A stretch of 64,000 nt of DNA from NCBI RefSeq assembly GCF_023516505.1, contig NZ_JAMGBB010000001.1, forward strand, positions 434,001-498,000, written 5' to 3'. A model generated the notes under the pieces. The model made no database searches, was not told the DNA's origin, and saw only the letters and a program-made list of their open reading frames with translations. The first letter of the stretch is position 1. Each line of letters begins with the position of its first letter. A program made the translations under genes and the position numbers. This stretch comes from Sphingomonas brevis (lineage in GTDB: Bacteria; Pseudomonadota; Alphaproteobacteria; Sphingomonadales; Sphingomonadaceae). Below, piece by piece: positions 1 through 64,000 of the stretch.

Positions 1-1
1 G

Positions 2-178
2 TTCGGAACGACCCAGCGTAGCCGCGCAAATACTCAGGCGCTGTTCTTCGACCCCATGACGGGAAGCGTTTATCGCGAGCTTAGAGGAGAGCCGATTGTG
101 CAGGGCGAGGGCAGTCCCGAACCGGACGTGCCGCGCGATACGCCGCCCAAACCAAGCAGCAAGCATCACAAGAGCTGA
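2..178 (+). CDS. C-terminal end of an unidentified protein (5' cut by window)
   Basis: A frame is open from the first bases of the window to a TGA at 176-178, giving 58 residues. It ends in a hydrophilic tail rich in Pro, Ser, Lys and His (TPPKPSSKHHKS). The part before the tail has a short segment, ALFFDPMTGSVYRELRGE, that could be a small beta-rich domain end. I do not recognise the family. It lies on the same strand as the DUF5694 gene, 66 bp upstream, but the strong palindrome between them suggests separate control. The upstream part is needed to name it. Confidence 0.45.
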   Translation, partial: FGTTQRSRANTQALFFDPMTGSVYRELRGEPIVQGEGSPEPDVPRDTPPKPSSKHHKS

Positions 179-202
179 CCATTTTTGAACGCTTGCAGGG
201 CG

Positions 203-240
203 CCCTCCATCTGTATTAGTGTATTAATACAGATGGAGGG
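203..240 (+). promoter_or_regulatory. 16-bp perfect palindrome overlapping the ribosome site of the DUF5694 gene
   Basis: The arms at 203-218 and 225-240 are exact reverse complements around a 6-nt spacer (core TGTATTA-N6-TAATACA). The right arm ends in GGAGGG, which is the Shine-Dalgarno sequence of the ATG at 245. As RNA, the hairpin would pair this GGAGGG with CCCUCC of the left arm and hide the ribosome site. As DNA, it has the shape of an operator for a dimeric repressor. The AT-rich half sites resemble those of GntR-type regulators, but that is only an impression. No regulator gene is adjacent in the window. Confidence 0.7.
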
Positions 241-244
241 GCGG

Positions 245-1102
245 ATGCAGAAAATGGTTCGCAGACTAGCTTTCGGCGTGGCGTTGCCGACCGCGCTTGC
301 GGCGCCGGCGATGGCTGCCGAGCCTAATGCGGCGGCGCCGATCGAGGTTATGGTCGTCGGCAGCTACCACTTCGGCAATCCCGGCCTCGACCTCAACAAC
401 GTCAAGGCCGACGACGTGCTGAAGCCGCAACGGCAGAAGGAATTGGAGGAGCTGGCGACGGCATTGGCCCAGTTCCATCCGACCAAGATCGCGGTTGAAC
501 GGATCGCCAAGTCCCCGGCTTTGATTGACCACCGCTTTGCCGAATTGGCCCCCGCGGATCTGAACACCAATCGCGACGAACGTTATCAGATCGCATACCG
601 GCTGGCGCGCCAACTCAACATGGCGACAGTCTATGCGATCGACGAGCAGCCCGATGAAACCGAGCCGGTCGAGCCGGACTATTTTCCTTTCGACAAGGTA
701 GTTGCCTGGGCCAAGGCCAACGGCAAGGAGGCGGCGCTCGACGGCCTGCTGGAACAGGGCAAGGCGGTGACCTCGCAGTTGGAAAAATGGCAAGCGGAAG
801 GGTCGATCGCCCACGTCCTGCTCAACCTTAACCAGCCGGCCCAAACCGAGCGGGACCAACGCTGGTATTATCGCGTGCTCGAATATGGCGACACCGACAA
901 ACAACCGGGGGCAGAGCTCAATGCCTATTGGTACATGCGCAACGCCAAGATTTTCGGCAAGCTGATGACGGTCGCGAAACCGGGCGACCGCATATTGGTC
1001 GTCTATGGTTCAGGTCATAATTACTGGCTACGACATTTCGCGGCGACCACGCCAGGCTATCGAAACGTCGACCCGAGCCCTTATCTCAGGAAGGCCGAGT
1101 AG
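245..1102 (+). CDS. Exported DUF5694 family protein
   Basis: The protein has 285 residues with an N-terminal signal peptide (positively charged start, hydrophobic core, cleavage near AMAAEP at about residue 20). The mature part begins with IEVMVVGSYHFGNPGLDLNN, typical of the DUF5694 family, which is distantly reminiscent of TraB/PrgY-type folds with a GxxH near the start. Late in the protein a second conserved Gly/His segment, YGSGHNYWLRHF, is seen. The function of the family is not established. The ATG at 245 is chosen because it directly follows GGAGGG and gives a proper signal peptide; an upstream in-frame start would lie inside the palindrome. Regulation by that palindrome is likely. Confidence 0.75.
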   Translation: MQKMVRRLAFGVALPTALAAPAMAAEPNAAAPIEVMVVGSYHFGNPGLDLNNVKADDVLKPQRQKELEELATALAQFHPTKIAVERIAKSPALIDHRFAELAPADLNTNRDERYQIAYRLARQLNMATVYAIDEQPDETEPVEPDYFPFDKVVAWAKANGKEAALDGLLEQGKAVTSQLEKWQAEGSIAHVLLNLNQPAQTERDQRWYYRVLEYGDTDKQPGAELNAYWYMRNAKIFGKLMTVAKPGDRILVVYGSGHNYWLRHFAATTPGYRNVDPSPYLRKAE

Positions 1103-1378
1103 CTAGCCCTTGAACCATTTTTGCGCCTTGGCGCTGCGGTGCGGGCAACCCGGCCAGCAGCAGGGGCGTCGCTTGCCGGCCAATATGTCTTCCTTCAACC
1201 GGGCAAAATGGTCGTCGCGCGTTTCCTGCTTCTTCGGCGACGTCATCCAGCAGATCCACTCGTTGCGGGCGAGTGCGGTCAAGCCGTCCCAGCGGGCATG
1301 CAGGGCCGGATCGCGATCGAGCGCGGCCTGGAGGTCGTCGGGCGTCTCGTGACGAAAATCAGGCGATGCGTCGGCCAT
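1103..1378 (-). CDS. YdeI/OmpD-associated family protein
   Basis: This 91-residue protein carries the family core RNEWICWMTSPKKQETRDDH followed by a Cys-rich end, RRPCCWPGCPHR. The family is usually described as bacteriocin-protection (YdeI/OmdA-like), but its biochemical role is unclear. The ATG at 1378 starts 8 nt after the hemA stop, so it is probably translated from the hemA transcript. A TTG at 1390 overlapping the hemA stop is a possible longer start. Its stop directly abuts the end of the DUF5694 gene on the other strand. Confidence 0.7.
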   Translation of the reverse strand: MADASPDFRHETPDDLQAALDRDPALHARWDGLTALARNEWICWMTSPKKQETRDDHFARLKEDILAGKRRPCCWPGCPHRSAKAQKWFKG

Positions 1379-1386
1379 CGCGGGTT

Positions 1387-2607
1387 TCAAGCCGCCTTGA
1401 CGGCCTGCAATTCCAGCCGGCCCCAGATCTCGACCAAGGCTTCGGTCAGCTCATCCATCATCGCTTCCGTGTGGATAGGGCCTGGGGTGAAGCGCAGCCG
1501 CTCGGTGCCGCGGGGAACGGTCGGGAAATTGATCGGCTGGACGTAAAGACCGTATTCGGCGAGCAAGATGTCGCTGATCCGCTTGGCCTCTACCGGGCAG
1601 CCGACCAGCAGCGGAACGATATGGGTGACGCTGTCCATGACGGGCAGGCCGGCATCGCGGAATTTGGCTTTGAGCATTGCCGCGCCCGCCTGCTGGCCCG
1701 CGCGCTCCTCCTGAGAGGCCTTGAGGTGGCGAACCGAGGCCAGCGCCCCGGCGACCAGCACCGGCGACAGCGAGGTCGTGAAGATAAAGCCCGGCGCGTA
1801 GCTGCGGATGCAGTCGATGATATTGCGGTCGGCGGTGACATAGCCGCCCATCACGCCAAATGCCTTTCCCAGAGTGCCTTCGATCAAGGTGACCCGGTCG
1901 GCGACTCCATCGCGCTCCGAGATGCCGCCGCCATGTTGGCCATACATGCCAACCGCATGGACCTCGTCGAGATAGGTGATGGCGCCATATTTGTCGGCGA
2001 GGTCGCAAATTTCTGCGATCGGCGCGATGTCGCCGTCCATCGAGTAGACGCTTTCGAACGCGATCAGCTTGGGTGCATCGGCAGGCGCTTCGTCAAGAAG
2101 CTGCTCGAGATGATCGAGGTCGTTGTGACGGAACACCCGCTTTTCGCATCCCGAGGTGCGGATGCCGGCGATCATCGAGGCGTGGTTGAGCTCATCCGAG
2201 AAGATGATGCAGCCTGGGAGCAACTTGCCGAGCGTCGACAGTGCGGCCTCGTTGGAGACATAGCCCGAGGTGAACAGGAGCGCCGCTTCCTTGCCATGGA
2301 GCGAGGCCAGCTCGGCCTCCAGCTCGACATGGTAATGGGTGTTGCCGCCGATGTTGCGGGTCCCGCCGGATCCGGCGCCGACGCTGTGCAGCGCCTCCTC
2401 CATCGCCTCGACCACGGTCGGATGTTGGCCCATGCCGAGATAATCGTTGGAGCACCACACGGTGATCGGCTTGGGGCCATTGTGTCCGTGGAAGCAGTGC
2501 GCGTTGGGGAACGATCCCTTGGTGCGCAGTATATCGATGAAGACGCGGTACCGGCCTTCGTCATGGAGGCGATCGATCGCCGCCTTGAAGATGCTTTCGT
2601 AGTCCAA
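1387..2607 (-). CDS. hemA: 5-aminolevulinate synthase
   Basis: This enzyme condenses glycine and succinyl-CoA to 5-aminolevulinate, the first step of haem synthesis by the Shemin (C4) route used by alphaproteobacteria. It uses pyridoxal phosphate in the cytoplasm. The protein has 406 residues, normal for the family. The PLP-binding lysine is K248 in [11 protein letters not shown], with the cofactor-binding Asp at D214 in YLDEVHAVG and the glycine-rich [13 protein letters not shown] near residue 77. The start is TTG at 2607, preceded by AAGGAA at good spacing. A small YdeI-like gene follows and is probably cotranscribed. Confidence 0.96.
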
Positions 2608-2686
2608 GCTGGGGTTCCTTACGCTCTCGCGCCCATTATCGCCCTCAGGCGGGGAAGGCCATTGAGAACGACTCGCAACAAGACGG

Positions 2687-3475
2687 CTAGAGTGACTGGA
2701 TGTCGGTCAGGCCGAAGCGGGCGAGGGCAGGCGCAAGTTCGGTTGGCGGACCGCCTGTAAAAACCGCGATTCCGGCATAGGGCTCGCCCGGCCAATCCTG
2801 CCCTTGCGTCAAATAGGCGATGCGACGGGCAATGCCGGGACCGCCGTCGACCTGGGCGATGGCGGGGAAGGCGGCGGCGATTTCGTCCGCCAACAACGGG
2901 AAGTGCGTGCATGCCAGCACCATCACGTCCATCCGCTCGCCGTCCGGCTGCAACACCATCGGCGCAACCGCGTCATGCACGGCCTGGATGGCGACGGGCT
3001 CGCCGGCAAGCTTTGCCTCGGCGAGCTCGACCAGTTCGGGACTTCCGTGGCGGATGACGATGCAATCCGAGGCAAACCTCTCCGCGAGATCGTCGACATA
3101 GGGCTGGCGCACCGTCGCCTCGGTACCGAGCACGCCGATCACCCGGCTCCTCGACAATTCGGCGGCCGGTTTGATTGCCGGGACGGTACCGACCACAGGA
3201 ATGTCGAGCGCGGCTCGGGCGTGGTCGAGCGCGATGGTCGACGCGGTATTGCAGGCAATCACCGCCAGGCGCGGACGAAATCGCTCGACCAGCCGGCCCA
3301 GCAAGGCGGGCACGCGAATGGCAAGCTCGGCTTCGGTCCGCTTGCCATAGGGAAAGCCGGCGCTGTCGGCGGCATAGACGATCGGCGCGTTGGGCAGCAG
3401 TTGCCGCGCCGGGCCAAGCACGGAAAGGCCGCCGACGCCGGAATCGAAGAACAGGATGGGGGCGGTGGGTTCCAT
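2687..3475 (-). CDS. murI: Glutamate racemase
   Basis: It interconverts L- and D-glutamate, supplying D-Glu for peptidoglycan precursor synthesis in the cytoplasm. The 262 residues contain the N-terminal [11 protein letters not shown] motif (catalytic Asp near D11) and the two catalytic cysteines, C75 in ACNTAST and C189 in ACTHFPLL. The length is standard. It is divergent from plsY with about 70 bp between the starts, and lies 79 bp upstream of hemA on the same strand, so it could share a transcript with hemA. Confidence 0.95.
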
Positions 3476-3548
3476 GGCCGGCAGAGCTAGGGACTTGCCC
3501 GCGCTCGTGCAACGTTGCGGGCAGCAGATGATCTGCTACCGATGGGCC

Positions 3549-4136
3549 ATGGCGGCGACGACGATCCTGGCGCTCATCACCGGCTATCTGCTGGGCTCGA
3601 TCCCGTTCGGCCTGTTGCTGACGCGCTGGACCGGGAAGGGTGATATCCGTGACATCGGTTCAGGCAATATCGGCGCGACCAATGTGCTGCGGACCGGATC
3701 GAAGGGTCTTGCAGCGGCGACACTTTTGCTCGACCTGGCCAAGGGCGCTGCGGCGGTACTGATTGCCCAACAGCTATGGCCCGATGCGGTCAATTATGCA
3801 GCTGCCGGTGCACTGATCGGCCACCTTTATCCGGCCTGGCTCAAGTTCAAGGGCGGGAAGGGCGTTGCCACCTTGCTGGGCATCCTCTTGCCGCTCTTCT
3901 GGCAGGCGGCGCTCGTCTATGTCTTGCTGTGGGCCGGATTGCTGTTGATCATCCGCATCAGCTCGATCGCGGGCATGGCTGCGGCGGCAAGCGCGCCGGT
4001 CACGGCAGCCATCCTTCAAGTACAAGCGTTGTTTCCCATGCTGCTCGGCTTCGCGTTGCTGGTGATCTGGCAACATCGAGAAAATATCCGTCGCCTCGCG
4101 AGGGGCGAGGAGCCGCGCGTGGGCAAGACAGGTTGA
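3549..4136 (+). CDS. plsY: Acyl-phosphate:glycerol-3-phosphate acyltransferase PlsY
   Basis: This membrane enzyme transfers acyl groups from acyl-phosphate to glycerol-3-phosphate, the first step of phospholipid synthesis. The 195 residues show about five membrane segments and the conserved motifs GYLLGSIPFG at the N-terminus, GSGNIGATNVLRT (motif 1) and KFKGGKGVATLLG (motif 2). The ATG at 3549 gives the family's usual N-terminus; an ATG 21 nt upstream is also possible. The stop overlaps the TTG start of dprA by four bases (TTGA), so translation of the two is probably coupled. Confidence 0.93.
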   Translation: MAATTILALITGYLLGSIPFGLLLTRWTGKGDIRDIGSGNIGATNVLRTGSKGLAAATLLLDLAKGAAAVLIAQQLWPDAVNYAAAGALIGHLYPAWLKFKGGKGVATLLGILLPLFWQAALVYVLLWAGLLLIIRISSIAGMAAAASAPVTAAILQVQALFPMLLGFALLVIWQHRENIRRLARGEEPRVGKTG

Positions 4137-5224
4137 GCGCGCCGGACGACCTCATCGACCGGCTGCGGCTGATCCGGACGAGCGGGATCGGGCCTAACGC
4201 CCATCGCCAGTTGCTGTTGCGGTTCGGCAGCGCCGAAGCCGCATTGGCCGCGATCCCGAATCTGGCGCGGCGAGGCGACGGACAGGTGCCGGCAATCTGT
4301 TCAAAAGACGCCGCGCAACGCGAGATCGAAGCGGTTGAGAGAGCCGGCGCGCATTATCTGGCGCTGGGCCACGCCCCTTATCCGCGCAGCCTGGCGGAAA
4401 CGGGCGGTGCGCCGCCATTACTCACCGCAAAGGGCAATTTAGCGCTCCTTGACCGGCCGATGGTGGCGATCGTCGGTGCGCGTAACGCCAGCGCCGCAGC
4501 TTGCCGGTTTGCGCGAGGGCTGGCGCATGACTTGGGCGAGGAGGGCATAAGTGTCGTATCCGGACTGGCGCGCGGAATCGACAGCGCCGCCCATGACGGA
4601 TCGATCGTCAGCGGGACGATCGCGGTGATCGCCGGGGGGATCGACATCGCCTATCCGCCCGAAAATGAAGCTCGGCAGAAGGACATAGGCGAACGCGGCC
4701 TGCTGATCGCGGAAATGCCGCCAGGCACCGAGCCGAGGGCGCGCCATTTCCCCTATCGCAACCGGATCATTGCCGGGCTGGCGGCGGGGACGGTAGTGGT
4801 CGAGGCCGCGCCGCAGTCGGGTTCGCTGATCACGGCCCGGCTGGCGGCCGAGGCCGGGCGGGAGGTCATGGCGGTGCCGGGATCGCCGCTCGATCCACGG
4901 GCTCAGGGCTGCAACCAGCTGATCCGCGATGGAGCAACCCTGATCCAGACTGCAGCGGACGTGATCGAGGCGATCAGCAACTTGAACGGCAAGGTCGCCA
5001 GCCCATCGCGTTCCTATGAGCCGCAGCCTCTTGCTCAGGAGGATTTGGAGCTCGACTTCCGCTCGCGTGTCGAAGAACTGCTTGGCCCCTCGCCGGTGCC
5101 GGTCGACGAGATCCTCCGCCTGTCGGGAGGCGAACCTGGCGCGGTACAGCTTGTGTTGCTCGAGCTTGACCTGGCCGGGCGGCTTGATCGGCATGCCGGC
5201 AACAAGGTGAGCTTGACGGGCTAG
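4133..5224 (+). CDS. dprA: DNA-processing protein DprA (Smf)
   Basis: DprA protects incoming single-stranded DNA and loads RecA during natural transformation. The 363-residue protein has an N-terminal helical region, a Rossmann-like core (VAIVGARNASAAACRFARGL near residue 107, SGLARGIDSAAHDG, and FPYRNRIIAGL), and a C-terminal winged-helix part (SRVEELLGPSPVPVDEILRLSGG). The start is TTG at 4133, overlapping the plsY stop as TTGA; the open frame continues upstream inside plsY but has no better start. With comM at 35 kb it hints at competence, but DprA is widespread in species not known to be competent. Confidence 0.92.
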   Translation: MSAPDDLIDRLRLIRTSGIGPNAHRQLLLRFGSAEAALAAIPNLARRGDGQVPAICSKDAAQREIEAVERAGAHYLALGHAPYPRSLAETGGAPPLLTAKGNLALLDRPMVAIVGARNASAAACRFARGLAHDLGEEGISVVSGLARGIDSAAHDGSIVSGTIAVIAGGIDIAYPPENEARQKDIGERGLLIAEMPPGTEPRARHFPYRNRIIAGLAAGTVVVEAAPQSGSLITARLAAEAGREVMAVPGSPLDPRAQGCNQLIRDGATLIQTAADVIEAISNLNGKVASPSRSYEPQPLAQEDLELDFRSRVEELLGPSPVPVDEILRLSGGEPGAVQLVLLELDLAGRLDRHAGNKVSLTG

Positions 5225-5272
5225 AATCTTCGGCCCGACAATCGCGCGTACGTACGTAAAGGGGTGCAGCGT

Positions 5273-7735
5273 TTGAAGCTTGTTGTCGTCGAATCGCCAG
5301 CCAAGGCGAAAACCATCGAGAAATATCTGGGGCCAGGCCACAAGGTGCTGGCCAGCTATGGCCATGTCCGCGACCTGCCGGCGAAGGACGGGTCCGTCCG
5401 GCCCGACGATAATTTCGCGATGGATTGGGAGGCCTATCCCGACAAGGCCAAGCAGTTGAAGGCCATCGCCGATGCGGCCAAGGACGCCGATGCACTGATC
5501 CTCGCCACCGACCCCGATCGCGAGGGCGAAGCGATCAGCTGGCACGTCCAGGAGGTGCTGCGGAAGAAAAAGGCGTTGCCTGCAAAGGTCGACCGGGTGA
5601 CCTTCAACGCCATTACCAAGAGCGCGGTGACCGAGGCGATGGGCCGCCCACGCGAGCTCGATGAGGATCTGATCAACGCCTACAAGGCGCGGCGCGCGTT
5701 GGATTATCTGGTCGGGTTCACGCTGTCGCCGATCCTGTGGCGCAAGCTGCCCGGCGCCAAATCGGCTGGACGGGTACAGTCGGTCGCGCTCCGCCTGATT
5801 GTCGACCGCGAGCGCGAGATCGAGCTGTTCAGGTCACAGGAATATTGGCAGGTTTCAGCAAGTTTTGAGGCAGATGGAACGCCCTTCACAGCGCGGCTAG
5901 TGGCGCTCGACGGCCAGAAGGTCGACCGGCTGACGATCGGCGACAAGGGCTCGGCCGATGCGGCGAAGAAGGTGGTCGAAGATGGGCGGTTCACTGTCGC
6001 CTCGGTCGAGACCAAGCCGCTGACGAAAAATCCGCCACCCCCGTTCACCACCTCAACACTGCAGCAGGAGGCTGCGCGCAAGCTCGGCTTTTCGGCCAGC
6101 CAGACGATGCGCGTCGCCCAGTCGCTCTACGAGGATGGCCTGATCACCTATATGCGCACCGACGGCGTGCAGATGGCCGGCGAAGCGATCAGCGCGGCGA
6201 GGAAGGCTGTCGCCGACCGTTACGATGCGGGATATTTGCCCGACAAGCCGCGACAATATTCGAGCAAGGCCAAGAATGCACAGGAAGCGCATGAGGCAAT
6301 CCGGCCGACCGACTTCACCAAGGATCGCGCCGCCTCGGGCGACCATGCACGGCTTTACAGCCTGATCTTCAACCGCGCGCTGGCCAGCCAGATGGCCTCG
6401 GCGCGGATTGAGCGGACGACGGCGGAACTGACCGATGGAGCGGGTCGTGCGACGCTGCGCGCAACGGGCCAGGTGACCATCTTCCCAGGGTTCATGGCGC
6501 TGTACGACGAAGGCCGCGACGACGTCGCCGATGAAGAAGGCGCGCGCATGCCGCAGCTCCGCTCGGGCGATGCGCCGGTCAAGACCGGGGTGGAGGCGAC
6601 GCAACACTTTACCCAGCCGCCGCCGCGCTATTCCGAAGCGAGTCTGGTCAAGCGGCTGGAGGAGCTCGGCATCGGCAGGCCGTCGACCTATGCCGCGACG
6701 TTGCAGACCCTGAAGGACCGCGAATATGTCCGGCTCGACAAGGCGCGCTTCATTCCCGAGGAGAGCGGGCGGCTGGTGACGGCATTCCTGGAGCGGTTTT
6801 TCGAGCGTTACGTCAGTTTCGATTATACCGCCGAGCTGGAAGAGGAGCTGGACGATGTTTCGGGCGGAAGGCTCGATTGGCTGAAGCTGCTCGACGACTT
6901 CTGGCGCGACTTCAAGCCTAAGGCGGGCGAGGTGATGGACCAGAAGCCGTCGGACGTCACCGCGGCGCTGGACGATTTCCTGTCGCCCTGGCTGTTCCCC
7001 GATAAGGGTGACGGCAGCGATCCGCGCCTTTGCCCCTTGTGCGGCACTGGCCAACTTTCGCTGCGCGGCGGCCGCTACGGCGCGTTCGTTGCCTGCTCCA
7101 ACTATCCAGAGTGCAAATATACGCGCCGATTTGGGCAGGGCGAGGAAGCGGCCAGCGAAGGTCCGGCCGAGATCGGCAATGGCATCGTTCTGAAAAGCGG
7201 GCGGTTCGGGCCCTATCTGGAGCGCGACGGGGCGCGGGCGTCACTGCCGAAAGACGTGCCACAGGACGGATTGACGCTGGAGATGGCGGAAAAGCTGCTA
7301 TCGCTGCCGCGCGAAATCGGGCCGCATCCCGAAACCGGCACCCCGATCACGGCCTCTATCGGCCGCTACGGCCCCTACCTTGCCCATGACGGCAAATATG
7401 CCAGGTTGGGCTCGACCGCCGAGGTGTTCGACACCGGCATGAACGCGGCAGTGGTCAAGCTGGCCGAGGCCGCGGCGGCCAAGGGTGAAAGAGGGGGATC
7501 GCGTGAGCCCATCGCGGTCCTCGGACCTCACCCGGATTCGGGCAAGGAGATAAGAGTGATGGCCGGCCGCTATGGCCCGTACGTCAGCGATGGCGTAATC
7601 CATGCCACGCTCCCAAAGAGCGCGGAGCCATCCGCGGTAACGCTCGACGAAGCGGTTGCGCTGATCAATGCCAAGGCAGCGAAGGGCCCCGCGAGCAAGA
7701 ATACCCGCGGGGCCAGGGGGCGGAAGAAGAAATAG
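5273..7735 (+). CDS. topA: DNA topoisomerase I
   Basis: A type IA topoisomerase that relaxes negative supercoils. About 820 residues: N-terminal Toprim domain (KLVVVESPAKAKTIEKYL, then TDPDREGEAISWH), a cleavage domain with active-site tyrosine near residue 293 in DGLITYMRTDG, one Cys4 zinc ribbon (CPLCGTGQLS...CSNYPECKYTRRFG), and three C-terminal repeats of the form GRYGPY or GRFGPY. The C-terminus is a basic Lys/Arg/Gly tail. TTG at 5273 is preferred because it gives the family N-terminus MKLVVVESPAK and lies 8 nt after AAAGGGG. The GTG at 5264 overlaps that ribosome site. The gene follows dprA, as in other Sphingomonadales. Confidence 0.96.
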   Translation: MKLVVVESPAKAKTIEKYLGPGHKVLASYGHVRDLPAKDGSVRPDDNFAMDWEAYPDKAKQLKAIADAAKDADALILATDPDREGEAISWHVQEVLRKKKALPAKVDRVTFNAITKSAVTEAMGRPRELDEDLINAYKARRALDYLVGFTLSPILWRKLPGAKSAGRVQSVALRLIVDREREIELFRSQEYWQVSASFEADGTPFTARLVALDGQKVDRLTIGDKGSADAAKKVVEDGRFTVASVETKPLTKNPPPPFTTSTLQQEAARKLGFSASQTMRVAQSLYEDGLITYMRTDGVQMAGEAISAARKAVADRYDAGYLPDKPRQYSSKAKNAQEAHEAIRPTDFTKDRAASGDHARLYSLIFNRALASQMASARIERTTAELTDGAGRATLRATGQVTIFPGFMALYDEGRDDVADEEGARMPQLRSGDAPVKTGVEATQHFTQPPPRYSEASLVKRLEELGIGRPSTYAATLQTLKDREYVRLDKARFIPEESGRLVTAFLERFFERYVSFDYTAELEEELDDVSGGRLDWLKLLDDFWRDFKPKAGEVMDQKPSDVTAALDDFLSPWLFPDKGDGSDPRLCPLCGTGQLSLRGGRYGAFVACSNYPECKYTRRFGQGEEAASEGPAEIGNGIVLKSGRFGPYLERDGARASLPKDVPQDGLTLEMAEKLLSLPREIGPHPETGTPITASIGRYGPYLAHDGKYARLGSTAEVFDTGMNAAVVKLAEAAAAKGERGGSREPIAVLGPHPDSGKEIRVMAGRYGPYVSDGVIHATLPKSAEPSAVTLDEAVALINAKAAKGPASKNTRGARGRKKK

Positions 7736-7738
7736 CGG

Positions 7739-8620
7739 CTATTCCGCGACATAGAGCCAGCGATCACTGGTCCGGGCGCGCCGCCACACGGTGAAGAAGG
7801 GGAAGGCTCCCGGCTGGCCGGCCTGGTGAATGAAGCCGAAGGTTATGCCGAGGTCCCCGGTGGAGGATGTCTTCACCGCTTCGTCCGCCGCCCAAGTCAA
7901 ATCCGACGAGGTATCGGGCGGAAAGCCGTTGCCGATATTGACGTTGCCGAAGGTGAAATCGGATCCGCCGCCGAAGTTCATCGCATCGGACGAGCCGAAC
8001 TCGATGAAGGCATGCCGCAATCCCACCGCGCCGGCGCGCGCCGAAAAGGCGGATTCGCGGCCGGCGAGATCTTCGGCATATTTCTTCTGGAGCGCTGCGC
8101 TCGGCCTCGATGGAATCATGACCGGCGGCAGGGCAGGTGCACGAACCGCGGTCGAAACGCTTCCCGGCGGGCTTCCCGCGCGTTTATAGCCGAACACTCG
8201 CCAGCCTTCAGGCCGCCTGACCCAATATGCGAGATATTTGGCGCGGCGATCGGGTTTTCCGGCGTCGTGGATGATCTGGAAGCCGTAGGTGAAACCCTGC
8301 TGGCCATCCGCCGAAATTCCGCCTCGGACCGGCGCCCATTCGGCGGTCGCAGTCGCATTGTTCGGGTTGGCCCGGAGCAAAGCGACAATTGCGTCCTTGC
8401 CCCTGGCAAAGGTTCCAGCTGGCGTCGGTGAGATGGCGTCCGGCGCAAGCATGGCGGCAATCCCGTCGACGATGTTGATGCCAGCAGCGGCGGAGGAAAA
8501 TTGCCGATCGGCATCGAGCAGTTCGTTGACCGCCGCGGTCGGGTTCGAAGGAGTTGCAACCGCTGGTCCGGCAATCGCCAGTCCAATGCAATAAATTGGG
8601 GTCAACAAGCGGTAATTCAT
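7739..8620 (-). CDS. Exported protein with two NTF2-like (SnoaL/DUF4440-type) domains
   Basis: The 293-residue protein starts with a signal peptide (MNYRLLTPIYCIGLAIAGPAVA). The mature part appears to hold two related domains. Both end with a similar strand pattern: GFTYGFQIIHDAG followed by KYLAYWVRR...WRVFGYKR in the first, and GITFGFIHQAG followed by FTVWRRA...WLYVAE in the second. This is the layout of NTF2-like folds such as DUF4440 in tandem. No catalytic residues can be assigned and the function is unknown. The ATG at 8620 follows GGGAGGG at good distance. It is convergent with topA, with only 3 bp between stops. Confidence 0.6.
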   Translation of the reverse strand: MNYRLLTPIYCIGLAIAGPAVATPSNPTAAVNELLDADRQFSSAAAGINIVDGIAAMLAPDAISPTPAGTFARGKDAIVALLRANPNNATATAEWAPVRGGISADGQQGFTYGFQIIHDAGKPDRRAKYLAYWVRRPEGWRVFGYKRAGSPPGSVSTAVRAPALPPVMIPSRPSAALQKKYAEDLAGRESAFSARAGAVGLRHAFIEFGSSDAMNFGGGSDFTFGNVNIGNGFPPDTSSDLTWAADEAVKTSSTGDLGITFGFIHQAGQPGAFPFFTVWRRARTSDRWLYVAE

Positions 8621-8670
8621 CGCGCCCTCCCAACGACTTAGTTGATAAATGTCGCGCAAAGTGAGGGCGG

Positions 8671-8698
8671 GTTCCATGCAGCTTCACTGCCGTGGAAC
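8671..8698. other. Imperfect stem-loop in the gap between the Lrp gene and the NTF2-like gene
   Basis: GTTCCA (8671-8676) pairs with TGGAAC (8693-8698), and inside it GCAG pairs with CTGC around a 5-nt loop. It lies downstream of the Lrp gene stop on the minus strand, so it may end that transcript, but there is no run of T after it on either strand. Confidence 0.3.
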
Positions 8699-8748
8699 AT
8701 GTTTTGCGGGCGAAATCGAAGGTACGAGCCCCGCTTTATTCGAAGAAA

Positions 8749-9219
8749 CTAAGGAATCGGCGGCAACGCGTCGGAGAACAGCGGGCGGTCTTCAATATCG
8801 ATAAGCAGGATGACCGAAGTCTTCGTCTCACCGAAGGGCATGATCTGATCGAGCAGGTCCTGCAGCGCCCCGCTTGACGATACTCTGACGATCAATACCA
8901 GCAACGACGATCCCGTAACCCGATAGCAGGTCCGGACGGCGGGATTATTTATGACCGAGTTGATTGCGGCCATATCCCGGTTCGACCGGGGTTGAAATTC
9001 GATTACGGCCGATACGGGAAGGCCGACCTTGGCTGCGTCGATCTTGACCGTGAATCCCTGGATCACACCAATGTCGCGAAGCCGGGCAATCCGTTCGGCC
9101 ACGGTCGGTGCCGACAGGCCCGTCAGCTTGGCGATGTCCGAGTTGGAGCGCCGTCCGTCGGCCTCTAGCAGCGCCAGGATCTGGTGATCCTTCGCATCGA
9201 CATCATGTACGCGCCTCAT
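8749..9219 (-). CDS. Lrp/AsnC family transcription regulator
   Basis: The 156 residues show an N-terminal AsnC-type helix-turn-helix (LLEADGRRSNSDIAKLTGLS with recognition helix around APTVAERIARL) followed by the alpha-beta RAM ligand-binding domain (VSAVIEFQPRSN to the final ILLIDIEDRPL). Such proteins form octamers and respond to amino acids or other small effectors. Its ATG at 9219 lies 17 bp inside the end of the upstream ThiF-like gene, so it is read from the dut-ThiF transcript. The effector and targets cannot be told from the sequence. Confidence 0.88.
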   Translation of the reverse strand: MRRVHDVDAKDHQILALLEADGRRSNSDIAKLTGLSAPTVAERIARLRDIGVIQGFTVKIDAAKVGLPVSAVIEFQPRSNRDMAAINSVINNPAVRTCYRVTGSSLLVLIVRVSSSGALQDLLDQIMPFGETKTSVILLIDIEDRPLFSDALPPIP

Positions 9220-9964
9220 GCCCCTCTCCGCATGTCCTGCAACCCGGGTCTCTTGGAAGCTTCATGGACTTCCACGTCAAGGAGAGGCCGTCGAACAGGT
9301 GCAGCGTGCCCGCCGGGTCGGGCGCGATGCCGACAATCGCGCGGATTGCGATCAAAGCGGCGAAATTCCCGACGATGCCGGTCAGCGCGCCAAGCACTCC
9401 AAGCTCGGCGCAACTATCGCAATCGTCGGCATCGAACGCGTCGCCGACGAAACAGCGATAGCAAGGCTGGCCACGGAACAATCCAACCTGCCCCTGGAAT
9501 TGCTGCGCCGCCGCGGAGAGCAGCGGAATGCCAAGGCGAACGGCGGCGTCGCTGACCGTCAGGCGAGTGGCGAAATTGTCGGTGCCGTCAATGATCAGAT
9601 CATGGCCTGACAGGATGGCGTCGACATTGTCGGCCTCGATCCGATCGGCGACCGTGCGGCATTCGACATGTGGATTGCGCTTACCGATAAACCTAGCAGC
9701 GAGATCGACCTTGCGCTGGCCGACCTGATCGCTGGTGTAGAGCGGCTGGCGCTGCAGGTTCGACAGTTCGACCCGGTCATCGTCGATGAGGGTGATATGG
9801 CCGATACCGGCGCCAGTCAGGGACGGAATCGCACCTGCCCCGATACCGCCGGCACCAGCAATGGCGATCCGTGCCGCTGTTAGCTTAAGCTGGCCCGCGC
9901 CGCCGACCTGTGGAAGGACGATGTGCCGCGCGTAGCGGTCCAGTTCCTCGTCAGAGAGAGCCAT
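9203..9964 (-). CDS. MoeB/ThiF family adenylyltransferase
   Basis: An E1-like enzyme that adenylates the C-terminal glycine of a ubiquitin-like sulfur carrier (MoaD or ThiS) for molybdopterin or thiamine synthesis. The 253 residues contain the ATP-binding loop [25 protein letters not shown], a candidate catalytic Cys in [13 protein letters not shown], and two CxxC pairs (CYRC and CRTC) that would hold the structural zinc. The sequence does not decide between MoeB and ThiF. The ATG at 9964 overlaps the end of dut by 14 bp, and its own end overlaps the Lrp gene, so the three form one unit. Confidence 0.85.
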
Positions 9965-10400
9965 GACCGCCGGTCGAGCCGAATCCGCCCGCGCCGCGCG
10001 CGGTTTCGCACAGTTCGTCGACCTCATCCCATTCGGCGTGCGTGACGGCGGCCGGCACGAGCTGGGCGATACGCTCCCCGCGGCGGATCGGGAACGGCTC
10101 GCTTCCGTGGTTGATCATGATGACTTTGAGTTCGCCGCGATAATCGCTGTCGATCGTGCCCGGCGTGTTGGGAACGGTGATCCCATGCTTGAGCGCAAGG
10201 CCCGAGCGCGGGCGAACCTGGATTTCATAGCCGTCGGGAATTGCGACCTTGAAGCCGGTGGCAACGGCATGGCGCTGTCCAGGCATCAGGTCCAGGTCTT
10301 CAGCGGCGACCACGTCCATGCCCGCCGCACCGTGGGTGGCATAGCTGGGCAAGGGAAGGCCGTCGCCATGAGGGAGGCGGGCAATAGAGATTCGCAACAT
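9951..10400 (-). CDS. dut: Deoxyuridine 5'-triphosphate nucleotidohydrolase (dUTPase)
   Basis: It hydrolyses dUTP to dUMP and pyrophosphate, keeping uracil out of DNA and feeding thymidylate synthesis. The 149-residue trimeric-type enzyme has its five motifs visible: [39 protein letters not shown] and the C-terminal [11 protein letters not shown]. The ATG at 10400 follows GAGG; upstream in-frame sequence lacks similarity. The pairing with coaBC upstream is common in bacteria; here a small exported protein gene lies between them. Confidence 0.95.
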
Positions 10401-10461
10401 TGACCAGCCTCGTTCGCCGCAGGGATAGCTGCGGGGCTGGATATCAGTGCTGGGTGCGGCG

Positions 10462-10872
10462 TCAATGCACCGAGATTGTAATCTCGCCCCGGTACCAGCC
10501 TGCGGCATTCTCGCCCGTCGGCCGATATTCTCCGGCACGAGCCATTTGCAGCACCGCACCGCCGGCGGCCTGCTCGATCGTGGGGCAGTTGAGCCGCTTG
10601 ACGACAACTTCACCCACATTGCCATCGGCCATGAAACGCACCAGGAACGGGATATTCATGTTCAGGCGCGTCTTGGACTGGCCGGGTTTGGCGCATTCGC
10701 CAAATGCCGCGGCCTCGATCTTATCGATGAGATCGTCGGAAATTCTCAGGGTGCTCGATCGCTTGACCCACGGGATATTGGACCAATCGCCACCGGCGAC
10801 GGATACTTCCGATCCTACCGCCGACACATCGCCGCTCACCGCCGCAAGTAACGCCAATCCCAAATGAAGCAT
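10462..10872 (-). CDS. Small exported protein with a TonB-C-like domain
   Basis: The 136 residues begin with a signal peptide ([18 protein letters not shown]). The second half has the pattern of a TonB C-terminal-like domain: [20 protein letters not shown], then a helix with aromatic/charged residues, then GEITISVH. Proteins of this type are often periplasmic and stand-alone in Sphingomonadales; the function is unknown. The ATG at 10872 follows AAGGAGG, a very good ribosome site. It sits between coaBC and dut, which are neighbours elsewhere. The TonB-like call is from shape only. Confidence 0.55.
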
Positions 10873-10936
10873 GACAGGCCTCCTTCATCGACTTCGCCCG
10901 GCGTATCACAGGCGAGTGGCCTACGTCGAACGCTGT

Positions 10937-12133
10937 TTAGCCTAGCTTTCTGGCGATCCGGTCGATCAGCCGCGCAGCGACCTCGGTCTTGTCCATCGGC
11001 CCCCAATCCTCAGCGCCATCCGCGGCCACGAGATGAACGTGATTGCGGTGCGATCCCATCACGTCGCCAGAAACGTCATTGGCAACGATCCAATCGGCCT
11101 GCTTCGATCGAAGCTTCGATCCGGCATTGGCGACCAAATCGTCCGTCTCGGCTGCAAATCCGATCAGCAGGGTGGGTCGTTCGGGATGGGCTCCGAGTAT
11201 CGCGAGTATGTCGGGATTGGGCGCGAAACGCAGCTGTGGGGGCCCATCCGATTTCTTGAGCTTCGAGGTAGCGGCTTCGACCTTCCAGTCGGCGACCGCG
11301 GCAACCAGGATGGCGGCGTCGGCGGGGAGGGCTGCCTCCACCGCGTCGGCCATCTGCCGGGCGGTTTCGACGTCGATCCGGCACACACCACCGGGCGTTG
11401 GAAGTGCGACCGGCCCGGCGATCAGGGTGACCCGAGCGCCGGCCTGGGCGGCGGCGGCGGCGATCGCGAAGCCCTGTTTGCCCGATGAGCGGTTGGCAAT
11501 GACCCGCACGGGGTCGATCGGCTCATGGGTCGGGCCGGCCGTGACAAGGACGTGCTTGCCGGCGAGCAAGCCCGCATCGGCAACGTCGATCGACACTGCC
11601 TTGTCCAACATCGGCTGGATCCGCCGATAGATGTCGATTGGTTCGGGCAGCCGGCCGGGACCAAACTCGCCGCAGGCCATCGGCCCTTCGTCGGGTTCCA
11701 GCACGGTGATTCCATCGGCCTTCAGCTGCTCGACGTTCCGCCTGGTCGCGGCATGCTGCCACATACGGACGTTCATTGCCGGGGCGACTACCACCGGCTT
11801 GTCGGTTGCCAGGAGCAGCGTCGTCGCCAGGTCGTTTGCTTCGCCCGCCGCCATCCGGGCGATGAGATCGGCGGTGGCCGGAGCGACCAGGACGAGATCG
11901 GCCGCGCGGGACAGCTGGATATGGCCCATTTCGGCCTCATCCTTCAAATCCCACAGCGAGGTGTAGACCGGGCTTTCGGCGAGCGCGGCAAGGCTCATCG
12001 GCGTCACGAAGTGGGAGCCGCCCTCGGTCAGCACGGGCGTGACCTCATGCCCCTCCTTGCGTAGCAGGCGGATCATCTCGGCCGCTTTGTAAGCGGCGAT
12101 GCCGCCGCCGACGATGAGGAGGATACGGCTCAT
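10937..12133 (-). CDS. coaBC: Bifunctional phosphopantothenoylcysteine decarboxylase/synthetase
   Basis: Two steps of coenzyme A synthesis in one protein: CoaB joins cysteine to 4'-phosphopantothenate using CTP, and CoaC decarboxylates the product with FMN. The 398 residues have the N-terminal flavoprotein domain (VGGGIAAYKAAEMIRLL, GHIQLSR with the active His, APAMNVRMW, MACGEFGPGRLPEP) and the C-terminal synthetase domain (VTAGPTHEPIDPVRVIANRS, KLKKSDG). The length is normal. It starts at ATG 12133 and is followed downstream by the small exported protein and dut. Confidence 0.96.
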   Translation of the reverse strand: MSRILLIVGGGIAAYKAAEMIRLLRKEGHEVTPVLTEGGSHFVTPMSLAALAESPVYTSLWDLKDEAEMGHIQLSRAADLVLVAPATADLIARMAAGEANDLATTLLLATDKPVVVAPAMNVRMWQHAATRRNVEQLKADGITVLEPDEGPMACGEFGPGRLPEPIDIYRRIQPMLDKAVSIDVADAGLLAGKHVLVTAGPTHEPIDPVRVIANRSSGKQGFAIAAAAAQAGARVTLIAGPVALPTPGGVCRIDVETARQMADAVEAALPADAAILVAAVADWKVEAATSKLKKSDGPPQLRFAPNPDILAILGAHPERPTLLIGFAAETDDLVANAGSKLRSKQADWIVANDVSGDVMGSHRNHVHLVAADGAEDWGPMDKTEVAARLIDRIARKLG

Positions 12134-12159
12134 GGGGACCGATATGGCGCTCCGCCTAG

Positions 12160-13839
12160 CTATTTCGCAAGGTCGGCCGCTTCATCCTCGATAATCGATG
12201 GCGGGACGATACCCGAAGCGAGAATCGCGCCAAAGGCATCGCGGAAGACGAACGGGCGGTGCGCGACCTCGGCACGGTGCGAGGCCAGCGCCAGCAGATG
12301 GTCGAGCTCCATCTTGCCGACAATGTAACTCGGGCCGTAGCCGGGCTGCCGGAGGTAGAGCAGCTGCTCGAACCCAACCAGGCGGCTAGTCGCGTCGGAC
12401 CAGTAACGCGGTGTCCATTCGGCGTGGAACTTGCCTGCATCGGCCAGCCCGATCTCATTGGCCTGCACGCGCAGCGACGCGAGGCCGCGGGCGGCACGAT
12501 TTGCGAGCATGATCCAAACCAGCTCACGGCCATGCGGCTCATCATCATATAGGCCGGCCTGCATCACCATTTCTTCCATCGCCGTCGCGAAACCCTCGGA
12601 CCGGTCGGCATAAATGTTGAATAAGGGCGGCGTTTGCCGGACCGGGCTTGAGTGCGGTTCGTGGCGCAGGCGGGCGAGTTCAATCCAATGATATTGGTGG
12701 CTCGAGAGCGGCAACGGATCCAGCGCCGTCACATGGGTGAAGAAGTTGCGCTGCTCCGGTGGCGTATAGCTGCCCGTCTGGCCATTGAGTGCGTCTCGGT
12801 AAAAAGGCCTGTCAGCGATGAAGCCGGCGCCGGTCAGCAGGGCGTAAAGCTTTGCTTGGCGCTGCTCCGCCATCGCGCGATAGGCGGCCGGGTCACTGAT
12901 CTCGACGATCGGCGGGGCGGCACGGTTGCGCACTTCCTCTAGCCGAAGCGACGTCAGCGAGCGGTCCAGTTCGCGTTGAAGAAGGGCCTTCTGTGCGTCG
13001 AAGTCGTAAGGGCTAAGGAGGACATGGCTGAGGTACCAATCATAATTGTCCTTGCCGACGCCCGACGCGCCGGTGCGGCGAGGGGCTTCGGCCCTGATCC
13101 ATGCGGCGAATTGTTCAGTCGCCATGCGGGCATCGTGCACCGCCTTACGCAATGCGGGACTGGATCCTGCCAGGCTGGCGGGACGATGCCCTCCAAGATC
13201 GTTCATCACCAATGTACCGGCCTCAAGCTGGGCCAGGACCTCGCCTTGCTCGTTGAAGGCACGGTCGCCGTAGGCCCAGAGATCGTGCGCCTGACTGCCG
13301 GCCAAATTGATCCGCGCGTCAGCGAGCATCGCCGGGACTGCCCCGATCAACTCGGTGAGCTTCGCATCGTCGGCGCGGGATAGCGGGTAAGTGAAATTGT
13401 GGAGGTCGATATTGGGCTCGGCCGAGGGACCCTCGTGGGCCGGTACATCGCTCATCTCGGCGAAGATGGTTTGGTAGAAGCCGGGGTCGCGCGCCCATGG
13501 CATCAGCACGCGGTGAAAGAAATCGAGGCCGTTCATTTCCGCTTCGACCAGCCGGTAATCGCCGTTCTGCGACGCGGTCCAGCCGGTGCGGTCGATCGCC
13601 GCGAGACGCTGGCGGAATTCAGGCAAGCGGGCGTAACGGGCGGCCGTCGCGGCGGCGCTGTAGTCGGGCCGGCCCTTGGCGATCTTGGGATGGGTGAATG
13701 TGCGCCAGTCGGCGAATAGCTGGACCAGCTGGCCATGGGTCCCCTGTGCTGTCGCTGTGGCGGATGGGGCCTGGGATTGGCCGACGGAAGGTAGGGAAAT
13801 GGCCACAACCGCGGCAAGGCAAAGGGCAAATCGGCTCAT
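12160..13839 (-). CDS. Exported DUF885 family protein
   Basis: The protein has 559 residues with a signal peptide ending near SVGQSQA. The region RSEGFATAMEEMVMQAGLYD and the helical repeats around it resemble the DUF885 family, large alpha-helical exported proteins annotated as putative peptidases. No zinc-binding HExxH motif is seen, and activity is not shown for this member. The ATG at 13839 overlaps the stop of the upstream membrane protein gene as ATGA, so it closes the ubiE-ubiB-membrane protein operon by coupled translation. Confidence 0.7.
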   Translation of the reverse strand: MSRFALCLAAVVAISLPSVGQSQAPSATATAQGTHGQLVQLFADWRTFTHPKIAKGRPDYSAAATAARYARLPEFRQRLAAIDRTGWTASQNGDYRLVEAEMNGLDFFHRVLMPWARDPGFYQTIFAEMSDVPAHEGPSAEPNIDLHNFTYPLSRADDAKLTELIGAVPAMLADARINLAGSQAHDLWAYGDRAFNEQGEVLAQLEAGTLVMNDLGGHRPASLAGSSPALRKAVHDARMATEQFAAWIRAEAPRRTGASGVGKDNYDWYLSHVLLSPYDFDAQKALLQRELDRSLTSLRLEEVRNRAAPPIVEISDPAAYRAMAEQRQAKLYALLTGAGFIADRPFYRDALNGQTGSYTPPEQRNFFTHVTALDPLPLSSHQYHWIELARLRHEPHSSPVRQTPPLFNIYADRSEGFATAMEEMVMQAGLYDDEPHGRELVWIMLANRAARGLASLRVQANEIGLADAGKFHAEWTPRYWSDATSRLVGFEQLLYLRQPGYGPSYIVGKMELDHLLALASHRAEVAHRPFVFRDAFGAILASGIVPPSIIEDEAADLAK

Positions 13840-14912
13840 GCGGAAGCTCCTTGGTGCGATTGGCGGCGTACCGCCTTCGCAAGGTCGGCGAATGCCTTGG
13901 GAACGAACACCAGGCCGACAAACGACAAAGGCGCGGCAATCAGTGCCCAGTAGAATGTGTCGGTTCGAGCGAACAGCGCAACCATCGTGCCGTAGCCGGC
14001 GAGCAGGATCGCGGTCCTGAGCGCCCATCCCGCGCGGACCGAGGCCCACCCGAACAGCGACAAGAAAAGCAGGATCGAGGCGATCGCGACCGGCAGGCGG
14101 ATTCCCATGGTTACCCTGGCAATGCTTTTCAGCGCGAACTGCAGGCCCAACAGGCCCGACCAGCCAGGCGAGGCCGGGTCATCTGGAACGACAACTTGAG
14201 CGACCCATTGAGCGTGCAGGGCGATGTAGATTGCGAACAGAAGGATTACCGCCGCCCAGGTGGCGGCCTCCTTCCATCGTTTCTCGATCAGCGCGAGGCC
14301 GGCCATGGCGAGAATCATGGGGAGGGCAAGCTCGCGGATCATCAGGGCCGCTGCGCCGGCCAGCACCGCCGGCCAGATTCGCTCCGGCCGGTAGACAGCG
14401 ATCATCAGCGCCAGCAGCAGCGCCGCCCAGCTTTCGTGGAACAGGCCGGTCTGCGGCTGGAGCAACCCGCCGAGCCCGCCGGCGATGAGGATCAGGCTTG
14501 CGGCAAGGAGCAGCTTGGGGAGGCAGGCCCGGAGCCTGATCCACCAGGCGATCATCAGCGCCGCCGACAGCAGCCAGAAGAGTACCACCATCACCTGTTC
14601 GCCAAGCGCGGCATAGATTGTCGCGTGGGTTGGCAGGCGGAAAGTGAAGAAAGGTTTGAGCGGATAATTGCCCTTGCGCAGCTCAGCGGCGGTGGCCCGG
14701 TAATAATTCTCGCCGCCCCGAACACGGGTGATGATGTCGCGGTACAGCTGGAGGTCGCTGTGCTGCGCCTCGGAAGTGCGGACCTTGGGTGCGGGACTGG
14801 TTGAGGCCGACCAGTTACTGGCTGCCAGCAGCACAAGCAGTGTCGCGATCAGCGCCAGTGCCGGACCCCTCGACCAGCCTTCAAATCGAGTCTGGAACAC
14901 CCCCTTCAGCAT
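13836..14912 (-). CDS. Polytopic membrane protein of unknown function
   Basis: The 358 residues hold about nine to ten hydrophobic segments. The first soluble loop (after one membrane helix) has the segment YRDIITRVRGGENYYRATA, similar to the loop of polyprenyl-phosphate-dependent glycosyltransferases of the GT-C type, but the usual acidic motif is not clearly present. I cannot name the function. It starts 3 bp after the ubiB stop and overlaps the DUF885 gene by 4 bp, so it belongs to the ubi transcript. Confidence 0.6.
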   Translation of the reverse strand: MLKGVFQTRFEGWSRGPALALIATLLVLLAASNWSASTSPAPKVRTSEAQHSDLQLYRDIITRVRGGENYYRATAAELRKGNYPLKPFFTFRLPTHATIYAALGEQVMVVLFWLLSAALMIAWWIRLRACLPKLLLAASLILIAGGLGGLLQPQTGLFHESWAALLLALMIAVYRPERIWPAVLAGAAALMIRELALPMILAMAGLALIEKRWKEAATWAAVILLFAIYIALHAQWVAQVVVPDDPASPGWSGLLGLQFALKSIARVTMGIRLPVAIASILLFLSLFGWASVRAGWALRTAILLAGYGTMVALFARTDTFYWALIAAPLSFVGLVFVPKAFADLAKAVRRQSHQGASA

Positions 14913-14915
14913 GGC

Positions 14916-16451
14916 TCAGCCGACCAGCCAATAGGTCAGCGCGGCGGCGATGGCGGCCGAGCCCAGCGCGATCGCGAGAGGCGCCATCCAGCTCTTTCCC
15001 TCGATCACCGTAACATCGGCCAACGGTGGCGGTGGTGGTGCCGCGCCAGCCGGCGGATATGCTGCATCGATCCGGCGAATGAGGTCTGGGATCAGCTTGA
15101 AGGCGCGGACGGTATCGACGATCCGGTCGGCATAATAGGCCTCTGGGCCAAGCTCGGTTCGAAGCCAATCCTTGAGGAACGGTTCGGCCGCTTCCCACAT
15201 GTTGATATCAGGGTCCAGCGTGGTCGCGACGCCTTCCTCCATCACCATCGTTTTCTGCAGCAGCAGCAGGTGCGGCTGGGTCTGCATGTCGAAATCGCGG
15301 GTGATCGAGAACAGGCCCTCGAGCATGCGGCCGACGCTGATGTCCTTGACCGGCAGGCCGCGGATCGGCTCGCCGACCGCGCGCAGTGCCGTCGCGAACT
15401 CGGCGACGCTGTGATGCGGAGGCACATATTGCGCCTCGAAATGAATTTCGGCGACCCGGTCATAGTTGCCGGTGATGAGCCCGTAGAGAATTTCGGCCAG
15501 CCAGAGCCGCGCCTGGCGGTCGATGCGGCCCATGATGCCGAAATCGATCGCGGCGACACGGCCGTCCGGCAGCGCGAACAAATTGCCCTGGTGGAGGTCG
15601 GCGTGAAAATAGCCATCGACTACCGCCTGGCGCAGGAAGGCACGGACCAGGGTGGTCGCAAGCGCCTTGGTGTCGTGGCCGGCCGCGATCAGTTCATCGC
15701 GCTTGCTGAGCTTGATGCCGTCGAGCCATTCGAGCGTCAGCACGCGCCTCGCCGTACGCCGCCAGTCGATTTCCGGAACGTGGAAGCCGGGCTCGGCAAC
15801 CATATTGTCGCGCAGCTCCGAGGCTGACGCCGCCTCACGCTGCAGGTCGAGCTCGCGGCGGGTCCACTGCTTGAAATGGGCAATGACCAGGCGCGGGCGG
15901 AGGCGCTCGGCCTCGCCGCCCAAAAGCTCGACATGGGCGGCGGCCCATTCATAGGTTTCGATCGCCCTGGCTAGCTCCTCCTCGATGCCGGGGCGAAGCA
16001 CCTTGACCGCGACCTCCCGTCCTTCGGTGGTGACGGCGCGGTGGACCTGGGCGATCGAGGCAGCGCCGACCGCCTCCTCATCAAATTCGCTGAACAAGGT
16101 ATCGAGTGGAGCTTCGAGAGCGCGCTCGATCGCGGCCTTGATGGCCGGGAAAGGCTCGGGCGGCAGGTCATCCTGCAGCTGGAGCAGGTTTTCCGCTGCG
16201 GCCTCGCCGACCAGATCCGGGCGCGTCGAAAGCGCCTGGCCAAGCTTGATCGCTGCCGGACCGATCTCCTGCAGCGCCGCCGCATAGTCGGGCACCGGTG
16301 GCATTGCCGTACCAAGGCGGGCGACGCGGCACAGGCGGCGGACGTTGGGTGGGGTCAGCGGATCGCGTTCGATCCCCTGCAGCGCGCCATGCCGCGCCAG
16401 CGTCCTGCCCCATTTGAGCAGGCGCCACAGATGAGTGACGGCAGCGGTCAA
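14916..16451 (-). CDS. ubiB: Ubiquinone biosynthesis protein UbiB (ABC1/ADCK family atypical kinase)
   Basis: An atypical protein-kinase-like ATPase needed for ubiquinone synthesis, acting at the membrane. The 511 residues show the UbiB signatures: KLGQALSTRPDLVG (KxGQ), the Ala-rich loop GAASIAQVHRA, the ExD-type segment ELDLQREAAS, DLHQGN, and DFG in AIDFGIMGRI. The C-terminus is a proline-rich linker and one or two membrane helices. The start is TTG at 16451, overlapping the ubiE stop as TTGA. The open frame runs further upstream but only antisense-like low-complexity sequence is added. Confidence 0.93.
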   Translation of the reverse strand: MTAAVTHLWRLLKWGRTLARHGALQGIERDPLTPPNVRRLCRVARLGTAMPPVPDYAAALQEIGPAAIKLGQALSTRPDLVGEAAAENLLQLQDDLPPEPFPAIKAAIERALEAPLDTLFSEFDEEAVGAASIAQVHRAVTTEGREVAVKVLRPGIEEELARAIETYEWAAAHVELLGGEAERLRPRLVIAHFKQWTRRELDLQREAASASELRDNMVAEPGFHVPEIDWRRTARRVLTLEWLDGIKLSKRDELIAAGHDTKALATTLVRAFLRQAVVDGYFHADLHQGNLFALPDGRVAAIDFGIMGRIDRQARLWLAEILYGLITGNYDRVAEIHFEAQYVPPHHSVAEFATALRAVGEPIRGLPVKDISVGRMLEGLFSITRDFDMQTQPHLLLLQKTMVMEEGVATTLDPDINMWEAAEPFLKDWLRTELGPEAYYADRIVDTVRAFKLIPDLIRRIDAAYPPAGAAPPPPPLADVTVIEGKSWMAPLAIALGSAAIAAALTYWLVG

Positions 16452-17176
16452 ATTTTCCAGCCGCCCCAAATGGCGACGAGGCCGCCGAGGATCGGCTCGA
16501 CACTGGTCGACTTGAACCCGGCCTCGCCGATCATCGCCCTGAACTGTTCCATGCGCGGAAAGCGGCGGATCGATTCGACCAGATAGCGATAGCTGTCTTC
16601 GTCCTTGGCGACGGCTTTGCCGATGCGCGGGATGACATGCTCGGAGTAGCGTTCGTAGAGTTCGCCGAAGCCCGGCCATTCGCTGGTCGAAAATTCGAGC
16701 ACGTAAAGGCGGCCGCCGCGCCTTAGCACGCGGTGCGCCTCCCGAAGGGCGGCGGGAATGTCGGTCACGTTCCTGATTCCAAAGGCTATCGTGTAGGCGT
16801 CGAAACTGCCGTCTGCGAAGCTCAGCCTCTCGGCATTTTCGACCTGCCAGCTAAGGCCGTGGATGCCGCGGGTCTCGGCGCGCTTCTTGCCGACCTCCAG
16901 CATGTCCGCATTGATGTCGCTGACCATGACCCGCGCGCCATTGGCGGCCATGCGGAAGGCGATGTCGCCGGTGCCGCCGGCCATGTCGAGGATTTGCTCG
17001 CCCGGCCGCGGCTTCACCTTGGCGACGAAACGGTTCTTCCACAGCCGGTGCATGCCGCCCGACATCAGGTCGTTCATCAGGTCATAGCTACCCGCGACTG
17101 ACGAAAAGACGCCGCCGACCCGCCGGGTCTTTTCCTCGGGAGTGACCAGCTGGTCGCCGAAATTGACCTTATCCAT
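16448..17176 (-). CDS. ubiE: Demethylmenaquinone/2-polyprenyl benzoquinol methyltransferase UbiE
   Basis: A SAM-dependent C-methyltransferase in ubiquinone synthesis. The 242 residues contain the SAM loop ILDMAGGTGDIAFRMA, the family signatures YDLMNDLMSGGMHRLWK and FGIRNVTDIPAALREAHRVL, and the C-terminal LGGLVAIWGGWK. The ATG at 17176 gives the usual N-terminus MDKVNFGDQLV. It is divergent from mutM with 48 bp between starts, and leads the ubiE-ubiB-membrane protein-DUF885 unit, where each gene overlaps or nearly touches the next. Confidence 0.96.
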   Translation of the reverse strand: MDKVNFGDQLVTPEEKTRRVGGVFSSVAGSYDLMNDLMSGGMHRLWKNRFVAKVKPRPGEQILDMAGGTGDIAFRMAANGARVMVSDINADMLEVGKKRAETRGIHGLSWQVENAERLSFADGSFDAYTIAFGIRNVTDIPAALREAHRVLRRGGRLYVLEFSTSEWPGFGELYERYSEHVIPRIGKAVAKDEDSYRYLVESIRRFPRMEQFRAMIGEAGFKSTSVEPILGGLVAIWGGWKI

Positions 17177-17224
17177 GGCTGCGGGCTCTAGCGAGGTTGC
17201 CGCCGCTTCGCCATACGCCAACAC

Positions 17225-18040
17225 ATGCCTGAGTTGCCTGAGGTCGAAACAACCGTTCGCGGACTGGAGCATGTGCTGAAAGGCAGGCGCATAAGGCGCC
17301 TGGAAACAAGGCGCGCGGATCTGCGGCGGGCGTTTCCAAAGGATCTGGGACAGCGACTGACGGGCGCGCGGGTCACGTCGCTCGGCCGCCGCGCTAAATA
17401 TGGACTGGTCAACACCGACCGAGGTGACACGATGGTGTTTCACCTCGGCATGTCGGGTGCCTGGCGGATCGACCCGCAAGAACTTGGCAAGCATGACCAT
17501 TTGCTGATCGAGACTGATGAGGGGAGGCGGCTCCACCTGCGTGATCCGCGCCGGTTCGGCTCCGTCGACCTGATGCCGACTGACGAACTGGCCGAGTGGC
17601 CGGCGTTCAAGGCGCTGGGACCCGAGCCGCTTGACGGAAGCATCACCGGCAAATGGCTGAAGGAACGGTTCAGCGGGCGAAGCGCGGCTGTGAAGCTGCT
17701 CCTTCTTGACCAGCGGATCGTTGCCGGACTTGGCAATATCTACGCATGCGAGGCGCTGTACCGGGCGCGGATCGACCCGCGCAGGGCGGCCGGCAGGATC
17801 AGCGGGCCGAAGCTCGACGCCCTCGCCGAGGCGATTCCCGAGGTGCTTTACGACGCTATCCGGGCCGGCGGCTCGACGCTCAAGGACTTTGCCGCGCCCG
17901 ATGGCGAACTTGGCTATTTCTCGAAACAGTTCGACGTCTACGACCGGGAGGGTGCGCCGTGCCGGGGCTGTGCGGGGATCGTGAAGCGAATCGTCCAGGG
18001 CGGCCGGTCGAGCTTCTTTTGTCCGAGCTGCCAGCGCTAG
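17225..18040 (+). CDS. mutM: Formamidopyrimidine-DNA glycosylase
   Basis: It removes oxidised purines (8-oxoguanine, FapyG) from DNA and cuts the strand. The 271 residues start with MPELPEVETTVRGL, where P1 after Met removal is the catalytic nucleophile and E2 is essential. The helix-two-turn-helix GLGNIYACEALYRARI and the C-terminal zinc finger (CRGCAGIVKRIVQGG...FCPSCQR) are complete. Transcribed away from ubiE; rpsT follows with its own promoter inside the gap. Confidence 0.97.
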   Translation: MPELPEVETTVRGLEHVLKGRRIRRLETRRADLRRAFPKDLGQRLTGARVTSLGRRAKYGLVNTDRGDTMVFHLGMSGAWRIDPQELGKHDHLLIETDEGRRLHLRDPRRFGSVDLMPTDELAEWPAFKALGPEPLDGSITGKWLKERFSGRSAAVKLLLLDQRIVAGLGNIYACEALYRARIDPRRAAGRISGPKLDALAEAIPEVLYDAIRAGGSTLKDFAAPDGELGYFSKQFDVYDREGAPCRGCAGIVKRIVQGGRSSFFCPSCQR

Positions 18041-18049
18041 CACAGGCGG

Positions 18050-18078
18050 TTGACGATTCGCGGGCCTGACGCTAGGGG
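18050..18078 (+). promoter_or_regulatory. Probable rpsT promoter (TTGACG-17-TAGGGG)
   Basis: TTGACG at 18050-18055, a 17-nt spacer, then TAGGGG at 18073-18078. The predicted start is about 60 nt before the rpsT ATG. The -10 is far from the enterobacterial consensus but has the same TAG form as the boxes ahead of both tRNA genes here. Confidence 0.55.
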
Positions 18079-18145
18079 GAGCGCCACGCCGGTGCGGCCC
18101 CATGGGCGCGCGCCGCTTTTATTTTGGAAATATAAGGACTTTTCG

Positions 18146-18409
18146 ATGGCGAACACGCCGCAAGCCAAGAAGCGCATCCGCCGCAACGCCAACCGTGCGG
18201 CGATCAACGGCGCCCGCGTCAGCCGCATCCGGACCTTCATCAAGGCCGTCGAGTCGGCGATCGCGTCGGGCAAGAAGGACGATGCCGCTGCGGCGCTGAA
18301 GGCTGCCCAGCCTGAAATGGCTCGCGGAGTCGCGCGGGGCGTGATTCACAAAAATACCGCGTCGCGGAAGTTCTCGCGGCTGACCAAGCGGGTCGCTTCG
18401 CTCGGTTAA
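18146..18409 (+). CDS. rpsT: 30S ribosomal protein S20
   Basis: A primary 16S rRNA-binding protein of the small subunit. The 87 residues are strongly basic and helical, beginning [19 protein letters not shown] and containing the family segment [15 protein letters not shown] near the end. The ATG at 18146 follows AAGGA at 18134. The gene stands between mutM and dnaA, a conserved alphaproteobacterial order, with a promoter upstream and a hairpin downstream. Confidence 0.97.
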
Positions 18410-18437
18410 TTTTTGATTTACGTTAGGTTTCGGGACG

Positions 18438-18460
18438 GGCCGTCGGATTTACCGGCGGCC
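18438..18460 (+). terminator. Hairpin terminator after rpsT
   Basis: GGCCGTCGG (18438-18446) pairs with CCGGCGGCC (18452-18460), with one G-U pair, around the loop ATTTA, followed by TGTTTC. The T run is short, so termination may be partial. It lies 28 bp after the rpsT stop. Confidence 0.6.
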
Positions 18461-18778
18461 TGTTTCATTTCGGCGACAGAAAAAAGTCTAGGGATTCCGG
18501 CGATTCGCGCGATCGCGATTTTCCCCTTTTGAGCGACATTGGCTGAAATCAGCCATTTATTGGCCATTTTGGCCACTTCTCTCTGTCAAGCCAGTTTATT
18601 TCACATTGATGAAAAATCCGCTCTTGAATCGCGCGCTCCAGACTCTCAAAACGAACTTTCCGGCGGCGAATCCGCTCCGGGGGGCTAGGATTTGGGAAAG
18701 CTTTCGGTGTCGCGAATCACATTCGCGCGCGACGGCCTCTCATGTCCAGCAAAGTTAGAGTTTGGGAGGCGCGAGCCA
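18461..18778 (+). other. Leader region of dnaA (no gene)
   Basis: This 318-bp stretch is AT-richer than its surroundings. It contains GGCTGA-AA-TCAGCC (18541-18554) and two copies of TGGCCA seven bases apart (start 18561 and 18570). No consensus DnaA box (TTATCCACA) was found, so autoregulation by DnaA or an origin is not supported here. A GGGAGG ribosome site just before 18779 belongs to dnaA. No clear promoter could be fixed. Confidence 0.5.
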
Positions 18779-20182
18779 GTGCAGGGCAGTCGGGAAAATT
18801 TGTGTGTCTCCGATGCCGCCACGGTACCTGCGCCACTCGAAGCTGCCTGGGAAACGATCCGGACCGGCCTTCGTCGCGACTGTGGCACTCGTACGTTCGA
18901 TGGCTGGTTGAAGCCGGCCGAGCTGGGCGTGTTCGATGGCGAATCCGGCGAACTCGAAATCGTCATGCCAAGTCAGTTCATGGCCGACTGGGTGCAAAGC
19001 CATTTCGGCGAGCGGTTGTCATTGGCCTGGCGCAGCGTGCTGCCGATCGTCCGGGACGTCAGGATCGTTGCTTCGGCTGACGGTCCCAAGCCGGCACCTC
19101 TGCTGATCCTTGAGGAAATTCCGGTGGCGCCGGCGAGCGCCCGTGAGCGTGACCCTTCCGCTCCCAATTTCGATCCGCGTTATCGTTTCGACACCTTCGT
19201 GGTCGGCAAGGCCAACGAGGTTGCCGCGACCGCAGCCCGGACCCTGGCAACGGCGGACAGCGTCGCATTCAATCCGCTGTTTATCCATGGTGGTACGGGC
19301 CGCGGCAAAACCCATTTGCTGCACGCCATCGGCCAGGCCTTCCTCGATCATCGCCCGACAGGCCGCGTGGTATCGATGTCGGCCGAGAAATTCATGGTCG
19401 AGTTCATTCGGGCGCTCAAGGAAAACGACACGATCGGCTTCAAGAGCCGGCTGCGCTCCGCCGACCTGTTGCTGATTGACGACGTTCAGTTCATCGCTGG
19501 CAAGGATTCCACCCAAGAGGAATTCTTCCACACCATGAACGAGATCATCACCGCCAACCGGCGGCTTGTGATCACTTCCGACCGCGCGCCGCAGGACCTC
19601 GACGGGATCGCGCCGCGCATCCTGTCGCGCCTCAGCTGGGGCCTGGTCGCCGACATTAATCCGGCCGATTATGAGCTCCGGCTCAACATCATCGATGCCA
19701 AGCTGGCGGCCCTGCCAGGCGTCGAGATGCCGCGCGGTGTGGTCGAATTTCTGGCCCGCCGGATCACCAGTTCGATCCGCGAACTTGAGGGCGCGCTCAA
19801 TCGAATCGCCGCCTATGCGATGATGACCGGCCGGGCGATCGACGTCGCCTTTGTCGAGGAAGTGCTGGCCAATGTGCTGCGGGCCAACCAGCGCCGTATC
19901 TCGATCGACGAAATCCAGACGCAGGTCGCCGAACATTACCGCATCCGCAAGGCAGAGATGACCTCGGCTCGGCGGGCCCGGGAGGTTGCACGACCGCGCC
20001 AGGTGGCGATGTATCTGTCGAAACAACTGACGCCCAAGTCACTGCCGGATATCGGCCGCCGGTTTGGCGGGCGCGACCACACGACGGTGATCCACGCGGT
20101 CAAACAGATTGAGCGGTTGCGCGCCGCGGACTCGGAGCTTGATGCCGACATCCGGCTGCTGACGCGCCAGTTGGAGGGCTGA
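18779..20182 (+). CDS. dnaA: Chromosomal replication initiator protein DnaA
   Basis: The AAA+ initiator that opens the replication origin. Domain I is near the start ([17 protein letters not shown]...FDGWLKP), then a linker, the AAA+ domain with Walker [16 protein letters not shown] and Walker [14 protein letters not shown], and the C-terminal DNA-binding domain with the signature [16 protein letters not shown]. The GTG at 18779 is chosen because GGGAGG lies 7-9 nt upstream and it gives 467 residues, a normal length. In-frame starts up to 18692 lack a ribosome site. It follows rpsT, as is usual in alphaproteobacteria, where the origin is normally elsewhere. Confidence 0.95.
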
Positions 20183-20262
20183 TCTGGGGCAATAGGGCGC
20201 CGGCGGTAACTGCGTTATCGCGGATGCCTGAGGGAAAGAGGTCCAGTCCCCAACTGGTCGAG

Positions 20263-20288
20263 GGTCCGCCTGGGAAACCAGGCGGGCC
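20263..20288 (+). terminator. Strong GAAA-loop hairpin after dnaA
   Basis: An 11-bp stem (20263-20273 with 20278-20288, one T-G pair) closed by a GAAA loop, followed by CTACTTTATG. A smaller stem, CCAGT-CCCCA-ACTGG, lies just before it at 20243-20257. The position between dnaA and the convergent DUF4136 gene fits a terminator, perhaps for both strands. The ordered stems also allow a small RNA. Confidence 0.55.
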
Positions 20289-20306
20289 CTACTTTATGCC
20301 CACCAT

Positions 20307-20969
20307 TCAGTAAGAGCTCGTCGCGGACTGCTTGCCTTCCGGCGGAATGGTGATCTTGATCGTCTCGCCCGAATTGCCGGGGAAGCCGGTGAACATCGCC
20401 TCGACCAGGCTTGGTACCGTCTTGCTGAACGTGCTGTTGCGGGACCGGGCCATGGCCTTGCCCTCGAACAGCGAGATATTGTCCACCTTCCGCCGAATGT
20501 TGAGGTTCATTTCGGTGATATAATAAGTGTAGGTGCGGACATCGTTATAGGAGCTTGGACCCCACCAATATGGGTCGTTCCAGCCCCAGTAATAGCTGTG
20601 GCGGCCATAGTAGAATGGCGAGCCCCAGCCGTATCCCGGACCGTAGAATGATGGGTAGCTCGTGATTTCCGTCTGCGGGTCGCTGACCCCGTAGCCGACG
20701 AGCGCGACCATGGTAGCTTGGCCAAGGCTCGGAGCGCGGGTGTAGCCCAAGGCCTGAAGATGCTGCGCAACCTGTTCGGCGTAACCCGAGAATTCGAGGC
20801 CGCCCTCATTGGCCGGATCGGCTGGCATGAGCCAGAAGCTCTGCCCCTGTGGCGCAGGCATGGCCTGGAAGCGGGACACCTGCGTTTGCAGGCCAGTGGC
20901 GCAGGCCGAAAGGCCGAGCGCCGATGAACCGAGTAGGATTGCGGCGGCCAGTTTCTTGATACGCATCAT
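20307..20969 (-). CDS. DUF4136 family lipoprotein
   Basis: The 220 residues start with a lipoprotein signal ending in LSAC (lipid-carrying Cys near residue 22). The mature protein has the DUF4136 layout: an N-terminal strand region, a middle segment very rich in Tyr, Trp and Gly (residues about 105-150, for example GRHSYYWGWNDPYWWG), then YYITEMNLNIRR and a C-terminal helix. Such proteins are probably outer-membrane lipoproteins of unknown role. Two adjacent ATG codons at the start are both possible. Confidence 0.8.
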   Translation of the reverse strand: MMRIKKLAAAILLGSSALGLSACATGLQTQVSRFQAMPAPQGQSFWLMPADPANEGGLEFSGYAEQVAQHLQALGYTRAPSLGQATMVALVGYGVSDPQTEITSYPSFYGPGYGWGSPFYYGRHSYYWGWNDPYWWGPSSYNDVRTYTYYITEMNLNIRRKVDNISLFEGKAMARSRNSTFSKTVPSLVEAMFTGFPGNSGETIKITIPPEGKQSATSSY

Positions 20970-21069
20970 GTCACACCCCGAGTCGGAGATTCCGTTGAGA
21001 GCGAGAACATAGCATGAAACGTTCTGAATAGGCGATGAAGCGAGACAGTCGCCTTGCAGACTCTGGGCG

Positions 21070-22092
21070 TTATCCTCTGAGGCCTACCGCCCGATAAGCT
21101 TCGGCCAGAGTCGGCGCAGCCAGCGCCGCCGCCTTCTCGGCACCCGCGGCAAGGATCGCGTCAAGCGCCGTCTCGTCGCGGCGAAGCTCGATCAGCCGGT
21201 CGCGCAACGGACCAACCAGGGCGATCGTCGCATCGGCTAGAACTGGCTTGAACGCGCCGAACCCCTGGCCGGCAAAACGCTGCAGCACCGTCTCCGGCGT
21301 CTCGCCGGTCATTGCCGCCAGGATCCCGACCAGGTTTTTCGCTTCCGGGCGTCCCTCGAGGAGCGTCGGATCGTCGGGCAGCGGGTCGGGGTCGGTTTTG
21401 GCCTTGCGGATTTTCTGCGCAATCACATCGTCACTGTCGGTCAGGTGGATCCGGCTTTGCTCCGACGGATCGGACTTGGACATTTTCGCCGTGCCGTCGC
21501 GAAGGCTCATCACCCGTGCCGCGGTGCCGCCGCCGATGAACGGTTCCGGCGGAATGAACAGCTCGATGTCAAAGTCATTATTGAACTTGAGTGCGATGTC
21601 GCGGGCCAGCTCGATGTGCTGCTTCTGGTCTTCGCCGACGGGAACATGGGTTGCCTGATAGATCAGCACGTCAGCCGCCTGGAGGACCGGATAGTCGAAC
21701 AAGCCTACGCTCGAGCCTTCGCGGTTCTTGCCGGCCTTGTCCTTCCACTGTGTCATGCGATTCAGCCAGCCCATTCGAGCCGTACAATTAAGAATCCAGC
21801 ACAGCTCGGCATGGGCAGGGACCGCGCTGTGCGCAAATACGATCGACTTGTCGGGATCGATTCCGCTGGCGATCAGGGCAGCTGCCATCTCCCGCACGTT
21901 GGCGCGCAGCAGGGCAGGCTCGATGTCGACCGTCAGCGCGTGCAGGTCGGCGAGGAAAAACAGGCACTCGGCTTCATCCTGCATCCTCACCCAGCGCAGG
22001 ATCGCACCGAGCAGATTGCCGAGGTGCAGATCGCCGGTCGGCTGAATGCCCGAGACGACGCGCATATGATCAGGGCCAACATTAGCCGGCAT
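21070..22092 (-). CDS. trpS: Tryptophan--tRNA ligase
   Basis: A class I aminoacyl-tRNA synthetase charging tRNA-Trp. The 340 residues contain the HIGH-type motif [13 protein letters not shown], the family segment [18 protein letters not shown] and the KMSKS loop AKMSKSDPS. The length is standard. The ATG at 22092 overlaps the end of murJ by 11 bp, so it is read from the murJ transcript; an in-frame ATG nine codons later is possible. Pairing of murJ and trpS is common in Sphingomonadales. Confidence 0.97.
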
Positions 22093-23641
22093 CGGTATAG
22101 GGCCTCCTTCGGCGGAACAGTGCCCGCAACTCTTCCTTGTCGGTACCGCCTAGCATCCAGACGGCGGGGAAGTAGACCGCCATCCCGCCGCCGACCAAGG
22201 CCAGCACCCCTACCATTCGATGGCCGGTCGATCCCGAGAACCAGTTGGGGATGGCAAGCTTGATGGCATAAAGCGCCGCCGCCATCAGCACTCCGGCCAA
22301 TAGCTGCCGGGCGATCCGGGAGGCCAGCCAGCCTTCGATCCGGAAATGGCCTCGCCGATGCAGCACGACGTAGAGCATCACGCAATTGAGCCAGGAGCAG
22401 ATGGCGATCGCCGCGGCGAGGCCGGCGATGCCGAACGGCGGGATCAGTGCAAAGTTGAGCACGACTGTCGCAACCAGCACGATGCACGCAATCTTGACCG
22501 GCGTGGCCGTGTCCTGACGAGCGTAGAAGCCGGGCGTCAGCACCTTGACCAGCACATAGGCGGGCAGGCCAAGGACGATGATCGACAAGGTGAGCGCGGT
22601 GAGGCGCGCATCCTCGGCCGTGAAGCGACCCCCCTGAAACAGCGCGGACGCCAGCGGGCCGGCGCTGACCGCCAGCGCCAGCGCGGCGGGCAGGCACAGC
22701 AGCATCGCCAGCTCTGCTGCCTGGCCCTGGACCTTGGCGGCCTTGCCGGGCTCATTCGCGCCGACATGCTTGCTGACCTGCGGCAGGATGGCGGTGCCGA
22801 GCGCGGCCCCGATCACGCCGAGTGGCAGCTGATTGAGACGATCGGCATAGTTGAAATAGCTGAGCGAGCCGGTGCCGATCCGTGCCAGGAAGAAAGTGTC
22901 GATGAAGGCGCTGATCTGATAGACGCCCGCGCCCAGCGTCGCGGGGATGACGACGCGGACGAATTGCCGCACCCCCGGGGTCATCTTGGGTCGCCGCAGC
23001 TTCAGGACGATGCCGGCGCGCTTGCACGCGGCGATAAGCAGGCCGAGCTGGAGCACGCCGCCAACCGTCACTGCGATGGCAAGCGCCGTGGCCGAAACGG
23101 TGCCGCCTACCGGCACGAAAATCAGTGCCGACAACATGGCGAGGTTGAGAAGGGCCGGTGCGAAGGCCGCGGCCGTAAAGCGGGCGAGGCTGTTGAGGAT
23201 CCCCGAGAAGAGCGAAACGAGGCTGATCAGGATGAGATAGGGGAAGGTGATGCTGGTCAGCAGGGTAGCGAGCGAAAGCTTTTCGCCTTCATATCCTGAG
23301 ATCAGGAAAACGAACGGCCCCATGATGATTTCGAACACAACGGTGAAAAGGACCAGGGTCGGTGCGAATACGGCCAGCACTTCCTCGGAGAAATTCTTCG
23401 CTTCGGCCTCGCCATTCTCGCCCTGCAGTCGCTGGGCATAGAGCGGGACGAAGCCAGCCGAGAACGCACCCTCACCGAAGAGCCGGCGAAAGGTGTTGGG
23501 AAGGCGGAATGCGACAAAGAAGGCGTCCGCCTGCCAACTGGCGCCCATGACCCGACTCATCAGCATTTCGCGGGCAAATCCCGCGACGCGGCTGACCAGC
23601 GTCAGGCCGCCGATCGTGCCTGTCGCCTTGACTAGGTTCAT
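22082..23641 (-). CDS. murJ: Lipid II flippase MurJ
   Basis: An inner-membrane protein of the MOP/MATE superfamily that moves lipid II to the periplasmic side for peptidoglycan synthesis. The 519 residues have about 14 membrane segments and the MurJ signatures [17 protein letters not shown] near the start and [20 protein letters not shown] in the middle. The length is normal. It starts at ATG 23641, 20 bp after the secB stop on the same strand, so secB-murJ-trpS may form one operon. Confidence 0.95.
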
Positions 23642-23661
23642 GGGCTTGGCCGGCTGACGAA

Positions 23662-24189
23662 TCAGGCGTGGCCGACCGGCGGCTCGCCATCGCCGCCCGG
23701 CTGACCCTCAACCTGCTGCTGCGCTTCGGCCTGGGCCATGTAGGCGCTGGCGAAATCGATCGGATCGAGCAGCACCGGCGGGAAGCCCAGATTCTGGACC
23801 GCCTCGGCGATGATCTGCCGCGCGAACGGGAACATAAGGCGCGGCGCCTCGACCACCAGGAAGGGGGTCAACGCTTCCTCGGGAATGTTTCGAAAACCGA
23901 ACAGACCGCCGTAGCTCAAGTCGACAATGAAATGCGTTCCACTCTCGGATTTGGCATTGACCTCGATCTTCAACACCACTTCATGAACCTCTTCGGCGAC
24001 CTTGTTGCCGGCGATCCCGAACTGAACGTCGAGGGAGGGCTGGGTCTGCCATTGGAAAGCCTGTGGCGACGAGGGGCTTTCTGCCGATAAATCCTTGATA
24101 TACTGGTGAATCGTCGCAACCTGGGGCTGGTCGTCCGCGCCTTGGCCATTGCCTTCGGGCGCGGGGTTGATGGGGTCCTGGTCGGCCAT
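23662..24189 (-). CDS. secB: Protein-export chaperone SecB
   Basis: A cytoplasmic tetrameric chaperone that keeps precursors unfolded and hands them to SecA. The 175 residues carry the conserved stretches QYIKDLSAESPSSPQAF, VLKIEVNAKSESGTHFIVDL, YGGLFGFRNIPEEALTPFL and PRLMFPFARQIIAEAVQNLG. The C-terminus has an acidic/Gln-rich tail. The ATG at 24189 follows AAGGAAA. Divergent from the Tim44-like gene across a 192-bp gap. Confidence 0.95.
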   Translation of the reverse strand: MADQDPINPAPEGNGQGADDQPQVATIHQYIKDLSAESPSSPQAFQWQTQPSLDVQFGIAGNKVAEEVHEVVLKIEVNAKSESGTHFIVDLSYGGLFGFRNIPEEALTPFLVVEAPRLMFPFARQIIAEAVQNLGFPPVLLDPIDFASAYMAQAEAQQQVEGQPGGDGEPPVGHA

Positions 24190-24381
24190 GAAATTTCCTT
24201 GGAAGAATCGTAACGGTTGAAAGGGTAGGCTAGGTCCGGTTGGGCCCGCCAAACACGGGCGAGCGACTAGCAGTCGCGCCTTTGTGGTGCAATGGCGAGG
24301 CCATGTGATGGAGCGCCCTTTGAATATGTGCGTTGTCGGGATTATGTTGGGCCTGAAATTCACGTTCGAACGGAATCGTCA

Positions 24382-25038
24382 TTGACCGCAATTGTTATCC
24401 TCGCACTCGTCGCTTTGTTCATCGGCCTCAGGCTGTACAGCGTGCTGGGCGAGCGCACCGGGCATGAGCAGCCGATCCTGAAGCCGGCCGATCCGGAAGC
24501 CGATGCCAGGATGGAACCGCGGGCCGCGCCGCGGGCGGCGACGGCCACCGTGGCCAGCGAGCCCGACGATCTGGCTTACCTGCCGACCGCTGGGCCAGGC
24601 GTGCGCGCCCTGCTGGCAGCGGACTCGACCTTCGACGTCGCTCGCTTCCTGGAGGGAAGCAAGGCGGCATATCGTATGATCCTCGAAGCCTTCTGGAAGG
24701 GCGATGTCGAAGCGATGAAGCCCTATGTCGATGCTCACGTTTTCGAAACTTTCGCGGGAGCGGTCGAGCAGCGAACCAAGGATGGACTGGCACTCGACAA
24801 CCGGCTGGTCGCGATCGACCAAACGTTGATTGCCGGAGCCGAGATCGATCGGAACGTGGCGCTGGTCACCGTCAGGTTTGAGGCGGATATCGCCGCCGTC
24901 ACCCGCAACGCCGCGGGCGAGGTCGTCGCCGGGTCCCTGTCGGATGCGATTCAGACTCGAGATCGCTGGACCTTCCGCCGCGATATTAGTTCGCGCGATC
25001 CAAACTGGCTGCTGGTCGAAACCGACGAGGAAGAGTGA
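24382..25038 (+). CDS. Tim44/TimA-like domain protein
   Basis: The 218 residues begin with one membrane helix (TAIVILALVALFIGLRLYSVLG), then GERTGHEQP, a linker, and a Tim44-like domain (FLEGSKAAYRMILEAFWKGD, then an NTF2-like beta sheet). The mitochondrial relative Tim44 links the import channel to Hsp70; the bacterial role is unsettled but probably membrane-related. The TTG at 24382 gives the usual N-terminus; a GTG at 24328 is another option and the ribosome site is weak. The stop overlaps mltA by 4 bp (GTGA). It faces secB across the shared gap. Confidence 0.78.
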   Translation: MTAIVILALVALFIGLRLYSVLGERTGHEQPILKPADPEADARMEPRAAPRAATATVASEPDDLAYLPTAGPGVRALLAADSTFDVARFLEGSKAAYRMILEAFWKGDVEAMKPYVDAHVFETFAGAVEQRTKDGLALDNRLVAIDQTLIAGAEIDRNVALVTVRFEADIAAVTRNAAGEVVAGSLSDAIQTRDRWTFRRDISSRDPNWLLVETDEEE

Positions 25039-26228
25039 GGGCGTTCGCGCGGCGCGCCGCGCTTGCCCTGACGCTTGTGGTTGCAGCCTGCGCTCCGCGC
25101 ACGCCCACCCCGCCAACGGTTCCACCACCGGCACCAGCCCCCGTGCCGGTGCCGACACCGCCGCCGCCACCACCCGCTCCGCCACCTCCTGCAACGGCCC
25201 GTGACGCCGGAGTTGCGCTCGGCTCGCCGGCGCCCCTCAACGGAGTCGAAGCGGAGCGCGCGCTGGCTGCATTTCGATTGAGCTGCCCGGCGCTGATGAA
25301 GCGCCAGGACCAAAGCGGCCTGACCACTGCCGCGGATTGGCAGCCGCTGTGCAGCGAAGCCTCAAGCCTGCCATCCGCCAACGCCGCCGCTTTTTTCCGA
25401 GACCGGTTCGAATGGGTAAGAGTGGGGGCCGGCGAGGCGTTCGCCACCGGCTATTATGAGCCGGAAATCCTGGGATCGCGCACGCAGGCCGATGGCTATG
25501 CCGTTCCGATTTACGCCAAACCCGACGATCTCATTCGCTGCACCAAGCCGGACGGTACGGCCGGGCGCGGGCGAATCGACGAGACCGGGACATGCGCCCT
25601 CTACTTTGCCCGGGCCGAAATTGAGGATGGCGCACTTGCCAACCGTGGCCTCGAGCTTGCCTGGGCAGCTGATCCAGTCGAGCTGTTTTTCCTGCAGATT
25701 CAGGGATCTGGCCGGGTCAAGCTGCCGGACGGACAGGTCATGCGGATCGGCTATGCCGACCAGAACGGTCGCGAATATATCGCCATCGGACGGCTGCTCA
25801 GAGATCGCGGAATCTTGCCGCCCGGCGGGGCCAATATGGACGCCATCGTCGCCTGGATGCGCAGCCAGCCCGATGGCGGCAAAGCGCTAATGCGTGAGAA
25901 CCTCAGCTATATTTTCTTCAAGGAATTGACCGGGCCCGGTCCATTGGGTGCGCTGAACGTGCCGGTCACCGCGCGATCCTCGGTCGCGGCGGACCCGAAA
26001 TTCGTCCCGCTCGGTGCCCCGGTGTTCCTGACTCTCGATCGGCGCGAAGCTTCCGGACTGTGGGTCGCGCAGGATACTGGAGGGGCGATCAAGGGTGCCA
26101 ACCGGTTCGACACCTTTTGGGGTGCGGGCGACGCCGCACGCCAGACGGCGGGCGGCATGTCAGCCAAGGGTCAGGCGTTGATCTTGCTGCCAAAGGGGAC
26201 GGTGGCTCATGCGCAAACTGTCCCCTGA
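25035..26228 (+). CDS. mltA: Membrane-bound lytic murein transglycosylase A
   Basis: It cleaves peptidoglycan glycan strands to 1,6-anhydro products. The 397 residues start with a lipoprotein signal (VVAAC, Cys near residue 19), then a linker of about 35 residues that is nearly all Pro and Ala, then the MltA double-psi barrel domain (ATGYYEPEILGSR, FFLQIQGSGRVKLPDG, GYADQNGREY) and the 3D domain (TARSSVAADPKFVPLGAPVF, WVAQDTGGAIKG) with its catalytic Asp in AQDTGG. The GTG at 25035 overlaps the stop of the Tim44-like gene; the Smr gene overlaps its end by 20 bp. Confidence 0.95.
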   Translation: MRAFARRAALALTLVVAACAPRTPTPPTVPPPAPAPVPVPTPPPPPPAPPPPATARDAGVALGSPAPLNGVEAERALAAFRLSCPALMKRQDQSGLTTAADWQPLCSEASSLPSANAAAFFRDRFEWVRVGAGEAFATGYYEPEILGSRTQADGYAVPIYAKPDDLIRCTKPDGTAGRGRIDETGTCALYFARAEIEDGALANRGLELAWAADPVELFFLQIQGSGRVKLPDGQVMRIGYADQNGREYIAIGRLLRDRGILPPGGANMDAIVAWMRSQPDGGKALMRENLSYIFFKELTGPGPLGALNVPVTARSSVAADPKFVPLGAPVFLTLDRREASGLWVAQDTGGAIKGANRFDTFWGAGDAARQTAGGMSAKGQALILLPKGTVAHAQTVP

Positions 26229-26742
26229 CGAGGCCGAACTGTGGGCCAAGGTCACAGCGACCATTCGTCCGCTTTCCCGCGAATCGATCGATCGACCCAA
26301 GCTGCCGTTGCCCACGCCAGTCGTTAGCCAGCCGAAGCCAAAGGGCAGAATTCCCGCGGCCAGACCAGTCGAGCCTGCACCGAGCCGTCCGAGGTCACTT
26401 CAAAACGCGACGTTGGATGGCAGCTGGGACCGGCGAATTGGGTCCGGACGCGTACAGCCCGACCGGACGATCGATCTTCATGGCCACAGTCTCGACGGCG
26501 CATGGCAAGCGATCGACCAGGGCATCGAACGCGCCATTGCCTCGGGAAATCGAGTCATACTGTTAATCACCGGCCATCAGCGGCAGGGCGAACCCCCGTT
26601 GGCGCGAGGCCGGATCAGAGCCGCGGTATACGATTGGCTGGCGGCTTCGCGGCATGCTTCGCACATCGCCGCGGTCAGGGCCGCTCACCCTCGTCACGGC
26701 GGCGGCGGAAGCCTCTATATAATTTTGCGAAAAACCTTCTGA
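26209..26742 (+). CDS. Smr/MutS2-type domain protein
   Basis: The 177 residues have a basic, Pro-rich N-terminal part and a C-terminal Smr domain with the signature TIDLHGHSLDGAWQAIDQGI and the later VILLITGHQRQG and GGGGSLYIILRK. Smr domains are nucleases acting on DNA or on stalled-ribosome mRNA; which substrate applies here is not visible. It overlaps mltA by 20 bp in another frame, closing the Tim44-like/mltA/Smr run that is conserved in Sphingomonadales. Confidence 0.88.
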   Translation: MRKLSPDEAELWAKVTATIRPLSRESIDRPKLPLPTPVVSQPKPKGRIPAARPVEPAPSRPRSLQNATLDGSWDRRIGSGRVQPDRTIDLHGHSLDGAWQAIDQGIERAIASGNRVILLITGHQRQGEPPLARGRIRAAVYDWLAASRHASHIAAVRAAHPRHGGGGSLYIILRKTF

Positions 26743-26783
26743 ACTCCACCCTTTTTTAACCTCATCTGTTTAGCCCTGTTTTC

Positions 26784-28520
26784 TTGAAGATTCCCGCGGC
26801 GCGCACGCGGGAGGCAAGGGGCAGGCAGATTTCGACGGTTACGGACGGTACTGCGCAGAAAATCAGCAACGCCCTGTTGTCGGGCGCGGCGGGCATTGCC
26901 TCGTTCCTATTTTCGCTAATGGCCTTCCTCTACATCACCCGGTTTAACGAGCAGGTTCTCGCTTCCATCGGCGCCGGCGTTTTCTGCCTGTTGATCAGCT
27001 ACATCGCCTCGGAACGCCCCAACAGCGAGAGCGCTCGCGCCCTAAACGCGCTCGGCGACCGGCTGCTCGCCGTGGAACAGGGCGACCTGACCAGCCCAAC
27101 GCCCAAGAGCGTTCGCGAGTGCATGCCCAAGCTCGCCACTGCCGTCGACAGCCTGTTCGCCGAGGTTCGAGCTTCGATCGAAAATGCCCATGCGCTGGGA
27201 ATGTACGACCCGGTAACGTCCTTGCCCAACCGCCTGCATTTTCGTGCGGAGGCCGACAAAATGCTTGCCGCCCGGCTCGACGAAACCAAGGCTGCAATGC
27301 TGTTCGTCGATCTCGACCGGTTCAAAAACGTCAATGACAGTCTTGGCCACGCCCGCGGCGACCAGTTGCTGATCATGGTTGCCAACCGGCTGCGCGTGGT
27401 TGTTACTGCCGAGCTTGCCGAAGGGTCGGGTCAGCGGCCGCTTCTGGCGCGTCTGGCGGGGGACGAGTTCACGATCTTCTTCCCGGAGATTGAGGAAGCC
27501 GCCGACGCCGAGCGCGTTGCACGGCGGATTGCCCTGGCCATTTCCGAGCCATTCGAACTCCACGGGCACAGCGTCGATATCGGCGCCTCGGTTGGCGTGG
27601 CCATAAGCCCCGATCACGGCACCGGGATCGAGAGCCTGATGCGCGCTGCCGACATTGCCATGTACCGCGCCAAGAATAACGGCGGCGGCCGTTATTGCCT
27701 GTTCAGCGAGGAGCTGGCAGCCGAACATCAGCTGAAGATCGATACAGAAGCAGCGTTGAGCGAAGCGGTGCAGCGCGGCGAATTCCTGTTGGCGCTGCAG
27801 CCGCAGCTGAGCTTCGTTACCGGCGAGGTCAGCGGCGCCGAAGCGCTGCTGCGCTGGAATCATCCGCGCGAAGGGATGCGGTCGCCCGCGACGTTCATTC
27901 CGATCGCCGAGCAAACCGGGATCATTGCCGACATCGGCGACTGGGTGATCGCCGAGGTCGCCTCGATGCTGGCCGAATGGCACGCTCAGGGCATTAAGCG
28001 CAGGCTCGCTTTCAACGTCAGCCCGCGCCAACTCGATCGAGCGGACTTCTTCCAGCGGTTGAGGGCCACGTTCAGCGATTCGGGCGTGCCGCTGTCCCTG
28101 GTCGAGCTGGAATTCACCGAATCGGCCGCGATGGAATGTTCGGAGACGGTACTCGCGGAAATTGCCGCGCTCCGCCGCGATGGGGCGTCGATCGCCATCG
28201 ACGATTTCGGTACCGGCTATTCCAACATCGCCCGGCTTCGCACCATGCCGCTGGACCGCGTCAAACTCGATCCGTCGCTGATCGTCGATATCGAGAATAG
28301 CGAGAAGGCGCGCGTGGTAGTCCAGGCCGTGATCCAGCTGGTCAAGGGAGTCGGCGGCGAGGTGGTTGCCGAAGCGGTCGAAAATGTCGCCCAGGCCGAT
28401 ATATTGCGCGCGATGGGCTGCGAGACGGTTCAGGGCTTCGTATTCGCCCAGCCGATGTTCGAGGAAGAATATCTGAGCTGGACCCGCAATGCCGATCGCG
28501 GCTCGCGCAGCGTCGCCTAG
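26784..28520 (+). CDS. Membrane-anchored GGDEF-EAL protein (cyclic di-GMP turnover)
   Basis: The 578 residues (from the TTG at 26784) hold two N-terminal membrane helices, a short linker with a HAMP-like helix, a GGDEF domain with the active-site form AGDEF, and an EAL domain. The EAL side keeps EALLRW, DDFGTGYS, the Lys in DRVKLDPSLI and EAVEN, so phosphodiesterase activity is plausible; AGDEF is compatible with cyclase activity. No sensory domain is seen. The start is uncertain: no clear ribosome site precedes any candidate, and TTG 26784 keeps both helices. Confidence 0.9.
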   Translation: MKIPAARTREARGRQISTVTDGTAQKISNALLSGAAGIASFLFSLMAFLYITRFNEQVLASIGAGVFCLLISYIASERPNSESARALNALGDRLLAVEQGDLTSPTPKSVRECMPKLATAVDSLFAEVRASIENAHALGMYDPVTSLPNRLHFRAEADKMLAARLDETKAAMLFVDLDRFKNVNDSLGHARGDQLLIMVANRLRVVVTAELAEGSGQRPLLARLAGDEFTIFFPEIEEAADAERVARRIALAISEPFELHGHSVDIGASVGVAISPDHGTGIESLMRAADIAMYRAKNNGGGRYCLFSEELAAEHQLKIDTEAALSEAVQRGEFLLALQPQLSFVTGEVSGAEALLRWNHPREGMRSPATFIPIAEQTGIIADIGDWVIAEVASMLAEWHAQGIKRRLAFNVSPRQLDRADFFQRLRATFSDSGVPLSLVELEFTESAAMECSETVLAEIAALRRDGASIAIDDFGTGYSNIARLRTMPLDRVKLDPSLIVDIENSEKARVVVQAVIQLVKGVGGEVVAEAVENVAQADILRAMGCETVQGFVFAQPMFEEEYLSWTRNADRGSRSVA

Positions 28521-28522
28521 AT

Positions 28523-28558
28523 CTTGATCGTTCCAGCCCTGCTGGAGCGTGAATCAAG
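28523..28558. terminator. Bidirectional terminator between convergent GGDEF-EAL and dapE genes
   Basis: CTTGAT (28523-28528) pairs with ATCAAG (28553-28558), and inside it CGTTCCAGC (28529-28537) pairs with GCTGGAGCG (28541-28549) around a CCT loop, with a 3-nt bulge. It fills almost the whole 41-bp gap between the two stops. No T run follows; the position makes it a convergent stop signal. Confidence 0.55.
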
Positions 28559-28561
28559 GTC

Positions 28562-29698
28562 TCACAATGCGCCGAAAACCTTTTCCAATATTCGCCGGTA
28601 GATCCGGCTGAGTGCGTGGATGTCCTCGACCCGCGCATGTTCGCCGACTTTGTGCATGCTGGCATTGGGCAGGCCGAAATCGACCACCGGGCAGAGCTGG
28701 ATGAGGAAGCGGCCGTCCGACGTTCCCCCGCTGGTCGACAATTCGGGCTCGATGCCCATTTCGTCGCGGATGGCCGATACGACCACGTCGTAGAGGTCTC
28801 CCGGTGGAGTCAGAAACGCTTCACCCGAAATTCGTGCGCGGACGGTCGAACCTGGCGCCTCACGCTCGGCGATGTCTTCGACCATCCTCACCAAGTCGGC
28901 GCCACGCTGGAGATTGTTGAAGCGGATGTTGAGCTGGGCGGTCGCGGATGCGGGAATGACGTTGCTGGCCTGGGTCGGGGTCGAAACGGCGGTCAATTCG
29001 AGGTTGGAAGGCGGAAATGCGTCGGTGCCATTGTCGAGGTGAAGCGCTTCGAGCGCATCGACCACCCTGGCCAGCTTGGGAATCGGGTTATCGGCCCGGT
29101 GGGGATAGGCGACATGGCCCTGCGTGCCGGGAACGTCGATCCACATATTGACCGAACCCCGCCGGCCGATCTTGATCGTGTCGCCCAGCCGGTCGACCGA
29201 AGTCGGCTCGCCGATCAGGATCATGTCGGGGCGGATGTCGCGCTCGTTAAGCCAGTCGATGATCCGCGGCGTACCGTAGGTGGCATAGCCTTCCTCGTCG
29301 CCGGTGATCAGTAAGGAAAGCGTACCCTTGTCCTGCGGCATCGCGGCCGCGGCGGATGCGAATGCGGCGATGGCGCTCTTCATGTCGTTGGCGCCGCGCC
29401 CGGTCATGACGCCATTTTCGACTATCGGATCGAACGGATCGCTATCCCAGCCGTCACCGGGCGGGACGACGTCGAGGTGGCCCGCGAAACCGAAATGGGG
29501 CGCCCCCGATCCGCGAATCGCGACCATATTCTCGGTCGGCCCATCAGGAGCTTCGCCCATCACCCAACGGTGAACCTCAAAGCCATTGGCGGTCAGCGCA
29601 GCCGCCAGTACGTCAAACACCTCGCCGCGCGCGGGCGTGATGCTGGGGCAGGCGATCAACGCCCTCGCAAGGTCGACGGGGTCGATGGACGATGTCAT
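28562..29698 (-). CDS. dapE: Succinyl-diaminopimelate desuccinylase
   Basis: A dinuclear zinc hydrolase that frees L,L-diaminopimelate in lysine and cell-wall synthesis. The 378 residues show the M20 signatures: FAGHLDVVPPGDGW (metal-binding His and following Asp), GRGANDMKS, TGDEEGYATYGT (catalytic Glu), and STSGGTSDGRF, NASMHKVGEH near the end. The ATG at 29698 is chosen from the family N-terminus; the open frame extends 17 codons upstream without similarity. Divergent from the cupin gene with 26 bp between starts. Confidence 0.95.
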   Translation of the reverse strand: MTSSIDPVDLARALIACPSITPARGEVFDVLAAALTANGFEVHRWVMGEAPDGPTENMVAIRGSGAPHFGFAGHLDVVPPGDGWDSDPFDPIVENGVMTGRGANDMKSAIAAFASAAAAMPQDKGTLSLLITGDEEGYATYGTPRIIDWLNERDIRPDMILIGEPTSVDRLGDTIKIGRRGSVNMWIDVPGTQGHVAYPHRADNPIPKLARVVDALEALHLDNGTDAFPPSNLELTAVSTPTQASNVIPASATAQLNIRFNNLQRGADLVRMVEDIAEREAPGSTVRARISGEAFLTPPGDLYDVVVSAIRDEMGIEPELSTSGGTSDGRFLIQLCPVVDFGLPNASMHKVGEHARVEDIHALSRIYRRILEKVFGAL

Positions 29699-29724
29699 TC
29701 CTGTCGCGTAGCAAGGCAATCGCC

Positions 29725-30183
29725 ATGCCGAAAGTCGATCTTGAACCAATCGCTCCGTCCAACGCCACCGGATACCCCGACCCCTATCATCGTGAAGTAC
29801 AGGGTCGATGGTGGAAGCGCATCGCGCCGCTTGCCGGCCTGACCGAGCTTGGCGCCAGCCATGTGACGCTCGATCCTGGTGCCTGGTCGAGCCAGCGTCA
29901 CTGGCATGAAACCGAGGACGAGATGGTCGTCATGCTCGCCGGCAAGGCAGTGCTGGTAGAGGATGATGGCGAGACGGAGGTCGGGCCTGGTGACATTCTT
30001 GCCTGGCCCAAGGGCAGCAGGAACGGCCATAATCTGGTCAACCGGTCGAACGAGCCGTGCACCTTCATCGCCATCAGCGCAGGCGAGCGTACCAGCGGCG
30101 GTTATTCGGACATCGACATGATCTGGACGGCCGACGGGACGTTTCGCCGTCGCGACGGCACCGAATATCCCAAGCGGGCCTAG
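29725..30183 (+). CDS. Cupin domain protein
   Basis: The 152 residues form a single cupin fold. Motif 1 is HWHETEDEMVVMLAGKAVLVE, with the two His and Glu that bind metal, and motif 2 is PGDILAWPKGSRNGHNLVN. Proteins of this group bind a metal and can be isomerases, oxygenases or sensors; the substrate is unknown. The ATG at 29725 is used because MPKVDLEPIAPS is a typical start; an ATG at 29692 lies inside the dapE start region. Its stop overlaps the convergent GST stop (CTAG). Confidence 0.82.
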   Translation: MPKVDLEPIAPSNATGYPDPYHREVQGRWWKRIAPLAGLTELGASHVTLDPGAWSSQRHWHETEDEMVVMLAGKAVLVEDDGETEVGPGDILAWPKGSRNGHNLVNRSNEPCTFIAISAGERTSGGYSDIDMIWTADGTFRRRDGTEYPKRA

Positions 30184-30842
30184 GCCGTAGCCCCTTCATA
30201 GGCTTCGATCACCCAAGGCTCGTCCTGGGCCAGCTCGATCCATTCGACTACGTCGGCGCGATGCAGGACCGCTTCCATATAGGCGGCGGCGAACGGCGGT
30301 ACGCGCACGCCATAGGTGACGAAACGCGTCACCACGGGCGCGAACATGATGTCGACAGCGCTCCAGTTGCAGAACAGATATTCACAGGTGCCGCCGAAGC
30401 GGGCGCGGGCCTGCGCCCACAGGTTGAGGATGCGGTTGATGTCCGCTTCCACCTCGCTGGACAGCTCGACCGAGCCAAAATTGCGGCGGACATTGAATGG
30501 CAGCTCGCGGCGAAGGGCGGAAAAGCCGCTGTGCATCTCGGCGGCCATCGAGCGGGCCATGCCGCGCGCCGCTTCAGCCTCCGGCCAAAAGCGGTCGCGC
30601 CCGACCTTGTCGGCGCAATATTCGATGATCGCGAGGCTGTCCCAAATGACGTTGTCGCCATCCCACAAGATCGGCACCTTGCCCAATGACGGGGCGAACT
30701 CATCGCCCTCGCGGCGCTGTTCCCACATTTCGTCGAACATCGGAACGACCAGCTCTTCAAACTCGAGGCCGGCATGCTTCAGCGCCAGCCAGCCGCGCAT
30801 CGACCAGCTCGAGTAAGCGCGATTGCCGATGATCAGCTTCAC
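30180..30842 (-). CDS. Glutathione S-transferase family protein
   Basis: The 220 residues have an N-terminal thioredoxin-like domain (NRAYSSWSMRGWLALKHAG, with a catalytic-type Ser, then GKVPILWDG and SLAIIEYCAD) and an all-helical C-terminal domain (SALRRELPFNVRR...NWSAVDIMFAPVVTR). It resembles the maleylacetoacetate isomerase/zeta-like bacterial GSTs, but the substrate is not known. The start is GTG at 30842. A REP element lies between it and engB. Confidence 0.85.
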   Translation of the reverse strand: MKLIIGNRAYSSWSMRGWLALKHAGLEFEELVVPMFDEMWEQRREGDEFAPSLGKVPILWDGDNVIWDSLAIIEYCADKVGRDRFWPEAEAARGMARSMAAEMHSGFSALRRELPFNVRRNFGSVELSSEVEADINRILNLWAQARARFGGTCEYLFCNWSAVDIMFAPVVTRFVTYGVRVPPFAAAYMEAVLHRADVVEWIELAQDEPWVIEAYEGATA

Positions 30843-30857
30843 TCGGGTCCCTTCCTA

Positions 30858-30944
30858 CGTCACCCCGGACTTGATCCGGGGTCTGCCTTCATTCTGGTGC
30901 CGTCTGAAGAAAAGGCAGATCCCGGGTCAAGCCCGGGATGACGG
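30858..30944. repeat. REP-like palindrome (type D) between engB and the GST gene
   Basis: An 87-bp element with long inverted arms: CGTCACCCCGGACTTGATCC at the left and the matching GGGTCAAGCCCGGGATGACG at the right, plus inner GTCTGCCTT and AAGGCAGAT. It is the only copy of this type seen here. In contrast to other elements in the window it does not carry an open frame across the gap: in the frame entering the GST start there is a TGA about 20 nt upstream. Confidence 0.85.
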
Positions 30945-30950
30945 CATGCC

Positions 30951-31583
30951 CTACGACGTAACCGCTTCCATGATCGCCGTCCTTAACTCGGCAATGCCGT
31001 CGCCGGTTTCGCTGGACGTCGGCAGGATGAGGGGATGGGCGGCCGGGTGCTTTGCCGCCTCCGCCTGGATCGCCTCGACGGTTTTGGCGAGCTCGGTCGG
31101 CTTGACCTTGTCGGCCTTGGTCAGGACCAGGTGGTAGCTGACCGCGGCATTGTCGAGCATCTTCATGACGTCGCGGTCGACGTCCTTGAGGCCATGGCGC
31201 GCGTCGACCAGGACCAAAGTGCGCTTCAGCACCTGCCGTCCGCGAAGGTAGTCGTTGATCAGGAAGCGCCAGCGCTTGACCATGTCTTTCGGCGCTTCTG
31301 CAAAGCCATAGCCCGGCATGTCGACCAGCCGGAAAACCAGCGGCTTCCCGACATCGAAATAATTGAGCTCCTGAGTCCGTCCGGGCGTGTTCGACGCGCG
31401 GGCCAGCTTGTTGCGGTTGGTGACCGCATTGATCAGCGAGCTCTTGCCGACATTGGAGCGGCCGGCAAAGGCTATCTCCGGAACGGTCGGGGCCGGCAGG
31501 TGCTGAAGCTGCGGGGCCGATTTCAGAAACTCGATCGGCCCGGCGAACAGCTTGCGCGCACGCTCGGCTGACTCTTCAGTCAT
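30951..31583 (-). CDS. engB: Ribosome biogenesis GTPase YihA/YsxC
   Basis: A GTPase needed for 50S subunit assembly. The 210 residues contain G1 AGRSNVGKSSLINAV, G2 around TPGRTQELNY, G3 DMPGYGFA, G4 LTKADKVK and G5 PTSSETGDG. It ends the rpmH-rnpA-yidD-yidC-engB run. Its ATG at 31583 overlaps the TGA of a small frame that crosses the REP element from the yidC stop, so coupling to yidC is possible. Confidence 0.95.
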   Translation of the reverse strand: MTEESAERARKLFAGPIEFLKSAPQLQHLPAPTVPEIAFAGRSNVGKSSLINAVTNRNKLARASNTPGRTQELNYFDVGKPLVFRLVDMPGYGFAEAPKDMVKRWRFLINDYLRGRQVLKRTLVLVDARHGLKDVDRDVMKMLDNAAVSYHLVLTKADKVKPTELAKTVEAIQAEAAKHPAAHPLILPTSSETGDGIAELRTAIMEAVTS

Positions 31584-31590
31584 TGTCCAC

Positions 31591-31653
31591 CCCCGTTCGT
31601 GTCGAGCGCAGTCGAGACACGTCCCTCGACTTCGCTCGGGACGAACGGCGGGG
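31591..31653. repeat. REP-like palindrome (type B) between yidC and engB
   Basis: The arms CCCCGTTCGTGTCGAGCGCA and its partner ending CGGGACGAACGGCGGGG flank a short centre. On the minus strand a 29-codon frame (31666 to 31580) starts with GTG overlapping the yidC stop (GTGA) and ends with TGA overlapping the engB ATG (ATGA). Its peptide, [20 protein letters not shown], is the kind of repeated short sequence often mis-annotated as small genes. A related copy lies at 43829-43906. Confidence 0.85.
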
Positions 31654-31662
31654 AGGTGAACG

Positions 31663-33384
31663 TCACGTTTTCACCGGATGCGTGTCGGAGAGGTGCATGT
31701 CGTAGCGCTTGTAGAGCCACGCCTGCTGCGCGATCGTCAGGATATTGGAAGTGACCCAGTAGACGAGCAGGCCGGCCGCGAACGGCGCCATCACGAACAT
31801 CAGCACCCACGGCATGATCGAGAAGATTTGCTGCTGCGTCGGGTCCATCTGCTGCGGGTTGAGCTTGAACTGGAGCCACATGGTAATGCCGAGCAACACG
31901 GCCAGCGGACCGATTGCGAGGAAAGACGGCGGCGTGAAGTTGAGCAGGCCGAACAGGTTCAAAATATGTGCCGGGTCAGGCGAGCTTAAGTCCTTGATCC
32001 ATAGCGTGAACGGCTGGTGGCGCATTTCGACGCTGACCATCAGCACCTTGTAGAGCGCGTAGAACACCGGGATCTGGAGGAGGATCGGCAGGCAGCCCGC
32101 GGCCGGATTGATCTTCTCTTCCTGATACAGCTTCAGCATCTCCTGCTGCAGGCGCGGCTTGTCGTCCTTGTAGCGCTCCTGCAGCGCCTTCATCTTCGGC
32201 TGGATCTTGCGCATCCCGGCCATCGACCGGAACTGCTTGTCGGCAATCGGGAACATCAAGCCCCGGACGATGAAGGTCAGCGCGATGATTGCGAACCCGA
32301 AATTTCCGATCGTGTGGAACAGCCACAGCAGCAATTTGAAGATCGGGATCATGAAGAAGCGGAACCAGCCCCAGTCGATCGCCCGGTTGAGCGAAGGAAT
32401 GCCAGCCGCTTCGTAGCGCTGAAGATAGGTATATTCCTTTGCGCCGGCGAACAGGCGGGTCTCGCTGCTCACCGCCTGGCCTGGTGCGACCACGAAAGGC
32501 GCTCCGGCATAGTCGGCCTGGTAGGCGCCCGACGGCGTCCGCTTGAAGCTGGCCTCAATTGGTGCGCCATTGGCCGGGGCAAGGGCGGTCAGCCAATATT
32601 TGTCGGTAAAGCCTAGCCAACCGCCACGGCTATCGAGGGTGACGCCTGACTTGTCTTCGTCCAGCGTTTCCCATTTGACGTCATATTCGGCCTTGTCGCC
32701 CAGATAGCTGATTGGGCCGACATGATTGGTCCATGTCGATGGATCCTTGCTCTTCTCCGCCCTGCTGGCGAGGCCGTAGATGCGGACCGCGACGGGAGCA
32801 CTGCCACCGTTCACGACCCTCTGCTTGACCGTGAACAAATAGCCGTCGTCGACAGAGATAGTCTGTTCGAACCGCTGGCCGGTCGGGTTGGTCCAGCTCA
32901 GCGTCACCGGCTTGCCGGGCGAGAGCGTCATAGCGCTCGCGGTCCAGAGGCTGTTGGCATCCGGCGCCGCGACGCCTTCCCCAGTCCAGCCGAACTGCGT
33001 GAAATAGCTGTCCTTCGCGCCAGCCGGCGACAGCAGGCGAACGGGTGGGGAATCCTTGGCGATGGTCTCACGCTGCGCGACCAGGTCGAGGTCATCGAAC
33101 CGCGCGCCCTTCAAATTGATCGAGCCCTGCAGGCTCGGCGTTTCGATCCTCACGCGCGGCGTCTCTGTCAGCACAATCGCTCGCTCGCGGATCGCCTGCG
33201 GCGTCTGGACTGCCGGAGCGGCTGGAGTAGCCGATGGCTGCGGAACCGGCTTCATCTTGCCATCGTCGACCTGCTGGGCCTGCGGCGCGGGGGTCGGGAG
33301 GAATTTCTCGGACAATAGCCCCCAGCCGAGCAGCACGATGGCGCTCAGCACGATCGCGAGGAGCATGTTGCGATTGTCGTTCAC
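31663..33384 (-). CDS. yidC: Membrane protein insertase YidC
   Basis: It inserts and folds inner-membrane proteins alone or with SecYEG. The 573 residues have an N-terminal membrane helix, a large periplasmic beta domain (about residues 60-340), and the conserved C-terminal core of five membrane helices (GWFRFFMIPIFKLLLWLFHT, ...QIPVFYALYKVL, ...MPWVLMFVMAPFAAGLLVYW). The conserved Arg for substrate grip is in the first core helix region. The start is GTG at 33384 after AAGGAC. It follows yidD by 18 bp. Confidence 0.96.
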   Translation of the reverse strand: MNDNRNMLLAIVLSAIVLLGWGLLSEKFLPTPAPQAQQVDDGKMKPVPQPSATPAAPAVQTPQAIRERAIVLTETPRVRIETPSLQGSINLKGARFDDLDLVAQRETIAKDSPPVRLLSPAGAKDSYFTQFGWTGEGVAAPDANSLWTASAMTLSPGKPVTLSWTNPTGQRFEQTISVDDGYLFTVKQRVVNGGSAPVAVRIYGLASRAEKSKDPSTWTNHVGPISYLGDKAEYDVKWETLDEDKSGVTLDSRGGWLGFTDKYWLTALAPANGAPIEASFKRTPSGAYQADYAGAPFVVAPGQAVSSETRLFAGAKEYTYLQRYEAAGIPSLNRAIDWGWFRFFMIPIFKLLLWLFHTIGNFGFAIIALTFIVRGLMFPIADKQFRSMAGMRKIQPKMKALQERYKDDKPRLQQEMLKLYQEEKINPAAGCLPILLQIPVFYALYKVLMVSVEMRHQPFTLWIKDLSSPDPAHILNLFGLLNFTPPSFLAIGPLAVLLGITMWLQFKLNPQQMDPTQQQIFSIMPWVLMFVMAPFAAGLLVYWVTSNILTIAQQAWLYKRYDMHLSDTHPVKT

Positions 33385-33402
33385 GTAATATTGTCCTTGA
33401 AT

Positions 33403-33615
33403 TCAGGGGACCGGGTCGAAGCCCTGCCCACCCCAGGGATGGCAACGGAAGATGCGCTTTAGGGCGAGCCAGCTTCCTTTGAGCGCGCCATAGCGTTGCA
33501 AGGCGGTGATTGCATAGGCCGAACAACTTGGCTGGAAACGGCAGCTGGGAGGGAGCACGCGGCTGGGCCCCTTTTGCCACGCCCGGGTGAGCAGGATCAG
33601 GCCTTTGGTTATCAT
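33403..33615 (-). CDS. yidD: Membrane protein insertion efficiency factor YidD
   Basis: A small accessory protein of the YidC/Sec system. The 70 residues hold the family core [19 protein letters not shown] and the later [14 protein letters not shown]; the three Cys residues are conserved in the family. The ATG at 33615 is used. In-frame codons further upstream lie within the REP element and would give a REP-derived N-terminus, so they are rejected. The ATG overlaps the TGA of a small frame coming from the rnpA stop. Confidence 0.93.
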
Positions 33616-33617
33616 CT

Positions 33618-33693
33618 CGTCATTGCGAGCAAAGCGAAGCAATCCAGCGGCGCATGACTGGATTGCTTCGTCGCAACGCTCCTCGCAAAGACG
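33618..33693. repeat. REP-like palindrome (type A) between rnpA and yidD
   Basis: Long inverted arms: CGTCATTGCGAGCAAAGCGA then AGCAATCCAG, answered by CTGGATTGCTTCGTCGCAAC and CTCGCAAAGACG. It fills the whole gap: it ends 1 bp from the rnpA stop and 2 bp from the yidD ATG. On the minus strand a 29-codon frame (33698 to 33612) starts at ATG overlapping the rnpA stop (ATGA) and ends at TGA overlapping the yidD ATG (ATGA). Related copies lie at 57313-57379 and 58867-58942. Confidence 0.88.
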
Positions 33694-33694
33694 A

Positions 33695-34159
33695 TCATTG
33701 GGAAAGTTTCTTCAAAGCGCGCTTCAGCTCAGCCGTAAGGCTGGCATAATCGCGCTCAATCCCGCCTTGCCGCCCGATCAGCACATGGTCGGCGCCGGCA
33801 ATTCCAAGGCCTGGCAGGGATTCGCGGGCAAGCGCGCGCAAGCGGCGCTTCATCCGGTTGCGGACGACCGCATTGCCGATCTTCTTGGTGACGGTGATGC
33901 CGATGCGCATCGTTGGATCGCCGTCGCCCCGCGGGCGGACGAGCAGGACGAAGCCGGGCATGGGAGCGCGCTTGCCGCTGTTGGCGGCGAGGAAATCCGA
34001 GCGCTTCCGAAGGGTGACTAGGCGCTGAGCTTCTTGCGGCCGCGTGCGCGGCGCGCGTTCAGCACCTTGCGTCCGCCGACCGTCGCCATGCGGCTGCGGA
34101 ACCCGTGCCGCCGCTTGCGGACCAGATTGCTCGGCTGGAAAGTGCGCTTCATCGCTCAT
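33695..34159 (-). CDS. rnpA: Ribonuclease P protein component, apparently overlapping all of rpmH
   Basis: The protein subunit of RNase P, which matures the 5' end of tRNA. The conserved part starts at [12 protein letters not shown] and contains the RNR motif in [18 protein letters not shown]. Directly before it the codons are CTA GTC ACC CTT: no ATG, GTG, TTG, CTG or ATN codon occurs in this frame back to the ATG at 34159. That ATG is 7 nt upstream of the rpmH ATG, so the 154-residue form reads through all of rpmH in another frame, with about 45 extra N-terminal residues. The usual length is 110-125. This layout is known from Thermus; start by an odd codon such as ACG cannot be excluded. Confidence 0.85.
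34018..34152 (-). CDS. rpmH: 50S ribosomal protein L34
   Basis: A very basic 44-residue protein of the large subunit, with the standard sequence start [20 protein letters not shown] and end [16 protein letters not shown]. The ATG at 34152 lies 8 nt after GAAGG. This ribosome site is too close to the rnpA ATG at 34159 to suit it well, so both starts seem to share it. The gene leads the rnpA-yidD-yidC-engB run, and lies wholly inside the long rnpA frame. Confidence 0.95.
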
Positions 34160-34182
34160 GCCTTCAAATATCGAATGAAAAG

Positions 34183-34198
34183 GGCCGCCGAAGCGGCC
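34183..34198 (-). terminator. UUCG-loop hairpin with T tail in the rpmH leader
   Basis: On the minus strand GGCCGC-TTCG-GCGGCC is followed at once by CTTTTC. It has the form of an intrinsic terminator with a stable UUCG loop. It lies after the end of the small membrane protein gene, but also downstream of the likely rpmH promoter, 30 nt before the rpmH ATG. It could end upstream transcription or work as an attenuator of the ribosomal protein operon. Confidence 0.6.
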
Positions 34199-34211
34199 GT
34201 TGTTGAGGGCG

Positions 34212-34240
34212 CCGATAGTCGCGAGGGCGTGAGAAGTCAA
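34212..34240 (-). promoter_or_regulatory. Probable rpmH operon promoter (TTGACT-17-TATCGG)
   Basis: On the minus strand TTGACT (34240-34235), a 17-nt spacer, and TATCGG (34217-34212). The -35 box overlaps the stop codon of the preceding small membrane protein gene. A start near 34205 would place the UUCG hairpin at the very beginning of the transcript. Confidence 0.5.
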
Positions 34241-34584
34241 CGCCGATTGGGGGCTTCGTCATCGCCCTTGGGCAGGGAATAGCCCATTTCCTTGCGCTCC
34301 TCGCGGATCGCCGCTCGCCGCTTGGCACTCTTTCGCTGCAATCCCCAGTCAGCCCACCGGCCGATCTTGGGCTGCTTGCGCTTGAAGTCGACGTAACGGC
34401 GCTTGGCCCACATGCTGGTCTTGAGGACGAGTGCCAATCCCGCCGCGAATACGAAGATTCCGCCGGGGCCGGGCAGGGCGCCGACCGGAATTGCGGCGAT
34501 CATCAGCAGGATACCGAGGGCGAAAATGCTCCATTCGACCACCGGGTGGTCGATAAAGCTCCGCCATTGGTCGCGACTGATCAT
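34237..34584 (-). CDS. Small membrane protein of the PGPGW type
   Basis: The 115 residues have two hydrophobic segments joined by the loop GALPGPGGIFVF (VEWSIFALGILLMIAAIPVG and GGIFVFAAGLALVL), similar to the putative membrane family with a PGPGW motif; here the Trp is replaced by Gly. The C-terminal third is very basic and probably cytoplasmic. The function is unknown. The ATG at 34584 has only a weak ribosome site. The stop overlaps the rpmH -35 box. Confidence 0.7.
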   Translation of the reverse strand: MISRDQWRSFIDHPVVEWSIFALGILLMIAAIPVGALPGPGGIFVFAAGLALVLKTSMWAKRRYVDFKRKQPKIGRWADWGLQRKSAKRRAAIREERKEMGYSLPKGDDEAPNRR

Positions 34585-34991
34585 ACGTTCGATGTGGGCA
34601 GAAATTGAGACGAGACAAGGGCGCTTGCCTATCATTTCGGATGCGGTTGAGGGTCCGAATTCGCCACCGACATGGCCGTGATGGAGACGAAAAAGCGATC
34701 TGGGAGTGAGCGCGTGCAGCCGGATAGTTGGTGCTATCCGGCAATCAAGCGAGTGTTCCAGGGTGCTTTTGCGTCCCACCCAATGGGCATGGCCCTGCCG
34801 ACGCATTGCTTCGTCGAAGCGCTTGACCGGGAAGGCAACGGCCCCGCTCTTCGCGCTTCTCCTCGCCCTGCATCCGGCAGGAGCCAGGTCACGGCTCTTG
34901 CCGGTGGTGAATCCGGACCCTAATCTGCTTTGGCCGAGCTAGGAGTAAGTTTGCGTCATCCTTGTGTGCGTAGCGCGGAAGGCGGCCGCTG
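34585..34991. other. 407-bp gap upstream of comM with no convincing gene
   Basis: Short open frames exist on the plus strand (about 34672-34942), but none resembles a protein family, has a ribosome site, or shows a sensible composition. The only structure is the palindrome at 34719-34742. The gap separates the divergent small membrane protein gene from comM and should contain the promoters of both, though none could be fixed by eye. Confidence 0.5.
34719..34742. repeat. 9-bp palindrome (GCCGGATAG-N6-CTATCCGGC)
   Basis: Perfect 9-bp arms around TTGGTG. It may be an operator or a small RNA hairpin. No T run follows on either strand, so a simple terminator is less likely. It occurs once in the window. 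Confidence 0.5.
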
Positions 34992-36500
34992 ATGGTCGCG
35001 ACCGTGGCCACCGTCGCCTACCTTGGGCTCGAAGCAAGAGCTGTCGAAGTCCAGGTCCAGCTTTCGGCGGGACTTCCCGCCTTCGTCATTGTCGGCCTGC
35101 CGGACAATGCGGTGCGAGAGAGCCGGGAGCGGGTTCGTGCCGCATTGAGCGCGATCGGCCTTGCGCTTCCGCCCAAGCGGATCACCGTCAACCTGTCGCC
35201 GGCCGACCTGCCGAAGGAAGGGTCGCACTTCGACCTGCCGATCGCCCTCGGCCTGCTGGCGGCGATCGGAGCGACGGATGCCGAAAGCCTATCGCACTAT
35301 GTCGCAGTCGGGGAGCTTGGCCTTGACGGACGCATCGCGGCCTCGCCCGGCGTGCTGCTGGCCGCGCTGCATGCAAGCGGGCAGGGGATGGGACTGATTT
35401 GCCCGGCAATCCAAGGCGCCGAGGCCGCCTGGGCCGGCAGTGTCGAGGTGCTCGCCGCGCCGGACCTGCTGGCCTTGCTATCCCATCTCAAGGGGACGCA
35501 GCTCCTCCGCCCGCCGGAACCGGGCGAGGCCGAGCCGGCGGTCGGAGGTCCCGACCTGAAGCAGGTCAAGGGACAGGAGGTCGCGAAACGGGCCTTGGAG
35601 ATCGCCGCGGCCGGCGGACACAATCTGTTGATGAGCGGTCCGCCAGGTGCGGGAAAGTCACTGCTTGCCGCTTGCCTGCCGGGGATATTGCCCCCGCTTG
35701 AACCGTCCGAAGCGCTGGAAGTGTCGATGGTCGCCAGTGTCGCCGGTGAGCTGGAGGGCGGCCGCCTCCGCCGGCGCCGCCCGTTCCGTTCTCCGCACCA
35801 CAGTGCCTCGATGCCGGCGCTGGTCGGCGGCGGGCTCAAGGTCCGCCCCGGCGAAATCAGCCTGGCTCATTTGGGAGTGTTGTTCCTCGACGAGCTCCCC
35901 GAATTCCAGCGGACCGTGCTCGATTCGCTGAGGCAGCCGCTGGAGACCGGGACCGTCAGCGTGGCGCGGGCCAACATGCACGTCACCTTTCCGGCGCGCG
36001 TGCAGATGGTGGCGGCGATGAATCCCTGTCGCTGCGGGCATCTCGGTGACCCGGCCCTCGCCTGCGCCCGCGCCCCGCGCTGCGCGGCCGACTATCAGGC
36101 CAAGGTTTCAGGACCTCTGCTTGACCGGATCGACCTCCACGTCGAGGTGCAGGGAGTTAGTGCCGCTGACCTGACCCTGCCGCCGCCCGCTGAGGGCAGC
36201 GATGCGGTGGCCAGGCGCGTCGCCAACGCCAGGTCCGTGCAATCGCGCCGGTTCAACGGCAATGGAGTGAGGACCAACGCCGAAGCCGACGGCGAGCTGC
36301 TCGATTCGATCGCAACGCCCGATGAGCCCGGTCGCAAGCTGCTGGCCGACGCGGCGGCAGCCATGCGGCTGAGCGCGCGCGGCTACCATCGCGTGCTTCG
36401 CGTCGCCCGCACCATCGCCGACCTGGCCGGGTTGGAGACAGTCGGACGCATCCATGTCGCGGAGGCCCTGAGCTATCGGCGGCAGGCGCCGCGCAACTAA
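34992..36500 (+). CDS. comM: YifB/ComM family Mg-chelatase-like AAA+ ATPase
   Basis: A hexameric helicase that in competent bacteria drives branch migration during integration of transformed DNA. The 502 residues have an N-terminal Lon-like part (GLPAFVIVGLPDNAVRESRERV), the AAA+ core with Walker A SGPPGAGKSLLAACLPGILP and Walker B GVLFLDELPEF, a zinc-like MNPCRCGHLGD...C...C segment, and the C-terminal Mg-chelatase domain (RIDLHVEV, ARGYHRVLRVARTIADL). Start ATG 34992. With dprA it suggests uptake or recombination of foreign DNA, though comM is widely kept. Confidence 0.94.
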   Translation: MVATVATVAYLGLEARAVEVQVQLSAGLPAFVIVGLPDNAVRESRERVRAALSAIGLALPPKRITVNLSPADLPKEGSHFDLPIALGLLAAIGATDAESLSHYVAVGELGLDGRIAASPGVLLAALHASGQGMGLICPAIQGAEAAWAGSVEVLAAPDLLALLSHLKGTQLLRPPEPGEAEPAVGGPDLKQVKGQEVAKRALEIAAAGGHNLLMSGPPGAGKSLLAACLPGILPPLEPSEALEVSMVASVAGELEGGRLRRRRPFRSPHHSASMPALVGGGLKVRPGEISLAHLGVLFLDELPEFQRTVLDSLRQPLETGTVSVARANMHVTFPARVQMVAAMNPCRCGHLGDPALACARAPRCAADYQAKVSGPLLDRIDLHVEVQGVSAADLTLPPPAEGSDAVARRVANARSVQSRRFNGNGVRTNAEADGELLDSIATPDEPGRKLLADAAAAMRLSARGYHRVLRVARTIADLAGLETVGRIHVAEALSYRRQAPRN

Positions 36501-36529
36501 TTGCCATCGGCAAAAGGCTCGGCTAGCAG
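36501..36529 (+). promoter_or_regulatory. Probable tRNA-Leu promoter (TTGCCA-17-TAGCAG)
   Basis: TTGCCA directly follows the comM stop codon; after 17 nt comes TAGCAG (36524-36529), ending 11 nt before the mature tRNA. The TAG-type -10 box is shared with the tRNA-Asp promoter. Confidence 0.5.
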
Positions 36530-36540
36530 CGTCGCCGCGT

Positions 36541-36625
36541 GCCCCCGTGGCGGAATTGGTAGACGCGCTCGACTCAAAATCGAGTTCCGCAAGGAGTGTC
36601 CGTTCGAGTCGGACCGGGGGCACCA
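36541..36625 (+). tRNA. tRNA-Leu (anticodon CAA)
   Basis: An 85-nt class II tRNA reading UUG. The acceptor stem GCCCCCG pairs with CGGGGGC (36615-36621), followed by A and an encoded CCA. The anticodon stem CTCGA/TCGAG holds the loop CTCAAAA, giving anticodon CAA. A long variable arm is present, and the T-loop is TTCGAGT. It is flanked by comM and a membrane transporter gene. Just after it (36639-36655) is a 7-bp stem, CCAGTCT-GGG-AGACTGG, that may help 3' processing. Confidence 0.97.
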
Positions 36626-36738
36626 GCAACAGGCGCAGCCAGTCTGGGAGACTGGCGAGCATGTGGCTCCGGCCTAGTCCAAAAATCCCAGCATCCGCGC
36701 CATCTGGCGGCCAACTTAATGTTGATTAAGATGGGGCG

Positions 36739-37896
36739 ATGGACGTGCGCCCAGACACACCCGCCGATTCGCCCTCGACCGATATGGAGGCGTTGCAGGT
36801 AAAGCGCGTCCGGCTGCTGGCTTCACTGACGCTGATGGCCGGTGTCGGCCTTATCCTCGCCCTGCCATTCGCCCTTCGCGCAGGCGCCGAATTCTTCCTG
36901 CCGGTGACCGCGGCGCTGGTCGTCGCAATTGCCTTGGTGCCAATGCTGGAATGGTTCGAGCGGCGCGGCGTCCCGTCGAAGCTGGCATCGCTGCTGTGCG
37001 TTCTGGTGTTCCTGGCGATCGCCATCTTCGCGATGGCGGCAATCATCTATCCGGCGATCGACTGGGTCGCGCTGATCCCGCAGCGGATCAACCGGGTGAC
37101 CGATGCTCTGGCGCCGTTGCTCGACCTTTATTCGAACCTCGAGAAATTCATCGACAAGACGGCAGCTCGAATTTCGTTAGAGGCCAGCGAGGCCCGCACG
37201 GTGCGGGTCGAGACGCCCAATTCGCTGCTGGGCATCATCACCGCGTCGGCGCCGCATGCCGCGGTCCAGCTGTTCTTCGCGCTGCTGGTGATCTATTTCT
37301 TCCTCGCCGGCTGGACCGGCATGCGCAAGCGCACGATCGTCAGCCGCGGCAGCTTCGAGGGTGCTTTGACGACCGCCCGGGTCATCCAGCAGACGGTTGA
37401 CGCGACCTCGACCTACATCGGCACGATCACCGTCATCAACGTCTGCCTCGGCGCGCTGACCGCGGCCATCCTGTGGGCACTGGGCATGGATTCGCCCGTC
37501 ATGTGGGGCGGCATTGTCGCGGTGCTCAATTATATCCCTTACCTGGGTCCCATCGCGGCCGCGGCGTTGCTTGCGCTTGGCGGCCTGATGACCTTCGTCG
37601 ATCCCTGGGCAGCGATGCTCCCGCCGCTGATTTTCATTTCGCTTCATATGATCGAAGCCAATGTGTTCACGCCGCTGGTGATCGGGCATCGGCTGACAAT
37701 CAATCCGCTGCTGATCCTTGTTTCGCTGTCATTCTGGGCCTGGGTATGGGGCACGACGGGGGCGCTGCTGGCCGTCCCGCTGCTGATTATTTTCAAGACC
37801 GTGTTCGCCGCCGCGGGCACTCCGGACATCGCCGGTTTCCTGTTCGAGGACGGGACCCTGACCCATGTCGGCGAAGAGGAAGAAAAAGAAAGCTGA
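36739..37896 (+). CDS. AI-2E (PerM) family transporter
   Basis: The 385 residues have about eight membrane helices in the usual arrangement: two near the N-terminus, a long soluble loop (about residues 115-170), then VIYFFLAGWTGMRKR and the conserved late part GGIVAVLNYIPYLGP, FISLHMIEANVFTPLVIG, INPLLILVSLSFWAWVWG. Members export autoinducer-2 or act as sodium/proton antiporters; the substrate is not known here. The C-terminus is strongly acidic (EEEEKES). ATG 36739. Confidence 0.9.
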   Translation: MDVRPDTPADSPSTDMEALQVKRVRLLASLTLMAGVGLILALPFALRAGAEFFLPVTAALVVAIALVPMLEWFERRGVPSKLASLLCVLVFLAIAIFAMAAIIYPAIDWVALIPQRINRVTDALAPLLDLYSNLEKFIDKTAARISLEASEARTVRVETPNSLLGIITASAPHAAVQLFFALLVIYFFLAGWTGMRKRTIVSRGSFEGALTTARVIQQTVDATSTYIGTITVINVCLGALTAAILWALGMDSPVMWGGIVAVLNYIPYLGPIAAAALLALGGLMTFVDPWAAMLPPLIFISLHMIEANVFTPLVIGHRLTINPLLILVSLSFWAWVWGTTGALLAVPLLIIFKTVFAAAGTPDIAGFLFEDGTLTHVGEEEEKES

Positions 37897-37901
37897 GCTT
37901 G

Positions 37902-37930
37902 TTGACAGGGTGGGGCGGCTCTCCTAGTTG
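37902..37930 (+). promoter_or_regulatory. Probable tRNA-Asp promoter (TTGACA-17-TAGTTG)
   Basis: A perfect TTGACA at 37902-37907, 17-nt spacer, then TAGTTG at 37925-37930. Transcription would start about 12 nt before the mature tRNA end at 37950. Confidence 0.6.
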
Positions 37931-37949
37931 CGCCGCCTCAGCCCAAAGC

Positions 37950-38026
<77 letters not shown>

Positions 38027-38035
38027 TTCATTCTT

Positions 38036-39163
38036 TTACGAACCGCCCGATTCCGCCAGTTGAGGCTGCGTCGATGACGTGGTCGAGCTGGCCACCGCGC
38101 TTCCCGTCCCCTCCGTTGACCGCCCAAACGGACGTTCTGCCGCGTGCGTACCGCCGTCGAGCGCAAACTTCAGATTGTCCGAAGCGGCGACCCGCTGGAC
38201 ATAGTCGACATGCTTGACCTTCTCGACCGCTTCGCGGGCTTCGGGCGTGAACAACAGCCGGACGCGGCCGTCCTTGCCCTCGATCAGCTTGGCGGCAGCC
38301 GCCTCGAGCTTCTCGACAGTGGTTGCGGAGGCCGTCAACGGGGTGAGGCTGTGCGGCGCGCTTAGCGCGGCGAGGCGCAATGCCGACGGATTGCCTTCGA
38401 CCGCAGTCCAACGATCGTTGAACGCGGCGGGACGGCCCCAACCGCCGGGCCAGCGATAGAAGATGTGTGCTCCCTGGACGCTGGTCTTGACCAGGCTCGA
38501 GGCCCAGTAGGGGACGACATAGTTGGCATGGTAATGGGTGGCGAGGCCGACCGGCGCGTACACCGCGCCCTTCAACGCCTCATCCGCCACCTTGCGGGCG
38601 CGATTCCACAGGTCCGGCAACGGCGCGCGCGCCATCGAACCATCGCAAGTGAAGGTGAATTGGCAGCCGGTGGCGCGGGTGGAGCCTTCATAAACGACGC
38701 CGCAGACGCTGTTGGGGAAGGCCGGATGGCGGACGCGATTTAGAATGACCTGCGCCACGCCCCGCTGGCCGTCAGTCGGCTCCTGCGCTGCCTCGTAATA
38801 AATGGCGCTGGTCAGGCACTCCAATGCCCTGGCACGCGTCTCCGCCGAGGAATTGCCAAAGGCGAACGGCGTCGCGGCCGGATTCGGCCCAGTCGCTAGC
38901 GGAATGGTGGCATTGACCTGCAGCGCGGTCGCCGGCGCGAGGTCGCGGATCTGGTTGGGCAGCGGCTTGGCCAGCGGAACCGCCGGCTGAGCTTCCGTTT
39001 CCGTCGATCCAAAGGATGGGAGAACGGGCGTTGCTCCGCTGACCCCGGCGAGCGCCAGCAAGGCGGCGCCGAGCAGCCCGACCGCGATGGTTTCACGCGG
39101 ATGGGTCTGCCAAGGGCGTGCCGCCAGAATTGCCTGGGGCCGGAAGGGTAAGCTCATTTGCAT
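38036..39163 (-). CDS. Cell wall hydrolase, SleB/CwlJ family
   Basis: The 375 residues have an N-terminal membrane anchor (about residues 24-45), a linker, and a SleB-type hydrolase domain (LECLTSAIYYEAAQEPTDGQ with the key Glu, GVAQVILNRVRHPAFPNSVC, GCQFTFTCDG, THYHANYVVPYWA). In non-spore-formers these enzymes cut peptidoglycan during growth. The C-terminal 110 residues are low in known motifs and end Ser/Thr-rich. The ATG at 39163 or two codons later is used. Confidence 0.9.
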   Translation of the reverse strand: MQMSLPFRPQAILAARPWQTHPRETIAVGLLGAALLALAGVSGATPVLPSFGSTETEAQPAVPLAKPLPNQIRDLAPATALQVNATIPLATGPNPAATPFAFGNSSAETRARALECLTSAIYYEAAQEPTDGQRGVAQVILNRVRHPAFPNSVCGVVYEGSTRATGCQFTFTCDGSMARAPLPDLWNRARKVADEALKGAVYAPVGLATHYHANYVVPYWASSLVKTSVQGAHIFYRWPGGWGRPAAFNDRWTAVEGNPSALRLAALSAPHSLTPLTASATTVEKLEAAAAKLIEGKDGRVRLLFTPEAREAVEKVKHVDYVQRVAASDNLKFALDGGTHAAERPFGRSTEGTGSAVASSTTSSTQPQLAESGGS

Positions 39164-39248
39164 CGTCGGGAAGCGGTGAATTGGTGACCCAATACACTAA
39201 AATCAATGAACCTTCGACGAACGGTTCGTTTCAGGGACTGAAAGGCCG

Positions 39249-39464
39249 TCAGGCGCGGAATTTTCCCGTTTCCATCCACCGAAGAAGCGGCTTTAGCGGC
39301 AAAATCCATGCGATTCCCGCAACCAGGTAGAAGATCGTCTGTACCAGGACCGGCCAGCGGCCGACGGTTCCGGCAAGCGACGCTACCAGCACCCCCCACA
39401 CCGCGATCAGCGCGAGAATGGCGAAGATTCCGGCCGGTTTGCGCCAGCTTGGCTCGGCCTTCAC
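39249..39464 (-). CDS. DUF2842 family small membrane protein
   Basis: This 71-residue protein has two membrane helices and the family pattern EPSWRKPAGIFAILALIAVW then GRWPVLVQTIFYLVAGIAWI and a final LRWMETG. DUF2842 is found in alphaproteobacteria; its function is unknown. The GTG at 39464 overlaps the stop of the cyclo-ligase gene (GTGA), so it is translated together with it. Confidence 0.85.
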   Translation of the reverse strand: MKAEPSWRKPAGIFAILALIAVWGVLVASLAGTVGRWPVLVQTIFYLVAGIAWILPLKPLLRWMETGKFRA

Positions 39465-40051
39465 CGATACATCTCCAGCCCATCAGGTGACGCGAAACCG
39501 TCAAGCGTCACGTCCCAATGATCGGCGGGTATCTCCTCATCCAGCTTCTGCACGCTCCAGCCGACGCCGATCAGCAGGGCGCCATGCTCCCGCAATTTGC
39601 CCAGGACCCGATCATAATGGCCTTTGCCCTGTCCCAGCCTGGTGCCGTGCCGGTCGATCGCGACAAGCGGAACCAGCACCAGGTCGGGAAAGACCTCCGG
39701 TGCATCGAGCGGCGGCTGGAAACAGGCCCAGGGACCGGATTCGGTCGGATCGCCGGCAAGAAAGCGGAAATTGCTCTGATGGTCGGCAAAGGCCGGATAG
39801 GCGACGACTGATCCGCTGTGGGCGGCCGCCTCCATCGCCGGGAGCGGGCTGATTTCGCTTGGCAGCGGGCAATAGCCGCCGATCACGCGCGACTGGGCAA
39901 TCAATGGCTTCAAGGCATCAGCAAGTTTGAGCTCGAGCGCGCCGCGATCGTCGCGGCCGAGCGACTCGATGAAGGTCCGGCGCTGCTCGCGCGCCTCCCT
40001 GCGCAAGGTGACCTTGTCGGCCGCTAGAGAAGGATGTGACGGGACCACCAT
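39461..40051 (-). CDS. fau: 5-formyltetrahydrofolate cyclo-ligase
   Basis: It converts 5-formyl-THF to 5,10-methenyl-THF with ATP. The 196 residues contain the N-terminal KVTLRREAREQRR, YCPLPSEISPLPAM, and the signature VPLVAIDRHGTRLGQGKGHYDR. The ATG at 40051 gives the usual length; the frame extends 11 codons further. Its place downstream of zapA and a structured gap is the classic zapA-ssrS-fau (ygfA) order, in which 6S RNA lies between. Confidence 0.92.
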   Translation of the reverse strand: MVVPSHPSLAADKVTLRREAREQRRTFIESLGRDDRGALELKLADALKPLIAQSRVIGGYCPLPSEISPLPAMEAAAHSGSVVAYPAFADHQSNFRFLAGDPTESGPWACFQPPLDAPEVFPDLVLVPLVAIDRHGTRLGQGKGHYDRVLGKLREHGALLIGVGWSVQKLDEEIPADHWDVTLDGFASPDGLEMYR

Positions 40052-40054
40052 GGG

Positions 40055-40193
40055 CCGTTTGCCGGAAATCCTCTGACGCCACAACGTCAGGTGGGCGCCG
40101 TGTGCATTGGGCCAGGGCCCAAACAGGGACAGCTCCCGTTCGGATTACATCGCCTCAGGGATAACTCAAGGCTCGTACCGGGCAGACCCGTCG
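40055..40193 (-). ncRNA. ssrS: Probable 6S RNA
   Basis: The 151-bp gap between zapA and fau on the minus strand is where 6S RNA, the regulator that mimics an open promoter for sigma-70 polymerase, lies in many proteobacteria. The gap is rich in complementary stretches: GGGTCTGCC near the 5' end against GGC...GGCCC at the 3' end, an apical TTGGGC-CCTG-GCCCAA and a late CTGACG-N6-CGTCAG. A promoter-like pair overlaps the end of zapA. Exact ends are estimated; the 3' end nears the fau ATG. Covariance-model confirmation was not possible. Confidence 0.6.
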
Positions 40194-40199
40194 CCTACC

Positions 40200-40228
40200 T
40201 ACTTAGGCGTTGGCGTCGCTTCGCTCAA
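40200..40228 (-). promoter_or_regulatory. Probable 6S RNA promoter (TTGAGC-17-TAAGTA)
   Basis: On the minus strand TTGAGC (40228-40223), 17 nt, TAAGTA (40205-40200), overlapping the final codons and stop of zapA. A start near 40193 fits a free-standing RNA gene. Confidence 0.45.
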
Positions 40229-40517
40229 GGCTGTCGGCAAGCGATTCGAGCCGATCGGCGAGGCGGCTGGTCCGATCGATCAACGCTTCATCGGGTCCCT
40301 TGGGAAGCTCGAACTCCTTCCCGTCGACGATCTGGTCGGCCAGCAACAGCGCCGCAAACAGCAGCTGGCGCGATTCGGACAAGGTGCCGAGCCCGGCCAG
40401 CGCTTCCCGGCTTTTCTGGTCGACCATCGCGCCGGCGCGCCGCAGCGTTTCCTCCTCGCCGTTACGGCATGCGACCTTGTAGGGGCGACCGGCGATGGTC
40501 AGCTCGACCTCAGCCAT
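40203..40517 (-). CDS. zapA: Cell division protein ZapA
   Basis: ZapA crosslinks FtsZ filaments at the division ring. The 104 residues begin AEVELTIAGRPYKVACRNGE, the globular part, and continue into a long helix (REALAGLGTLSESRQLLFAA) that forms the dimer coiled coil, ending in a Leu-zipper-like DRTSRLADRLESLADSLER. The ATG at 40517 overlaps the stop of the small upstream gene by one base, so the two are coupled. Confidence 0.92.
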   Translation of the reverse strand: MAEVELTIAGRPYKVACRNGEEETLRRAGAMVDQKSREALAGLGTLSESRQLLFAALLLADQIVDGKEFELPKGPDEALIDRTSRLADRLESLADSLERSDANA

Positions 40518-40690
40518 CAGTGACCCGCCTCGCGAATGATGATGTCGAGCTCGGCCAGCGCATCGGCAACCTGGGCCCGAAGCGCCTGGTCCTTGCCGTC
40601 ACCCATCGTTCCACGCTCGACCGCGCGTTCGATGCGGAGCAATGCTCGCTCGGCCCGATCCATGGCTTCTTCCAAGGGCGTATTGCTCAT
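40517..40690 (-). CDS. Small coiled-coil protein upstream of zapA
   Basis: The 57 residues (MSNTPLEEAMDRAERALLRI...LDIIIREAGH) are almost all helix with heptad-like Leu, Ile and Ala spacing and many charges. It overlaps zapA by one base, which suggests a linked role in cell division, possibly in partnership with ZapA. The family is not known to me by name; similar short genes precede zapA in Sphingomonadales. The ATG at 40690 is used; upstream codons run into the intergenic region toward tkt. Confidence 0.6.
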   Translation of the reverse strand: MSNTPLEEAMDRAERALLRIERAVERGTMGDGKDQALRAQVADALAELDIIIREAGH

Positions 40691-40740
40691 GGTTGAGAAG
40701 GCGTAGCAGATTGCAGAGGCTCTGCAAGAACCTGCTAAGG

Positions 40741-40769
40741 TTGACGTCACGCCATGTCGCGACAATAGG
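40741..40769 (+). promoter_or_regulatory. Probable tkt promoter (TTGACG-17-AATAGG)
   Basis: TTGACG at 40741-40746, 17-nt spacer, AATAGG at 40764-40769, about 55 nt before the tkt ATG. It would drive the tkt-gap-pgk-fba unit. Confidence 0.45.
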
Positions 40770-40824
40770 CACGAAGCCATCGGCCAGCCGAATCCCCCGC
40801 CCCGGCCGACCCATGGGAGATTTC

Positions 40825-42810
40825 ATGCCGACGCAACGCCGACTCGCCAACGCCATTCGTGCCCTGGCGATGGATGCGGTTGAGGCCGCCAACAGCGGCC
40901 ATCCGGGCATGCCGATGGGCATGGCCGACGCCGCCACCGCACTCTTCACACGCCATCTGAAGTATGACCCGGCCGATCCGCATTGGCCGGACCGCGACCG
41001 GTTCGTCCTGTCGGCGGGACATGGGTCGATGCTGATCTACGCGCTGCTGCACCTGACCGGCTATGCGCGCCCGACGATCGAGGACATCCGACACTTCCGC
41101 CAGCTGCACAGCCCGTGCGCCGGCCATCCGGAAAGCTTCGAGCTGGCCGGAATCGAAACCACCACGGGTCCCCTGGGCCAGGGACTTGCCGCGTCGGTCG
41201 GCATGGCGATCGCCGAGCGGCATCTGAACGCCGTCTATGGCGACGATCTGGTCGATCACCGCACCTTCGTCATCGCCGGCGACGGGTGCCTGATGGAAGG
41301 CATCAATCATGAAGCGGCAGGCCTGGCCGGGCATCTGAAGCTTGGCCGGCTTATCGTCCTGTGGGACGACAACAAGATCACGATTGACGGTTCGACCGAG
41401 CTCAGCCGCAACGAGGATGTCCTGGCTCGCTACGATGCGATGGGCTGGCACACGCTGGAATGCGACGGGCTCGACTCGGCAAAAGTGTCCAAGGCCATCG
41501 ACCAGGCGGTGGCTGACCTGCGGCCGTCGCTGATCCGCTGCAAGACGATCATCGGCTATGGCGCGCCCAACAAGCAGGGCACTGCCGCGACCCATGGCTC
41601 GCCGCTTGGTGCCGACGAAGTAGCCGCGGCTCGCAAGGAGCTTGGCTGGGATAACCCGCCGTTCGAAGTTCCCGACGACGTCGCAAAGGCCTGGCGCGAA
41701 GCCGGCGCGCGGGGCGGCAAGGATCGGGCCGAATGGCTTCAGCGCCTGAAGGACAGCGGCAAGGCGCAGGAATTCAACGATCGTATGGCCGGCAAGGTCG
41801 ATAATGGCTGGCTGGCATCATATCTCGACAAGCTGCTGGCCGATCCGCCCAAGGTCGCGACGCGCAAGGCGTCGGAAATGGCGCTTGAGGCAATCAATGA
41901 TGCGATTCCGGCAACGATCGGCGGTTCGGCCGACCTCACCGGTTCGAACAATACCAAGACCAAGGCGATGCAGACGCTCGACGCATCCAATTATGGCGGG
42001 CGCTATATCTATTACGGAATCCGCGAATTCGGCATGGCCGCCGCGATGAATGGCATGGCGCAGCACGGCGGAGTCACGCCCTATGGAGGCACCTTCCTGG
42101 TCTTCTCCGACTATAGCCGTCCGGCAATCCGGCTCGGCGCGCTGTCGGGTGCCAAGGTGATCCACGTCATGACCCATGACTCGATCGGCCTTGGCGAGGA
42201 CGGCCCGACCCACCAGCCGATCGAGCATTTGCAGTCGCTCCGCGCCATGCCTGGCCTTCACGTCTACCGGCCGGCTGACGCGGTCGAAACCGCCGAATGC
42301 TGGCATGCCGCGCTCGATAATGATGGGCCGAGCCTGCTTGCCTTGTCGCGGCAAAACCTGTCGCCTGTCCGGACCAAGCGGATGGGTGAGAATCTTTGCG
42401 CCAAGGGCGGCTATCGGCTGAAAGCTGCCGAAGCGGACCGCAAGGTGATCCTGATCGCCACCGGGTCCGAGGTCGAAATCGCGCTGGGCGTGGCGGCGAA
42501 GCTGGAAGGCGAGGGGATCGGCGCCGACGTCGTCTCCATGCCCTGCACCGAAGCGTTCGACGCGCAGCCGGCCAGCTATCGCGAGGACCTTCTTCCCGAC
42601 GTTTCCAACCGCGAAATTCTTCGCGTGTCGATCGAGGCCGGGACGACATTCGGCTGGGAGCGCTACACCGGCCTCCATGGCCTTCGTATCGGTATCGACA
42701 GGTTCGGCGCGTCCGCCCCGGCCGTCGATCTCTATGAATTTTTCGGGCTGACCGTGCCCAAGATCACGGGCCGCGTGCTCGACCACATCAAAGTTAGGGA
42801 GATTGCATGA
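40825..42810 (+). CDS. tkt: Transketolase
   Basis: A thiamine-diphosphate enzyme moving two-carbon units in the pentose phosphate pathway. The 661 residues have the N-terminal TPP domain ([38 protein letters not shown]), the pyrimidine-binding domain with the catalytic Glu in [14 protein letters not shown], the signature [19 protein letters not shown], and the C-terminal domain. ATG 40825 follows GGGAGA. Its stop overlaps the gap start (ATGA), so it leads a coupled glycolytic operon. Confidence 0.97.
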
Positions 42811-43814
42811 CAAAAGTCGCCATCAATGGTTTCGGCCGCATCGGCCGCCTCGTCGCTCGCGCCATTCTGGAGCGCGACGACCACGGCCTCGAGCTGGTCG
42901 CGATCAATGACCTGGCCGACGCCAAGTCCAACGCGATGCTGTTCAAGCGCGACAGCGTCCACGGGGCGTTCCCGGGCGAGGTCAGTTCGGACGGCGATGC
43001 GATGGTCGTCAACGGCAAGCGGATCAAGGTGACCGCCGAGCGGGACCCGGCCAAGCTGCCGCATAAGGAACTGGGCGTCGAAGTCGCTCTCGAATGCACC
43101 GGCTTCTTCACCGACCGCGAGGGCGGACAAAAGCATCTCGACGCAGGCGCCAAGCGGGTGCTGATTTCGGCCCCGGCCAAGGGTGCCGACCTGACCGTCG
43201 TCTATGGCGTAAACCACGACAAGCTGACGGCAGCGCACACGATCGTGTCCAACGCCAGCTGCACCACCAACTGCCTGGCGCCGGTCGCCAAGGTTTTGAA
43301 CGATTTGGTGGGGATCGAGCGCGGCCTCATGACCACGATCCACGCCTACACCAACGACCAGAAAATCCTCGACCAAATCCATCCGGACATGCGCCGCGCC
43401 CGTGCCGCCGCCATGTCGATCATCCCGACCACGACTGGCGCCGCGCGCGCAGTCGGTGAGGTTCTGCCCGAGCTCAAGGGCAAGCTCGACGGTTCGGCGG
43501 TGCGCGTGCCGACGCCCAACGTCAGCCTGATCGACCTGACCTTCACGCCCGGCCGCGATACGACCAAGGAAGAGATCAACGCCGCGCTCAAGGCCGCGTC
43601 GGAGAGCGGTCCGCTGAAGGGCATTCTCGCCTACACCGACGAGCCCCTGGTTTCGATCGATCTCAACGGCGACCCGGCCAGCTCGACCGTTGATAGCCTG
43701 GAAACCGCGGTTCTCGAAGGCAAGCTGGTCCGCGTCGTCAGCTGGTACGACAATGAGTGGGGCTTCTCCAACCGCATGGTCGACACAGCCGGCGCGATCG
43801 CCAAGTTGATTTAG
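42807..43814 (+). CDS. gap: Glyceraldehyde-3-phosphate dehydrogenase
   Basis: Oxidises glyceraldehyde-3-phosphate to 1,3-bisphosphoglycerate with NAD. The 335 residues contain the Rossmann start [16 protein letters not shown], the catalytic Cys C152 in [12 protein letters not shown] and H179 in [10 protein letters not shown], and the C-terminal [16 protein letters not shown]36-type residues (INDL) favour NAD. It overlaps tkt by 4 bp and is separated from pgk by a REP element. Confidence 0.97.
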
Positions 43815-43828
43815 GCCACGCACCACCT

Positions 43829-43906
43829 CCGTTCGTCCCGAGCGCAGTCGAGGGACGGGGTGAGGCGGTCGTGCCAGCGCACCTCGACTTCGCTCGGTAC
43901 GAACGG
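43829..43906. repeat. REP-like palindrome (type B) between gap and pgk
   Basis: The arms CCGTTCGTCCCGAGCGCAGT and its partner ending CGCTCGGTACGAACGG match the element at 31591-31653. The zero frame continues open from the gap stop codon through the element to the pgk ATG, without a stop. No start codon overlaps the gap stop, so coupling in the manner of the other copies is not complete here. Confidence 0.85.
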
Positions 43907-43916
43907 AAGTTTATTG

Positions 43917-45125
43917 ATGAGCAAGGGTTTCAAAACGCTCGACGATCTGCCGGATCAGCTGACCGGCAAGAAGGTGCTGGTCCGGGTCGACCTCAACGTG
44001 CCGATGGATGGCGCCAAGGTGACCGACGACACGCGGCTTCGGGCAATGCTGCCGACGGTGCTGGAGCTTAGCGATCGCGGCGCGATCGTGCTGCTGCTGT
44101 CGCACTTCGGCCGGCCCAAGGGCGAAACACGGCCCGACATGTCGACCGCCCAGCTGGTGCTGCCGATTCACCGGCTTTCCGGAAGGTCGGTTCGGTTCAT
44201 CGAGGATTGCGCCGGACCGGAGGCACAGCGGGCAGTTTCGACCATGTTGCCCGGCAATATCGGCGTGCTGGAAAACACGCGCTTCCACGACGGCGAGGAA
44301 GAGAATGATCCGGAGTTGGCCAAGGGGATGGCGGCGCTAGGCGATTTCTACGTCGACGACAGTTTTTCGACCGCGCACCGCGCCCATGCCTCGACCGAAG
44401 GCATCACCCATTACCTGCCGAGCTATGCCGGGCGCGCGATGCAGGCAGAGCTGACCGCGCTGGAACGCGCTCTCGGTAATCCCGAGCGGCCGGTCGCGGC
44501 GGTGGTCGGCGGCGCCAAGGTTTCGACCAAGCTCGCCGTCCTCGGGCACCTTGTCAGCAAGGTCGATCATTTGATCATCGGCGGCGGCATGGCCAACACC
44601 TTCCTTGCCGCGCGCGGAGTCGATGTCGGCAAGTCGCTGGCCGAGAAAGACCTGATCAGTGAGGCGGAAAGCATTTTCGAGCGGGCGGACGTAGCCGGCT
44701 GCACCATCCATCTGCCCTATGACGTGGTCGTGGCAAAGGAGTTTGCGCCCAATCCTTCGAGCCTGCGCACATGCAATGTCCATGAAGTGGCCGCCGACGA
44801 AATGATTCTCGACGTTGGCCCGGCGGCAGTCGAGGCGCTGGCCGATGCGCTCAAGACCTGCCGCACGCTTGTGTGGAACGGACCGCTTGGCGCGTTCGAA
44901 ACGCCGCCGTTCGACGAGGCGACGGTGGCACTTGCCAAGACCGCGGCTGCGCTGACCCAGGACGGTAGCCTGGTATCGGTCGCTGGCGGCGGCGACACGG
45001 TTGCGGCCTTGAATCATGCCGGCGTGGCGGGCGATTTCAGCTTCGTCTCGACCGCCGGGGGAGCTTTTCTGGAATGGATGGAGGGCCGCACGCTGCCAGG
45101 CGTGGCCGCCCTCGAACGAGCATAG
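43917..45125 (+). CDS. pgk: Phosphoglycerate kinase
   Basis: Transfers phosphate from 1,3-bisphosphoglycerate to ADP. The 402 residues show the N-terminal signature [32 protein letters not shown], the hinge region [15 protein letters not shown] and the nucleotide loop [14 protein letters not shown]. The ATG at 43917 gives the usual start [11 protein letters not shown]; in-frame codons upstream belong to the REP element. Part of tkt-gap-pgk-fba. Confidence 0.97.
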
Positions 45126-45136
45126 GAACGATCAGC

Positions 45137-46024
45137 ATGACGACGACGGAAATGAGCGACAAAATTGCCAAGGGGAACGGCTTCATCGCCGCGCTTGACC
45201 AGTCGGGCGGGTCAACCCCCAAGGCGCTCAAGGGCTATGGCATCGAGGAAGGCGCGTGGGGCAGCGACGAGGAAATGTTCGGCCTGATCCACGACATGCG
45301 GAGCCGGATCATCACCGCGCCCTCATTCGGCAGCGGCAAGGTGATCGGCGCGATCCTGTTCGAGCGGACGATGGATGGAACGGTCGACGGCAAGCCGACT
45401 CCGCAGGCGCTGATCGACCAGGGCGTCGTGCCGTTCATCAAGATCGACAAGGGCCTTGAGGACGAAGCCGACGGCGTCCAGTTGATGAAGTCGATGCCCG
45501 AGCTCGATGCGCTGCTGACCAAGGCGAAGGGCCTTGGCGTATTCGGGACCAAGGAACGTTCGGTCATCAATCTTGCCAACGCCGAGGGCATTGCGGCGGT
45601 GGTCGCGCAGCAATTCGATGTCGCCCGCCAAGTGCTGGCGCACGGCATGGTGCCGATCATCGAGCCGGAGGTGAACATCAAGAGCCCCGAGCGCGCCGCC
45701 GCCGATCGCATCCTGCTAACCGAGATTTTGAAGAACCTCGACGCAGTTCCCGAAGGTCAGAAGGTGATGCTCAAGCTGTCGCTGCCGGTCGAGGCCGGCC
45801 TGTTCCAGCCGCTGGTCGACCATCCCAAGGTGCTGCGCGTGGTGGCGCTGTCGGGCGGGTTCAGCCGCCACGATGCCTGCGTCGAGCTCGGCCGGAACCC
45901 GGGCATGATCGCCAGCTTCAGCCGCGCTTTGCTGTCGGACCTCCGGGCTCAGCAAAGCGATGAGGAATTCGACCGCACGCTCGGCATTGCGATCGATGAG
46001 ATTTACTCGGCGTCGGTGGCCTAA
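45137..46024 (+). CDS. Class I fructose-1,6-bisphosphate aldolase
   Basis: Cleaves fructose-1,6-bisphosphate to two trioses by a Schiff base. The 295 residues belong to the short bacterial class I group: GFIAALDQSGGSTPKALK at the start, VPFIKIDKGL in the middle, PIIEPEVNIKS, and the Schiff-base lysine in KVMLKLSLPVE. Residues SGGFSRHDACVELGRN bind phosphate. No metal-binding class II motif is present. It starts 11 bp after pgk; its stop overlaps the convergent lipoprotein stop. Confidence 0.93.
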   Translation: MTTTEMSDKIAKGNGFIAALDQSGGSTPKALKGYGIEEGAWGSDEEMFGLIHDMRSRIITAPSFGSGKVIGAILFERTMDGTVDGKPTPQALIDQGVVPFIKIDKGLEDEADGVQLMKSMPELDALLTKAKGLGVFGTKERSVINLANAEGIAAVVAQQFDVARQVLAHGMVPIIEPEVNIKSPERAAADRILLTEILKNLDAVPEGQKVMLKLSLPVEAGLFQPLVDHPKVLRVVALSGGFSRHDACVELGRNPGMIASFSRALLSDLRAQQSDEEFDRTLGIAIDEIYSASVA

Positions 46025-46392
46025 AGCCCCCCGTCAAACCGGAAGGTGAAGCGATAGGAGCGGGGGTCGGGTTCGGCCCCCGCAACCTTTGCCGGGACGG
46101 CCGAGACCAGCGTCAGCGTTCCGTCGGCGACCGGCTGGCCCTTGCCCAATTCCAAATCCATGACGCGATGCCATGAGCCGCCGATTATGTCGCTGCGCAC
46201 AATCAGCCTTCCCGCCCACACGCACTGGACGTTGGAAGGACAGCGGCTGTCCTCGACGACCTGGAGCGGCCGGACGCGAATTCCGTTGGTGTAGGCAATC
46301 TGTCCGATGCCCGCGGTCGGGCCCGCCTCGGCTGACGGAATAGTGGCGCAAGAGGCAAGTGAAAGGGTGGCTAAAGCAACTAGCAGTTTCAT
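46021..46392 (-). CDS. Small lipoprotein with a CPxxVxCVWAG motif
   Basis: The 123 residues start with a lipoprotein signal (SLASC, Cys near residue 15). The mature part holds SRCPSNVQCVWAG, two cysteines that may form a disulfide, then a beta-rich region (GTLTLVSAVPAKV). Proteins with this Cys/Trp motif are common in Sphingomonadales and of unknown function. It is divergent from thiE with 35 bp between starts. Confidence 0.65.
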   Translation of the reverse strand: MKLLVALATLSLASCATIPSAEAGPTAGIGQIAYTNGIRVRPLQVVEDSRCPSNVQCVWAGRLIVRSDIIGGSWHRVMDLELGKGQPVADGTLTLVSAVPAKVAGAEPDPRSYRFTFRFDGGL

Positions 46393-46427
46393 TGGACGAT
46401 CTCTCCCGGTTCGCTAATGAGCGCGGC

Positions 46428-47093
46428 ATGAATGAGGATGACGCCGATCTCAGCGCCTTTGTTCCGCCGGTGCGGACCGATCCCTGCCAACTCTACCTGA
46501 TTAGTCCGCAGGATATCGGCGGCAGCTTCCCTGACCGGCTGAAGGCGGCGCTGGCGGGTGGGCCGGTGGCGGCGTTCCAGCTACGCGTAAAGGGCGTCGA
46601 CCAGCACGAGCTCGCCCGGCTGGCCGAACCGCTCCAGCGGATCTGCGCTGACGCCGATGTCGCCTTCATCGTCAACGACAGTGTCAGCCTGGCAAAGCGG
46701 CTCGCGGCTGATGGAGTTCACCTCGGCCAAGGCGACGGTGACCCGCGCGAGGCGCGAGCAATCCTTGGGCCCAGCAAGCAAATCGGCGTCACCTGCCACG
46801 CCAGCCGTCACCTGGCGATGGAGGCCGGCGAAGCAGGGGCCGATTATGTCGCGTTCGGCGCCTTCTACGACACCATGACCAAGCCCAGCGAGCACCGGCC
46901 CGACCCGGCGATGCTGAGCTGGTGGGCGTCGCTGTTCGAAATTCCCTGCGTCGCGATCGGCGGCATCACGCCCGGCAATGCCGCGCCGTTGGTGGCTGCG
47001 GGCGCCGACTTCATCGCGGTCTGCAACGCAGTGTGGGGGAGGGATGATCCGGCCGGCGAAGTCGCCAAATTCGCCGAGCTATTCGCGGTCTAG
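46428..47093 (+). CDS. thiE: Thiamine phosphate synthase
   Basis: Joins HMP-pyrophosphate and thiazole phosphate. The 221-residue TIM barrel shows QLRVKGVDQHELARLAEPLQ, FIVNDSVSLAKRLAADGVHL with the phosphate-binding Asp/Asn, GQGD, CHASRHLAMEAGEAGADYVA, and the late IGGITPGNAAPLVAAGADFIA. The N-terminus is slightly longer than in E. coli. The ATG at 46428 has a weak ribosome site. Its stop overlaps that of the convergent M16 gene (CTAG). Confidence 0.93.
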   Translation: MNEDDADLSAFVPPVRTDPCQLYLISPQDIGGSFPDRLKAALAGGPVAAFQLRVKGVDQHELARLAEPLQRICADADVAFIVNDSVSLAKRLAADGVHLGQGDGDPREARAILGPSKQIGVTCHASRHLAMEAGEAGADYVAFGAFYDTMTKPSEHRPDPAMLSWWASLFEIPCVAIGGITPGNAAPLVAAGADFIAVCNAVWGRDDPAGEVAKFAELFAV

Positions 47094-49501
47094 CGTTTCG
47101 CGTCGACCCGCAGCAGGGTACCGCGCCGAAATGCGTCGATTGCACTCAATATGTCGCGACGGGTCACGGTTCCCAGTGCGGCTTCGAGTTGTGAGTGAGA
47201 GCGAATTGCACCGCTTTCGACGAATTGGCGGACCAACCGGTCAGCAAGCTCGTCATTGCTTTGCGCGGCGCTGATGTCACGGCCGAGAATATGGCGGCGG
47301 GCGGCATCGATTTCCGCATCGGTCGGCGGTTGGCTGGCCAGGAACGCAAGTTGCCGACGGAGCTCCTCGACGAACGCATCGGCCTTGTCGCTGTCGACCC
47401 CGCTCTTGATACAGATCCAGCTGCTCCGGCCGTTGGTCCGGTAGCTGCCGTCGATGAAGTAGGTAAGGCCTTTGTCGGCGATCGCCGACCGGCCCAGGCG
47501 GCCGGAATAATCATGGGCCAGCACGTAAAGCAGCATCCGCCAGGCCAGGCCCTCCCGGCTCGCCGGGGGTGGGGCAGGCACCACATAGCCGACGGCCCCC
47601 TGAGCGAAGGGTAGGTCGGTCGTCATCACCGATTCTGCCGCCCGGCCCTGGGGCGTGAATGGGATCGGGCGCGGCATCTTCGCGGGCGCCAGGCCGCCCA
47701 ACGCGCGCTCAGGCTCCGGGGTCACCAGGGCGGGCTCGACGGAGCCGCTCACCGCAAGCATCAGGGGCAAGGCTGTCGCTGGCCGCTGGAGGCGCATGGC
47801 CGAAGCGATCATCCCTTCGAGCATCTCGTCGGGGTCGTTGCCGCCCACCTCGGCCGCCGCGACCGGCAGATTGGCGGCGGTCCGAACCTTTGCGATCAGA
47901 TCCGCGAATTGATCCCGGCTTCCGCTCCGTTCGATGAGGCCCAAGCCGGGCAGTTCCGCCGGCGAGCTCTCCCCCTCGACCGGTGCCGTCATCAGCAGCT
48001 TCACGGTCAGTCCGTCGGTCCGTGGGTTGGGCAGGAAGACGACGGGCAGGCCGCTGTGAAGTTCGCGCACTGCGGGCGGCGAGGCCGCAATTTCATCCGT
48101 CCCTGAGCCAGCTTGCTGCGGCGTTGGCGCAGCCGCCGCGCTTGCGCCAAGGTCATCCTGGTGCGTCGCCTTCCCCGGCACATACCAGCCGACAGTGCGC
48201 AGCATTGGATCGAGATAGGCGGTGGCGACGCGCCGAATGTCTTCAGCGCTGACCGCCTGCACGCGGTCAGCAAGGTGGACGAGCATGTCATAGGCACCGA
48301 TCCCGGCCATGAAGGCCAGTTGGTGGGCGGCATCCTCGGTTGTTTCCACATCGGCTTCGAGTTGGCGAAGAACGTTCCGTTTCGCCTCCGCCAGTTGCTC
48401 GGGCGATGGTGGACGTTGGCGCAAGGATTCGAGGCGTCGGGCAATTTCGGCGAGTATCGAGGCACGATCCGTGCCTGGATCGAGCGATCCCCGGATCGTG
48501 AAAATATAGCGATCGGCGCTGGGGGTGAACCAGGTCGCCAGGTCGCCGGCGACGCCATGGAGAAGCGAGCCGGCCTCTGCCGCCGTGCCCCAGTCATTCT
48601 GGCGGAAGTTGAGACCCGAGCCGCCGCCCACGAGCTGCTGCAGCAGCAGGAAAGGCGGCACATCGGCATTAGACGCGGCCGGGGCAGGATAGGCGATGGT
48701 AAAATATTGCCGGCTGACCGGCCCGGACAGCAGTGTCTGCCGCTCTCCTAGCTGCTGAGGTTCGGCGGTCGATCGATGCGTTGGCGCCGAGCGAGCGGGA
48801 ATCGCCTGGAAATAGCGCGCGACCAGCGCCTTGGCGGCTGTGGGATCGACGTCGCCGGCAATGGCAAGGACCGCGTTCGCCGGGACATAATGCTGATCAT
48901 AGAAAGCCCGGGCGTCGTCCAGCGTCAGGGCCTCAACATCGCTTTCATAACCGATGGTGTTGTTGCGGTAAGGGTGCGCCTGGAATGCAGTCGCCGTCAC
49001 CACATCGAGCAGGACTGAGGCGGGGTCGTTTTCGTAGCCGTGCATCTCGGTAATGACGGCGCCTTTTTCCGCGGCGATTGCGGCGGGGTCGATGGTAACC
49101 CTGGCCATCCGGTCGGCCTCGATGCGCAACAGCAGGTCAAGCCCGTCCCTTGGCATGGTCGCGAAGTAGGTCGTCTGGTCGATCCAGGTATAGCCGTGCC
49201 ACTCGCCGCCGCCGTCGTAGATTGCCTCGGTCGCGGCGCCATTGGGGAAATATTTGCTGGCGCGGAACGCCAGATGCTCGAGGAAATGGGCGAGGCCGGT
49301 CTTGCCCGCCACCTCGTCGCGACCGCCGCTCATGTAGAGGGCCTGCACGCTCACCACCGGGAATGTGTGATCCTCAAGGATCATCACGGTAAGCCCGTTC
49401 GGCAAGCGCGAGATGTCGGCCCTGGAAAGATCAAGCTTCGCAAATGCCGGAGCAGCGCCGAGCGCGGCGAGGATCGCGAATGTTGCGAGACGTTTGAGCA
49501 T
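47090..49501 (-). CDS. Exported M16 family (insulinase-like) zinc protease
   Basis: The 803 residues begin with a signal peptide (cleavage near PAFA, residue 21). The first M16 domain holds the inverted zinc motif HFLEH (H72, E75, H76) and the downstream Glu in AEKGAVITEMHGYEND. A second M16 half follows from about residue 440 without a zinc motif, as usual in fused pairs. It probably degrades peptides in the periplasm. The ATG at 49501 follows AGGAGGGG, a very strong ribosome site; upstream frame codons are rejected. Confidence 0.92.
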   Translation of the reverse strand: MLKRLATFAILAALGAAPAFAKLDLSRADISRLPNGLTVMILEDHTFPVVSVQALYMSGGRDEVAGKTGLAHFLEHLAFRASKYFPNGAATEAIYDGGGEWHGYTWIDQTTYFATMPRDGLDLLLRIEADRMARVTIDPAAIAAEKGAVITEMHGYENDPASVLLDVVTATAFQAHPYRNNTIGYESDVEALTLDDARAFYDQHYVPANAVLAIAGDVDPTAAKALVARYFQAIPARSAPTHRSTAEPQQLGERQTLLSGPVSRQYFTIAYPAPAASNADVPPFLLLQQLVGGGSGLNFRQNDWGTAAEAGSLLHGVAGDLATWFTPSADRYIFTIRGSLDPGTDRASILAEIARRLESLRQRPPSPEQLAEAKRNVLRQLEADVETTEDAAHQLAFMAGIGAYDMLVHLADRVQAVSAEDIRRVATAYLDPMLRTVGWYVPGKATHQDDLGASAAAAPTPQQAGSGTDEIAASPPAVRELHSGLPVVFLPNPRTDGLTVKLLMTAPVEGESSPAELPGLGLIERSGSRDQFADLIAKVRTAANLPVAAAEVGGNDPDEMLEGMIASAMRLQRPATALPLMLAVSGSVEPALVTPEPERALGGLAPAKMPRPIPFTPQGRAAESVMTTDLPFAQGAVGYVVPAPPPASREGLAWRMLLYVLAHDYSGRLGRSAIADKGLTYFIDGSYRTNGRSSWICIKSGVDSDKADAFVEELRRQLAFLASQPPTDAEIDAARRHILGRDISAAQSNDELADRLVRQFVESGAIRSHSQLEAALGTVTRRDILSAIDAFRRGTLLRVDAKR

Positions 49502-49612
49502 GCCCCTCCTGCGCCGCATCATCGGCGAGCGAACGCAAGGGCGCAACCATGGGATATTCCGGCGCCGATCATCGTTTCTCCTGCAAATCGATCAAAAATT
49601 CAGGAGAGTTGC

Positions 49613-50650
49613 GTGAAAACCCCCGTGAAATGCGTAGGCATCGGCCTGGCCGCTGCCCTGTTGACCGTTGGCGCAGGCGCCCAACCATCCAAACCAGCCA
49701 AGCCCTGGGTTGCGCCCGGCACTCCGGGCAGCCCGATCGACGGGACGATATTCCACGCCCAGGTGCTGCTCGGCGCCGCCGGTTTCTCGACCGGAGTGAT
49801 CGACGGCAAGGAGGGCATGTCGTTCAAGGCGGCGGTCCGCGGTTTCCAGCAATCGCGCGACTTGCGGCCGACGGGAAGGTTGGACGCGGCGACGCGCCGC
49901 GCATTGCTCGAGCAGAACCGTCCGTCGACCATCAGCGTGAAGCTTACCCCGACCGATATTAGCGGCGACTACGTCTATCCCTATCCGAAGAAGCCGGAGG
50001 GACAGGCCAAGCTCAAATTCGCGTCATACCGCAACATGCTGGAGGAAGTTGCCGAGCGCTACCACACCACGCCCGACACGATTGTCGCATTGAATGGTCC
50101 GACGGCGCTGATCGGCGTCGGCCAGGCGCTGCGGCTGCCTAACGTTATTCCGACCAGTACGAGTTACGAGGGTTCGCCGCTCAAGGACGAATATCGCAGC
50201 TGGTTCGTGAAGCTGAATGTCGAGGCAAATGTCCCGCAGGGCAGTTATATCATTGTCGATAAGAGCGAGGGACAGCTCAAGGTAATGGACGACAGAGACC
50301 GGCTGGTTGCCCAATTCCCGGTGACGACGGGATCGCAGCACGACCCGCTACCGCTGGGTACATGGAAGGTGCCGACCTTCTCCTTCATGCCCCCATTCCA
50401 CTACCAGCCCGACCTGTTCTGGGATGTCGATGACAGCAAGGACGAGAAAATGCTTCCAGCCGGGCCGAACGGGCTGGTCGGCGTTGCCTGGCTCGACCTT
50501 ACGAAAGAGCATTACGGCATTCACGGAACGCCCGAGCCGCGGACCATTGGCCGGACCGAAAGCCACGGCTGCATCCGCATGACAAATTGGGACGTGCTGA
50601 GGTTGTCGCGGATGGTGAAGCCCGGCGTCAGGGCGGTGTTCCAGGCGTGA
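49613..50650 (+). CDS. L,D-transpeptidase with peptidoglycan-binding domain
   Basis: The 345 residues have a signal peptide, a peptidoglycan-binding-like domain (IFHAQVLLGAAGFSTGVIDG, KAAVRGFQQSRDLRPTGRLD), a LysM-like part (YHTTPDTIVALNGPT) and a YkuD catalytic domain with the signature HGTPEP...ESHGCIRM, where Cys is the nucleophile. Such enzymes make 3-3 crosslinks or attach proteins to the wall. GTG 49613 lies 7 nt after AGGAGA. The stop overlaps the following M23 peptidase (GTGA). Confidence 0.9.
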   Translation: MKTPVKCVGIGLAAALLTVGAGAQPSKPAKPWVAPGTPGSPIDGTIFHAQVLLGAAGFSTGVIDGKEGMSFKAAVRGFQQSRDLRPTGRLDAATRRALLEQNRPSTISVKLTPTDISGDYVYPYPKKPEGQAKLKFASYRNMLEEVAERYHTTPDTIVALNGPTALIGVGQALRLPNVIPTSTSYEGSPLKDEYRSWFVKLNVEANVPQGSYIIVDKSEGQLKVMDDRDRLVAQFPVTTGSQHDPLPLGTWKVPTFSFMPPFHYQPDLFWDVDDSKDEKMLPAGPNGLVGVAWLDLTKEHYGIHGTPEPRTIGRTESHGCIRMTNWDVLRLSRMVKPGVRAVFQA

Positions 50651-51291
50651 GCTACCGCACCGCCGTCACCCGCATCGGCTGGATTGTGGTGATCGCGGTG
50701 CTGGTCACGGCGGCGACGATCTTCGCCTACAATATCGGCTATGGCGCCGGGCAGGGCGAAATCATGGTCGCCGGAGAAAAGCAGGTCGTCGACGGAAAAG
50801 GCGCGCCTCCCGTAACCGTTGCCGAAGGCGTCGTGGTCGGTCCGGCCGGGCTGGTAATCCCGGTCGTCGGCGTAGAACCGGGCCAGCTGGTCGATACCTA
50901 CACCCAGGCGCGGGCCGGCGGACAGCGCACACATGACGCAATCGACATCATGGCGGCGGAAGGAAGCCCCGTGGTTGCGGCGGCGCCGGGCAGGGTTGAA
51001 AAGCTCTACTTCTCCAACGGTGGCGGCGGGATTAGCGCCTATATCCGGTCCGATGACGGACGCTGGATCTATTATTACGCTCACCTGCAAGGCTATGCGC
51101 CGGGCATCGCCGAAGGGCAGCGCATTGCTCGCGCCCAGCCGATCGGACGGGTTGGGCACACCGGCAATGCCAGTCCCGACGGCCCGCATCTCCATTTCGC
51201 GATCTTGCGGATGAATCCAGGCGAACGTTGGTGGCAGGGGGCAGCGATCAATCCCTATCCGCTGCTTGCCGGGAAGCCCGCGAAACGCTAG
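50647..51291 (+). CDS. M23 family (LytM) metallopeptidase
   Basis: The 214 residues have an N-terminal membrane anchor (IGWIVVIAVLVTAATIFAYN), a linker and a LytM domain. Zinc ligands are seen in THDAIDI (His and Asp) and GPHLHF (His). It should cut peptide crosslinks in peptidoglycan. The GTG at 50647 overlaps the L,D-transpeptidase stop, so the two wall enzymes are made together. Confidence 0.9.
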   Translation: MSYRTAVTRIGWIVVIAVLVTAATIFAYNIGYGAGQGEIMVAGEKQVVDGKGAPPVTVAEGVVVGPAGLVIPVVGVEPGQLVDTYTQARAGGQRTHDAIDIMAAEGSPVVAAAPGRVEKLYFSNGGGGISAYIRSDDGRWIYYYAHLQGYAPGIAEGQRIARAQPIGRVGHTGNASPDGPHLHFAILRMNPGERWWQGAAINPYPLLAGKPAKR

Positions 51292-51362
51292 GGGGCGCCC
51301 GCATATTCGGGAGGGCGACTTCCCCGGCTCTTTTTCATCTCTCTGGCATATAGGCGATCACC

Positions 51363-51926
51363 ATGAAGATCAGCGGCGTCGACATTCGTCCCGGCAACAT
51401 CATTGAATATGAAGGCGGCATCTGGCGCGCCGTGAAGATCCAGCACACCCAGCCGGGCAAGGGTGGGGCCTATATGCAGGTCGAGATGAAGAACCTCATC
51501 GACGGCCGCAAGACCAATGTCCGCTTTCGCTCGGCCGAGACGGTCGAGCGCGTCCGGCTGGACACCAAGGATTTTCAGTTCCTGTTCGCCGACGGCGACA
51601 TGCTGACCTTCATGGACAAGGACAATTACGAGCAGATCAACTTGGCCCGCGATTTGCTGGGTGACGCTGCAGCCTTTCTTCAGGATGGCATGGACGTGGT
51701 CATGGAGCTTCATGACGAACGTCCGATTTCCGTCCAGCTGCCCGATACGGTCGAAGCGACCATCGTCGAGGCCGATGCCGTCGTGAAGGGCCAGACCGCA
51801 AGCTCCAGCTACAAGCCCGCCATGCTCGACAATGGTGTGCGCGTCATGGTCCCGCCACACATCGGTGCGGGCACGAAGATCGTGGTCGACGTTTATGAGC
51901 AAACCTATGTGCGGCGCGCCGACTGA
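51363..51926 (+). CDS. efp: Elongation factor P
   Basis: It rescues ribosomes stalled on polyproline. The 187 residues show the KOW-like domain I with the loop [18 protein letters not shown], where K33 is the position modified with beta-lysine in many species, and the two OB domains ([19 protein letters not shown] and the final [20 protein letters not shown]). The stop shares a base with the suhB ATG (TGATG). Several proteins in the window carry long proline runs, for instance MltA, which may need it. Confidence 0.96.
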
Positions 51927-52738
51927 TGGTTTCACACAGCGGCCTGATCACCGTGATGACCCGCGCCGCCCGCAAGGCGGCGCCGCGGCTGCGTCGGGAC
52001 TATAATGAAGTCGAGCAGCTGCAGGTATCGAAGAAGGGTCCGGCCGACTTCGTGTCGATGGCCGACAAGCGGGCCGAACAGACCATCCTCGACGACCTCC
52101 GCAATGCGCGGCCCGACTGGGGCATCGTCAGCGAGGAAACCGGCGAAATTGCCGGCGACCCCAACAAGCCGCGCTGGATCGTCGACCCGCTGGATGGAAC
52201 GACCAACTTTCTGCACGGCGTGCCACATTTTTCCATTTCGATCGCGGTTGAGGAACCGCTACCCGGAGGCAAGACCGGGATCAGTCACGGGCTGGTCTAT
52301 CAGCCGCTGACCGATGAGACGTTCTGGGCCGAAAAGGGCCGTGGCGCCTGGCTGAACGAACGGCGCTTGAGGGTGTCGGCGCGGCGCAATCTCGACGAGG
52401 CGTTGATCGGCACCGGCATCCCCCATTTCGGCCGCGGCGATATCGCCCGCTGGTCGCGGATCTTCGGTGCGATCGGACCCGAAGTCAGCGGCATTCGCCG
52501 GCTGGGTTCGGCCGCGCTCGACCTGGCCTGGGTCGCGGCCGGGCGCTTTGACGGCTTTTGGGAAGACGACCTCGACATTTGGGATACAGCGGCGGGCCTG
52601 CTGCTGGTCCGGGAAGCGGGCGGTTTCGTCAGCGACTATCGCGGGCAGGACCGGATGATCGAGCGCCGGGAATATCTGGCCGCGAGCGGCGAGCTTCACA
52701 GCAAGCTGCACAAATTGCTGGCAGGGTCGCTGCGTTGA
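51926..52738 (+). CDS. suhB: Inositol-1-monophosphatase (SuhB) family protein
   Basis: A magnesium-dependent phosphatase of the IMPase fold, in E. coli also a partner of rRNA antitermination. The 270 residues have the metal-binding motifs SEETGE, WIVDPLDGTTNFLHGVPHF and the late WDTAAGLLLVREAGG. The length is normal. It overlaps efp by one base and is followed by the beta-propeller gene in a TTGA overlap. Confidence 0.93.
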   Translation: MVSHSGLITVMTRAARKAAPRLRRDYNEVEQLQVSKKGPADFVSMADKRAEQTILDDLRNARPDWGIVSEETGEIAGDPNKPRWIVDPLDGTTNFLHGVPHFSISIAVEEPLPGGKTGISHGLVYQPLTDETFWAEKGRGAWLNERRLRVSARRNLDEALIGTGIPHFGRGDIARWSRIFGAIGPEVSGIRRLGSAALDLAWVAAGRFDGFWEDDLDIWDTAAGLLLVREAGGFVSDYRGQDRMIERREYLAASGELHSKLHKLLAGSLR

Positions 52739-53628
52739 TCCTGGCGGCGGCGGCGGCGGTCATGCAACCGCAGACGCTGTTTACCGTCGATCCGGTTCAC
52801 CGGTTGATTGAGGGCGTCGCCAGCGACGGAAGGAACATCTGGCTATCGAGCCTGATCGACCGGCAGATCCTGCAATGCGGGAAAAGCTGCAAGACAATCG
52901 CTACGCTGCCCGAAAGCCTGCATCCATTCGCCATCGCCTGGGACAAGCAGCGCAAACGGCTGTGGGTCGCGGCGGATTGTCCGCCGGGCGTATCCTTCAT
53001 CAAGGCCTGCGATCGCGGCGCGCTGATAGCCCTCGACAAGCGCGGCAAATTGCGCACCCGCATTTCGCCGTTCGTGGGCCAGTTCCATCCCGGCGATGTG
53101 TCGGCATCGAACGGGCAGGTGTTCGTTAGCGATAGCCAGAACGGAATGGTTTACCGGCTTGTGTCGAATGACCGGGCGCTGATGGCGGTTGTCCTGCCGG
53201 GAGTGGGCAAGAGCGCCCAGGGGACCGCGCTCGACGCGAGCGGCAAGCAGCTGCTTGTCGCCGATTACAGCCAGGGCATTGCCATGACCGGCCTGTCCGA
53301 CTTCAAGCGCACCCTGCTTTTGCGCCAGGATGGCAAGCCGCTGCGCGGAGTCGATGGGCTGGCGCGCTGCGGCGATACTTATTTTGGCATTTACAACGGG
53401 GCGGCGCCGGGCAGCCTCCTGACCATCAGGATGCGCCCTGGCGGAATCGAATATGGCGAATTGGTCGAAAACCTTAAGCTACCGGACCCGACCCAGCTTG
53501 CGTTCGACGGCAAGCGATTGCTGGTCGTTCCGGACAGTGGCTGGGAATTGGCCCTAAAGGGCGAAATTCGGACCAAGGGCGCCCCAATCCTCTCGATCCC
53601 GCTCAGCAAGGACTGCAAGCCCCGATAA
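52735..53628 (+). CDS. Exported beta-propeller (NHL/SMP-30-like) protein
   Basis: The 297 residues start with a short signal-like stretch (ILAAAAAVMQPQ) and then repeat blades such as LIEGVASDGRNIWLSSLIDR, PFAIAWDKQRKRLWVAADCP and AQGTALDASGKQLLVADYSQG. Each blade resembles NHL or SMP-30 repeats. No catalytic residues can be assigned; it may bind a ligand or partner. The TTG at 52735 overlaps the suhB stop (TTGA), so it is translated with suhB. The function is unknown. Confidence 0.65.
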   Translation: MILAAAAAVMQPQTLFTVDPVHRLIEGVASDGRNIWLSSLIDRQILQCGKSCKTIATLPESLHPFAIAWDKQRKRLWVAADCPPGVSFIKACDRGALIALDKRGKLRTRISPFVGQFHPGDVSASNGQVFVSDSQNGMVYRLVSNDRALMAVVLPGVGKSAQGTALDASGKQLLVADYSQGIAMTGLSDFKRTLLLRQDGKPLRGVDGLARCGDTYFGIYNGAAPGSLLTIRMRPGGIEYGELVENLKLPDPTQLAFDGKRLLVVPDSGWELALKGEIRTKGAPILSIPLSKDCKPR

Positions 53629-53656
53629 TTGCGAATCATTCTCACATTTCCACGCC

Positions 53657-53685
53657 TTGCCCGACGCAAGACGGCGTCCTAAAGC
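53657..53685 (+). promoter_or_regulatory. Probable nuo operon promoter (TTGCCC-17-TAAAGC)
   Basis: TTGCCC at 53657-53662, a 17-nt spacer, TAAAGC at 53680-53685. Transcription would start about 25-30 nt before the nuoA start. Just upstream ATTGCGAATCATTCTCA has no clear regulator match. Confidence 0.55.
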
Positions 53686-53718
53686 GCGCCCAACCTAGTC
53701 CCCTTGCGGAGTCCTCCC

Positions 53719-54096
53719 TTGGCCAGCGTCGCTGCCGGATATCTGCCGATCCTTTTGTTTCTCGCCGTCGCGCTGGCGCTGTCGACGGCGTTCGTCGTGC
53801 TGCCGATGCTGGTCAGCCGGCTGACCGGAACGCACAAGCCGGACGCCGAAAAACTTAGCGAATATGAGTGCGGCTTTCCCGCTTTCGACGACAGCCGCGC
53901 GCAGTTCGATGTCCGCTTCTACCTGGTCGCGATCCTGTTCATCGTGTTCGATCTGGAAGCGGCCTTTCTCTACCCCTGGGCGGTCAGCCTGATGGGCACT
54001 GGCTGGACCAGCTGGATCGCAATGATGATCTTCCTCGTCGAACTGGGCCTCGGCCTTGCCTATGCGTGGAAGAAGGGAGCGCTCGAATGGGAGTGA
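53719..54096 (+). CDS. nuoA: NADH-quinone oxidoreductase subunit A
   Basis: A small membrane subunit of complex I at the junction of the arms. The 125 residues have three membrane helices, the conserved loop [20 protein letters not shown] and then [20 protein letters not shown]. The start is TTG at 53719, 7 nt after GGAG; a TTG at 53704 is a weaker option. It opens the nuo operon and overlaps nuoB. Confidence 0.95.
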
Positions 54097-54668
54097 TGCT
54101 GAGCCCCGGGCGCAACCCGAATATCACCGAAGAGGAAGTTGCCCGCGCCGCCGGGCTGGTTCCGGGCAGCGTCGAGGAAAAGAAGTTCCTCGAGATGCGC
54201 AGGGAGCTGGACGAGAAGGGCTTCCTGGTCACCACGACCGAGGATCTGTTCACCTGGGCCCGTACCGGCTCGCTGTGGTGGATGACTTTCGGCCTGGCCT
54301 GCTGCGCGGTCGAGATGATTCACGTCAACATGCCGCGTTACGACCTGGAGCGGTTCGGCGCCGCGCCGCGCGCTTCCCCGCGCCAGTCGGACGTGATGAT
54401 CGTCGCCGGAACGCTGTGCAACAAGATGGCGACCGCCCTGCGCAAGGTTTACGACCAGATGTCGGAACCGCGCTACGTCATCTCGATGGGCAGCTGCGCC
54501 AATGGCGGCGGCTATTATCACTACAGTTACTCGGTGGTGCGCGGATGCGACCGGATCGTGCCGGTCGACATCTATGTTCCCGGCTGCCCCCCGACCGCCG
54601 AAGCATTGCTCTACGGCATCATGCAGCTGCAGCGGAAAATCCGCCGTGAGGGGACCATCGACCGGTGA
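54087..54668 (+). CDS. nuoB: NADH-quinone oxidoreductase subunit B
   Basis: The subunit binding cluster N2, the last iron-sulfur centre before ubiquinone. The 193 residues contain [31 protein letters not shown] and [14 protein letters not shown], holding the four cluster Cys residues. The ATG at 54087 overlaps nuoA by 10 bp and follows AAGGGAG; a later ATG at 54096 is possible. Confidence 0.97.
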
Positions 54669-55393
54669 AGATGCCTGCCCCCGTGATCCAGGCCCGCGCG
54701 GGCTTCACTGACGCCTATCGCTCGGCGATCGGCGATGCATTCATTGCCTCGCGCGACCATGTCGACGAGCTGACGATCACGGTGAAGCGTGACGCGCTGG
54801 TCGAAGCCTGCCGCGTCGCTCGCGACAAGTTCGGTTACCAGCAGCTGATGGAAATTGCCGGCGTGGACTATCCCGAGCGGCCCGAGCGGTTCGAAGTCAA
54901 TTATCACCTGCTGTCGGTAACCGAGAACCACCGCATCCGCATCAAGGTCACGACCGACGAGGATACGCCGGTACCCAGCGTTACTTCGCTGTGGCCGGTA
55001 GCCGGCTGGCTCGAGCGCGAAGTGTTCGATCTTTACGGTGTTGGTTTCGCGGGCAATGCGGACCTTCGCCGGATCCTCACCGATTACGGGTTCGAGGGCT
55101 ATCCGCTGCGGAAGGACTTCCCGCAGACCGGCTATGTCGAACTGCGCTATTCCGAAGCCGAGAAGCGGGTGGTTTACGAGCCGGTCCAGTTGCCGCAGGA
55201 CTTCCGCAACTTCGACTTCCTGATGCCGTGGGAAGGGCCTGAATATCGCCTGCCTGGCGACGAAAAGACGGTTGGGCAAGCGCCAGGTGCGCCGAGCCCG
55301 GCTCCGGCGCCCAGCGCGCCGCCGAAGGCTGAAGCAAAGAAGCCGGCTGCGAAGAAGAAGGCGCCAGCCAAGCCGAGGGCGAAGAAGTCATGA
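54665..55393 (+). CDS. nuoC: NADH-quinone oxidoreductase subunit C
   Basis: The 30-kDa-type subunit of the hydrophilic arm. Core: [38 protein letters not shown], then [39 protein letters not shown] in sections. After residue about 205 comes an added tail of Pro, Ala and Lys ([20 protein letters not shown]) that ends strongly basic. The 242 residues are longer than usual for this reason. GTG at 54665 overlaps nuoB (GTGA). Confidence 0.95.
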
Positions 55394-56631
55394 GCGAAAC
55401 CCTCGACATCATGGTTGGCGCGCCGAACCAGCAGGCTGGTCCCAAGCCGACCGCCGGCGACGAGACGATCAGCAATTACACGATCAATTTCGGGCCGCAG
55501 CATCCGGCCGCGCACGGCGTCTTGCGCCTCATCATGGAGCTGGATGGGGAAATCGTCGAACGGGTCGATCCGCACATCGGCCTGCTCCACCGCGGCACCG
55601 AGAAGCTGATCGAATACCGCACCTACGCCCAGGCGCTGCCCTATTTCGACCGGCTCGATTACTGCTCGCCGATGTGCATGGAGCACAGCTACGTACTGGC
55701 GGTCGAAAAGCTGATGGGCCTCGAAGTTCCGCTTCGTGCCCAGTACATCCGGGTGCTGATGGCGGAGCTGACCCGCATCTCCAACCATATGCTGAACCTT
55801 GGCAGCCACATCATGGACGTCGGCGCGATGACTCCGAACCTGTGGCTGTTCGAAGTGCGCGAAGACACGCTGCAATTCTACGAGCGGGTATCGGGCGCGC
55901 GGATGCATGCCAATTACTTCCGCGTCGGCGGAGTCCACCAGGACATTCCAGAGAGCGTGCTGGCGGATATGGGCAAGTGGCTCGACACCCGCATGTATCT
56001 GTTCGAGGACGCGATCAGCCTCGTCGCCGACAATCGCATCTTCAAGCAGCGCAATGTCGACATCGGCACCGTCAGCAAGGAAGATTCGCTGGCCTGGGGC
56101 TTCTCAGGCCCGATGATCCGCGCCGCCGGCATCCCGTGGGACCTGCGCAAGTCGCAGCCCTATGAAGTCTATGACCGGATGGAGTTCGACATTCCGGTCG
56201 GCACCCGGGGCGACTGCTACGATCGCTTCATGGTTCGGGTCGAGGAAGTGCGGCAGTCGGCGAAGATCATGCGCCAGTGCCTCAAGGAAATGCCGGAAGG
56301 CCCGATCGGGACGATGGACCGCAAGGTCTTTCCGCCCAAGCGCGGCGAGATGAAGCAGTCGATGGAAGCGCTGATCCATCACTTCAAGCTCTACACCGAG
56401 GGCTATCACGTCCCTGCCGGAGAGGTTTACGTCGCGACCGAAAGCCCCAAGGGCGAGTTCGGCGTCTACTTGGTCGCGGACGGCACCAACAAACCCTATC
56501 GCTGCAAGATCAGGCCGACCGGCTTCTCGCACCTCCAGGCGATGGATTTCATGATGAAGGGCCATATGCTCGCCGACACCACCGCGGTGCTGAGCGCCAT
56601 CGACGTCGTCTTCGGGGAGGTCGACCGCTAA
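55390..56631 (+). CDS. nuoD: NADH-quinone oxidoreductase subunit D
   Basis: The 49-kDa-type subunit that forms the quinone site with NuoB. The 413 residues contain [20 protein letters not shown] with the quinone-binding His, [34 protein letters not shown], and the C-terminal [20 protein letters not shown]. The N-terminal tail of about 25 residues is species-specific. It overlaps nuoC (ATGA) and nuoE (TAATG). Confidence 0.97.
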
Positions 56632-57296
56632 TGGCCGAACGTAACTTCGCCCCCGATACGCCTGAGCTTCGCGCCGAGTGGGACGGCTTCGCCTGGACCA
56701 GCGCCAATGCCAAGGCCGCGGCCGATATCGTCACCCGCTATCCGGCGGGGCGGCAGGCATCGGCCTCTATACCGTTCCTCGACCTCGCCCAGCGACAGGT
56801 CGGCGCGATGACCGGAACGCAAGGCTGGCTGCCGATCCCGGTGATCGAGTTCGTCGCGCGCGAACTCGACATGCCGCCGGTTCGCGTGATGGAGGTCGCC
56901 AGCTTCTACACCATGTTCAACCTGGCCCCGGTCGGTAAATTCCATGTCCAGGTGTGCGGCACGACGCCCTGCATGCTGCGCGGTTCGGACGACGTGCTCT
57001 CGGCCTGCTACAAGCGCGGGCTGAAGAAGGGTCACACGACGGACGACGGGATGTTCACGCTGACCGAGGTCGAGTGCCTTGGCGCCTGCGCCAACGCGCC
57101 CATGGTCCAGATCAACGACGACAATTACGAGGACCTGACCGAGGACAGCATGAAGGCGATCCTCGACGCACTGGCTTCGGGCAAGCAACCCAAGATCGGT
57201 CCCCAGGTCGACCGCAAGACGAGCTGCCCGGAAGGCGGCCCGACCACGCTCAAGAAGATGGCCGAGCGCAACTACGACTATCGGGGCCAGTGGTGA
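56631..57296 (+). CDS. nuoE: NADH-quinone oxidoreductase subunit E
   Basis: The 24-kDa-type subunit with the 2Fe-2S cluster N1a. The 221 residues include the helical N-terminus, FYTMFNLAPVGKFHVQVCGT with PCMLRG, and ECLGACANAPMVQINDDNYE, holding the four Cys ligands. ATG 56631 overlaps the nuoD stop by one base. Its stop overlaps an ATG (TGATG) that opens the small frame through the following REP element. Confidence 0.96.
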   Translation: MAERNFAPDTPELRAEWDGFAWTSANAKAAADIVTRYPAGRQASASIPFLDLAQRQVGAMTGTQGWLPIPVIEFVARELDMPPVRVMEVASFYTMFNLAPVGKFHVQVCGTTPCMLRGSDDVLSACYKRGLKKGHTTDDGMFTLTEVECLGACANAPMVQINDDNYEDLTEDSMKAILDALASGKQPKIGPQVDRKTSCPEGGPTTLKKMAERNYDYRGQW

Positions 57297-57312
57297 TGGG
57301 CACCCTATTATT

Positions 57313-57379
57313 CGTCATTGCGAGCGAAGCGAAGCAATCCAGGCTGGATTGCCGCGTCGCTGCGCTCCTCGCAATGACG
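57313..57379. repeat. REP-like palindrome (type A) between nuoE and the 50-residue ORF
   Basis: The arms CGTCATTGCGAGCGAAGCGA with AGCAATCCAG, answered by CTGGATTGCC and GCGCTCCTCGCAATGACG. A 35-codon frame (57296-57400) starts in the nuoE stop (TGATG) and ends with TGA overlapping the ATG of the next small gene (ATGA). Its peptide contains FVIASEAKQSRLDCRVAALL, the typical translation of such repeats. It is not called as a gene. Confidence 0.88.
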
Positions 57380-57396
57380 GGCCAAGGAGCGGCGCG

Positions 57397-57549
57397 ATGA
57401 AGGATATCATCAAAGCCGTCGTGGCGATCGTCATCATCCTCATCGCCATCAAGATCATCGGCGTCATTCTTGGCTTGCTGGTCGGCGTCGCGCTTGCCGG
57501 ATTGGTCGTCTACGGCGGGATGAAGCTGCTGGAAGGCCCCAAGGCATGA
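57397..57549 (+). CDS. 50-residue membrane protein inside the nuo operon
   Basis: A short gene with a very good ribosome site (AAGGAG, 9 nt upstream) encoding [20 protein letters not shown] and a second hydrophobic stretch ([19 protein letters not shown]), so two membrane helices with a Gly-rich turn. Its stop overlaps the nuoF ATG (ATGA), and its start lies on the stop of the REP-crossing frame. The position suggests a small accessory protein of complex I or of its assembly, but no family is recognised. Confidence 0.7.
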
Positions 57550-58853
57550 GCGGCATCACCTCCCTGACCGACAAGGACCGGATTTTCACTAACCTCTATG
57601 GCTTCCAGGGTGCGGACCTGAAGTCGAGCCAGGCACGCGGCGATTGGGACAAGACCGCAGACCTGATGAAGGTCGGGCAGGACGCGATCATCGACGTGGT
57701 CAAGGCGTCGGGCCTGCGCGGCCGTGGTGGCGCCGGCTTCCCGACCGGCATGAAGTGGAGCTTCATGCCCAAGGAGCCGACCGCCGGGCGCCCCAACTTC
57801 CTGGTGATCAATGCCGACGAGTCCGAGCCCGGCAGCTGCAAGGACCGCGAAATCCTGCGCCACGACCCGCACAAGCTGGTCGAAGGCGCCCTGATTGCCG
57901 GTTTCGCCATGCGTTGCCGAGCGGCCTATATCTATGTGCGGGGCGAATTCATCGTCGAGACCGAGGCGCTCCGGAAGGCAGTCGCCGAAGCCTATGACGC
58001 CGGCCTGCTCGGCAAGAATGCCGCCGGATCGGGCTTCGACTTCGACGTCTTCGTCCACCGTGGCGCCGGCGCCTACATCTGCGGCGAAGAAACGGCGATG
58101 CTGGAGAGCCTTGAAGGCAAGAAGGGCCTGCCGCGCCTGAAGCCGCCGTTCCCGGCCGGCGCCGGCCTCTACGGCTGCCCGACCACGGTCAACAATGTCG
58201 AGAGCATCGCGGTCGTGCCCACGATCCTCCGGCGCGGCGCTGCCTGGTTCGCCAGCTTCGGGCGCGAGAAGAATGAAGGCACCAAGCTGTTCCAGATTTC
58301 GGGCCATGTGAACTGCCCGTGCGTGGTCGAGGAAGCCATGTCGATCCCGTTTCGCGAGCTGATCGACAAGCATGCCGGCGGCATCCGCGGCGGGTGGGAT
58401 AACCTCCTTGCCGTGATCCCGGGCGGATCGTCGGTGCCGCTGGTGCCGGCCGAGCAGATCATGGATGCGCCGATGGATTTCGACGGGCTCAAGGAACTCG
58501 GCTCCGGTCTCGGCACCGCGGCGGTCATCGTCATGGACAAGTCGACCGACATCGTCCGCGCGATCAGCCGCATCAGCTATTTCTACAAGCATGAAAGCTG
58601 CGGCCAGTGCACACCCTGCCGCGAGGGCACCGGCTGGATGTGGCGGACGATGGAGCGCCTGCGCGAAGGCGATGCCCAGGTCGGCGACATCGATAAGCTG
58701 TACGACGTCACCAAGCAGGTCGAAGGTCACACCATCTGCGCGCTTGGTGACGCGGCCGCCTGGCCGATCCAGGGCCTGATCCGCCATTATCGCCCCGAGC
58801 TCGAGCGCCGCATTGCCGAGCGTCATGGCGCCGAGCGGGAGGCGGCGGAGTGA
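57546..58853 (+). CDS. nuoF: NADH-quinone oxidoreductase subunit F
   Basis: The 51-kDa-type subunit that binds NADH and FMN and holds cluster N3. The 435 residues contain the NADH site [18 protein letters not shown], the FMN site [15 protein letters not shown], and [19 protein letters not shown], and the 4Fe-4S motif [17 protein letters not shown] with a late Cys in [17 protein letters not shown] overlaps the small membrane gene. A REP element follows. Confidence 0.97.
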
Positions 58854-58866
58854 TCCACTTCTTTAT

Positions 58867-58942
58867 CGTCATCGCGAGGAGCGGAGCGACGTGGCGATCC
58901 AGTGGCGCCAGTCTGGATTGCTTCGCTGCGCTCGCAATGACG
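58867..58942. repeat. REP-like palindrome (type A) between nuoF and nuoG
   Basis: The arms CGTCATCGCGAGGAGCGGAG, then GCGATCCAG, answered by CTGGATTGCTTCGCTGCGCT and CGCAATGACG. A 39-codon frame (58850-58966) starts with GTG overlapping the nuoF stop (GTGA) and ends with TAA 8 nt inside nuoG, so it also spans the nuoG ATG. It fits reinitiation or coupled translation. Confidence 0.87.
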
Positions 58943-58958
58943 AACAATGGAATTGCGA

Positions 58959-60965
58959 ATGCCTAAAGTCACCGTCGACGGCGTAGAGATTGAAGTTCCG
59001 CAGGGCGCGACCGTGCTGCAGGCGTGCGAGCTTGCCGGCAAGGAGATCCCGCGCTTCTGCTACCACGAGCGGCTGAGCATCGCCGGTAATTGCCGCATGT
59101 GCCTGGTCGAGGTTGCCCCTGGGCCGCCCAAGCCGCAGGCGAGCTGCGCGCTGCCCGCCGCGGATGGCCAAACGATCAAGACCGACACGCCAATGGTCAA
59201 GAAGGCGCGGGAAGGGGTGATGGAGTTCCTGCTCATCAACCACCCGCTCGACTGCCCGATCTGCGACCAGGGCGGCGAATGCGACCTGCAGGACCAGGCG
59301 ATGGCCTATGGCCGCGGCCATTCGCGCTACGAAGAGAATAAGCGGGCGGTCGACGACAAATATTTCGGGCCGATCGTCAAGACATCGATGACTCGCTGCA
59401 TCCAGTGCACCCGCTGCGCCCGCTTCGCCGAAGAAGTGGCCGGCACGCCGGAAATCGGCATGGTATTCCGGGGCGAGGACGCGCAGATCACAACCTACCT
59501 CGAAAAGGCGTTCACGTCGGAGCTGGCGGGCAATCTGGTCGACCTCTGCCCGGTCGGCGCCTTGCTGTCGAAGCCATACAGCTTTGAGGCGCGGCCGTGG
59601 GAGCTGCGCAAGGTACCCGGCATCGACGTGATGGACGCGCTCGGCACCAACATCCGCATGGACGTCCGTCAGCGCCAGGTGATGCGCATCCTGCCGCGCA
59701 TCAACGATGCGGTGAATGAGGAATGGGCGCACGACAAGACGCGCCACCATGTCGACGCACTGGTTCGCAACCGGCTCGACCGTCCGTGGGTGCGCGACGC
59801 CAAGGGCAAGCTCAAGGAAGCCAGCTGGGGCGACGCGCTCGATACCTTCGCCAAGCAGTTCAAAAAGGCCGGGAAAAAGGTCGCGGCGATTGCCGGCGAC
59901 CTGCTCGACGCCGAAACCATGTATGCCGCCAAGGCGCTGCTGGCGGGCGCGGGCTCAACCCTGCTGGAAGGGCGACAGACCGGGCTCGACTATGACGTGA
60001 CCAGCCTCGCCGCGGTGCGGTTCAACACCCCGATCGCCGAGATCGAGAATGCCGATTTGGTGCTGCTGGTCGGATCGAACGTCCGGTGGGAAGCGCCGTT
60101 GGTCAACACGCGCATTCGCAAGGCGATACGTCGCGGGGCCAAGGTGTTTGCGATCGGGCCGGAAGTCGACCTGACCTACAAGGTCGAATGGCTGGGCGAT
60201 GACCTGTCGCTGATCGGCAAGCTGCCCAAGGCGGCGGCCGACGCGATCAAGGGCGCAAGCAGGCCGGTGATGATCGTCGGTCCGGGTGCGCTTGGTGCAG
60301 GCGCGCTGGGCGCCGCGCTGGCGGCATCCAAACCGTTCATCAAGGACGGCTGGAACGGCTTCAATGTGCTGCACATCGCCGCGGCGCGGATGGCCAGCCT
60401 GCTGCTCGGCTATGCGCAGAAGGGCGGCATCGCCGACATCGAAAAGGCGAAGCCGGAGCTGGTGATTCTGCTCGGCGCGGACGAGGTCGCAGCCGATGCG
60501 TTCAAGGGGGCGTTCAAGGTCTACATCGGCCACCACGGCGACAAGGGCGCCGCTAATGCCGACCTCGTCCTGCCGGGCGCAACCTATGCTGAAAAGCATG
60601 GCACCTACGTCAACATTGAGGGCCGCGTGCAGCGGAGCGAGCGCGCCGCCTTCGCGCCGGGCGATGCACGCGAGGATTGGACGATCCTGCGCGCGCTCAG
60701 CGACCTCATCGGCAAGCCGTTGCCGTTCGACCGGTTCGACCAGCTTCGCGCGGCGATGATCGCCCAAGTGCCCGAACTGGGCCAGGAAGGCGTGATCGAC
60801 TTCAAGTGGGCGCCGCCGAAGCTCGCCGCCAAGGCAAGCGGGCCGGTCGGCTATCCGATCAAGGATTTCTACCTGACCAACGCGATCTGCCGCGCCAGCC
60901 CGACCATGCGCCGTTGCTCGGAAGAGCTGGTCCATGGCCATGAATATGCGGAGGCGGCGGAATGA
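58959..60965 (+). CDS. nuoG: NADH-quinone oxidoreductase subunit G
   Basis: The 75-kDa-type subunit with several iron-sulfur clusters. The 668 residues hold the 2Fe-2S ferredoxin domain ([20 protein letters not shown]), the cluster N5 region ([20 protein letters not shown]), the 4Fe-4S part [14 protein letters not shown], and the large molybdopterin-oxidoreductase-like domain, which in complex I binds no cofactor. ATG 58959 is used; an ATG at 58947 is weaker. It overlaps nuoH (ATGA). Confidence 0.96.
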
Positions 60966-62032
60966 CCGCGTGGTTCCAGGGCACTTGGCTAGGGCCTGAT
61001 GGCGGCTGGCTGATCGCCAACCTGATCCTGATTTTGCTTATCGCCCTGCCGCTGATGCTGGCGGTGGCGATGATCATCTATGCCGAGCGCAAGATCTGGG
61101 CGGCGATCGCGCTTCGCCGCGGGCCGAACGTGGTCGGACCGTGGGGCCTGCTGCAAAGCTTTGCCGATGGCCTCAAGGTCTTCCTGAAAGAGACGATCAT
61201 CCCGTCGAGCGCCAACAAGGGCCTGTTCCTGATCGCGCCGATCATCACCTTCACCGTCGCGCTGATCGTCTGGGCGGTGGTGCCGTTCGACGTTGGCGTG
61301 GTGCTGACCGACATCAATGTCGGCCTGCTCTACATCCTCGCCGCGAGCAGCCTCGGCGTTTACGGCGTGATCATCGCCGGCTGGGCGTCCAACAGCAAAT
61401 ATCCCTTCTTCTCGGCGCTTCGCGCTGCCGCGCAGATGGTGAGCTATGAAGTGTCGATCGGCTTCGTGCTGATCTGCGTCGTACTTTACGCCGGCACCTT
61501 CAACCTGACCGACATTGTCATGGCGCAGAAGGGCAATGTCCTCGGGATCCTCAATGGCTTCGGGTTCAACCCGCTGCTGTTCCCGATGGCGGTGGTGTTC
61601 CTGATCAGCGCAATGGCAGAAACCTTCCGCACACCGTTCGACCTGGTCGAGGCGGAGAGCGAGCTCGTCGCCGGTCACCAGACCGAATATTCGTCGATGG
61701 CCTTCGCGCTGTTCTGGCTCGGCGAATATGCCAACGTCATCCTGATGTGCGCACTCAACGCCATCCTGTTCTGGGGCGGGTTCCTGCCGCCGATCGACTG
61801 GGCGCCGCTCTATCATTTCCCCTTCACCGACATTTCGACCGGATGGCTGTGGCTCATCCTGAAGATGTGCTTCTTCTTCTTCGTGTTCGGCTGGGTGAAG
61901 GCGACGGTGCCGAGGTACCGCTATGACCAGCTGATGCGGCTCGGCTGGAAGATCTTCCTGCCCCTGTCGCTTCTGTTCGTCGCGCTGATCAGCGGCTGGC
62001 TGATGTGGACCAGGTACGGAGTAGCGGCATGA
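60962..62032 (+). CDS. nuoH: NADH-quinone oxidoreductase subunit H
   Basis: A membrane subunit with eight helices that forms part of the quinone chamber. The 356 residues contain [60 protein letters not shown], and [20 protein letters not shown], all family signatures. It overlaps nuoG and nuoI by 4 bp each. Confidence 0.97.
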
Positions 62033-62511
62033 TCGCGCGGACCATCAAGGCTTTCACGCTATGGGAATTCGTCAGGGCGCATGCCCTGACCTTGAAGTAT
62101 TTCTTCAAGCCCAAGGCGACGATCAACTATCCCTACGAGAAGACGCCGACTTCGCCCCGCTTCCGCGGCGAGCATGCGCTGCGCCGCTACCCGAACGGCG
62201 AAGAGCGCTGCATCGCCTGCAAGCTGTGCGAGGCGATCTGCCCGGCGCAGGCGATCACCATCGAAGCCGAGCCGCGCGAGGACGGCAGCCGCCGCACCAC
62301 CCGCTACGACATCGACATGGTGAAGTGCATCTATTGCGGCCTGTGCGCCGAGGCCTGCCCGGTCGATGCGATTGTCGAAGGGCCGAACCTGGAGTTCGCC
62401 ACCGAAACTCGCGAGGAATTGCTCTACGACAAGGTCAAACTGCTCGAGAATGGCGACCGCTGGGAACAGGCGATTGCCGCCAACCTTGCCGCCGATGCGG
62501 CGTATAGATAG
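62029..62511 (+). CDS. nuoI: NADH-quinone oxidoreductase subunit I
   Basis: The 23-kDa-type subunit with two 4Fe-4S clusters (N6a, N6b). The 160 residues have two ferredoxin motifs, [17 protein letters not shown] and [19 protein letters not shown], and the N-terminal amphipathic part. ATG overlaps the nuoH stop (ATGA). A 158-bp gap with a REP element follows before nuoJ. Confidence 0.97.
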
Positions 62512-62556
62512 GGGCGGGCGCACTTGTTCAAACAGGGACCATCCGTGACCTTCCAT

Positions 62557-62654
62557 CGTCGTGCCAGCGAAGGCTGGCATCCATGTCATTGCGGTTGCGC
62601 ATCGAGCGCAGTGGCATGCGTCGACCTGGGCCCCAGCCTTCGCTGGGGTGACGG
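62557..62654. repeat. REP-like palindrome (type C) between nuoI and nuoJ
   Basis: The arms CGTCGTGCCAGCGAAGGCTG and CCCCAGCCTTCGCTGGGGTG then ACGG. In the zero frame after the nuoI stop the sequence is open to a TGA overlapping the nuoJ ATG (ATGA); GTG at 62545 and TTG at 62524 are possible starts (43 codons from the GTG). The start does not overlap the nuoI stop, so coupling is less exact than at nuoJ/nuoK. Confidence 0.87.
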
Positions 62655-62669
62655 CTTGAGGGAGCCGTC

Positions 62670-63275
62670 ATGATCGCAATCTTCGCCTTTTACCTGTTCG
62701 CTACGCTGACCATCGCTTCGGCGGTGCTGGTGATCTTCGCGCGCAACCCGGTTCACAGCGTGCTGTGGCTGATCATGGCCTTTTTCAATGCGGCCGGCCT
62801 GATGCTGATCCTGGGGGCCGAATTCATCGCCATGTTGCTGGTGATCGTCTACGTCGGGGCGGTTGCGGTGCTGTTCCTGTTCATCGTCATGATGCTCAAT
62901 ATCGACTTCGCGCAGCTGCGGTCCGGCTTCACCAAGAACCTGCCGTTCGGATTGCTGGTGGCACTGGTGCTGCTGGCCGAGATGATCGTCGCCGTGTCGG
63001 CGTGGAAGGCGGGCCCGGTAACCGGCAATATCCAGCCTGCGGCCGGGACGCAGCCCAATATCGAGGCGATCGGCGAGCTGCTTTACAGCCGCTTCCTGTT
63101 CCCGTTCGAAATCGCCGGCCTCATCCTGCTGGTGGCGATGATCGGCGCGATCGTGCTGACCCATCGCAGCCGCGGCGACGTGCGCGGCCAGAAGGTGTGG
63201 AAGCAGGTCGACAGGCGACCCGACGAAGCGATCAAGCTGGAACAGCCAGCTGTCGGAAAGGGCGTCAAGCTATGA
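62670..63275 (+). CDS. nuoJ: NADH-quinone oxidoreductase subunit J
   Basis: A membrane subunit of complex I. The 201 residues have five helices, the ARNPVHSVLWLIMAFFNAAG and LGAEFIAMLLVIVYVGAVAV signatures, and a soluble C-terminal tail. The ATG at 62670 overlaps the end of the frame through the REP. Its stop overlaps an ATG (ATGA) that opens the frame through the next REP. Confidence 0.96.
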   Translation: MIAIFAFYLFATLTIASAVLVIFARNPVHSVLWLIMAFFNAAGLMLILGAEFIAMLLVIVYVGAVAVLFLFIVMMLNIDFAQLRSGFTKNLPFGLLVALVLLAEMIVAVSAWKAGPVTGNIQPAAGTQPNIEAIGELLYSRFLFPFEIAGLILLVAMIGAIVLTHRSRGDVRGQKVWKQVDRRPDEAIKLEQPAVGKGVKL

Positions 63276-63285
63276 GCCTCACGGC

Positions 63286-63370
63286 CGTCGTGCCGGCGAA
63301 GGCTGGCATCCATGTCTTGGAAGCTGGGCAGTGCGGTCCAACATGGGCCCCAGCCTTCGCTGGGGTGACG
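63286..63370. repeat. REP-like palindrome (type C) between nuoJ and nuoK
   Basis: The arms CGTCGTGCCGGCGAAGGCTG and CCCCAGCCTTCGCTGGGGTG plus ACG. A 42-codon frame (63272-63397) starts at ATG overlapping the nuoJ stop (ATGA) and ends at TGA overlapping the nuoK ATG (ATGA). Its peptide contains VVPAKAGIHVLE and WAPAFAGVT, the well-known translation of this repeat class. It is not called as a gene. Confidence 0.88.
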
Positions 63371-63393
63371 AATAGCCACGAAGGCAATCCGGC

Positions 63394-63699
63394 ATGATCG
63401 GCCTGACCCATTATCTCGCCGTCGCGGCGATCCTGTTCACGCTTGGCGTGCTCGGCATCTTCCTCAATCGCCGCAACATCATCCTGATGCTGATGGCGAT
63501 CGAGCTCATCCTGCTGGCAGTCAATATCAACCTGGTCGCCTTCAGTGCTTTCCTCGGCGATTTGACCGGCCAGGTATTCGCCATGTTCGTGTTGACCGTA
63601 GCCGCGGCCGAGGCCGCAATCGGTTTGGCGATCCTCGTCATTTTCTTCCGTCGCCGCGGTTCGATCGCGGTCGACGATGTCAACCGGATGCGCGGCTGA
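63394..63699 (+). CDS. nuoK: NADH-quinone oxidoreductase subunit K
   Basis: An antiporter-like membrane subunit with three helices. The 101 residues contain [20 protein letters not shown] with the conserved Glu and [14 protein letters not shown], then [15 protein letters not shown] with the second conserved Glu. ATG 63394; the stop shares a base with nuoL (TGATG). Confidence 0.97.
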
Positions 63700-64000
63700 T
63701 GCACCCAGTACTCTTCATTGTCTTCCTGCCGCTCCTTGCCGCGATCGTCGCGGGCCTAGGCGGCCGCGCGATCGGCAAGACCGCGTCAAAGATCGTCACC
63801 ACCGGCGCGCTGATGATCGGCGCGGTGCTGAGCTGGCCGATTTTCCTGAGCTATGTCGCAGGATCGGGCGAACCGATCGTCGTACCGGTGCTGAAGTTCA
63901 TCGAAAGCGGCGCGATGAACGTCGATTGGGCGCTGCGCGTCGATACGCTGACCGCGGTAATGCTGGTGGTGGTGACGACGGTGTCGAGCCTCGTCCACCT
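63699..64000 (+). CDS. nuoL: NADH-quinone oxidoreductase subunit L (3' cut by window end)
   Basis: The first 100 residues of the large antiporter-like subunit are present: [20 protein letters not shown], a second helix, and NVDWALRVDTLTAVMLVVVT, which matches the NuoL start. The protein is normally about 600-700 residues, so most of it lies beyond the window. Confidence 0.93.
   Translation, partial: MHPVLFIVFLPLLAAIVAGLGGRAIGKTASKIVTTGALMIGAVLSWPIFLSYVAGSGEPIVVPVLKFIESGAMNVDWALRVDTLTAVMLVVVTTVSSLVH

What the first reader, a model, noticed from the sequence alone, without database searches (positions are those of the whole stretch)
31580..63397. REP-like elements in operons carry small open frames that link neighbouring genes
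Eight REP-like palindromes of four families lie only between genes. In five same-strand junctions (rnpA/yidD, yidC/engB, nuoE/orf50, nuoF/nuoG, nuoJ/nuoK) a frame begins in the upstream stop (ATGA, GTGA or TGATG) and runs 28-41 codons through the repeat. It stops on the next ATG, or 8 nt inside the next gene in the nuoG case. A sixth (nuoI/nuoJ) is open and stops on the ATG. This suggests that repeats inserted at coupled gene junctions are kept only if they pass ribosomes through, a relay for translational coupling. An open frame of this length is not rare by chance in GC-rich DNA, but five exact joins are more than expected.
Basis: partly seen in the sequence, partly recalled or inferred. Interest (0 to 1): 0.8.

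Follow-up and report, generated by a model that had tools for sequence, protein, structure and literature searches.

The report
Repeats bridged by relay reading frames
Where mobile palindromic repeats sit between tightly linked genes in sphingomonad bacteria, they mostly carry a short reading frame that starts at the old start signal and ends on the displaced one, which suggests that ribosomes must be able to pass from gene to gene through the repeat.

Summary
All five joining frames exist as described.

Own genome: 17 REP-bearing same-strand junctions end upstream in ATGA/GTGA. In 11 the frame stops exactly on the next start; the other two phases give 1 of 34, and junctions without that signal 2 of 32.

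Held-out test, written down first: in further family loci, nuoG/H and nuoJ/K inserts at ATGA/GTGA join exactly in 36 of 38. With nuoH/I and K/L added and length 40-250 nt: 43 of 45 exact, 45 of 45 within 8 nt, other phases 2 of 90. The bare 4-nt overlap stands in 93 of 151 nuoG/H and 118 of 148 nuoJ/K junctions. Insert peptides are of many unrelated types; one repeat is read in all three frames.

Best explanation: insertions survive if translation can pass, by termination-reinitiation. Translation was not tested. Genome-wide the share is about 60%; Shine-Dalgarno evidence is mixed; no target-site duplication was found. Mycobacterial MIRUs are a published precedent: a new variant of a known kind.

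The parts
33612..33698 (-). relay frame rnpA to yidD (28 codons + stop; ATGA to ATGA)
   Evidence: 23 of 29 relatives scored have the bare 4-nt overlap here (script prefers an overlapping start if one is in frame)
33617..33693 (-). REP pair (VIAS/VIASB type) inside the relay
   Evidence: fold z-score -4.2 for 33609-33698
31580..31666 (-). relay frame yidC to engB (28 codons + stop; GTGA to ATGA)
   Evidence: 23 of 29 relatives scored have the bare overlap (22 of 30 loci by the gene model)
31594..31647 (-). REP pair (VPSE type) inside the relay
   Evidence: fold z-score -5.0 for 31580-31664
57296..57400 (+). relay frame nuoE to orf50 (34 codons + stop; TGATG to ATGA)
57312..57379 (+). REP pair (VIAS + VIASB)
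   Evidence: fold z-score -2.8
58850..58966 (+). relay frame nuoF to nuoG (38 codons + stop; GTGA, stops 8 nt inside nuoG)
   Evidence: the same +5 stop in 4 of the 6 nuoF/G gaps of 40-260 nt printed for relatives, the other two at -2 and -5 (20 gaps of 40 nt or more in all)
58867..58943 (+). REP pair (VIASB + VIAS)
   Evidence: fold z-score -3.9
62524..62673 (+). frame nuoI to nuoJ: TTG 12 nt after the nuoI stop to the TGA overlapping the nuoJ ATG
   Evidence: read by eye; in relatives without an insert the gap is 12 nt in 32 of 107, so the TTG may be the old nuoJ start
62557..62653 (+). REP pair (PAKA + GVTN type)
63272..63397 (+). relay frame nuoJ to nuoK (41 codons + stop; ATGA to ATGA)
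   Evidence: bare overlap in 118 of 148 relatives' junctions
63286..63370 (+). REP pair (PAKA + GVTN type)
   Evidence: fold z-score -3.5
43830..43905 (+). REP pair (VPSE) between gap and pgk, TAG stop upstream, no relay: contrast case

Best explanation
Short palindromic repeats of several unrelated types insert at or next to start codons inside operons, often where a start codon overlaps the upstream stop (ATGA/GTGA). The insertion leaves the old start signal at the end of the upstream gene and displaces the downstream gene by roughly 60-230 nt. Copies persist mainly when the frame from the old start runs open through the repeat and stops on, or within a few nucleotides of, the displaced start. 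A terminating ribosome starts on the relay frame as it formerly did on the gene, translates and melts the palindrome, terminates on the displaced start and reinitiates. The peptide is incidental; what is kept is passage of translation. Shown: the frames, their exact joins, their absence in the other phases, the bare overlaps in relatives, and independence from repeat type. Inferred: that the frames are translated, that reinitiation is the hand-over, and that selection against broken coupling removed other insertions.
For: Own genome: 11 of 17 ATGA/GTGA junctions exact versus 1 of 34 in the other phases (p 3e-6) and 2 of 32 in other REP junctions (p 2e-5) (yidD start set by hand, without it 10 of 16). 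Held-out nuo set B, 40-250 nt: 43 of 45 exact, 45 of 45 within 8 nt; other phases 2 of 90 exact; no stop in the relay frame in 45 of 45 versus 15 and 12 of 45; gap = 1 mod 3 in 42 of 45. As predicted (nuoG/H and J/K only, any length): 36 of 38. Set A, not held out: 35 of 39. The 84 inserts of both sets form 48 alignable clusters at the same junction (one of them the small-gene family), 43 wholly exact. VPSE repeats are read in all three frames. VPSE pairs in other genera: 8 of 13 exact versus 1 of 26 in the other phases; 7 of 12 without one nuoG/H case already counted. In 81 of 84 nuo inserts the stop lies within 8 nt of the displaced start. A gap of about 20 nt nearly abolishes coupling in three gene pairs each of E. 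coli and Haloferax (PMC10666635, abstract).
Against: No ribosome profiling or reporter data. Genome-wide the share is about 60%, not 95%: of the own 17, stops also fall at -70, -22, -19, -6 and +5, and one frame runs on into the downstream gene. The genus VIAS set is weak: 3 of 5, two with a called start inside the REP, against 6 of 32 in its other junctions. In the VPSE set the other junctions also join in that phase in 8 of 24, so that contrast is not significant (p 0.10); some of them have TGATG/TAATG or a start just behind the stop. Shine-Dalgarno evidence is mixed: without small genes, matches of 4 or more bases stand before the relay start and the displaced start in 36 and 26 of 36 (nuoG/H), 16 and 17 of 21 (J/K), 2 and 5 of 9 (K/L), 2 and 2 of 3 (H/I), so many displaced starts could initiate alone. 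A target-site duplication beyond TGA was not supported. 14 of 84 nuo inserts are one small-gene family. Related species share some insertions. Set B was drawn from the best-scoring NuoH matches, not at random.
Confidence: 0.78

Rival explanations
1. The repeats insert site-specifically at DTGA start codons and carry a built-in frame (as described for MIRUs), so the join follows from the insertion chemistry and needs no later selection.
For: At nuoI/J, where no stop overlaps, frames that begin within 25 nt of the nuoI stop also join (31 of 46 against 10 in shuffles, maximum 20). Review passage on MIRUs.
Against: Many unrelated types of different lengths join; one repeat is used in all three frames; the same families in non-coupled junctions of the own genome show all three gap residues (12, 8, 12 for 0, 1, 2). 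No duplication beyond TGA was detected.
Confidence: 0.12
2. The relay is kept to keep ribosomes on the RNA, against Rho termination, RNase attack or hairpins that hide the next start, and not for reinitiation as such.
For: The repeats fold strongly (z -2.8 to -5.0 for the five window relays). REPs within 15 nt of a stop stall ribosomes in E. coli (passage in PMC5082802). Many displaced starts have a Shine-Dalgarno match of their own.
Against: Frames that read well past the next start would serve equally, but in 81 of 84 nuo inserts the stop lies within 8 nt of it.
Confidence: 0.22
3. The frames are functional small proteins.
For: 14 of 84 nuo inserts are one conserved 45-46 aa family between nuoG and nuoH, mostly in Sphingopyxis; a few longer inserts also look like genes.
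Against: The other peptides are largely unrelated between species and differ in frame for one repeat.
Confidence: 0.04
4. Chance plus gene-calling artefact.
For: Open frames are common in these GC-rich repeats; shuffles give about 18-29% exact joins (3.1 of 17, 13.2 of 45).
Against: Homology-anchored starts give the same result, with 2 of 90 exact in the other phases.
Confidence: 0.01

Closest known systems
MIRU (mycobacterial interspersed repetitive units; Supply et al. 1997, not read, known here through the review PMC12548453, section 11 read)
   Same: Mobile repeats that insert at start codons so that a frame within the repeat is coupled to the displaced gene with a -4 spacing, thought to spare its expression.
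   Different: There one kind of repeat in mycobacteria; here several unrelated palindromic types in sphingomonads, one of them read in three frames, with phase statistics and bare overlaps in relatives.
Termination-reinitiation coupling at ATGA/TGATG overlaps (PMC6728339, start of abstract in listing; PMC10666635, abstract)
   Same: The same stop-start overlap at both ends of the relay.
   Different: Two successive hand-overs across an inserted repeat in place of one.
Rickettsia palindromic elements (passages in PMC10969869)
   Same: Palindromic repeats tolerated because they are open in frame.
   Different: RPEs can be translated inside proteins; here the repeat forms a separate short cistron, rarely a possible fusion.
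Bicistronic design or short nonsense upstream frames (PMC13255528, start of abstract in listing; PMC12548453 section 11)
   Same: A short frame without a useful product delivers ribosomes to the next start.
   Different: Engineered there, natural here.
REP/BIME elements with RAYT transposases (PMC2817692, start of abstract in listing)
   Same: Palindromes in inverted pairs, in many copies, mostly between genes.
   Different: No Y1_Tnp (RAYT domain) match in this genome.

Membership tests
MIRU-type start-codon repeats | frame in the repeat overlaps the next start by 4 nt (-4) | tested here: met
   stop at +1 (ATGA) in 73 of 84 nuo inserts of 40-250 nt, others at -2 to -6 or further
MIRU-type start-codon repeats | insertion at a start codon (DTGA; the motif is recalled, not from a call) | tested here: inconclusive
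   relay frames start at ATGA/GTGA or near the site of the ancestral nuoJ start, but no duplication of the site beyond TGA was detected, so the insertion point itself is inferred
MIRU-type start-codon repeats | sequence relation to the MIRU family | not tested
   no mycobacterial sequence was fetched; membership is not claimed
REP/BIME | short palindromes, paired in inverted orientation, many copies, between genes | tested here: met
   113 pattern hits, some overlapping, in 76 clusters; 73 of 80 clusters outside called genes
REP/BIME | RAYT (Y1_Tnp) transposase in the genome | tested here: not met
   0 matches to PF01797; 5 of 14 control genomes positive
Termination-reinitiation coupling | stop and start overlap or lie within a few nt | tested here: met
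Termination-reinitiation coupling | downstream translation depends on upstream translation | not testable with these tools
   needs reporters or profiling

The most novel reading that the evidence does not exclude
Across the Sphingomonadaceae, operon junctions act as a filter: any mobile repeat, whatever its family, survives at a coupled start only as a relay cistron. The distribution of relays in genomes would then be a natural, genome-wide assay of which gene pairs truly depend on translational coupling, and non-coding REPs would be a large unannotated class of translated cistrons without a product function.
Probability: 0.5. Interest if true: 0.78.

Novelty: new variant of a known kind. Interest (0 to 1): 0.64.

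Why it matters
It gives evolutionary evidence, over many insertions of unrelated repeats, that ATGA overlaps in operons are kept for passage of ribosomes and not merely for compactness. It names junctions (nuoG/H, nuoJ/K, yidC/engB, rnpA/yidD) where this can be tested, and it explains a class of spurious-looking small frames inside REPs. The general idea has a precedent in MIRUs.

Tried and rejected
A target-site duplication longer than TGA: a few loci looked convincing (9 nt in L055 and L061), but identity beyond TGA did not exceed mismatched pairs (60 inserts, mean extension 0.90 versus 0.63, p 0.11); rejected. RAYT as the mover: no Y1_Tnp match in the genome. Genus-wide VIAS sampling as replication: only 5 ATGA/GTGA junctions among 37, little information. 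Other alphaproteobacterial families: the 25 loci examined outside the family have nuoG/H gaps of -50 to +5 and no insert; at nuoH/I four gaps of 46-130 nt with ATGA/GTGA stop at -5, +7, -12 and -101, too few to judge, and the prediction for the class stays untested.

Rows dropped or set by hand: own junctions with gap over 200 (53 to 49) and the yidD start set by hand; nuo inserts over 250 nt; junctions identical in sequence to an earlier one, so set B holds no exact copy of set A although some genomes are in both (83 of the 89 loci contribute a junction, 28 a counted insert); 15 of 84 for the 'minus small genes' count; L414 as a repeat of L334. Misses in set A (4 of 39): L093, L103, L043, L058; L093 and L103 may be wrong start choices, but they are counted as misses. 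Misses in set B (2 of 45): L313 at -6, L368 at -5. That inserts of relatives are repeats in their own genomes was not tested; types were assigned by hand-made peptide motifs.

Literature: ten searches showed no report of this in sphingomonads among the titles and abstract starts listed; several listings were cut (20 of 55, 12 of 4223, 10 of 12, 10 of 71) and most subscription papers are not held.
Full report
Setting. The window is C1:434001-498000 of a 2.59 Mb genome. Its NuoF is 96% identical to that of a metagenome Sphingomonas (L031) and 90-92% to those of two named Sphingomonas species (L032, L033). The repeats are REP-like palindromes in inverted pairs. I used five patterns, with working names after their translations: VIAS, VIASB, VPSE, PAKA, GVTN. 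Genome-wide they hit 34, 23, 18, 17 and 21 times at up to 3 mismatches, 76 clusters in all.

Check of the observation. All five joins are as stated. The sixth, nuoI/nuoJ, has an in-frame TTG 12 nt behind the nuoI stop (by eye). In relatives without an insert here, nuoJ starts 12 nt behind that stop in 32 of 107, the commonest single spacing. So the frame may start where nuoJ once started; this is a reading, not a test.

Own genome. I fetched 48 stretches around the repeats and called genes with a home-made codon and Shine-Dalgarno model that knows nothing of joins. Of 80 clusters, 53 lie between same-strand genes, 11 divergent, 9 convergent, 7 inside a called gene. Of 49 same-strand junctions with gaps up to 200, 17 end upstream in ATGA or GTGA. 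In 11 of these the frame from that start stops at -4 to +1 of the next start, in 13 within 10 nt. The other two phases give 1 of 34 exact; the 32 other junctions give 2 of 32 in the same phase. One of the 17 rests on a yidD start set by hand; without it the count is 10 of 16. Swapping in spacers from the 32 gives a mean of 1.07 exact joins, never 11 in 20000 trials; mononucleotide shuffles give 3.1, never 11 in 5000. A broader definition (ATG or GTG up to 25 nt after the stop) gives 11 of 17 against 4.65 in dinucleotide shuffles (maximum 8 of 300), and 0 of 32 in the other junctions against 2.6. In the same stretches, long gaps without a recognised REP give 0 of 5 at ATGA/GTGA and 7 of 78 elsewhere.

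Relatives, first set. In 80 nuo loci of other species, nuoG/H and nuoJ/K are mostly bare ATGA/GTGA overlaps, and inserts carry joining frames whose sequences differ from species to species. I then wrote down a prediction: at nuoG/H and nuoJ/K at least 80% exact in new genomes of family and class, against about 20% by chance.

Relatives, held-out set. Of 298 family genomes searched with NuoH I used 29 returned loci plus the next 60 of the listing, fetched as stretches. That is 89 loci, with ends and starts set by homology. Junctions identical to one in the first set were dropped. As predicted: nuoG/H 23 of 24 and nuoJ/K 13 of 14 exact, 36 of 38. I added nuoH/I (3 of 3) and K/L (6 of 7); all 48 stop within 8 nt. 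Limited to 40-250 nt: 43 of 45 exact, 45 of 45 within 8; other phases 0 and 2 of 45. The relay frame has no stop in 45 of 45 against 15 and 12 of 45. The gap is 1 mod 3 in 42 of 45. Shuffles give 13.2 exact, maximum 21 of 200 trials. First set under the same rule: 35 of 39. nuoI/J, which in relatives mostly has a short gap and not an overlap, gives 31 of 46 general relays against 10 in shuffles, maximum 20.

Independence. The 84 inserts of both sets fall into 48 alignable clusters, of which 43 are wholly exact. By hand-made peptide motifs they include nine repeat-like types, one small-gene family (14 inserts) and 15 unassigned. VPSE repeats are used in all three frames. Other junctions agree in part (which prefers an overlapping start if one is in frame). 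yidC/engB is a bare overlap in 23 of 29; of four gaps of 40 nt or more, the two with GTGA join exactly and the two with GTAA or GTAG do not. rnpA/yidD is bare in 23 of 29; of four such gaps, the two with ATGA/GTGA stop at +1 and -5, one with TGATG stops at +13, one has GTAA. nuoF/G gaps of 40-260 nt (six printed of 20 of 40 nt or more) stop at +5 in four, as in the window, and at -2 and -5.

Third set. The VPSE pair pattern occurs in 9 of 59 family genomes, own included. With 20 stretches, 46 loci outside the own genome gave 8 of 13 ATGA/GTGA junctions exact, other phases 1 of 26. The remaining junctions also join in that phase in 8 of 24, partly through TGATG or TAATG or a start just behind the stop, so this contrast is not significant there (p 0.10). 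A sample of VIAS hits in the genus gave 3 of 5, two with doubtful starts, against 6 of 32.

Mechanism. Shine-Dalgarno matches of four or more bases (small genes left out) stand before the relay start and before the displaced start in 36 and 26 of 36 at nuoG/H, 16 and 17 of 21 at J/K, 2 and 5 of 9 at K/L, 2 and 2 of 3 at H/I. In the window the scores are 3.5 and 0.8 at nuoF/G, 2.2 and 1.0 at yidC/engB, 2.2 and 2.2 at nuoJ/K, 0 and 0 at rnpA/yidD, 0 and 4.5 at nuoE/orf50. So only nuoG/H and nuoF/G point clearly to the old start as the entry site. Recounting this without the small genes made me lower my confidence slightly. Gaps of about 20 nt nearly abolished coupling in E. coli and Haloferax reporters (abstract of PMC10666635), so an insert of 60-230 nt without a relay should break it. 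Survivorship of in-register, stop-free insertions explains the data best. A site-specific element with one built-in frame does not explain many types, lengths and frames.

What is known. The review PMC12548453 (section 11) describes MIRUs that insert at start codons so that a frame within the MIRU is coupled to the displaced gene. The principle is therefore published for mycobacteria. What is added here is its occurrence in sphingomonads with many unrelated palindromic repeats, the phase statistics, and a held-out test. Outside the family, 25 loci had no nuoG/H insert, and four nuoH/I gaps are too few to judge, so generality is open.

Limits. No translation data; gene starts partly by model; related species share insertions; held-out loci were the best NuoH matches, not random; the own-genome sample covers only fetched stretches; patterns miss diverged repeats.

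Noticed in passing
L115 (own genome, C1:204716-211716), also L429 and L437: At some ATGA/GTGA junctions the frame through the repeat does not stop but runs on in frame into the downstream gene (517 codons in L115; L429 and L437): a possible repeat-encoded N-terminal extension or a start-call error.
   Followed up: no
L076, L081, L094, L096 and others, between nuoG and nuoH: A conserved 45-46 aa frame (HAIAS...WRGFNPR...GPHNGWRNQDG) joined by ATGA at both ends in most of 14 loci, mostly Sphingopyxis: an apparent small gene of unknown function.
   Followed up: partly
L074, L076, L095, L105, between nuoE and nuoF: Another conserved small frame of about 32-35 aa (MAVWIALG...), membrane-like.
   Followed up: no
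57397-57549: orf50 between nuoE and nuoF, a 50 aa hydrophobic protein; no Pfam match; placed behind nuoE in only 3 of the relatives' loci.
   Followed up: partly
own genome, 32 REP junctions without ATGA/GTGA upstream: REP pairs sit behind TAA, TAG or uncoupled TGA stops, often within 30 nt, and carry no relay (0 of 32 by the broader definition).
   Followed up: partly
VIAS repeat, right end (CAATGACG); L208, L229: The repeat itself ends in an ATGA; the gene model places some downstream starts inside it, so the repeat may supply a ready-made stop-start overlap.
   Followed up: no
genome G000: REP-like elements are abundant but no RAYT domain (PF01797) is found; what moves them is unknown.
   Followed up: partly
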